A stretch of DNA of 28,740 nucleotides from a virus: IMG/VR virus record IMGVR_UViG_3300025146_000052, positions 1-28,740 of that record; one strand, written 5' to 3'. Shown piece by piece: positions 1-28,740 of this stretch. The notes beneath the pieces were generated by a model. It was not told the origin of the DNA. It did no database searches and saw nothing but the letters and a program-made list of their open reading frames with translations. How positions within the stretch are numbered: position 1 is the first letter of the stretch; the number at the start of each line of letters is the position of its first letter. The position numbers and the translations under genes are program-made.

Positions 1-1
1 C

Positions 2-130
2 TGCAAGCGAGCAGTGCTGACGGACCCGGATCGCCACTCGGAGGCGACGTGGGATCGCCGCGACAGGTCGACGCCAGCGGCACGACGAGTCGCAGCCTAC
101 TGGCGCAGCGTAGAGGAAAGGAAGGTGTAG
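2..130 (+). CDS. C-terminal end of an unknown protein (partial)
   Basis: An open frame enters from the left edge and ends at a TAG at 128-130, giving 42 residues that end in AAYWRSVEERKV. The stretch is rich in Arg, Asp and Ala and looks like a real, helical protein tail rather than a shadow. It ends two bases before the ATG of the next gene, as expected of operon neighbours. The N-terminus is off the window, so no family can be named. The other two plus frames here read as low-complexity Gly/Ser sequence. Confidence 0.5.
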   Translation, partial: CKRAVLTDPDRHSEATWDRRDRSTPAARRVAAYWRSVEERKV

Positions 131-132
131 CG

Positions 133-303
133 ATGAAGCCATTTGACCCAGACATCAAGGCATTGCGCGGCGCTATCCGCGCCCTCTCGTACTCATCGTC
201 TCCTAGGATGTTGCGGGCAAACCTAGAGTTTCTGTGGGATAGGTTCGTCAATCATCCCAGCCAAACCGCCCTGGCGGGCGCGGACGAAAAGGTAACGAGA
301 TAG
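133..303 (+). CDS. Small hypothetical protein (56 aa)
   Basis: The ATG at 133 is preceded by an AAGGAAGG ribosome binding site about six bases upstream. The same frame is open further left, but that part reads as low-complexity sequence, and the previous gene covers it in another frame. The product begins MKPFDPDIKALRG and has a helical, Arg/Leu-rich middle (ALSYSSSPRMLRANLEFLWDR). It has no signal peptide or membrane segment. I do not recognise the family. The next reading frame begins within a few bases of its TAG. Confidence 0.5.
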   Translation: MKPFDPDIKALRGAIRALSYSSSPRMLRANLEFLWDRFVNHPSQTALAGADEKVTR

Positions 304-365
304 CATGTCCAGTACCCTCTCGGCTCCGCTCGTGGGCGCTGGCGCTCGGTGTCCTCGCCCTTGCT

Positions 366-1088
366 GTGATGCCGTGGGGTATGGAAGGAGATGTGGCTGA
401 TGATAACAACCCATTGTACTCATACGAACACTGCCGATCGACCTACTCAGAACTGTACGAGTTGCGGCCAGCAGGAACATGGCAGCGCCGCTTGCGTGAA
501 GCCTCCGTGGGTTCCGCCTGCGTCTCGACTATGGCTATCCTATTTCGTTCTGAGTACGAGGATCGTGTAGATGTCCTTGCTCGACAAGCTGCTGCGTACC
601 GTGAGGCGGTAGCAGCGCTTCGACATACGCCCACGAATCGGCGGGAAGATGTGGGATTGTTCGGGCTGTCAGTTAGTGAAGGGCTATCACCATCATCTAG
701 AGGAGTGCTGGATAACTGGCCCGCCGGATACCACACCAGAGAAGGTGACAAGGAGAGAGTTGCGCCGCGTTCACCAGAAGATGCAGACCGTGACGGAGGC
801 GGACGCGGCCCTAGCCCTCAACCTGCCGCATCAAGAGACGGCGACGGGGCTTGGCACTCCCTCCTCGCCGCCTATCCCTGGCCCACCGACCAAGCCGAGC
901 GAGTGATGATGTGCGAGAGCGGAGGCAACCCGAACGCTATCAGTCCAGATGGGGAGAACATCGGTTTGATGCAGATCAATCTCATCCACGGCTATAGCGC
1001 CGAGTACCTATTAGTGCCGGAGAACAACGTGGCCGTAGCCTATGAGATTTGGCTGGATCAGGGCTGGCTCCCTTGGGCTTGCCGATAG
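366..1088 (+). CDS. Lytic transglycosylase/lysozyme-like protein, N-terminal part uncertain
   Basis: The last 70 or so residues are a lysozyme-fold (SLT-like) peptidoglycan-cleaving domain. ESGGNP carries the expected catalytic Glu at about residue 184, and GLMQIN follows at about 200. Upstream of the GTG at 366 the same frame encodes a hydrophobic stretch, LRSWALALGVLALAVMPWG, after Arg residues. It looks like a signal peptide, but no ATG, GTG or TTG precedes it in frame. A single-base indel after the ATG at 305 would explain this. The middle, about residues 95 to 160, is low complexity and overlaps a more protein-like frame (571-906). The gene may therefore be frame-broken or two genes. The lytic domain is well supported; the start and continuity are not. 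It may be a virion-associated or secreted muralytic enzyme. Confidence 0.5.
   Translation: MMPWGMEGDVADDNNPLYSYEHCRSTYSELYELRPAGTWQRRLREASVGSACVSTMAILFRSEYEDRVDVLARQAAAYREAVAALRHTPTNRREDVGLFGLSVSEGLSPSSRGVLDNWPAGYHTREGDKERVAPRSPEDADRDGGGRGPSPQPAASRDGDGAWHSLLAAYPWPTDQAERVMMCESGGNPNAISPDGENIGLMQINLIHGYSAEYLLVPENNVAVAYEIWLDQGWLPWACR
571..906 (+). pseudogene. Possible zinc-finger small protein interrupted by an amber codon
   Basis: This frame starts at an ATG with GAGGA eight bases upstream and reads MSLLDKLLRTVRR. It then meets an in-frame TAG at 610-612 and continues as a convincing protein to a TGA at 904-906. The downstream part has a metal-binding-like pattern, CSGC then HHHLEEC, followed by a basic helix (VTRRELRRVHQKMQT) and a Pro-rich tail. 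An internal ATG at 649 could start a shorter 85-residue product. It overlaps the transglycosylase-like frame, and only one of the two is likely to be used between about 650 and 830. Amber read-through is unlikely because other genes here end in TAG. Confidence 0.35.
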
Positions 1089-1113
1089 TCCGACGAGAAA
1101 GGAGGTGATGCAC

Positions 1114-1248
1114 ATGGGAACGACCCCCAACGGTGATCCGGCAGAGGAAGAGGCGCAGCAGAGCGCACCGACGCCAGCGACCGAAGAGCCGGCAGAGTCC
1201 GGCGACCAGCCGGCGGAAGAGCCGCCCGCAGAGCAGCCAGCGGAGTAG
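1114..1248 (+). CDS. Acidic Pro/Glu/Ala-rich microprotein (44 aa)
   Basis: The ATG at 1114 sits eight bases after a near-complete anti-16S match (GAAAGGAGGTGA at 1096-1107). That is the strongest ribosome binding site on the plus strand here. The product is low complexity, with PAEEPPAEQPAE-like repeats and almost no hydrophobic residues, so it should be disordered and strongly acidic. Another ATG lies at 1108 but overlaps the ribosome binding site. Function is unknown. The strong initiation signal argues that it is translated, despite low complexity. Confidence 0.5.
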   Translation: MGTTPNGDPAEEEAQQSAPTPATEEPAESGDQPAEEPPAEQPAE

Positions 1249-1258
1249 CCTCTGGCGA

Positions 1259-1294
1259 ACTGGCCCTGTGCGCGGGAGTGCGTACCGGGCCAGT
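1259..1294 (+). terminator. Inverted repeat just after the acidic microprotein
   Basis: ACTGGCCC at 1259-1266 pairs perfectly with GGGCCAGT at 1287-1294 across a 20-base loop, eleven bases after the TAG of the upstream gene. No U-tract follows, and the ribosome binding site of the next ORF begins directly after it. A classical intrinsic terminator is therefore not supported. It could be an mRNA hairpin affecting stability or partial termination. Confidence 0.3.
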
Positions 1295-1311
1295 GGCGAG
1301 GAGCTAGTCGG

Positions 1312-1389
1312 ATGACGAAACGTAACTCCGCAGGGCGGGGCAGCAGTGCCATTGTGTACTGTGCGTGCAAGAGGAAGATGACGGGATGA
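1312..1389 (+). CDS. Leader-like microprotein (25 aa)
   Basis: A 25-residue ORF begins with ATG at 1312, eight bases after GAGGAG. It ends with a TGA that overlaps the ATG of the next gene (ATGA). The product is basic, with two Cys in YCACKRKM. The good ribosome binding site and the overlap suggest it couples translation into the deoxyribosyltransferase-like gene. Alternatively it is a chance ORF over that gene's leader. Confidence 0.35.
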   Translation: MTKRNSAGRGSSAIVYCACKRKMTG

Positions 1390-1769
1390 GAATCTACCTC
1401 GCGGCCGCGTTCTCCCGCCGCGCCGAGCTGTCGGCCTACGCCGCCGAACTTCGCACCCTGGGACACGAAGTCACCTCCCGCTGGCACGAAGGCGAGCGCC
1501 ACCAGGCGAGCGAGGAGGAGCTGCTGGGCGCGGACCAGACCACGGCCATCCGCCTCGCCTCCGAGGACTGGGACGACCTGGAGCGGGCCGAGCTGCTGAT
1601 CGCCTTCACGGATGGCCAACAGCACCGCCACGGCGCCCGCCACGCCGAGTTCGGTCTGGCGCTGGGCCTGCACATGGTCTGCTGGATAGTCGGGCCCCGG
1701 GAGCATGTCTTTCATGCGCTGGCGGATCGTCAGTTTGCGAGCTGGCAGGAGGCGAAGGCCGCACTGTGA
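1386..1769 (+). CDS. Nucleoside 2-deoxyribosyltransferase-like protein
   Basis: The 127-residue product begins MRIYLAAAFSRRAEL, the first strand and loop typical of the nucleoside 2-deoxyribosyltransferase/DUF4406-like fold. It continues with a Glu/Asp-rich segment, then DLERAELLIAF, the second strand and acidic helix. ARHAEFGLALGLH follows; in the family a Glu in this helix is the nucleophile that attacks the deoxyribose. Such enzymes exchange or hydrolyse the base of deoxynucleosides or nucleotides, and phages use them in nucleotide metabolism. An in-frame GTG at 1365 exists, but the ATG at 1386 gives the expected N-terminus. Its TGA overlaps the GTG of the methyltransferase (GTGA), so the two are coupled. 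Confidence 0.75.
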   Translation: MRIYLAAAFSRRAELSAYAAELRTLGHEVTSRWHEGERHQASEEELLGADQTTAIRLASEDWDDLERAELLIAFTDGQQHRHGARHAEFGLALGLHMVCWIVGPREHVFHALADRQFASWQEAKAAL

Positions 1770-2441
1770 AGCCGTACTACCAGGACGAGGCGGTGACAAT
1801 CTACCACGGGGACGCACTGGACGTGCTGCCACGCTTGCCCGCAGAGAGCATCGATCTTGTGATCGCTGATCCGCCGTATGGTATGGCGCTGTCGCCGCAC
1901 GGCAGACGGAAGCAGCCCCTGCCGATGGACATGATCACGAATGATCATGAGGGGTTCGATCCGTTCGACCATCTTACGCTAGCGCTCAAGGCCCTGCGCA
2001 ACAACCGCCATTTTTACGTGTTCGGCCCGTTCGATGTGAAGCGGCTCCATCAATGCGGCCCTTCATGCGAATTAATCTGGGACAAAGGGATGATGTCTGG
2101 CGGTAACACTGCTTTGCCCTGGGGTCCGGCGCACGAGCGGATCACGTTTGGCACGAGGTGTAGGTCAAAGGTCAATATCGCCGAGGGGTACGGTAAGGGT
2201 GCAGTGAGGATGCGGAGGGCATCCGTGTTGCGCTTCGATCGGCCGAACGCAGCACGCCCGCGCAATCATCTAGCCGAAAAGCCTGTAGCGCTATTGCGCG
2301 AACTGATTGAATCATCCTCGCGCATGGGCGAGACGGTGCTCGACCCATTCGTAAGGAGCGGCTCAACGTGCCTAGCGGCGAAGCTCGAAGGCCGTCGCGC
2401 CCATCGGCATCGAGATCGAAGAACGCTACCGGACGGCCTGA
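1766..2441 (+). pseudogene. DNA adenine/cytosine-N4 methyltransferase broken by a single-base insertion
   Basis: The product starts at a GTG overlapping the previous stop and has the class N6/N4 methyltransferase layout. VIADPPYG (catalytic motif IV) is near residue 35, and the AdoMet-binding region GETVLDPF then SGSTCLAAKLEGRRA is near the end. The expected next segment, AIGIEIEERYRTA and a TGA at 2439-2441, is present but in the +1 frame. One extra C in the CCC at 2400-2402 breaks it. Read straight on, the frame runs into antisense of the lysin gene to 3097, which is not biological. In the AdoMet loop the usual Gly of DPFxGSG is Arg (DPFVRSG), which suggests decay or relaxed constraint. Family members protect phage DNA from restriction or mark it. 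Confidence 0.65.
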
Positions 2442-2585
2442 CTGAAGACGAGATGGCCGAGCTCAGGGTACGACCGGGAGACCAGTACCTACCGCACGTA
2501 CCGCTCGCGGCTGACGGCGAGAGGACTCGTCACGATCAGCGGCGGGCGCGTTGTGGCGAGCGACGTACTCTTCCCGGAGATCTAG
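2442..2585 (+). pseudogene. Possible C-terminal fragment of a winged-helix protein
   Basis: Directly after the methyltransferase stop, the same frame stays open for 47 codons to a TAG. The part ETSTYRTYRSRLTARGLVTI followed by SGGRVVASDVLFPEI looks like the recognition helix and wing of a small winged-helix domain. There is no ATG, GTG or TTG in the fragment's early part and no ribosome binding site. It is best explained as the remnant of a deleted gene, or as a tail normally fused to something else. It is short, and the identification rests on pattern only. Confidence 0.3.
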
Positions 2586-2617
2586 TGGTGGCCCTAAGGC
2601 AGCCGGCGGCGAGCCGT

Positions 2618-3469
2618 TTAGCCCTGCGCTTTTGCCAGCGCCAGCACGTACATGATCTGGTCGATGCGCCCCTTCGGCAGCCGCTGGCCCCGCGCGTTCG
2701 CCTCAGCCAGCTCCGCGATCATCGCAGCAAAGTTGTGGCGCGCCTTCAGCGCGGCGATCTCTTCCAGCAGTCCCATCTCAGCCTTCTCCTCCGACACAAG
2801 CCGGGCGAACACCGCCCACTCGTCCAGCGCTGCGTGACCGACGGTGTAGAGGTTGCATCCCAGGAAACCCCGTCGGTCGCTCTCCTCGAACTGCGCCCGC
2901 ACGTCCTCGGCGCCGATCTGATCGTAGGCCTGGATCGTCGGCAGCACGGCCTTGCCCTGGAAGTCCTGGCCGCTGTCGAGGCAGTCGCGGAAGGCGGCGA
3001 CGACGAACCCTGGCGGTTGTGCTGGCCTGAACGCAGCCGGGTAGATCATAGGCATCACACCCGCGCAGCGGCCGATCAGCTCCCGCTGGTAGGGTAGGGT
3101 CGTGCGGTTGCCCCGCGTATCGACCGAAGCGTAGACCTCCACTCCGGGCGCGAGCCGTTCCAGCTCGTCCAGGAGCTGGCGCATCGGGAGCGCAGGTTGG
3201 CTCTCCCATTCCACCTCAGCGTTGACGACGGCGAAGCGGGCGCCGCGCTGGATGCCCTCCGCCAGGTAGCGCGCCTCCTGAAGCGGCTGTGCCGGGTAGA
3301 CATACCGCTCCACGGCGACCGGCGCGCCGGCGGCCCTGAACGCCTGTAGCTGGTCCCAGTAGCGGGCCTTCACGATCACGCCGCCGCACTTCTTGGCGCG
3401 GTCTACGCAGGCCGCGAAGGGCAGCGCGCCGTACGCGTTCCACCAAGTCCAGAAGCCAGCGCCTTTCAT
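2618..3469 (-). CDS. Glycoside-hydrolase-like TIM-barrel lysin candidate
   Basis: The 283-residue product begins MKGAGFWTWW. It has the alternating strand/helix pattern of a TIM barrel: VIVKARYW, APVAVERYVYP, FAVVNAEVEWES, VEVYASVDTRG, CAGVMPMIYP, KAVLPTIQAYD, FLGCNLYTVG. The acidic motif NAEVEWE (residues 83-89) sits at the end of a strand, as catalytic Asp/Glu pairs do in GH25-like and related phage glycosidases. A C-terminal helical region of about 60 residues (EIAALKARHNFAAMIAELAEAN) may mediate binding or oligomerisation. It is last in the late operon, next to small membrane proteins, where endolysins usually lie. The ATG overlaps the upstream TGA (ATGA) and follows repeated GGAAGGAG ribosome sites. 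The exact family is not certain; an open frame upstream of the ATG is the neighbouring gene's antisense register. Confidence 0.6.
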   Translation of the reverse strand: MKGAGFWTWWNAYGALPFAACVDRAKKCGGVIVKARYWDQLQAFRAAGAPVAVERYVYPAQPLQEARYLAEGIQRGARFAVVNAEVEWESQPALPMRQLLDELERLAPGVEVYASVDTRGNRTTLPYQRELIGRCAGVMPMIYPAAFRPAQPPGFVVAAFRDCLDSGQDFQGKAVLPTIQAYDQIGAEDVRAQFEESDRRGFLGCNLYTVGHAALDEWAVFARLVSEEKAEMGLLEEIAALKARHNFAAMIAELAEANARGQRLPKGRIDQIMYVLALAKAQG

Positions 3470-3657
3470 GTCTCTCTCCTTCCGCTCCTTTCGCTCCTTC
3501 CGCACTGGTGCGCGACGCCCGCCCAGAACGCCAGCAGCCAGCCCAGGGGCACAAGCCCGGGCCAGCACACGAGCCAGAGCAGCGCAGGGGCGTCTGGCGG
3601 CATCCCGGCGCGCCAGGCGGCTTCCGCGACCGCCTCAGCCTCGGTCTGGACGCTCAC
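3466..3657 (-). CDS. Small membrane protein of the lysis region (63 aa)
   Basis: The chosen start is the GTG at 3657, overlapping the previous TGA (GTGA). The open frame extends upstream, but that part covers the neighbour. The product has an acidic, Ala-rich N-terminus (SVQTEAEAVAEAAWRAG), then one long hydrophobic segment around LLWLVCWPGLVPLGWLLAFWAG, then a basic Ser/Arg tail. One membrane span or a tight hairpin is likely. Its stop overlaps the lysin start. Position and topology suggest a holin, antiholin or spanin-like accessory role, but no family is recognised. Confidence 0.5.
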   Translation of the reverse strand: MSVQTEAEAVAEAAWRAGMPPDAPALLWLVCWPGLVPLGWLLAFWAGVAHQCGRSERSGRRET

Positions 3658-3821
3658 AGCGCCTTCACCGCGTCCGACAGCCGGCACCCGTCCTCCACCC
3701 ACGCGGCCCGCCGCGCCACGGTCAGCGCCAGCAGTTGCAGTCCCGCACTCCGCGAGAAGCCGATGAGCCGTTGCAGCGTGCCCAGCACGCGGAGTCCCCT
3801 GGCCAGCTCGTTAGCTTCCAC
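3654..3821 (-). CDS. Small helical protein (55 aa)
   Basis: The GTG at 3821 starts inside the end of the holin-like gene and follows GGGAG eight bases upstream. The product reads MEANELARGLRVLGTLQRLI and continues as a Leu/Arg-rich amphipathic helix to DAVKAL. It has no clear membrane span or signal peptide. It overlaps both neighbours by a few bases (eleven upstream, four downstream), as expected in a compact operon. Function is unknown; lysis control is possible by position only. Confidence 0.45.
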   Translation of the reverse strand: MEANELARGLRVLGTLQRLIGFSRSAGLQLLALTVARRAAWVEDGCRLSDAVKAL

Positions 3822-4065
3822 CGCCCCCGCTCCCAGCTCCGTTGCCGCCGTTGCCGCTTCCGTTCGCAGCGGCCGCGTCCACCGCCGCTTGCTTGAGCAC
3901 CTGCCAGCCGCCCAGCCCCAGGATGCCAGCCAGCGCGACGCCGACCAGCTCCGGGCTCTGGGTGAACGTCTCCGGCCGGATGGCGGCCAGGCCGAGCACG
4001 AGCCCGACGGCGTGGCTCATGGCGGCGACGGAGCCGATCAGCTTCCTCGATAGCAGTGCGTTCAT
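3811..4065 (-). CDS. Holin candidate (84 aa)
   Basis: The product has two predicted membrane segments, around LIGSVAAMSHAVGLVLGLAAI and VGVALAGILGLGGWQVL, separated by a short polar turn (RPETFTQSPEL). A disordered Gly/Ser/Asn tail (NGSGNGGNGAGSGGGGS) follows. Two spans, about 80 residues and a position one gene group before the lysin fit a class II-like holin. Phage holins form membrane lesions that release or activate the endolysin. Its ATG overlaps the previous stop by ATGA (4062-4065). The sequence alone does not prove function. Confidence 0.5.
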   Translation of the reverse strand: MNALLSRKLIGSVAAMSHAVGLVLGLAAIRPETFTQSPELVGVALAGILGLGGWQVLKQAAVDAAAANGSGNGGNGAGSGGGGS

Positions 4066-4391
4066 TGGTCTAACCTCCCAAACTTCCCGAACATGAACCT
4101 ATCGATCCTGTCGACCAAGTTCTCCATCGCGCGCGCTGTCCGCTGCTCCTCCGCCACCATCTGCTCCAGGTGCCGCCCCTGGCCTGCCAGCTCGTCCAGC
4201 ATCCGGTCGATGCGCTGCTCCCGCCCTTTCATCACGTCAAGCAGCTTGCCCACCTCGCCGTTCGTCTTGCCATTGCGCCGGAGCACCCACCAGACGCCGC
4301 CGCCGCCGATGAGGACGGCCCCCATCATGCCTAGGTCGGCGAGCATCTTGATCGCCTCTAAGCTGGCAGATTGCAATACAAGTCCTTCCAA
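4062..4391 (-). CDS. Membrane-anchored coiled-coil protein (109 aa)
   Basis: The start is a TTG at 4391 in a TGATTG overlap with the upstream microprotein, with GGAGGG about eight bases before it. An N-terminal hydrophobic segment (LGMMGAVLIGGGGVWWVL) is followed by a basic loop (RRNGKTNGE). A long heptad-like helix comes next: LLDVMKGREQRIDRMLDELA and on to MENLVDRIDRFMFGK. One membrane span plus a cytoplasmic or periplasmic coiled coil resembles phage lysis-cassette accessory proteins of the XhlA or spanin kind, although XhlA has the reverse order. Its position directly before the holin candidate supports a lysis role. Confidence 0.5.
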   Translation of the reverse strand: MEGLVLQSASLEAIKMLADLGMMGAVLIGGGGVWWVLRRNGKTNGEVGKLLDVMKGREQRIDRMLDELAGQGRHLEQMVAEEQRTARAMENLVDRIDRFMFGKFGRLDQ

Positions 4392-4529
4392 TCACGTTCC
4401 CTCCGCTTTACTGAGCCACGCGCCGCACTTCGTGCAACGCGGACGAACGACGATGCGATAGGCGCCGTCCTTGCCCCTGAGCCAGTACCAGCGGCCCTCG
4501 TGCCGGCAGGGAAACAGGCGGCGCAGCAT
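4392..4529 (-). CDS. Zinc-binding microprotein (45 aa)
   Basis: This gene is too short for most gene callers. The ATG at 4529 follows GGAG seven bases upstream and the ORF ends in a TGA next to the TTG of the following gene. The product has C8, H10 and a C32-x2-C35 pair (FPCRHEG and RCTKCGAW), a compact zinc-ribbon-like arrangement. It is otherwise basic and aromatic (RWYWLRGK). Similar small Cys-pair proteins occur elsewhere in this operon. Function is unknown. Confidence 0.55.
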   Translation of the reverse strand: MLRRLFPCRHEGRWYWLRGKDGAYRIVVRPRCTKCGAWLSKAEGT

Positions 4530-4541
4530 GGGCAGTCTCCA

Positions 4542-5699
4542 TCAGATCACCTGCGCCAACAACCGCCGCCGGTCTTCTGCGGCAGGCAGCGCGATATAGT
4601 CCACCCCCATCGCCTCGGCATGGATGGCAGTGTTGCGCCAGGCTACAGCATTTGCGCCACGGGTAGCCCGCGTCCCAGGTTCCCAACTGTTCAGCCCGGC
4701 CTGTGACCAGGGGCTTCCATCAGGAGCCCGCCAGAACACGGCGCGCTGAGGAGTATAGTCATCCACAGGGCCGTAGTTGGTCTGTACTTCCTCTTTGTTG
4801 GTTGTCCCGCCGTCGGTGGACATGCCGTAGGGACTGAGGGTTTTCGCAGCAATAGTTGTCCTGGCCCAATCGAAGAGCACCACGACTTCGGGGTTTGCCA
4901 TCGTGATATTCGTGGTCGTGAAGGTCTGGCGGTCTGTAGTGTTCGCATCAGTACGCGAGTCCAGGAATGTTGTGTCGCCGTCGGGCGGGTCTTCGTCTAC
5001 AGAGTCGTGACGCGGGGCAGTAGGCGGTGCCCCTGCCTCGTCTGCATAATATTCGTTGTACGATGTGCCGTTGCCGGAGACGACAAGTTCCTGCCCGTTC
5101 AGCGTCGAGGCGTCGATACGTTCGTCAGTGTCGCTGAAAACGGCCAGCACTTCGCGGACAGAGAAGCTCCCGTTAGTGGGATCGGTATGCTCTCTGGACA
5201 GGATCACGGTATTAGGAGTTGCACCTACGGTAAAGCTGGAGGAATCGATCTCTAGCGTACTGCCGATCCAGACTCGCCCACGGGTAGGTGAAGCGATTTG
5301 GCGGCTGACACTGATATTGTAGGCCGTGCCAAAGGAAAGCAGGGTTGTGCCGGTGACAATCGCTCCAGACTCCACCTCAATGACATAGTTGGAACCCGAC
5401 TTCTTGGCAAAGATTTCCAATCCAGCATAGTGGAACATCTTGCGCCTCGTGCCATCCGCCCAGCTCGCATGGTCGGTAACGGTCAGGCTGTTGACTCCCA
5501 GGAGCGAATAGCTCATCCCTGCCGACGTAGGACGGTTGGTCCAGATCGCGCCGGCGTAGATCGCATCTACACCGAAATCGAATGAGCAGGCACCCACACT
5601 GAGCGTTGGAGTACCATAGATTTCACCAGTGAACCAACCGTAATAGGGCAGATGCGAGCTTAGCCAGGCCAACGAGGCATATGCCTTACGTGTCGCCAC
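4542..5699 (-). CDS. Tail-tip/appendage structural protein (385 aa), unknown family
   Basis: The GTG at 5699 is chosen because AGGAG lies seven bases upstream; it starts inside the end of the previous gene. The frame remains open upstream only as that gene's shadow. The product is rich in Thr, Ser, Gly and Asn and in short beta-strand patterns (SLTVTDHASW, GRVWIGSTLEIDSSSFTVG, TVILSREHTD). Its middle (YVIEVESGAIVTGTTLLSFG) looks like a LamG/concanavalin-type beta-sandwich. A linker with PPDGDTTF is followed by a C-terminal domain containing VVVLFDWART. This composition is typical of phage receptor-binding or decoration proteins after the fibre genes. GC is lower than in the core genes, a sign of exchange. 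Confidence 0.5.
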   Translation of the reverse strand: MATRKAYASLAWLSSHLPYYGWFTGEIYGTPTLSVGACSFDFGVDAIYAGAIWTNRPTSAGMSYSLLGVNSLTVTDHASWADGTRRKMFHYAGLEIFAKKSGSNYVIEVESGAIVTGTTLLSFGTAYNISVSRQIASPTRGRVWIGSTLEIDSSSFTVGATPNTVILSREHTDPTNGSFSVREVLAVFSDTDERIDASTLNGQELVVSGNGTSYNEYYADEAGAPPTAPRHDSVDEDPPDGDTTFLDSRTDANTTDRQTFTTTNITMANPEVVVLFDWARTTIAAKTLSPYGMSTDGGTTNKEEVQTNYGPVDDYTPQRAVFWRAPDGSPWSQAGLNSWEPGTRATRGANAVAWRNTAIHAEAMGVDYIALPAAEDRRRLLAQVI

Positions 5700-6198
5700 G
5701 TAGAAACTCCTGGACGTTCTCAATCGGAATCTGCGGGCTGTATGCGTCCTGATAGAGAGGCAGGATGACGGCAGCGTCAGCGCGTACCAGGTCGGGGAAC
5801 GGCCGGGCCTCAGCCGCCAGATCGTCGCGGGCGTCCGCAAGCCGCGCCATCCAGATGTAGCGCCCACTCGTCCTGACCCGTCGTGGCCCTGTCTGGCGGA
5901 ACCGGGGGCGCATCGCCAGCACCAGTGCCTCCGGGATCGTCGCCCAGACGGGGAGCGCCGCCGTGGCTGGGAAGCGCAGCGCCATCAGCCGCAGTGCTTC
6001 GGCGAGCATCGGCACCATCGTCGCAGCGATGAACGCAGGCCCGCCAGGCTCGGCAATAGGGAGCGGCATGAGGTCGGCCACGTGGGTCATCAGGCCAGCC
6101 CCCATCGGGTATGGGTAGCCCGTAGGCACCTCGTAGTGCGCGAGGCGGCAGACAGCCGGTATGCCGGTGTCGCCTATGAAAACCTGCGCGAGTGCCAT
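5686..6198 (-). CDS. Hypothetical tail-region protein (170 aa)
   Basis: The ATG at 6198 lies three bases after the fibre gene stop. The product begins MALAQVFIGDTGIPAVCRLA and has a hydrophobic helical middle (FIAATMVPMLAEALRLMALR). An Arg/Asp-rich C-terminal half follows. It has no signal peptide and no known motif. It sits between the long fibre and a beta-rich appendage gene, so a connector or chaperone for these is possible. I do not recognise a family. Confidence 0.5.
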   Translation of the reverse strand: MALAQVFIGDTGIPAVCRLAHYEVPTGYPYPMGAGLMTHVADLMPLPIAEPGGPAFIAATMVPMLAEALRLMALRFPATAALPVWATIPEALVLAMRPRFRQTGPRRVRTSGRYIWMARLADARDDLAAEARPFPDLVRADAAVILPLYQDAYSPQIPIENVQEFLRGDT

Positions 6199-6201
6199 CC
6201 G

Positions 6202-8337
6202 TTAGTACGCCACTGCCGCTACGACATCCTGATCCCCGTAGACGTATGCCGACCCGCCGATGTTTTCAGCGTTACCCGCCGTCTGCCAGGCCTCCAGCGA
6301 GTCGCCGTCCGCCAGCGTTGTCTCCGTGAAGGCGTCAACGGCGGCATCGCGGCTCCCAGAGTTCACGGTGATGCTGGAGCCGGTGATGGCCGTGCCGTTC
6401 TTTCGCAGTTCGAAGGTCGCGTTGGCGGCCAGGTTGCTCTCGAAGCGGATATACCAGTTGTTGATTCGGACAGCTTCATTTGTCCAAGGACTCTTGTACA
6501 CCCAGTCGTCGTCCAACGTAGCGTTGTTGGTCGCGGCAGGCAGGGCTTTCTTGAGGACGAGACGCAACGGCCCCCAGGGCACCTCGCCGATCTTGCCGGT
6601 GTGCGCAGCGTCCGTGTGATCAGGGTGTGCGGTAGCGCTCCCTTCGTGCGTCACAAGCTCTGTGCTGAGCGTGTAGCCCGTATGCGGGTCGGCAGCTCCG
6701 GTGTGGGCGCTATCGGCTGCCGCGTAATCGGTTGCCAGCTCATCGATAGCGGCCTGAACGGTGGTAGCGGCGACGCTGCCCGCTGGGACGTTACTGATCG
6801 CGCTCGCGTCGTGGGCGTCGACGGCATCCCCGAGGTGATCGCCGACCGGATCGTCCGTGAGGTCGGCGTAGGCGAGCACCTCCTGGACCCAGCCAGCCGC
6901 CAGCTTGCCGCCCGCGCCCGCCTTCGGGATTGCATTGGCTCCCGGCGTTGCCGTCGCTACTTCGTCGGCGCCACCGTGGGTGTGGCGCGAGGCATGGCCA
7001 CTCACGTCCACGCCATCCACGGTCTTGCCCGCCGCCATGACGATGTTCTGCACCAATGTCAGATCTTGGTTCTGCTCGATGGTGAACGCAAGCTGCGAGA
7101 GCGCGCTGCCGTTCGGGACGGTGAAGAACTCCAGCCTGCTACCACGTGCCGTGGCAGTCCACGCCTCCGTCGTAATGGCGTCTATGTAAGGGCCACGCTT
7201 GAAACCCGACTGATAGCCATACCAAGCGAACTCGCCGATTATATCCTCGGCAAGTACATCGCTTGGGGCGGCGATGGTGCCTCGCGCACGGCCAATATGG
7301 AGGCCTGCGTTAGCAGCCGCGCCATAACCACGAGCGCGCACAATCGGGCCGCCGTCTTTTTCAACGGTGAGTATCCCCGAAACGTATGAAGCGAGGTGCG
7401 TGGCGAAGTCTGCCCACTTCGGGTCGAGCCCGTCAAAGTGGAAGAGCGCGCCCGCGAGCGACGGGATGGCTAGCCCAGCCCACTTCGGCGTCGCGTTGCC
7501 AACGATGATGAGGCCGCGCGATACGGCTGCCGCGAGGCTGTCGGCGTGATCCACGGAGAGAATGTTGTGGGCCTGGGCATGGTGCGGCGCGCTGTCGCCC
7601 ACGGCCGTGTGCTCGGCTGGCGTCTGGTACTCCGCGTGCAGATCGCCGCTGGCGATGGCCCCGTGTGCGTGAGCGTGATCGCTGCGGGCTGGCGTCGTTG
7701 CGGTCCCATCCGCCTCGCTGGTGCCGACATCGACGGGATAACCAACTGCAGGTGCTGGAAATGGGTGTTGGTGGTCCGCGTGGGACGCGCTCGCCGAGAC
7801 GCCATCGCTGGCGGCGTCCCCGATATCGATCTGTCCCGCAACTGGCCCCAGCCCCGGCGGGCTCGGGCTGCTGGCTGTCTGCTTCGCCGTCGACTGGCGC
7901 CACGTGCCGCCGCCCTCGCTCGTGAAGCGGAGGACGTCGCCCGCGACGGTGACGATGTTGGTCGCGTTGGCCAGGACGAGCGATGCGCCGTGCGTGATCG
8001 TCAGCGCGCCATCGAACTCGAGGATGAGCTCGACACCGGCAGGCCGCGACGCGATGGCCGTGATCGTCATCGTCCCCGTGACGTGGAAGTAGTGCCCGGC
8101 CACGCCGACGGCGAGCGTCGCCGCCGATGGCAGGTCCGCGCCCTTCGTCCAGAGATCCCCGCCCTGCGTCGTGCCGTCGTGCGTGTGCGTCTGCAGGGGC
8201 CCGACGACACCGCCGCCGCCGGCGTCCTGGCGCAGCCTGCCGCTGCTGAAGGCGCGTTCGATCAGCGGCCCGTACTTCTTCATCCATTCCAGGATGTAGC
8301 CGATGGTGCTGGGGACTTCGCCGCCGGGCCATCTCAT
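6202..8337 (-). CDS. Tail fibre protein with His-rich (HxH) repeats
   Basis: The 711-residue product starts in an ATGA overlap with the hub/propeller gene. The N-terminus (about residues 1-45) has an amphipathic helix (GYILEWMKKYGPLIERAF) that may attach to the tail. The rest is Ala/Thr/Gly/Asp rich and carries repeated His clusters such as THTHDG, HADHQH, DHAHAHG, RHTHGG, DPHTGY and HPDHTDAAH. In T4-type fibre tips, HxH motifs coordinate metal ions along a trimer axis. Phage fibres of other groups use the same signature. The C-terminal 90 residues (NATFELRKNGTAITGSS and on) form a beta-rich tip-like domain. The protein most likely forms a trimeric fibre used in host recognition. Confidence 0.7.
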   Translation of the reverse strand: MRWPGGEVPSTIGYILEWMKKYGPLIERAFSSGRLRQDAGGGGVVGPLQTHTHDGTTQGGDLWTKGADLPSAATLAVGVAGHYFHVTGTMTITAIASRPAGVELILEFDGALTITHGASLVLANATNIVTVAGDVLRFTSEGGGTWRQSTAKQTASSPSPPGLGPVAGQIDIGDAASDGVSASASHADHQHPFPAPAVGYPVDVGTSEADGTATTPARSDHAHAHGAIASGDLHAEYQTPAEHTAVGDSAPHHAQAHNILSVDHADSLAAAVSRGLIIVGNATPKWAGLAIPSLAGALFHFDGLDPKWADFATHLASYVSGILTVEKDGGPIVRARGYGAAANAGLHIGRARGTIAAPSDVLAEDIIGEFAWYGYQSGFKRGPYIDAITTEAWTATARGSRLEFFTVPNGSALSQLAFTIEQNQDLTLVQNIVMAAGKTVDGVDVSGHASRHTHGGADEVATATPGANAIPKAGAGGKLAAGWVQEVLAYADLTDDPVGDHLGDAVDAHDASAISNVPAGSVAATTVQAAIDELATDYAAADSAHTGAADPHTGYTLSTELVTHEGSATAHPDHTDAAHTGKIGEVPWGPLRLVLKKALPAATNNATLDDDWVYKSPWTNEAVRINNWYIRFESNLAANATFELRKNGTAITGSSITVNSGSRDAAVDAFTETTLADGDSLEAWQTAGNAENIGGSAYVYGDQDVVAAVAY

Positions 8338-11300
8338 GACGGGATCACCGCGATGCCGTGGGTCGTTTGCGGAACCACACCGAAGTCATAGCTCGTGTGA
8401 CCCGAGAGTGGTAGGAGCGCATCGCTCACGTCCTGCCAGCCGAGACCGACACTCTTTACCACCTGGCTGATGTTGTTCGCGTTGTTCACGCCAGCGCCGA
8501 AGAGATAGAGCGCGCCCTCGGTGGGATTGAAGTCCAGTCCGCCGAAGTAGTTGTCCGTCGTCGCTGGCTGTGGCGGCTTATTGCCGAGTGCGTCGCTGAC
8601 AGTCTGTGTCCACGTTTGTCCCTGATCGGTGCTCTCGTAGATTTGAATGTCGCAAGGAACAACGTCCCGATTTTCCCACATGATGAAGAGCCTGCCGCCG
8701 ACGGGGTCGCCGACCGGCCCGTAGCCGAAGTCAACGCCCGCGCCTTGCTTCGCCTTCGTTAGTCGCGGCACCCAGGAGGCTCCGTTGTCGTCGCTCGTCC
8801 AGACGTTGAAGTCCCCGTTGCTTTCCTGCCATCCGATCTGGACGATCCGGTTGCTCGCCAGCATCATCCGATCGAACTTCTTGAAGGCGCCGCCGTTGAC
8901 GAAGAGATTGTTCACGACATTCTTCGTCCAGTTGGCGCCGCGGTCCGTCGTGAACCACGTCACGCAGTTCTTCGATGTGCCGCCGCTTTTGCCCATGATG
9001 GCGATGCGGTTCGGGTTCGTCGGATGCGGGACGACGTGCATGATGCGCTGCTGGTTCACGGTATCCGTGTCGTCTTTGCTCTCCGTCCAGGTGTCGCCGC
9101 TGTCATCCGAATACCAGATCTCCATGTGGCTGCGCGGCGTGGTCCCGCCCACCTCACACGTCACGCCCCAGAGCCGGCCATCTGCGGCTCGACGGATGTC
9201 CTGCCAGGCACGCGTCAGACCGCCCGTGGTCGGTGCCCCATAGAGATCGTCCCAGGCCGCCCCGCCGTCTTTGGTGCGAACGGCGACAGCGTCGTCCTGG
9301 TTGTCCACGCCATCCAGCGGATACCAGAAGGCGAACCAGAGATCGGTTGTAATTGCGCGTATGAAGAAATCGTTCTTGGTGTCGAGGTTCGTTGGGAAGA
9401 CGTGACTCTCGAAATTGCCCACGCCCTCGCGCCATGCGATGAACCGCTCCGTTGGCGAGCTGAGGAGGCCCCCGATGATCACCTTCGCCGCCGTGCTCAT
9501 CTGCGCCACCGGCCCGATCGCTACATCCTTCCCCTGCGCGCCCACCACCGGCCACGCCGTCATGCCCGGCAGCACGGCGGCGACCGTCACCAGGTCATCG
9601 AAGCTCTTGACGATGGCGCCGTTACCCGCCGCGTCCTCGATCGCGAGCAGGTGGCATTCGACGGTCGTCAGCCCCTCAGCCTCCTCACGCATCCACAGCC
9701 CTTCATTCGGCGTGAAGCCAACGTCCAGCACGTTCGCCTGGAGGGTGCAGACCGGCACGCCGGTCGTGCCGTCGATGTGCCATACGTCGCGGTTGTTGAA
9801 GAGGGCGTGGAAGCGGCCTGGCCCTGTGTTCCCAGGCAGCACGACGCGCCCCGGCGTCGTCAGCCCCGCCGTGAGGCCCGTCGCGCGCTTCCAGTTGACC
9901 GGCTCGAAGGGCGAATTCGTCAGGTAGATCGGGCGAACGCCGGAGTCGGACGCAGTGTAGTTCTCCAGGATGATGATGAGCCCGCCGCCATCGCCACGGT
10001 CGACGGCATCGACGATGGCGAGGTTCGTGCTGCCGCTGCCGAGGTCGGTCTGCAGCTCGCCGCCGAAGACGGAGGCCAGGCCATGCACGCTGGTATCGAA
10101 CCACCCGATGAACGGCCGCCCGTTGCCGACGACGCCGGTGCCGCCGAAAACCCAGGTCCCGCCGGCCCCCGGCAGGCCCAGCTTCTTGCCGATGATGGTC
10201 GAGAGCGAAAGCGATGTGCGGAAGTCGGCGATGAGCACGAAACTCGCGCCGTAGTCGGTCGAGACGTACAGATTGGCCTGCACGTCCAGCACCCAGACCT
10301 TCGACGGGTCGCGCCAGTCCCACTGCACATCGGCGATGGCAATACTGTTCGCCGCCTTCACCGAGGTGGGCGCCGTCACGCAGCCGTCGGTGGTGCGGTA
10401 GATCTGGCCGTTCAGCCGGCCGAACACGGCGTAGCCGGTGTGGACGCCGTCGGGCGGCGCAGCGGCGACCGTCGTAATGTCCGTGCCCGTCTGGAAGTTC
10501 CAGTTCTCGCCCCCGTCCATCGAGGCCGCGAAGCGCGTGCCCAGCGCCGCGAAGAGCGCCACGACGATCGCGTCCGTCCCTTCCGGCGTGACGTTGATCT
10601 CCTGTATCACCGTCGCCGTCAGCCCCGCTTCGTTCATCACGACCAGCGTCACCGTCAGCACGTCGCCCGACATGGCGGTCGGGTTGATCCGCACGGTAAA
10701 CTTCTCGGCTGTCTGAGCATCGATGTCGGGCGAGTCGGCTGCGTCCTGATCGCCCGACCAATCGAAGGTCAGCACCTCATTGGCATTGTCCGGCTGGTAG
10801 CTGCCCGAGGCATCGAGCGTGACGAACGTGTAGCGCTGGGCGCCGAGAGGCTGGTTCTCCGCCGTGAAGGTGAACTGCGCGATCGGGTTGACGTTGATCG
10901 TGCCGCCGAACTGCGGGCCGCCGCGCAGGTCACAGACCGTGGTATCCGAAGCCGCGTTGTGCGTGATGCCCCAGATTAGCCAGTTCCCCGACACGCCCCA
11001 CTCCGGCGCATCGATGTTGAGCGTCATCCCGATCTCCAGCTCCATGTCCATCGGGATGGTGACGCGGAACGATTGCGGTATCCGGCCGTGCTCACCGGCG
11101 ATGCGGATCGCCGCCGCCAGCGCCTTCGCGGTGTCCCAGATCAGCGGGATGCTGAACGTATCAGGGATCTGTTTGCCGGCGGCCAGCGGCGGCTGCGCCA
11201 GCGAGGTGTCGGAGAGCGTGACCGTCGCGCTGATGTCCGTGCCGTCGGCCAGCCGGGCGCCCAGGACGGTGATCTGCGTGCGATACCAGCCGGGGTCTTC

Positions 11301-11969
11301 GGTCACGCCGCCTTCGAGGATGCGCATGGTCGGCGTGTCGGTGGTGCTGTACTTGCGGAAGTAGGACGCCGACGGCTGGCCCTCATAGCGCCCGACCACC
11401 ACCTGGCCGCTGCCCGTCTCGCGCACGCGCAGGCCGTCGATCTTCATCAGCTCGGTGAGCTGCGCCATGCCGGTGCCGGCCATGAGGATCGCATCGACCG
11501 CCAGCGTGTACGCGGGCACGCCCGACAGGTCGTAGTTGAGGATGTTCACGTCGGCGAAGATCGCCGCGATCGCCTGCGCGACCGTCAGCCCGCCGACATC
11601 GCGCTCCACGTCGAAGGTCGCGCGCACCAGCTTCCACAGCTCGCCCGCGCAGTCGAGCTGCCCCTTCGCCACGCCCGGCCGGCCGCGCTGCTGCACCGTG
11701 CCGGTGAAGACGCGCCGCGAGAGGCCGTCGTAGCCCAGATCGACGTGAACCGGGTAGCCGTCCTTGATCCAGTCCACGCCCCGGTTCATCTCGAGCGTGC
11801 AGACCGGGCACGGCTGATCCAACGATTCCTGGTAGCGGATGTCGCCGATGCCGGGGATGCCCAGCGCCGTCGTCGGGTTCAACGGGATGATCGGGATGTT
11901 GGCGATACGGACGCGGTGGTAGGCGGTGCGGTTCGGGGCGAGGATGCGGTCCGCGAGTGTGTCGACCAT
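8334..11969 (-). CDS. Tail hub-like protein fused to PKD and BNR/Asp-box propeller domains
   Basis: The 1211-residue product begins with a region of about 345 residues resembling tail hub/baseplate proteins (gpD/gp27-like). Features there are QPCPVCTLEMNRG, FTGTVQQRG and a segment about a Cys-containing GQLDCAGELWKLV. A PKD/Ig-like domain follows (about 355-460), with VTLDASGSYQPDN and LTFDWSGDQ. From about 470 to the end it contains repeated Asp-box motifs: SMDGGENWNF, STDYGASF, SDDSGDTWTE, TTDRGANWTK, SDDNGASWVP and STDQGQTWTQ. These mark a sialidase-type beta-propeller. Asp boxes are structural, so this does not prove glycosidase activity. The role is probably to link the tail tip to host surface glycans. 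Start: ATG at 11969 with only a weak ribosome site. Confidence 0.7.
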   Translation of the reverse strand: MVDTLADRILAPNRTAYHRVRIANIPIIPLNPTTALGIPGIGDIRYQESLDQPCPVCTLEMNRGVDWIKDGYPVHVDLGYDGLSRRVFTGTVQQRGRPGVAKGQLDCAGELWKLVRATFDVERDVGGLTVAQAIAAIFADVNILNYDLSGVPAYTLAVDAILMAGTGMAQLTELMKIDGLRVRETGSGQVVVGRYEGQPSASYFRKYSTTDTPTMRILEGGVTEDPGWYRTQITVLGARLADGTDISATVTLSDTSLAQPPLAAGKQIPDTFSIPLIWDTAKALAAAIRIAGEHGRIPQSFRVTIPMDMELEIGMTLNIDAPEWGVSGNWLIWGITHNAASDTTVCDLRGGPQFGGTINVNPIAQFTFTAENQPLGAQRYTFVTLDASGSYQPDNANEVLTFDWSGDQDAADSPDIDAQTAEKFTVRINPTAMSGDVLTVTLVVMNEAGLTATVIQEINVTPEGTDAIVVALFAALGTRFAASMDGGENWNFQTGTDITTVAAAPPDGVHTGYAVFGRLNGQIYRTTDGCVTAPTSVKAANSIAIADVQWDWRDPSKVWVLDVQANLYVSTDYGASFVLIADFRTSLSLSTIIGKKLGLPGAGGTWVFGGTGVVGNGRPFIGWFDTSVHGLASVFGGELQTDLGSGSTNLAIVDAVDRGDGGGLIIILENYTASDSGVRPIYLTNSPFEPVNWKRATGLTAGLTTPGRVVLPGNTGPGRFHALFNNRDVWHIDGTTGVPVCTLQANVLDVGFTPNEGLWMREEAEGLTTVECHLLAIEDAAGNGAIVKSFDDLVTVAAVLPGMTAWPVVGAQGKDVAIGPVAQMSTAAKVIIGGLLSSPTERFIAWREGVGNFESHVFPTNLDTKNDFFIRAITTDLWFAFWYPLDGVDNQDDAVAVRTKDGGAAWDDLYGAPTTGGLTRAWQDIRRAADGRLWGVTCEVGGTTPRSHMEIWYSDDSGDTWTESKDDTDTVNQQRIMHVVPHPTNPNRIAIMGKSGGTSKNCVTWFTTDRGANWTKNVVNNLFVNGGAFKKFDRMMLASNRIVQIGWQESNGDFNVWTSDDNGASWVPRLTKAKQGAGVDFGYGPVGDPVGGRLFIMWENRDVVPCDIQIYESTDQGQTWTQTVSDALGNKPPQPATTDNYFGGLDFNPTEGALYLFGAGVNNANNISQVVKSVGLGWQDVSDALLPLSGHTSYDFGVVPQTTHGIAVIPS

Positions 11970-11989
11970 CTATCTCAGCGGCCCAACAG

Positions 11990-12394
11990 CTAGCGTCCCA
12001 ACAGGTGCAGCCAGACGTGGAAGCGCTCGCCCGCGCCCCCGGCCGGGTGCTGCGACCACGCCGGTGGCGCGGAGCTGATCCGCGCGGCCCGCACCTTCTT
12101 GCAGTAGACGCTGACGGTCCGTGCCCAGGCGTCGATGACGTCGAACTCCAGATTGTCCAGCGCCACGAGCTGGTCGCGCGTGGTCTTCGTGCACCAGAAG
12201 TGGAGCATCATCGGCTCCGCGCCATCTGCGCCCAGCGAGTATTTGCCGAGCCGGGTGTTGATCGTCGTCGCCGCCGTCGCCAGCGCTATCGGGTTGTGCT
12301 CGATGTACCGGCCCTCCTGCACTTCCGGCCAGGCGCTATCCGTTAGCGGCTCGTCGCCGCTGGGCAGCACTGTGCCGTTCACGGTCCAGCTCAT
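11990..12394 (-). CDS. Distal tail region protein (134 aa)
   Basis: The product starts MSWTVNGTVLPSGDEPLTDS in an ATGA overlap with the tape measure stop. The middle contains LGKYSLGADGAEPMMLHFWC, and a beta-rich part runs VIDAWARTVSVYCKKV. Gene order (tape measure, this gene, hub-like gene) matches the distal tail protein slot of siphoviruses. The protein is shorter than typical Dit proteins, about 250 residues or more, and could match only the N-terminal ring domain. The assignment rests mainly on position. Confidence 0.5.
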   Translation of the reverse strand: MSWTVNGTVLPSGDEPLTDSAWPEVQEGRYIEHNPIALATAATTINTRLGKYSLGADGAEPMMLHFWCTKTTRDQLVALDNLEFDVIDAWARTVSVYCKKVRAARISSAPPAWSQHPAGGAGERFHVWLHLLGR

Positions 12395-14340
12395 GGCGAG
12401 AACACGCCTCCTCCGGCGAAGCTGCCTTGCAGCCCGGTCAGCCGCAGCGAGCCGTCCAGCTCATCTCTGATCTGGCGCGCCAGCTTGCGCATCTGCTGCT
12501 CGCCGATCTCCGAATCGGCCGTCACGTGGATCTCAATCTGGTTGACCACGCTGGGCCGTTGGGATGGCGGCGTGATCCGCTCGCCGCCATGGACGAGGGC
12601 GAGCATGGGCGCGCCCAGCGCCCCAGGCACGGTACCGCCGTGCCTGAAGGCGCCGCCGATGCGATGGCCGTCCTCCGTCCGCTCCGGCCCGCCGGGGACG
12701 GTACCCGGCCCGCCGCTTCCGATGAGCGGGATGTTTGGTATCTCGGGGCCGCCGCCGCCGAACGGATTCAGGAAGCCCGCCACGTCCTGCGCTTTGCGCA
12801 GCCCCTCCAGCATCGTGTTGATCCCGCCGATCACGGCATTCAGCGCATCGATGATTAGGTTTTTCGCCGCAATGAACGGCGTGGCCAGCGCGTCCTTGAT
12901 CGCCGCTCCCGCCAGCTTGATGACCAGGCCGATGCCCTCAAGCTGTGTGCCGACCAGGTCCTTGATGAACGTCAGCCGATCGGCAACCAGGTTCTTTATC
13001 CCATCCCAGACGCCGCTCCAGTCGCCCTGCAGCAGCGCGCCAAAGATGCGGAACACGTCGCGCACCGTGTCGAGCGCGTTCTCCACCACCAGCCGGATCA
13101 CCTCCAGCCGGTTCTCGATGATGGCTCTGATCGTATCCCAGTTCTCACGGATGAACTGCACGATGCCGCCGATGACCGCGACGATCACCTCGTCTACGAA
13201 GCCCAGCTTCTCATCGACCACGGCGGCGACGCGGTTGAAGACCTCCTCAGTCTTCGCCTTGATCTGATCCCAGTTCTTGCGCAGGAAGCCGATGGCCAGG
13301 ATGATCCCGGCGATGGCCGCCACGGCCAGTGAGGCCGGCCCCAGGGCCAGAGCGACCGCTGCGCCGATGGCCACGATAGCGGCTACCATCGCGATCTTGT
13401 TCGTCAGAATGAATTCGAAGAGCGGCTTCAGCGTTTCCAGCCCGCTCTTGAACAAATCGAAAAATGTGCTGATCGTCCCCCGGTGCGCCTGCAGGAAGTC
13501 GGTGAAGCCGCGGATGGCGCCGACGACCTTCTCGCTGAAGAGCTGGGCGAAGCGCTCGATGTCGTCCTGGTGGCCGGCTAAGAAGTTGGCCAGCGCGGTG
13601 GCCGCCACAGTTAGGATGGGCAGCAGCGCCGTCCCGATCGCCTCCTTCACGTTGCCGATCTGGGTGCCAAGAATCTTCATCTTCCCAGCGAAGGTTTCGC
13701 CGGCGGCGCGCGCGCTGTTCCCGAACTCCGTCTGCAGCTCCTGCAGGATCACCTTCTGGGCAGACATGATGTCGCCAGACGCCACGAACGCCTTGATCTG
13801 TTTCTCCTGCGCATCCGTGAGCTGGACGCCGACGCGCCGCAGCGCCGTGACGCCGCCGATAGGATCGTTCAGCGCCTTGCCCAGCCGCATAGCAGCCTCT
13901 ACTGGATCGCCGCCCAGCGCAGTCGCCATATCGAGCGCCGCTTCAGTCGCCTGCGGGAATACGTCCTTACCAACCTTTGTGAAGGTCAACAGCATGTTCT
14001 CGGCGGACTGGATCACCTCGTCGTCCACCGGGATGACACGCGACAGGCTGTTCGCCAGATCGGAGACGGCCTTTGCCGAGACGCCGGCCACGCCCTTCGT
14101 GGAGGCGAGCACGGCATTCGTCTGCGCCTGGATGCGCTGCGCTTCGGCGGCCTCCTGAACGAAGCCCTTCAGGGCGACAACGGCCACGCCCAGGCCGACG
14201 GCGGCGCCGGCTGCGCCTATCTTCAGGGCCGAGCCCAGTGTGCTCCCCAGGCCCGTCGCCTTGCCGCGCACGCGATCGAGCACGCCACTCGCATCGTCGC
14301 GGGCCTTGATGATAATCGCCAGTTCCGCCGCAGTCGCCAT
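12391..14340 (-). CDS. Tape measure protein
   Basis: The 649-residue product begins MATAAELAIIIKARDDASGV, a start typical of the TP901/PhageMin tail tape measure family. It has a Gly/Ala-rich N-terminal segment and long helices (AGETFAGKMKILGTQIGNV). A hydrophobic block lies around AIVAIGAAVALALGPASLAV, and helical repeats follow with VRDVFRIFGALLQGDWSG. The C-terminus is a Gly/Pro-rich segment with GGTVPGALGAPMLALVHGGE, also common in this family. Tape measure proteins set tail length and exit with DNA. At 649 residues and about 1.5 Angstrom per residue, a tail near 100 nm is implied (rule of thumb). It lies directly after the chaperone frameshift pair, as in lambda. Confidence 0.85.
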   Translation of the reverse strand: MATAAELAIIIKARDDASGVLDRVRGKATGLGSTLGSALKIGAAGAAVGLGVAVVALKGFVQEAAEAQRIQAQTNAVLASTKGVAGVSAKAVSDLANSLSRVIPVDDEVIQSAENMLLTFTKVGKDVFPQATEAALDMATALGGDPVEAAMRLGKALNDPIGGVTALRRVGVQLTDAQEKQIKAFVASGDIMSAQKVILQELQTEFGNSARAAGETFAGKMKILGTQIGNVKEAIGTALLPILTVAATALANFLAGHQDDIERFAQLFSEKVVGAIRGFTDFLQAHRGTISTFFDLFKSGLETLKPLFEFILTNKIAMVAAIVAIGAAVALALGPASLAVAAIAGIILAIGFLRKNWDQIKAKTEEVFNRVAAVVDEKLGFVDEVIVAVIGGIVQFIRENWDTIRAIIENRLEVIRLVVENALDTVRDVFRIFGALLQGDWSGVWDGIKNLVADRLTFIKDLVGTQLEGIGLVIKLAGAAIKDALATPFIAAKNLIIDALNAVIGGINTMLEGLRKAQDVAGFLNPFGGGGPEIPNIPLIGSGGPGTVPGGPERTEDGHRIGGAFRHGGTVPGALGAPMLALVHGGERITPPSQRPSVVNQIEIHVTADSEIGEQQMRKLARQIRDELDGSLRLTGLQGSFAGGGVFSP

Positions 14341-14351
14341 GTGTTAGTCCA

Positions 14352-15064
14352 TCACCAGCGCTGGCCGTCGGACATCGCTTCCAGTATCTTCAACTGCCGC
14401 TCCAGCTCGAGCTCCTGTATCCAGCCGTTCACAAGCCCGAGCGCCTGCGAGACCGTGTGGGGCATCAGCCTCCACTCCGCGATCGTTGGCTTGACGCCGG
14501 CTGACACCATCTGCTGGGCCTCTACGATGGCTGCCCACTTGCGGCGTAGTCGCCCCGGTGGATGGCGGCCATATCGCTCTCCGCGATACCATCCCCGGAG
14601 CTCGGCGCTTCCCCCTCCGTGATGACGCTCAGCTCAACGATCTGCCGCGCCGCCCAGCGCCGCGTGTGGCGGTCCAGCTCGCTCTTCGTCTCATCGTCGC
14701 AGGGGATATCGTCGTAGTGAACCACACCCTTGCCCCGCCAGGAGACGAGCCCGTAGCGGATCAGCGTACCGACGTGGAGTCCGGTGAGCGGGTCGGCCGG
14801 CTGCGCCGCCGCCAGGCGCTCGGCCTCTTTCACGAGGTCGGACTTCTCGGCCTCTCCGTTTTCTTTTCCTTGCGGCGTCCCGCCAAAGCCCGCGACGGCC
14901 TGCAGCGCATCCAGCGTCTCCCCACCGTAGCGCAGCGCGTACTCCTTCACTGCCGCCGTCTCGGCCTCCTCCAGCTCGTCGTCCGAAAGACACCGGAACG
15001 ACATGTAGCAGCCTCCCTGGTGTGGGATGGCCCGCTCTTCGGGTGGCATGTGCTTGACCAGCAT
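14352..15064 (-). CDS. Tail assembly chaperone pair with -1 frameshift (gpG and gpGT-like)
   Basis: The ATG at 15064 has AGGAGGT nine bases upstream; the frame extends beyond it but the earlier part lacks a ribosome site. The zero-frame product (14522-15064, 180 aa) starts MLVKHMPPEER. It has an acidic helical middle (DDELEEAETAAVKEY) and ends before the stop at 14522. The -1 frame is open across the overlap and continues to a TGA at 14352 with a strongly protein-like helical sequence (KWAAIVEAQQMVSAGVKPTI and ELELERQLKILEAM). A slip at the G5 run (14611-14615) would give a 237-residue fusion. Lambda gpG/gpGT and most siphoviruses use this arrangement just before the tape measure gene to coat the tape measure protein during tail assembly. 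Confidence 0.75.
14611..14615 (-). other. Predicted -1 slippery run in the chaperone gene
   Basis: On the minus strand the zero-frame codons are GAG GGG GAA (residues 150-152 of the chaperone), giving a run of five G. The P-site Gly tRNA on GGG can slip back one base and still pair perfectly, and the next -1 codon is GGA. It is not a perfect X-XXY-YYZ heptamer. An alternative weaker slip is CGG GGC at 14552-14557. The -1 frame has no stop between these sites and the end of the T-like extension, so either could serve. Confidence 0.5.
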
Positions 15065-15093
15065 CGTTCGCGTACCTCCTGAGAAACTAAGAA

Positions 15094-15148
15094 AGCGTGC
15101 CGGACAGGATGCAAGACCGCTCTCGCGGTTCACAACCTCCGGCACGCT
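15094..15148 (-). promoter_or_regulatory. Nested stem-loop with GNRA-type loop in the chaperone leader
   Basis: AGCGTGCCGGA (15094-15104) pairs perfectly over 11 bp with TCCGGCACGCT (15138-15148). Inside it, ACCGC and GCGGT (15116-15129) form a second 5-bp stem capped, on the transcribed minus strand, by the tetraloop GAGA, a GNRA type. A T-rich run (TTTCTTAGTTTCT) and then the chaperone ribosome site follow. GGCACGCTCA occurs twice in tandem at 15141 and 15152. It may act as a partial terminator or attenuator between the major tail genes and the chaperone, or as a protein-binding leader. Confidence 0.6.
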
Positions 15149-15211
15149 CAAGGCACGCTCACAAGGGAGGTGGCGCGCGGCACGCAGCCCGCGCCGTATT
15201 CGGTTGTCGCT

Positions 15212-15388
15212 CTACGCTACCACCCGGCGCGGCGGGCTGTCAACCAAACTGGTGCGCAGACGCTCCCCATCCGAGATTACCCACACCCGCTTGCTGCAGC
15301 CCCGGCACTTCAGGCGCACCACGCCCGTGAAGAGGCCATCACAAAGGATCTCGCCGCACTCGCAGAAGGCCACGTGGAACGAACCCAA
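15212..15388 (-). CDS. Com-like zinc-ribbon microprotein (58 aa)
   Basis: This ORF is missed because it starts with TTG (15388), nine bases after GAGGAG at the end of the preceding gene. The product reads MGSFHVAFCECGEILCDG then VVRLKCRGCSKRVWVIS. Cysteines at 9, 11, 16, 28 and 31 form a zinc ribbon like that of the Mu Com family, where the protein binds mRNA to control translation. An in-frame GTG six codons in is an alternative start. The structured leader of the chaperone gene lies directly downstream. A regulatory link is only an inference. Confidence 0.6.
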   Translation of the reverse strand: MGSFHVAFCECGEILCDGLFTGVVRLKCRGCSKRVWVISDGERLRTSLVDSPPRRVVA

Positions 15389-15391
15389 AGC

Positions 15392-15727
15392 TCACGGCTC
15401 CTCGTAGCCCTCATGCGAGACGCGCCGGTAGTACCAGACGCCGCCCAGCGTTTTATCGAGCGCCTCAGCCGCCTCCTGCGGATCGAACGGCTTGCAGGAC
15501 CAGACGTTCGCCTCCGCCGCGCGCCCATGACCGTGGATGCCGATGTGGGATTCGGCGATCATCTGGATGGCATTGAACTCCTCTTCATCGATCGAGACGG
15601 TCTCAGCGCCAAAGGGCGTCATCTCCGTGGCCGCCACCAGCGCCCGGAGGGCGCTGCGTAGCCGTTCCTCCTGCGGCTGTGCCGGCAGGTGCGCGGCGAA
15701 GCGGTACTGAAACGGCCTTGGTGCCAT
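15392..15727 (-). CDS. Hypothetical tail-region protein (111 aa)
   Basis: The ATG at 15727 immediately follows the TAG of the major tail gene. The product, MAPRPFQYRFAAHLPAQPQE to EEP, has an acidic middle (TVSIDEEEFNAIQMIAE) and an aromatic C-terminus (GGVWYYRRVSHEGYE). It lacks membrane segments. Its place between the major tail protein and the chaperone is often filled by small tail accessory genes. No family is recognised. Confidence 0.6.
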   Translation of the reverse strand: MAPRPFQYRFAAHLPAQPQEERLRSALRALVAATEMTPFGAETVSIDEEEFNAIQMIAESHIGIHGHGRAAEANVWSCKPFDPQEAAEALDKTLGGVWYYRRVSHEGYEEP

Positions 15728-16729
15728 CTACCCGAGCGTCGCTGCGCCATTGATCAGCACGGCGGCCGCGAAGTTCGTGTTGTCTGTCGACCCTTCGAGC
15801 GCCATGCGGATCACCCGCTGGCCGTCCTGGAGGTCGTCGGGGAAGACGCTGCCCGGCGTGTGCTTGAACAGCCCCTGCAGCTTGAGCGAGTCCGTCCCCA
15901 CCACCGCGCGGATCTCGACCGCGCGCAGTGCCGCTGCCTCCGCCTTCGTCTTCTCCGTCGCCCACTGGCCGCCGGCCGTGGCCAGGATGACCAGCTCGAG
16001 CCCCAGCTTCACCTCGTTCCAGTCCAGCACATCGACGGTGAAGTCCAGGTCGGCGCGGGCGTCCGCAGTCATGAGAGGCTTGATGCCGCTCTCGATGGTG
16101 TGGCGCCAGCCGAGCACCTGGCCTGTGATGGCGGTCGTCCCCCGCGTCGCCCACGTGTCGTCGATGTAGACCTGCGACAGTGCCATCGGCGGGATGACGA
16201 CCGAGGGCAGCGCCTGGGCGGCGGTCAGCGTCGACGACTGGATGCGCCGGCCGAAGCCGCGAGCGGCGAAGCGCAGCGCCTCGTTCTCGGCGCCGCTGAT
16301 TTCGAGCGACTGGCACATGCCGTAGGCGAACTCGATGTCGTTCGGCGTGGCACCGTCCGTCTGCCGCACCTCGAAGGTCCGCGAGTCCAGGGTTGGGTCG
16401 GCGGTCGGGTCGCGGGTGTAGGTCCAGGTGTAGGGGCCGGCCCCGGCCGGCGAGACCGCGCCCTTGTAGACCATGGCCAAGAACTGTTGGAACTGGTTGT
16501 AGATGACCGGAGAATTGGCGATCTCCCACTCCATGCCGCGGTGCACAGCCAGCTCGTCGCCCGGGTTGGCGAGCAGCAGGCCCTTGATGATCTTCGGGCG
16601 GATGATGGCGTCGATCGGCCGCGTGGTGAAGCCCTCGACCGCGAACTTCGAGGTCGCGGCGACGGCCGTGCCCTTCGTGGCCTCGCGGCCGCTCTGGATG
16701 ATGGTGAGTCCCTGGCTGTAGCTGGGCAT
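15728..16729 (-). CDS. Major tail tube protein
   Basis: The 333-residue product starts MPSYSQGLTIIQSGREATKG, a pattern typical of phage tail tube proteins. Two beta-rich domains follow. One has an Arg-rich first part (VEGFTTRPIDAIIRPKIIKG) and PYTWTYTRDPTADPTLDS; the second contains DIEFAYGMCQSLEISGAENE, a strand motif seen in tube domains. The start is preceded by GGAGGAA. It sits upstream of the chaperone and tape measure genes, the standard place. Monomers stack as hexameric rings around the tape measure protein. A three-frame overlap at 15603-16838 is a shadow. Confidence 0.75.
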   Translation of the reverse strand: MPSYSQGLTIIQSGREATKGTAVAATSKFAVEGFTTRPIDAIIRPKIIKGLLLANPGDELAVHRGMEWEIANSPVIYNQFQQFLAMVYKGAVSPAGAGPYTWTYTRDPTADPTLDSRTFEVRQTDGATPNDIEFAYGMCQSLEISGAENEALRFAARGFGRRIQSSTLTAAQALPSVVIPPMALSQVYIDDTWATRGTTAITGQVLGWRHTIESGIKPLMTADARADLDFTVDVLDWNEVKLGLELVILATAGGQWATEKTKAEAAALRAVEIRAVVGTDSLKLQGLFKHTPGSVFPDDLQDGQRVIRMALEGSTDNTNFAAAVLINGAATLG

Positions 16730-16732
16730 GGC

Positions 16733-16969
16733 CTATTCCTCCTCGCTTGCTGGCGTGCGCTTCGCTCTCGGTGAACTCTCGCCTAGATGCTCGTAGAGGA
16801 GACAGGCATGGCCCGGCTCTGCGGCCGGGTGTTGACACGTGCGGAGCGAGCCCGTCACGCCGAACTGGGCATCAAGCCGCGCCTCCGCCGCCTCGAACTC
16901 CTCATCCGTCAGGTCGTGCGCCGGAACGCCCGTGATGTTCCTGCCCTCGCCGATGTACTTCCATGTCAT
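16733..16969 (-). CDS. Small protein with N-terminal WKYIG motif (78 aa)
   Basis: The ATG at 16969 has GGAGGAG eight bases upstream, so the longer open frame is trimmed. The product starts MTWKYIGEGRNITGVPAHDL and continues with an acidic helix (TDEEFEAAEARLD). It ends with CQHPAAEPGHAC, a C-x-H-x6-H-x-C arrangement that could bind zinc, and a charged tail. Small proteins with the W-K-Y-x-G start and a PAHDLT-like segment are common between connector and tail genes of siphoviruses. The role is unknown. Confidence 0.6.
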   Translation of the reverse strand: MTWKYIGEGRNITGVPAHDLTDEEFEAAEARLDAQFGVTGSLRTCQHPAAEPGHACLLYEHLGESSPRAKRTPASEEE

Positions 16970-16983
16970 GGCATCAACTCCTC

Positions 16984-17442
16984 CTACGCGCCGAAGGTGA
17001 ACCCCTCGGCGAGCCACGCCTTCAAGCGGAATGTGGCAGCGATGTACTCCTGATCGCTGCCGCTGCCCGGCAGCACCACGTTCTCGAACGATACGGACTC
17101 AATGGGCGCGTATTGTACTGGCGGCTGCGCCAGGTCCAACACCAGCGCGTCATCGAACGCGTCGATCACCGGCTTGATCCATGCGCGGCGCGACCGCACG
17201 CTGTACTTCTGGTCGGCGCGCGCGAATAGCAGGTGCATGTTGATGAAGAAGGTGATGGTGCGAAGGCTGCTCGCGCGCACGACCTGGGCGAGGTCATCTT
17301 CGACGTTGACGAAGCTCGGAAACGTCAGGACACCCGTCGGCGGTTCGTCGTAGCACTTTAGATCGTTCTCACCTGTCGGCGGCGTGATCGCGTTCTGGAT
17401 GATCACCAGTTGGTCAATGATGCCCTGTAGGTCGCCAGCCAT
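16984..17442 (-). CDS. Tail completion/terminator candidate (152 aa)
   Basis: The ATG at 17442, after a GGAG ribosome site, is preferred to an upstream start in the same open frame, since the upstream 30 codons only cover the neighbour. The product begins MAGDLQGIIDQLVIIQNAIT. It has beta strands in FVNVEDDLAQVV and TITFFINMHLLFA, and a C-terminal AATFRLKAWLAEGF. Position between connector and tail tube, with a length of about 150, fits a tail terminator or tail-completion protein, which caps the tube and joins it to the head. The assignment is by context. Confidence 0.5.
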   Translation of the reverse strand: MAGDLQGIIDQLVIIQNAITPPTGENDLKCYDEPPTGVLTFPSFVNVEDDLAQVVRASSLRTITFFINMHLLFARADQKYSVRSRRAWIKPVIDAFDDALVLDLAQPPVQYAPIESVSFENVVLPGSGSDQEYIAATFRLKAWLAEGFTFGA

Positions 17443-17464
17443 CGCTCTCTCCGGCGAGCCTCCG

Positions 17465-18319
17465 CTACGCCACCATCGTGCTCCAGCGCACGAACGGCGC
17501 CAGGAGCTTCTCCACCACCGGATCGCTCCCACCGGCTAGCGGCGTCCCGGCAACGACCTGTCCCATGCCGGTCCCCCGCCGCGTCCAGTGCTTGCCCGCC
17601 AGCATCATCGTCGCGTCGCGCACCTGCGCCGGGTACTTGTAGCGGCTCACGGCGACCGCGCTGTGTGCCGCCCCCGTCGTCCCATTTACTGCGCGCACGA
17701 CTGTCCAGAGCAGGGCTCCGGCATCCCCGGAAACGTAGACCTGCTCGTTCTCCAGTTTCAGCGTCTGGCCCACGGCGAGATCCGCGTCGGCGCTCACCGC
17801 GAGCGTGAGGTCCGCTCCCGCGTCGGCCAGCGTGCCGGTGATGGCCGTCCCCGAGGCCTCCACGGTCTCGGTGTCCTCGCTGTACCCCCAGCGCCCCGCG
17901 ATCTCGACCAGCCGGGCCCGGCTGGTAAACGAGCTGCGCTGCCCGTTCACGCCGTCCAGCACCAGCCGGCTCCAGGGCGGCGCGTCTTCATCGACGTACC
18001 CGAAGCGCTTCAGGTAATAGTCCGTCGCCGCAGCCAGCGTCAGCTCGAACGTCCGGTTCCCGTCCTCGTCCAGCTTGATCGTCGTCACCGCCAATAGGTC
18101 TGGAATCGTGATGTAGTCGTGGCCATCGCCAGCGAAATAGCGCGTGTCCGTCGTGGCGTAGAAGCCGTCCGGCCGCCGCACGAGCTGGTCGACGTGGCGG
18201 GAAGCCGCCTCGATTGCGCGCTCGATCTCCGTCGCGTCTGAGGCATCGAGCGCAAGGTTGTTCACGAACTGGCGCCGGAAGGCATCAAGGTCGACGTAGA
18301 GGTTGCGCCCGACGCCCAT
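17465..18319 (-). CDS. Head-tail connector protein (gp6-like)
   Basis: The ATG at 18319 directly follows the TAG of the gp10-like gene. The N-terminal third (LDAFRRQFVNNLALDASDATEIERAIEAASRHVDQLVR) is the helical start typical of the HK97 gp6/SPP1 gp15-like connector fold. The central region contains YFAGDGHDYITIPDLLAVTTI and YYLKRF, and the C-terminal part has beta-strand-like DLAVGQTLKLENEQV. At 284 residues it is longer than the usual 100 to 150 of the minimal connector. The extra C-terminal domain is probably an insertion of Gly-rich beta structure. It joins the portal to the tail. Confidence 0.65.
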   Translation of the reverse strand: MGVGRNLYVDLDAFRRQFVNNLALDASDATEIERAIEAASRHVDQLVRRPDGFYATTDTRYFAGDGHDYITIPDLLAVTTIKLDEDGNRTFELTLAAATDYYLKRFGYVDEDAPPWSRLVLDGVNGQRSSFTSRARLVEIAGRWGYSEDTETVEASGTAITGTLADAGADLTLAVSADADLAVGQTLKLENEQVYVSGDAGALLWTVVRAVNGTTGAAHSAVAVSRYKYPAQVRDATMMLAGKHWTRRGTGMGQVVAGTPLAGGSDPVVEKLLAPFVRWSTMVA

Positions 18320-18718
18320 CTAAGTGCTCCTGCTTTCCACGGCCTGCTTGAGCGAATCGCTGAAGTCGCGCGCGACGTCGTCCTTCCAGCCGGAGGTGGC
18401 AGCTTCGAAGAATGGACGCGCTGGCTGGCGCCTAGTCCCGCGCTCGCGCATTCCCAGGTATGCGGCTGGGCGGCCCTTGTAACCGATCTTGGCGAAGGCC
18501 TGGGTATTCGTCGAACGCACGGTGAGCACCTTCGCCGCGCGCTGACCGCCTCGCGTCTCGCCGACTGGTGTCCCCGCCTTCAGCCGCCGGGCGATCTTAT
18601 TCGCTGTCGCGCGCAATTGTTTGCGCAATACGGCGCGCTGGATCTTCGGGGGCAGGCCCGCCAGCAGCCGCTCTACCTCACGGCTGTCGACCTGAATGCT
18701 GACGGCGGGCTGGGCCAT
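18320..18718 (-). CDS. HK97 gp10-like tail/head completion protein
   Basis: The 132-residue product has the HK97 gp10 family layout. There is a strand SIQVDSREVERLL, a basic helix (KIQRAVLRKQLRATANKIAR), TPVGETRGGQRA, then YLGMRERGTRRQPARPFF. The ERGT...PARPF signature is typical. It starts six bases after the upstream stop and ends flush with the connector start. Proteins of this family act at the head-tail junction or in tail completion. Confidence 0.8.
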   Translation of the reverse strand: MAQPAVSIQVDSREVERLLAGLPPKIQRAVLRKQLRATANKIARRLKAGTPVGETRGGQRAAKVLTVRSTNTQAFAKIGYKGRPAAYLGMRERGTRRQPARPFFEAATSGWKDDVARDFSDSLKQAVESRST

Positions 18719-18723
18719 CCACG

Positions 18724-19035
18724 TTACCGCCGGCCGCGAGGCTTCTTTTCAGATTCCTCGCCGGTCTCCTCCGCGCTGGCGGTCTCCTCGGCGGGAGCTG
18801 CGCTGACGGCGGGTGCCTCTTCTGGTTGTGGCGTGGGCTGTTCGGTTCTCGCGATCAGCCCGTACTTGGCCGCCTCCGCCGCCGGGATCTCGCCGCCCTT
18901 GGCGACCAGCAGACGCACGGCATGGGGGTCAGTCTCATCGCAGAGCTCGCCATCGGCGCTGACGCAGATGCGTTCCGGCGACACGTACATCGCGCCATCC
19001 GGCAGCTTGCGGAGCTCTTCGATCTTGAAGGCCAT
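18724..19035 (-). CDS. Small protein with disordered acidic tail (103 aa)
   Basis: The ATG at 19035 follows GGAGGAG. The folded half begins MAFKIEELRKLPDGAMYVS and includes SADGELCDETDPHAVRLLVA. The second half is a disordered Glu/Pro/Ala-rich segment ending in RRGRKP-like basic residues (KKPRGRR). A folded N-terminus plus a charged tail is common in head genes that follow the capsid protein. Function is unknown. Confidence 0.6.
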   Translation of the reverse strand: MAFKIEELRKLPDGAMYVSPERICVSADGELCDETDPHAVRLLVAKGGEIPAAEAAKYGLIARTEQPTPQPEEAPAVSAAPAEETASAEETGEESEKKPRGRR

Positions 19036-19059
19036 GATGAACTCCTCCGGGCGCCGGCT

Positions 19060-19620
19060 CTAATCGGCGCCGGTCGCGATCTCCTCCCAGGTGACGCCGA
19101 AGGCCACGAGGGGTGAGGCGCCGGCGGCCGTGGTCCCGTGCAGCGAGTACGTGCAGCCTGGCGGCAAGATGATGGCGCCGCCCACGTCCTCCACCACCTG
19201 CCACGGAGCGGTCGCAGTCGATGCGAGGGACGCCCCCAGCGAGCAGAACGGTCGGATGATTGCCGGCGCGACGGCGAGCGTGGCCGTGGTCAGCGCGACC
19301 CCCTGGCCCGATCCCCCGGTTACTCTGCCGGGACGCTCGGTGATCGCCGTGCCCGTCGGTGCAGCCGCAGAGGGGTCAAGGTTGACCAGATGCCAGACCA
19401 CGCCCGCGCCGAGAGTGCCCGAGATGTAGGCCATCGAGGCGACGAGGATCGCGAGATCGACGGCCGAGCCGAGCGGGTTGTGCAGCGAGAACGCCGCAGT
19501 CGTGCCGATGGCGGTCCCCGGCGCCACGCCGGTCGCGGCCGTCGAGGCATGAAAGAGGCGGCCATCGATCGCGGCATCGTAGTACCGGCCGTGCTTGAGA
19601 GCTACGTCTTGTGCTGCCAT
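19060..19620 (-). CDS. Head-region structural protein (186 aa), unknown
   Basis: The ATG at 19620 has GGAGGAGAA upstream. The product starts MAAQDVALKHGRYYDAAIDG and is rich in Ala, Gly, Thr and short strands (TAAFSLHNPLGSAVDLAILV, WQVVEDVGGAIILPPG). It ends in FGVTWEEIATGAD. This small beta-rich type is seen among capsid decoration or tail accessory proteins. It sits two genes after the capsid gene. A decoration role is plausible but not shown. Confidence 0.55.
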   Translation of the reverse strand: MAAQDVALKHGRYYDAAIDGRLFHASTAATGVAPGTAIGTTAAFSLHNPLGSAVDLAILVASMAYISGTLGAGVVWHLVNLDPSAAAPTGTAITERPGRVTGGSGQGVALTTATLAVAPAIIRPFCSLGASLASTATAPWQVVEDVGGAIILPPGCTYSLHGTTAAGASPLVAFGVTWEEIATGAD

Positions 19621-19645
19621 TGCCTTCTCCTCCTTCAGCCGCGTC

Positions 19646-20104
19646 CTACGCCATCGGTACGATGACGTAGTAGGTGGTCACCTTCAGCGTGTTCAGGTTG
19701 GTGGCGTCTCCGGTGAACTCCGCGCCATCGTTGTCCAGCACGATTGCGGTGTTCGCCTCCGGTATCAAGTCGGCTACCGCCGGTAGTTCCCTTGCTGCGA
19801 TGTCGGCAGCAGCATCGATCAGGCCGTCGGCCTGCGTCGTGATCAGCGCCGTCTGCGTGGTCTTATACGCCAGCACCAGGTCGCCATCGGCCGCCGCATC
19901 GTCATAGGCGGCGTTGCGGTCGAGCGAGTAGACGACCATCGTTGGCACGAGCGCCAGGCCCACGCCGGGCGCCGGCACCAGGTCGATGTTCGTAGCCGCC
20001 AGCGCCTTCACCTCCTGCGATGTGAGCCGCACGACCGTGAACAGCTCCGGCGTCGGTACGCCGATCGCGAGCGGTGCAACTGCCGGCTTTAGGATCGTGG
20101 CCAT
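19646..20104 (-). CDS. Head-region structural protein (152 aa), possible decoration
   Basis: The product has VVRLTSQEVKALAATNIDLV and PAPGVGLALVPTMVVYSLDR, then a tail ending in LNTLKVTTYYVIVPMA. I know of small phage virion proteins with this L-T-x-x-E-x-x-A then PAPG then short strands pattern, but cannot name the family with confidence. It follows the major capsid gene with a short gap, and its ATG is preceded by AGGAGGC. A capsid-surface or accessory role is the most likely. Confidence 0.55.
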   Translation of the reverse strand: MATILKPAVAPLAIGVPTPELFTVVRLTSQEVKALAATNIDLVPAPGVGLALVPTMVVYSLDRNAAYDDAAADGDLVLAYKTTQTALITTQADGLIDAAADIAARELPAVADLIPEANTAIVLDNDGAEFTGDATNLNTLKVTTYYVIVPMA

Positions 20105-20132
20105 TGGGTTGCCTCCTTACGATCGTCCAGGC

Positions 20133-21428
20133 TTAGATCCCGGTGATCTGCGTGAACGCGGACGGCCGGTAGTGCACCACCGCGACCCGCAGGCCCGCGC
20201 GGATCGTCTGCCGGCCGTCCAGGAAGTCGTCGTTCACGAACCCGGTCAGCACCTCCAGGCCCTGGCGCACGTGCAGGCCGGAGAACCGCGCATAGTCGCC
20301 CGTGATCCCCGTGCCCTCGGTGACTGCGGTCGTCTCGATCACCGGCAGGCCCCAGATGCGCAGCGGCCCCGATTCCGACGGCGATCCCCAGATGTAGATG
20401 CCATCGGTCGTCTTGAGTAACCGGATCGGCTCCCAGTCGTTCGGGTGGATGATCACCACGTTCGGCTGCGATCGGCCAGTCACCCGCGCCGCCCTGATGC
20501 CCTTGTAGATGGCATCCGGCCGGCTGTCGGCGCCGAGCGCCTGCGTGTTGATGCCCGAGACATTGAGCGTGCCGAGTAGGTTCGGCGCGATGCCGTCGCC
20601 AACGAGGATCTGCGAGTCGAGCCGCTGGCGCACCATGAAGCCCAGCCGCCCGTCCAGGTATGCCCGTACGCCCACGACGTCGGCCAGCTGTTCGTCCGAG
20701 ACAGGGATGCTCGTGCCGACCGAGCGCACCGTCTGCGAGCGCTCCGTGAACGCCAGCGCCGACTCGGCGTAGGCGGCGGACTCAGCGCGCTCGGCCCCGG
20801 CGTTCGTGAAGGTGGTCTCCTCCATGTAGACGATGGCCGCCTGCGTGGTGGGGAAGACCGGCAGCACGTCAGTCACCTCGATCTCGCGCTGCTCATCGAG
20901 GACGATCCGGCCCGTCCGCAACGACTCCGGCGCCCAGCCGGCCGTCGTGAGAAACTCTGCGTTAATCGGGCGCGGCAGGAGCTGTGAGACGTGGGCGGGC
21001 ATGTCGGCTCGGGCGTTCTGGTGCGCCTTGGCCGCCGCGTAGAGGTCCGATTCCACGAACAGCTCGCCTAGGGACTTGTGCCGCTGCGGCTGGTTGCCGC
21101 CGCCAGGCGGCGCCCAGTCCTTCGGGTCCGCACCCGCCGGCTGCCGGCGCCGCTCGTCGTTCGAGTGCTTGATCGCGTCCAGCCCGTCGAAGTGCTGCTG
21201 GCGCTCGCCCAGCCAGTTCAGCTCCTCGTTGCGAGTGTTGATGTGCTGCGCGAGCTCGACGCCATTCTTGACCTCGACGCTCGTCACCTTTGACGGGTCA
21301 AGGTCCGCGCCGGCTTCCTCGAAGATGTTGTGCAACACCTCCGAGCGTTCGTCGAGCGCGATCCGGAGGTTCTCGCGACTCAGCGCCTCCACGTCTTCCT
21401 TGCGGTCGATGGTGATCTTGAGTGGCAT
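20133..21428 (-). CDS. Major capsid protein, HK97 fold
   Basis: The 431-residue product has an N-terminal helical scaffold-like domain (MPLKITIDRKEDVEALSREN to a Pro/Gly linker near 105). The HK97-fold core follows: VLPVFPTTQAAIVYMEETTF, SVGTSIPVSDEQLADV, LDGRLGFMVRQRLDSQIL, and VVIIHPNDWEPIRLLK (P-domain helix and strand). The C-terminus has GDYARFSGLHVRQGLEVL. The delta domain is probably removed by the ClpP-type protease encoded directly upstream, as in HK97. Start: ATG at 21428 with a GGGAGGG site. Confidence 0.85.
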   Translation of the reverse strand: MPLKITIDRKEDVEALSRENLRIALDERSEVLHNIFEEAGADLDPSKVTSVEVKNGVELAQHINTRNEELNWLGERQQHFDGLDAIKHSNDERRRQPAGADPKDWAPPGGGNQPQRHKSLGELFVESDLYAAAKAHQNARADMPAHVSQLLPRPINAEFLTTAGWAPESLRTGRIVLDEQREIEVTDVLPVFPTTQAAIVYMEETTFTNAGAERAESAAYAESALAFTERSQTVRSVGTSIPVSDEQLADVVGVRAYLDGRLGFMVRQRLDSQILVGDGIAPNLLGTLNVSGINTQALGADSRPDAIYKGIRAARVTGRSQPNVVIIHPNDWEPIRLLKTTDGIYIWGSPSESGPLRIWGLPVIETTAVTEGTGITGDYARFSGLHVRQGLEVLTGFVNDDFLDGRQTIRAGLRVAVVHYRPSAFTQITGI

Positions 21429-21441
21429 CTTTTGCCCTCCC

Positions 21442-22233
21442 TTACACTCCCACGCCGATGCGGCGTGACTGATCGCGCTGATAGCCGAGCACGGCTCGGA
21501 CCAGCTCCTCCGGCCGGTCTGCCGCCGGCCCCGGCGTGGGCGTCCCCTCGCCCCGGTCCTTGTTGCCCCCTACTAGGTGGGGTGGGCTGTTCTTGAAGAT
21601 CGCCAGAATGCCCGGGTCGTAGCGGTTCTCCGCCGGCGTCTCCTGGGCGGCAATCTCATCCGCGAGCCCGGCCGCAACCGCCTCTTCGTCCGAGTACCAG
21701 GTCTCCTCACGCATCCGCTCGCGCCACTCGTCGACTTCGCCACCCGCCTTTTCCTGGAACATCTTGGCGATGTCGTCGCCGAAGTGGTCGAGCATCTCCG
21801 CCATCTTGCGCATGTCCTCGGCGTTGCCGACCATGATGTCCAGCGGTTCGTGAATCATCATCGTCGCGTGCCGCGCCATGACGACCTTCTCGGCTGCGAG
21901 CCCAACCCACGACGCAGCCGACGCCGCGAGACCATCGATGTGCGTCTCGATGGCTGCCGGATGCTCGACGAGAGCCGTGCGGATCGCGACGGCGTCCGAG
22001 ATGGCGCCGCCTGGGCTGTTGATGCGCAGGAGGATGCGGGTCGCGTTGATCGCGCGCAGGTCGCGCACGAAGTCGGCGGCGGTCACGCCGCCGAACCAGG
22101 AGTCTCCGATCACGTCGTAGATGAAGACTTCGGCCTCGCCGTCCGCGAGGTTGCGCACGCTGTACCAGGAGCGCTGCGGGGCCGCGCCATTGCGGGCGCT
22201 GGCGAGAAGTCCGAGGTATCCGTTTGGCTTCAA
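21442..22233 (-). CDS. ClpP-type head maturation protease
   Basis: The 263-residue product has the phage ClpP/S14-S49 layout. EVFIYDVIGDSWFGGV is the first strand, RILLRINSPGGAISDAVAIR the oxyanion region, and IDGLAASAASWV holds the probable nucleophile Ser105. MMIHEPLD follows with the probable His128, and SDEEAVAAGLADEI comes later. It cleaves the capsid protein scaffold domain during head maturation. The start is a TTG at 22233; upstream is a GC-rich hairpin ending in AGGGG about eleven bases away, so initiation may be weak. An internal GTG (codon 26) has no ribosome site. The C-terminus is a charged, Pro/Gly-rich tail. It lies between the portal block and the capsid gene as expected. Confidence 0.8.
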   Translation of the reverse strand: MKPNGYLGLLASARNGAAPQRSWYSVRNLADGEAEVFIYDVIGDSWFGGVTAADFVRDLRAINATRILLRINSPGGAISDAVAIRTALVEHPAAIETHIDGLAASAASWVGLAAEKVVMARHATMMIHEPLDIMVGNAEDMRKMAEMLDHFGDDIAKMFQEKAGGEVDEWRERMREETWYSDEEAVAAGLADEIAAQETPAENRYDPGILAIFKNSPPHLVGGNKDRGEGTPTPGPAADRPEELVRAVLGYQRDQSRRIGVGV

Positions 22234-22241
22234 AAGAGAAA

Positions 22242-22263
22242 CGCCCCTGCAGCAGTAGGGGCG
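22242..22263 (-). promoter_or_regulatory. GC-rich hairpin before the protease start
   Basis: CGCCCCT (22242-22248) and AGGGGCG (22257-22263) form a perfect 7-bp stem with an 8-base loop. On the transcribed strand a T-rich run (TTTCTCTTTT) follows, as in an intrinsic terminator. The TTG start of the protease lies inside that T-run, and the only G-rich site upstream is within the stem. It could be a weak terminator that lowers downstream transcription, or a translational gate on the protease. Confidence 0.5.
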
Positions 22264-22292
22264 CTTGATGCTGCGGAGCGCTCGCTAGATGG

Positions 22293-22511
22293 CTATTCGA
22301 TTACCCGTTCCTTCGAAGCGTAGGGGCTCGGCGGCAGTTTGTCAAGCGGTATCCGGTTGATGGCCTTACATTTCTCGCATTTCCGCCTGACCGCAACGCC
22401 CGGAGGGATGCGCCGCTCCGCCTCCACCTCGATGTCGAAGATCCTGTGGTCGCAGCGCCAGCAGCGAATGACGATCGGAGCCGCGCTCTCGGCCAGATCG
22501 TTCCCCTTCAA
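22293..22511 (-). CDS. Com-like zinc-ribbon protein (72 aa)
   Basis: The product has C17-x2-C20 (IRCWRCDHRIFDIEVE) and C45-x2-C48 (RRKCEKCKAINRI), the four-cysteine zinc ribbon of the Mu Com family. Com proteins bind mRNA and activate translation of an adjacent modification gene in Mu; other phages carry relatives of unknown role. It starts in a 4-base overlap with the upstream gene. It ends just before the hairpin in front of the protease, which may be a target. This link is inference. Confidence 0.7.
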   Translation of the reverse strand: MKGNDLAESAAPIVIRCWRCDHRIFDIEVEAERRIPPGVAVRRKCEKCKAINRIPLDKLPPSPYASKERVIE

Positions 22512-22759
22512 ACCTCGGGATGCCTGCGCAGCTGTCGGTTCGGCAGGGCGATGCCGTTTCGCGGCTGCGGCTGCACGATCATCACAGGCTTGGGCATATC
22601 GGGCGGCACCAGCTTGACGAACTTGCAGTCCGAGAGCGGATACCAGACGAGCTCGCCAGTATCGGCAGCGGTAAGCAGCTCATCCTTCGTGACGGCCAGC
22701 ACCCAGACAGCGTTGCCTTCCTTCGTCACTCCCTCGATTGTCACAGCGAACGGGATCAT
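22508..22759 (-). CDS. Hypothetical protein (83 aa) after portal
   Basis: The product begins MIPFAVTIEGVTKEGNAVWVL and is a strand-rich small domain (ELVWYPLSDCKFVKLVPPD, KPVMIVQPQPRN). It starts in an ATGA overlap with the portal stop and ends overlapping the Com-like start, so the three are coupled. It has no membrane segment and no recognised family. Confidence 0.55.
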   Translation of the reverse strand: MIPFAVTIEGVTKEGNAVWVLAVTKDELLTAADTGELVWYPLSDCKFVKLVPPDMPKPVMIVQPQPRNGIALPNRQLRRHPEV

Positions 22760-24150
22760 GACGAGCCTCCTTCGTCGTCCTCCGACTGCACTGTCACCGG
22801 CGCCAGGCCCGTGTGCCGCAGCTTGGCCGGGTCGAAGCCCGTCTCCGCCGCCGCCGCGTCCGGCTCCACGCCAGCGCGGATGAGCGCGCCATAGGCCTCG
22901 GCTTGCTTGGCGATCAACGACAGCCGCCGCTCCTCGTCCGTGGCCAGCGCGAGCTGCGAGAAGACGGTCTCATCCTCGCCGAAGGGCGGCTCGTCCTCCT
23001 GCGCCAGCACGCGCTCGATTGAGGTGGCGCCCATCATCAGGCGGTTCTTCTGGATCTCCGCCCGGTCCTTCGGCGACGCCGACAGAAGCGAGTCGAAGAT
23101 GAACTTCACCTGCAGATCCGGCTCGACCCACTTCGTGATGTACTTCTGGTAGGCAGCCTGCCGGCGCTGCACGATCGGCCGCAGCGTGAACCGCTCCAGC
23201 CCGCGCGAGAACTCTGCTATCCCAGTGCCCCAGGTCGACGGCTTCTCGACCATGCCCGCCACGGTCGGCGGCACGCGCCACATGGCCAGTAGCACCTTGA
23301 AGACGAGATCGTTCTGTGCGACGAACTCGGCATCCGCCAGGCTCATCGATAGCCGCTCCAGCTTCAGATCCTTGCCGCCCAGCACGGCCACCCGCCCGGC
23401 GTTGCCAGCTCCGCCGTGCAAACGTTCCAGCCGCTGGGACAGTTCCACAGCCTCCGGTTCCGGGATGGTCTCGCCGGCGGTGAGCACAGCCGACGGGTTC
23501 AGGCCGCGCCCCATGAGCCGCGCGGCCGTCTCCTGGTATGCCAGCGATAGGCCCGCCAGCTCCGCTGCCATGCGCACGGGCGAGACGGGTTCCAGTTGGC
23601 CGGGCAGGGTGTAGAGCGGACAGTATGCGAACTCCGGGCGTTCGCCGGGACGATTCACGAGCTCGCCCTGACCGAGCGAGGTCAGCTTGAGGGCCACGCC
23701 CTCCGTGCGTTCCAGCTTCACGCCCGCCGGGTTGAGCGGCCAGCGCACATCGAGCCCACCGGCGCGGGTCCAGCCGAGCATCGTATAGCTGGCGCCCCAG
23801 AGCGCCATGCTCATCGTCTCTGTCGCCTCGATCCCGAAGCGCGTCTGGTCGGGGTTGGGCTCGTCGCTCCAAAGCGCGCGCAGCCGTTCCGGCTCCTGCG
23901 GCATCCGCGTCTGGTCGCCCTTCAGCACGAGGCGCATCACCAGCGACGCCACTTCATCGGCGAGCACGCTCGTTGCGATCCAGATCGCCGCCACGCGCAG
24001 CGCCGATGCCTCTTCGACGCGCTGGCCCGAGAGCGTGGCGAGGCCGCCTACATGGGCGATCTGGCCTGTCACCCCGGAGAACGCGGGGAGCGGGTTGCCC
24101 TGCTTCACGATCGAGAAGGCGTTGCGGGCTGCTTGTCTGAGTGCCGGCAT
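22756..24150 (-). CDS. Portal protein, HK97 type
   Basis: The 464-residue product, from the ATG at 24150 (a GTG at 24153 is adjacent but closer to the GGAGG site), has the HK97 portal family order. AIWIATSVLADEVASLVMRL lies near the N-terminus, GASYTMLGWTRAGGLDVRWP in the wing region, GGKDLKLERLSMSLADAEFV and LAMWRVPPTVAGMVEKPSTW in the stem. FSRGLERFTLRPIVQRRQAA and a Glu-rich C-terminus with PFGEDETVF follow. The dodecameric portal is the DNA entry channel and docks terminase and connector. Its TGATG overlap with the small membrane gene is tight. Confidence 0.85.
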   Translation of the reverse strand: MPALRQAARNAFSIVKQGNPLPAFSGVTGQIAHVGGLATLSGQRVEEASALRVAAIWIATSVLADEVASLVMRLVLKGDQTRMPQEPERLRALWSDEPNPDQTRFGIEATETMSMALWGASYTMLGWTRAGGLDVRWPLNPAGVKLERTEGVALKLTSLGQGELVNRPGERPEFAYCPLYTLPGQLEPVSPVRMAAELAGLSLAYQETAARLMGRGLNPSAVLTAGETIPEPEAVELSQRLERLHGGAGNAGRVAVLGGKDLKLERLSMSLADAEFVAQNDLVFKVLLAMWRVPPTVAGMVEKPSTWGTGIAEFSRGLERFTLRPIVQRRQAAYQKYITKWVEPDLQVKFIFDSLLSASPKDRAEIQKNRLMMGATSIERVLAQEDEPPFGEDETVFSQLALATDEERRLSLIAKQAEAYGALIRAGVEPDAAAAETGFDPAKLRHTGLAPVTVQSEDDEGGSS

Positions 24151-24299
24151 CACTCACCTCCGATGTTCAGGTTGGCTACCAGTATCAAGTATACACCTGC
24201 CACCGCGATGCCGAGAGGCAGCCACCACAACGACGCGGCGGCGGCCAGCGCCGCGACGCCTGCGATCTCCGCCAGCCAACGTAGGCGGGCGGGGGTCAC
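24150..24299 (-). CDS. Small two-segment membrane protein (49 aa)
   Basis: This ORF is short and starts with GTG at 24299; GGAGG lies ten bases upstream. It ends in TGA overlapping the portal ATG (TGATG). The product MTPARLRWLAEIAGVAALAA continues as a hydrophobic helix, then WWLPLGIAVAGVYLILVANL. It probably forms a membrane hairpin. Small hydrophobic genes between terminase and portal are uncommon and have no agreed function. The coupling to portal is clear, but the role is unknown. Confidence 0.55.
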   Translation of the reverse strand: MTPARLRWLAEIAGVAALAAAASLWWLPLGIAVAGVYLILVANLNIGGE

Positions 24300-24370
24300 G
24301 CCTAACTCACCTCCGTCAGACAACCGGGGCCGTGGAGTGCGCTATGGGCGGCGAGCGGCGCGAACACGTT

Positions 24371-25091
24371 TCACGATGTCTCCAGATCAAAATTAGCGGC
24401 GTTAGCAATCGCGTGCCATGTTCTCTGCGATGATCCATTGAGATTAGACGAGGGGATTCGCAATGGCCGTATGCCGACTGCGAAGTCGAGATCGCGATCA
24501 AAATCCTTCAACCGTTGTTCTCGATCCTGATGGTGAAGTCCATCGCATTCAATCCCTATCGGATCACGGCCATCTATCAGGATGAGGAAATCCAACCTTC
24601 GCCATTTGCCGGGGGCATCGAACCCAGAACTGGGGAATATGGATTCCATCCTTGGTTGGTTCCGCATCAATCGCATTATTTAGACTCATCTCGATAGGCG
24701 TCATCGGCCACCGACAGGACCGATAGACATCGACGAAAAGACTCCAGTACTCGTCTAGGTCCTCGTCACAGCGGCGAAATAATTCCCGCTTTAGTTCTTC
24801 TATGGCGATGGAGTCGCGGGATATAATGGCGTCTTGCATTCTGGGGAGAAGCGGAGCCTGGTCAGGATAAAGAGATGGCCTCCTAAGCAGCAATTCGCCA
24901 GCTTCTACGGGCAGTCCTCGCAATGCGCCGTTTTTACGAGGCGCTGAAATCGGTTCATCTCCCAGGCAATCAACCACTTGCCCCCAAGTTTCGGGTGCCA
25001 ATTGACCTAGCGACGCCTCTTTTCGCCAGGCCTCCCAGATTGCAAGGCACTGCCATTGCCAAACATCGTATTGCAAGAGGCGCGGATTCAT
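24371..25091 (-). pseudogene. Vsr/DUF559-like nuclease with a one-base frameshift
   Basis: The first frame (24564-25091) starts in an ATGA overlap with the large terminase stop and gives 175 residues, starting MNPRLLQYDVWQWQCLAIWE. Near its end (DGIHIPQFWVR) the coding sense passes to another frame, which continues GKWRRLDFLILIDGRDPIGI and ECDGLHHQDREQRLKDFDRD to a TGA at 24371. RLDF...IECDGLHH plus Q-D-R-x-R is the catalytic core of PD-(D/E)XK nucleases of the DUF559/Vsr type. Removing one base from the G5 run (plus strand 24611-24615) joins the two into about 240 residues. GC is lower than in neighbours, consistent with an inserted gene beside terminase. Confidence 0.6.
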
Positions 25092-26761
25092 CCTGGCTTC
25101 TCTTGGTCGGGAATGTACAACGAGATGCCCGTCCGTTGCGGCTTCGCCCCCAGCGCGACCGCATCCTGACGCGCCTGCCAGGACAGCGCCCCCGCGACGG
25201 CGGCGTCAATTTTGAGCGGGGAGTCCGAGCGTTCCTTCTGGATCACGTACATCAACTCGTCGTCATCATCCCGGAGGCTGAGCATGTGCTTCACGGCATT
25301 GGCGATCGCCGCGGCGAAGCGCGGGTCGCCGTCGTGTGAAAGGTCTCCCGCTTCAATCGCCGTGCGGTACTGCGCGATCGCGTGCGCCATCTTCCGGTAC
25401 TGCGTCGTCGACCAGGAGATGACGCGCTCGCCCCCGAACTGCCCCGCCCACTTCGAGAGGTGCGTGCCCCATTTGTACGGGTCGGCGTACATCCGCCAGA
25501 CCTGCCAACGCCCGAACGCTTCTTCAACGATCTGGTCTACCTCGGTCGTCGGGATCCAGAGCTCGCCGGTCGCAGCGTCCGGCAGGGGCTCCCAATAGCC
25601 CGTCACCCACTGGTAGCCTGATGCGACCTCCGTCCCGATGAGCGCGGTGTGGTCGCGGGAGAGCGAGCCATCGAAGCCGAGCGTGATCAGTGCGCCCGCC
25701 GGCACGGTGTAGCCGGCCTTGGTCAGCGCGGCGAACTTGTCGGCGTCGAACGGCTTGTCCTCCTCCGCGATGATCTGGTTGAGGTAGAAGCGCCGTGCCA
25801 TCGCCGCCGTCGTGCGGGGGTCCCGGATCTCCCCGAGCAGCCGCTCCGGCTTTACCCAGGCTGAGTCACCCCGCGCGGCGATGATCCCGCGCGTCACGGC
25901 AGCGTCATCTTCGAGGTCGGTCTCCGGCGCTTCCAGGGAGTCGTAGAGGATGCCCGCCGCGCTCACCGGCACAAGCCCCTGCGCGACTTTCCTCCAGGCT
26001 TCGTAGTCATGCTCGGCATCCGAGTTCTCGCCGGGCGCGTGCGCATTCGAGATCGCCAGCACACGCGAGGAGCCATCCCGTGACTTCGCCGCGTTCCGCG
26101 CGATCACCTTCGCCATCTCGTGCCCTTCGTTGGGCCCGAGCCAGTGCATCGTCTCGTTCTTGAGGATAAACGTCGCCCGCCCACCCTCCAATGCCCGCGG
26201 CGAGCTGGTGACTGCCTCGATGCGCTTGCGGCCGGATTCGGCGTAGATGATCTCCTTGCCGAGGTCGATGCTGAACTCCTCAATGGCGCGCGGGCTGAGC
26301 ATCCCCGGAAAGAGCGTCATGGTGTTGCGCGTCTGGTCACGCGAGACGGCTGCCGTCTGTACCCAGGCAGCGATGTGTGCCTCAGCGATGGGCAGGCCGC
26401 GTTCCCAGCGCGCGAAGCGACATGGCCCTAGGGCCTCGATGCAGCAGAGCGCCGCGCCGAGCGGGTCCTTCCCGTGACCCTTCATCCGCCGGAACATCCC
26501 GTAGCGCCATACGAACCGGCCCTCCGCGTCGATGGCGTACCACCACAGCACGAAGCGGGCTTGCTCGTCCGTGAACTTCCACGGCTGCCCGGCATCCGGG
26601 CCGTCCGGCTGCAAGAGGTAGTCCGCCGTCCAGCCGAGAATCTGCCAGCCCAGCGTGTGCTTCGGTAGCACGAACCCCGCGCGGTTGCGCTTCCAGGTGG
26701 GCCCAATGGTGATGGGCGCCGGCGTCCTCGTGCGACGACGGGGAGCGGTGGCGGTGGTCAT
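25088..26761 (-). CDS. Terminase large subunit
   Basis: The 557-residue product starts at the ATG at 26761, in an ATGA overlap with the preceding zinc-ribbon gene; the open frame further upstream is that gene's shadow. It carries a Walker A-like RRMKGHGKD (91-99), a Walker B-type TFILKNETMHW (Asn-Glu at 202-203, a variant seen in some phage terminases), and a coupling region. The RNase H-like nuclease has FDGSLSRDHTAL (Asp364 and Asp370). It is the ATP-driven motor that packages DNA into the portal and cuts at the ends of packaging. Confidence 0.85.
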   Translation of the reverse strand: MTTATAPRRRTRTPAPITIGPTWKRNRAGFVLPKHTLGWQILGWTADYLLQPDGPDAGQPWKFTDEQARFVLWWYAIDAEGRFVWRYGMFRRMKGHGKDPLGAALCCIEALGPCRFARWERGLPIAEAHIAAWVQTAAVSRDQTRNTMTLFPGMLSPRAIEEFSIDLGKEIIYAESGRKRIEAVTSSPRALEGGRATFILKNETMHWLGPNEGHEMAKVIARNAAKSRDGSSRVLAISNAHAPGENSDAEHDYEAWRKVAQGLVPVSAAGILYDSLEAPETDLEDDAAVTRGIIAARGDSAWVKPERLLGEIRDPRTTAAMARRFYLNQIIAEEDKPFDADKFAALTKAGYTVPAGALITLGFDGSLSRDHTALIGTEVASGYQWVTGYWEPLPDAATGELWIPTTEVDQIVEEAFGRWQVWRMYADPYKWGTHLSKWAGQFGGERVISWSTTQYRKMAHAIAQYRTAIEAGDLSHDGDPRFAAAIANAVKHMLSLRDDDDELMYVIQKERSDSPLKIDAAVAGALSWQARQDAVALGAKPQRTGISLYIPDQEKPG

Positions 26762-26952
26762 CGTTTCATAGGAAGTAACGAATATCGACCGTCCTCTACC
26801 ACCCAAGTGCGTATGCTTCGGTCGAACCATTGGCCCTTGATGACGATTTGAACACGGCAATTCGGACAGTAGCGGGCGCTGCGCCGATATACGAATGGGT
26901 GATCGCAGTCAGGGCACTCTAGAAAACCGCCAGCACCAGCGCCCGTCGTCAT
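26758..26952 (-). CDS. Zinc-ribbon microprotein (64 aa)
   Basis: C13-x2-C16 (LECPDCDHPFVY) and C29-x2-C32 (ARYCPNCRVQIV) make a textbook zinc ribbon, followed by an aromatic strand (WVVEDGRYSLL). It starts four bases inside the end of the small terminase and ends in an ATGA overlap with the large terminase. It is therefore part of the packaging block, and co-translation with terminase is likely. It may bind DNA or RNA; no direct family match can be claimed. Confidence 0.65.
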   Translation of the reverse strand: MTTGAGAGGFLECPDCDHPFVYRRSARYCPNCRVQIVIKGQWFDRSIRTWVVEDGRYSLLPMKR

Positions 26953-27431
26953 CGGGCCTTCTTTCCTCGCAGCCGTGTGCGGTAGTCGTCGATGGCCGCT
27001 GGCGCGCTACTGTCGCCAAGCTCCTGGCTCTCGTGTTCAACCCCCTGCCGTAGACGAGCGGACGGCGTGAGCCCAAGCTGCTTTCCCAAATCGCTCAGCG
27101 TCGCCTCGACTTCGCTACGCATCAGGAACAGGGGATTGCGAACCAGTCCATCGAGTCGGCCTTTCACCAGAAGCCCCGTTGCTTGCAGCTTGCCATCGAT
27201 CTCGCACCAGTCCGACCACGCCCGGCAGTAGCGAATAAGCACAGCGCGGTCAACGACGGCAAGGAGGCCCATCGCTTCGATCTCAGGGACGATGCGGTCC
27301 CACTCGGCGACTGATTCGGCAGGCAGGTTATCAGGCATCTTGGGGCGCGAAACGCCGATGCGCTTTCCGCGATTGGAGCGGCGGTTGCGCCGCCTAGCGT
27401 ATGGAATTGGCAGAGGGCCGCGCTCACCCAC
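26949..27431 (-). CDS. Terminase small subunit, P27 family
   Basis: The GTG at 27431 (residues MGERGPLPIPYARRRNRRSN) is chosen because it follows GGAAGG and its start matches the R-G-P-x-P-x-P opening of P27 proteins. The longer frame covers the methylase end. The product continues KMPDNLPAESVAEWDRIVPE, AMGLLAVVDRAVLIRYCRAW, then LVRNPLFLMRSEVEATLSDL and GLTPSARLRQG, the family's order. It recognises the packaging start site and loads the large subunit. It overlaps the methylase by 8 bases and the zinc ribbon by 4. Confidence 0.8.
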   Translation of the reverse strand: MGERGPLPIPYARRRNRRSNRGKRIGVSRPKMPDNLPAESVAEWDRIVPEIEAMGLLAVVDRAVLIRYCRAWSDWCEIDGKLQATGLLVKGRLDGLVRNPLFLMRSEVEATLSDLGKQLGLTPSARLRQGVEHESQELGDSSAPAAIDDYRTRLRGKKAR

Positions 27432-28680
27432 GGCTCGCCGCCTTCCGCTTCGAGCGGGGTAGTGCTGCTTCAGCTCGCGCCTTCTTCCCTGTGTATTCTT
27501 CCCATCTGCGCACGGCGACATCGACGTAGCGAGGCTCGATCTCCATCGCGTAGCAGCGCCGACCCTGGCGCTCGCAGGCGATCAGTGTCGTGCCGGAGCC
27601 GAGGAAGGGGTAGACGATATGCCCAGCGTCCGACGAATTAATGACGGCTCGCTCTACGAGTTCGACGGGCTTCATGGTCGGGTGTTCGGGCGACTTCGCT
27701 GGCCGGTCGATATTCCAGACCGTTGTCTGAGCGCGTCCTCCTCGGTAGCGGTGAGCGGCGTTCGGCACCCATCCGTAGAAGATCGGCTCGGCTTGCCAGT
27801 GGTAATCCACCCCCATCGGTGAGAACGTGGCATTATTCTTCACCCACTGGATCGTCTGATGCCAAATGCCCCGCTCCTTGAGCGCAAGTCCGAAGAGGAC
27901 ATGTAGCGGCCCCGGCGGGGCCGCTACATACCATGCGGCCCCGGCGAGGCATGACGCCAGCGCCAGATCAAACGACGCGCGAAGCATCGCCATGAGCGCG
28001 GGTTCATCGATGGTGTCATTAGTGAGGTTCTCCTCAATTCGATTGCTCGGAGCAATCGAATTGAGGAACTTGTTCTTATCACCCACGGCCACACCATAAG
28101 GCGGGTCAGTCCAGACGAGTTCGATGGTGGCCCCGCCCATCAGCCGCGCCACGTCCTCGGCCTTCGTCGAGTCGCCGCACAGTAGCCGGTGCTCCCCCAG
28201 CAGCCACAGGTCGCCAGGCTTCGTCTTGGCCTTCTTCGGCGGCTCCGGTACAGCGTCTGGGTCGGTCAAGCCAGGCGCAGCGGGCAGCTTGAGCATCGCC
28301 AGGAGCGCCTCGTCCGTCACCGTAATGTCAGCCAGCAGTTCCGCGAGCTTCGCCTTGTCTGTTATCGCCATCCCCGCCAGCGGGTCGAGCGCCGCGAGGA
28401 TGATGCCCTCTTCGTTCTCGTCCAGATCAACATACACGACCGGGACGGAAGGCTCGCCGCGAGAGATGGCGAGCGCGATCCTGGCATGACCGTCGATGAC
28501 GTACCCGGTCCGCTGGTTGACGATGATATTCTGCACCCAGCCGACTTCTGAGAGGACGCCCGCGAGTGCGTCCAGCTGTGTCTTCGGGTGCATACGCCAG
28601 TTGCGCGGGTTGGCTAGGAGCTGGTCGGGCGCTTCCTGGCCCTGCCCTACGATGCGGGAACGCCATTTCGCATCAGACAC
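27424..28680 (-). CDS. ParB-like/DNA methyltransferase fusion
   Basis: The 418-residue product starts at a GTG (28680) with GAGGT upstream. Residues 1-100 form a ParB/Srx-like domain (LLANPRNWRMHPKTQLDALA, VIDGHARIALAISRG). A linker (PEPPKKAKTKPGD) leads to an N4/N6 methyltransferase with LLGEHRLLCGDSTKAEDVAR and VWTDPPYGVAV (DPPY at 192-195). The AdoMet loop is VYPFLGSGTTLIACERQGRR, where the usual Asp before Pro is Tyr. Such fusions are widespread in phages next to terminase and methylate the phage genome, probably against restriction. Its coding sequence holds two perfect palindromes (27901-27929 and 28031-28067). The ending Lys/Arg-rich tail overlaps the small terminase start. Confidence 0.8.
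   Translation of the reverse strand: MSDAKWRSRIVGQGQEAPDQLLANPRNWRMHPKTQLDALAGVLSEVGWVQNIIVNQRTGYVIDGHARIALAISRGEPSVPVVYVDLDENEEGIILAALDPLAGMAITDKAKLAELLADITVTDEALLAMLKLPAAPGLTDPDAVPEPPKKAKTKPGDLWLLGEHRLLCGDSTKAEDVARLMGGATIELVWTDPPYGVAVGDKNKFLNSIAPSNRIEENLTNDTIDEPALMAMLRASFDLALASCLAGAAWYVAAPPGPLHVLFGLALKERGIWHQTIQWVKNNATFSPMGVDYHWQAEPIFYGWVPNAAHRYRGGRAQTTVWNIDRPAKSPEHPTMKPVELVERAVINSSDAGHIVYPFLGSGTTLIACERQGRRCYAMEIEPRYVDVAVRRWEEYTGKKARAEAALPRSKRKAASRG
27901..27929 (-). repeat. Perfect 13-bp inverted repeat inside the methylase gene
   Basis: ATGTAGCGGCCCC (27901-27913) and GGGGCCGCTACAT (27917-27929) are exact reverse complements with a 3-base spacer. They sit within codons for residues 251 to 260 (WYVAAPPGPLHV region). 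It could form a stable mRNA hairpin or be a chance result of Pro/Gly/Ala codons in GC-rich DNA. Confidence 0.7.
28031..28067 (-). repeat. Perfect 37-base palindrome inside the methylase gene
   Basis: TCCTCAATTCGATTGCTC (28031-28048), one central base, and GAGCAATCGAATTGAGGA (28050-28067) are exact reverse complements over 18 bp. It covers codons for residues 205-217 of the ParB/methylase fusion (FLNSIAPSNRIEE). AT content is higher than around it. Such perfect symmetry in coding sequence is unexpected; it could be a protein-binding or recombination site, or a recent inverted duplication. Confidence 0.9.
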
Positions 28681-28729
28681 GGACTACCTCTAACACGATT
28701 GCCGAAAACCCGTACAGAACCGCGTCACA
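28673..28729 (-). CDS. C-terminal tail of an upstream gene (partial)
   Basis: Reading in from the right edge after the adapter-like bases, a frame gives CDAVLYGFSAIVLEVVRV and a TGA at 28673-28675. The TGA overlaps the methylase GTG by a few bases. The hydrophobic, helical character and operon-like overlap suggest a real gene end. Only 18 residues are visible, so no identity can be given. Confidence 0.35.
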   Translation of the reverse strand, partial: CDAVLYGFSAIVLEVVRV

Positions 28730-28730
28730 G

Positions 28731-28740
28731 AGATCGGAAG
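28731..28740. other. Illumina adapter remnant at the contig end
   Basis: The last ten bases are AGATCGGAAG, which equals the start of the common Illumina TruSeq adapter. On the minus strand they read CTTCCGATCT, the end of the paired-end adapter. Their position exactly at the end makes a read-through remnant far more likely than genomic sequence. Confidence 0.75.

Follow-up and report, generated by a model that had tools for sequence, protein, structure and literature searches.

In tailed phages, the late genes are usually expressed from one or a few promoters under one regulator, and lambdoid phages carry morons, in which a small gene and a terminator lie between structural genes. The regulator Q of phage lambda needs a −10-like pause element. 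Here, Q carries RNA polymerase from a σ70-type promoter through an intrinsic terminator before the late genes (PMC6606751). The excerpted accounts of AlpA of Pseudomonas aeruginosa (PMC7969949) and of P7 of phage Xp10 (PMC6624301) describe passage of polymerase through a terminator just downstream of the target promoter and through terminators preceding the late genes, respectively. The Com protein of phage Mu binds the motif CC(N)2-3GAG; its target is a GAG hairpin close to a structure that inhibits translation (PMC6483171).

The window analyzed in this work, an IMG/VR virus record of an uncultured bacterial virus, is a siphovirus contig of 28.7 kb. The minus strand carries its late genes, arranged as methyltransferase, TerS, TerL, portal, ClpP-type head protease, major head protein, connectors, tube, tape measure, tail genes and lysis, genes without a family match being named by position. 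Relatives of the window were L003 (95%), L004 (∼80%), L005 (∼65%), L006 (tail only), L024 and L082 (both portal 73%), L020 and L134, a contig in a Dehalococcoidia MAG. A portal search of 400 Chloroflexota genomes returned nothing close except the seed, and an Rfam search of the window gave no match.

Four minus-strand ORFs with Cys pairs had been proposed in the initial annotation, and all were found in place with these pairs intact. R1 (26758–26952) is a zinc ribbon in the TerS/TerL interval. R2 (22293–22511) is a 72-residue Com-like zinc ribbon (CWRC...CEKC), recognized from its ORF, homologues and the Com profile, that begins at a TTG overlapping the upstream stop codon and is the last gene ahead of the head protease. 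R3 (15212–15388), recognized from its ORF, homologues and a family profile, is a 58-residue zinc ribbon (CEC...CRGC) before the gene in the tail-chaperone position, and R4 (4392–4529) is a mini-protein of the form CxH...CxxC. A possible fifth ribbon at 571–906 is not one ORF, as its frame is broken by a TAG at 610–612; the only open part (649–906) contains one CxxC and overlaps a larger ORF, and the region had no family match in Pfam. R1 overlaps both TerS and TerL by 4 nt and, given that R1 and R2 overlap neighboring genes, both are in an operon context. In L003, the TerS-TerL gap holds a different 110-residue protein in place of R1. R4 is a real gene, kept at 73% with its Cys/His residues in L237, a contig of the closest relative, L003. 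Searches of Pfam, PHROGs and NCBIfam gave weak generic zinc-ribbon matches for R1 and R2 and almost none for R3 and R4, and tblastn of R1–R4 against 50,697 phage records gave no meaningful match.

To compare these proteins with Com, a profile of seven Com proteins (Mu, Chuche, JD024, B3, Mcat1, UMP151 and Komp) was used. The probability of a match was 78% for R2 and 66–88% for R2-type members, and for R3 it was 87% with the family profile and 4% with the single sequence. Profile-profile comparison with Com gave probabilities of 87–96%. The values for R1 (15%) and R4 (20%) were similar to those of ten unrelated control ribbons from similar phages (≤23%). Of 60 trials with column-shuffled R2 profiles, two gave a score of about 30 against Com. 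Single Com scores are therefore weak, and the weight falls on the contrast with the controls, on R3 and on the ribbon at L233. This last ribbon was found by the leader-repeat scan alone, the ORF upstream of the repeats being Com-like, containing TTGACA and lying before a portal gene; it scored E = 2.3e-4 and 21.0 bits against PF10122 (cut-off 22.9) and E = 7.7e-9 against phrog_6417. R2 had no match to PF10122 and only E = 0.14 for phrog_6417, the “translational regulator” model matched by 6 of 10 R2-type members at E up to 1 (best 2.2e-6). A PF10122 search of the window's own record gave nothing, and the control genomes equally gave none. The ribbon cores were modeled by AF2 mostly as strands, with pLDDT of about 80–96, and a fold search with both models returned zinc-ribbon-like matches (LysW, ZitP and RNA polymerase small subunits), none of them significant.

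By profile comparison, the R2 and R3 families are Com-like. The kinship with Mu Com that had been suggested for the ribbons as a group is thus supported for R2 and R3, which score above the control ribbons, and not for R1 and R4. The suggestion of a single set of late timing factors, made up of four or five related RNA-binding ribbons, draws on the existence of the four Cys-pair ORFs, but R1 and R4 stand at control level with neither a promoter nor a leader hairpin, R1 is missing from the 95% relative and the fifth member carries an in-frame stop. That suggestion is largely refuted and extremely improbable. R2 and R3 belong together, and the four Cys-pair ORFs are not one set; the initial annotation is partly supported, being right in kind for R2 and R3, as Com-like proteins before structured late leaders, and wrong for the full set.

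For both R2 and R3, position is conserved in close relatives, so that the refuting condition named in the initial annotation, loss from such relatives, does not apply to these two. A Cys4 ribbon lies between the portal and ClpP-type protease genes in seven genomes (the window, L003, L004, L005, L024, L082 and L134) and also directly 5′ of a ClpP-type protease in L165 and L179. An R3-site ribbon follows the tube gene in six genomes (the window, L134, L005, L006, L024 and L096), with R3 of the window following a SAM-decarboxylase-like gene that itself comes after the tube gene. The R3 homologue in L134 matches at 40% (E = 3e-12), and L004 has no R3. No ribbon was found before the protease in relatives L084, L085, L089, L090 and L092, in which the next gene is HK97-type-like by eye. 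Among 69 further ClpP-protease loci, a Com-like ribbon was directly upstream in two (L165 and L179), and the ribbon is therefore a feature of a group rather than of the protease. The idea that it is a general companion of ClpP-type head proteases was rejected on this count, and Gordonia phage Powerball is without one. All four Cys are invariant in the R2 set (A5), and Cys spacing is variable in the R3 set (CxC, Cx4C). R2 evolves fast, with a dN/dS of ∼1.1 overall between the window and L003 compared with 0.12–0.21 for its neighbors; codons 1–54 hold 8 nonsynonymous and 2 synonymous changes.

On the late strand of the window, TTGACA occurs only twice, at the 3′ ends of R2 and R3. Each copy forms the −35 element of a predicted minus-strand promoter: in R2, TTGACA at 22340–22345 is followed after a spacer of 17 by TACGCT at 22317–22322, and in R3, TTGACA at 15238–15243 is followed after a spacer of 18 by TAGCGT at 15214–15219. 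This TTGACA/TAnnnT pattern is repeated in the ribbon-bearing relatives; the −10 boxes of L165 and L179 do not fit TAnnnT. Given that each of the three frames of the ribbon ORFs is represented among the TTGACA positions (13 of 17 in the commonest frame) and that in L179 the hexamer crosses the stop codon, it is kept as DNA and not as protein. A conserved initial transcribed box is also found, with its best genome-wide match in the window, ACAACCGAATAC, at 15196–15207 (minus strand), and with copies in the R2 or R3 leaders of L003, L004, L006, L024, L082 and L134. Mostly, the box ACAACCGAATAG lies 4–12 nt past the −10 element, and in nearly every such genome no other late-strand match is better. 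In L006 it lies further down, and in L005 the match overlaps the −10 element and is probably due to chance. Inspection of the box for an xAxxxT hexamer found none, and hence no −10-like pause element as for Q. The location of these promoters bears on the possibility that the ribbon genes are morons, that is, self-expressed units that entered between structural genes together with a promoter and a terminator. Small genes with a terminator, variably present between conserved genes, would suit this description, but a promoter at the 3′ end of the ribbon gene rather than ahead of it contradicts it, and the ribbons overlap or abut the upstream gene. A moron origin is consequently very unlikely.

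Each predicted promoter is followed by a leader with a GC-rich hairpin. This combination of promoter and terminator-like leader, not recognized in the initial annotation, is what links R2 and R3 to the module borders. The R2 leader hairpin spans 22239–22283 (minus strand) and precedes a U-tract; the hairpin noticed initially at 22242–22263 is its tip. Here, repeat A1 (GAGCGCTCC) pairs with A* (GGGGCGTTT), stem I (GCAGC/GCTGC) is nested within, and A2 (AAGCGCCCC) lies in the loop. Over seven genomes, 93.9% of cells were paired compared with 36–55% when the alignment was slid, and six pairs were changed on both sides in a compensatory manner. The alternative hairpin A2:A* was rejected, as it showed no covariation, and A1:A* with stem I is therefore the supported fold. 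The TTG start of the ClpP-type head protease (22231–22233; coding sequence 21442–22233, minus strand) lies directly after the U-tract and is a TTG in seven of seven aligned genomes. The terminator-like hairpin of the R3 leader (15092–15150, minus strand), in agreement with the 15094–15148 described initially, is also followed by a U-tract. Both hairpins said to lie behind two of the four ribbons are real. In the R3 leader, the second copy of a tandem GAGCGTGCC repeat pairs with TCCGGCACGC, and both the window and L006 have the tandem GAGCGTGCC-TT-GAGCGTGCC ahead of the terminator arm of this leader. For the window, pairing is predicted between the first copy and the Shine-Dalgarno (SD) sequence (15075–15080) of the next gene, which occupies the tail-chaperone position before the tape measure gene (14522–15064, minus strand; ATG at 15062–15064) and has no family match. 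The leader repeats are CCTTGAG and GAGCGCCCC. Fold z-scores in the window were −1.7 for the R2 leader and −4.3 for the R3 leader, and a scan of its late strand for terminator-like hairpins returned just two, those of the R2 and R3 leaders. No hairpin was present at 62 of 67 ribbon-less ClpP loci, and L004, which is without R3, is also without a hairpin at that site. In L020, a Cys-pair ORF and TTGACA are present without a U-tract hairpin.

These leaders could alternatively serve a Com-like mechanism, in which the ribbon binds a GAG leader hairpin and opens a translation-blocking structure of the next gene, with the promoter being a separate matter. The Com-like ribbon profiles are consistent with this proposal, as are the protease TTG, which lies behind a hairpin whose 3′ arm is the only SD-like stretch, and the SD pairing possible for the first R3 repeat. 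The motif GCC(N)2-3GAGC was found in five of six known Com leaders and three of five R3 leaders (0.05–0.17 expected each), and two copies of GAG(N)2CC are present in each of four R2 leaders. Such putative Com-site motifs keep a translational mechanism alive. By contrast, GCC(N)2-3GAGC was found in none of nine R2 leaders, the SD lies outside the hairpin in L096 and L030, and the shared leader element is a promoter and U-tract hairpin, which translational control would not need. Moreover, the known Com genes with annotated neighbors that were examined are mostly ahead of DNA-modification genes, and none of the genes after the cassette ribbons is of that kind. Taken together, translational control of the Com type is considered an unlikely, though live, account of the two leaders.

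The recurrence of this arrangement was assessed by an unbiased scan of ∼190 loci on both strands for TTGACA, a spacer of 15–19, TAnnnT and then a hairpin with a U-tract within 230 nt. The scan returned 27 matches, some of them redundant, of which 14 lay behind a ribbon ORF: two each in the window, L005, L024 and L134 and one each in L003, L004, L006, L030, L082 and L096. The R2-type ORF of L134 was counted by eye, its CC pair having escaped the motif filter. When the hairpin was disregarded, a CYS4 ORF was present at 14 of 57 promoter sites, compared with 2.9% of random positions (P ∼7e-10, with related loci pooled) and 2 of 79 permuted hexamers. Because the scan loci are partly related, the pooled P-values overstate independence, but P was about 4e-4 for the window alone. 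The downstream gene was the protease in most cases, the major head protein gene in L030 and the portal gene in L233. In L084, L085 and L090, the promoter and hairpin lie behind a different small ORF without cysteines and before a different type of protease. Given the varied downstream gene and the non-ribbon ORF at these three loci, the cassette is modular, with the ribbon usual but not obligatory. L232, which was found by the leader pattern, was set aside as a chance match with no ribbon and no nearby promoter.

The retention of promoter and hairpin behind an unrelated ORF in L084, L085 and L090, together with the fast evolution of R2, would be expected if the ribbon were a bystander and the promoter, leader and terminator were functional in themselves, yielding a premature small RNA in the manner of lambda 6S, or else a stabilizing 5′ hairpin. 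A bystander would not be expected to lie exactly at fourteen promoter sites, nor to keep its Cys pairs at the R2 and R3 sites and in L030, L096 and L233 beside different downstream genes, and this interpretation is regarded as rather improbable.

The preferred reading, to which a probability of roughly one half is given, is that R2 and R3 mark attenuated late promoters, with the Com-like ribbon as the probable local regulator. The recurring cassette consists of a Com-like zinc-ribbon gene, the last of the upstream late unit; a predicted σ70-type promoter within the 3′ end of this gene; a leader of 60–150 nt that closes with an intrinsic-terminator-like hairpin and U-tract; and the gene that opens the following late unit, which is the head protease in the case of R2 and the gene in the tail-chaperone position in that of R3. 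The cassette, its conservation and the covariation of the R2 hairpin are established at the level of sequence, and the predicted promoter/leader unit is well supported by the same evidence. RNA polymerase would start at these promoters and mostly stop in the leader, such that the head and tail genes would stay low until a regulator permits readthrough. This role would fall to the ribbon protein whose gene lies immediately upstream, with the leader or the early elongation complex as its target. Readthrough of transcription is favored because a promoter and terminator are common to the R2 and R3 leaders, whereas SD masking is not common to all. As a ribbon gene closes the unit before each cassette, expression could be relayed by the two cassettes from packaging to head and from head to tail. 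A full two-step relay, in which each unit closes with a gene for a Com-related micro-antiterminator and this protein opens the attenuated promoter of the unit that follows, can be put forward only tentatively; if true, such proteins would constitute a new class of antitermination factor, very small in size and represented by one paralogue in each module. Among the matches listed, there was no antiterminator family and none for Q, AlpA or P7.

The ribbon side of the cassette most resembles Mu Com (PF10122; phrog_6417) and the com-mom and com-dam pairs, which likewise have a protein of 45–72 residues with a CCCC ribbon and disordered tail, encoded directly upstream of the presumed target, with a GAG-containing leader as a possible further likeness. 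Unlike in these pairs, the next gene here encodes the head protease, the major head protein, the portal or the protein in the tail-chaperone position, the two genes do not overlap, and a predicted promoter and terminator-like hairpin lie between them; R2 and R3 of the window also fall short of the Pfam model. The layout of the transcription unit is likewise that of lambda Q-pR′-tR′, in which a regulator gene is followed by a promoter that looks constitutive, then by a short leader closed by an intrinsic terminator, and then by the late genes. It differs in having two cassettes per genome rather than one, a ribbon of 45–72 residues with no homology to Q, and no proven pause or Q-binding element. 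As far as the excerpted accounts go, AlpA targets are laid out like the R2 and R3 cassettes, but the protein here is Com-related and much smaller, and the accounts of AlpA and P7 mention no zinc ribbon and describe a single regulator rather than one per module (PMC7969949, PMC6624301).

A small gene with a terminator is shared with lambdoid morons, but in these cassettes the small gene precedes the promoter, which would serve the next unit. The head and tail modules would thus each have their own predicted attenuated promoter, marked by a Com-like micro-protein, and Com-type ribbons would have a role beyond DNA modification. Such cassettes are compact candidates for control of module-by-module timing and protein ratios, and the combination of ribbon, TTGACA-TAnnnT and leader hairpin offers a searchable signature for late promoters of uncultured phages. 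As a means of turning on virus assembly genes in sequence, the layout appears not to have been seen before.

An AT-rich box, ACAACCGAATAG, is conserved at window positions 15196-15207. Both leader types, those associated with the Com-like zinc-ribbon ORFs R2 and R3, carry this box at the presumed transcription start, and it is present in the leaders of six relatives of the window (L003, L004, L006, L024, L082 and L134, the last a Dehalococcoidia MAG contig).

Additional Cys-pair mini-ORFs adjoin the R2 site in L134 (11359-11592) and in the relative L020 (5774-6049), the latter with TTGACA exactly at its end. In two further loci, L084 (11363-11533) and L090 (4470-4643), the ribbon's position before the promoter-leader is occupied by a protein of 56-57 amino acids that contains at most one cysteine, has no Pfam match and may be a functional substitute for the ribbon. 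The ORF overlapping the fifth ribbon claimed in the initial annotation (window 366-1088, plus strand) has lysozyme/transglycosylase-like sequence at its C-terminal end (ESGGNPNAISPDGENIGLMQIN).

Within the late operon of the window, an S-adenosylmethionine decarboxylase-like gene (15392-15727, minus strand; PF02675, 38.5 bits against a cut-off of 25; phrog_3125) is flanked by the tube gene and R3; its homologues in L004 (16847-17122) and L236 lie at other positions. The TerL-portal interval of the window holds an ORF (24564-25091, minus strand) with no PHROG match, and that of L003 a different ORF resembling a VSR-like endonuclease. Given that these ORFs differ, this spot exchanges inserts. 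L003 also encodes, at 5789-7004, a ParB-like protein bearing a CPECGHEF tail and, next to it on the downstream side, a protein resembling Mom/GNAT-type DNA modification enzymes; the corresponding place in the window is occupied by a ParB-methyltransferase fusion.
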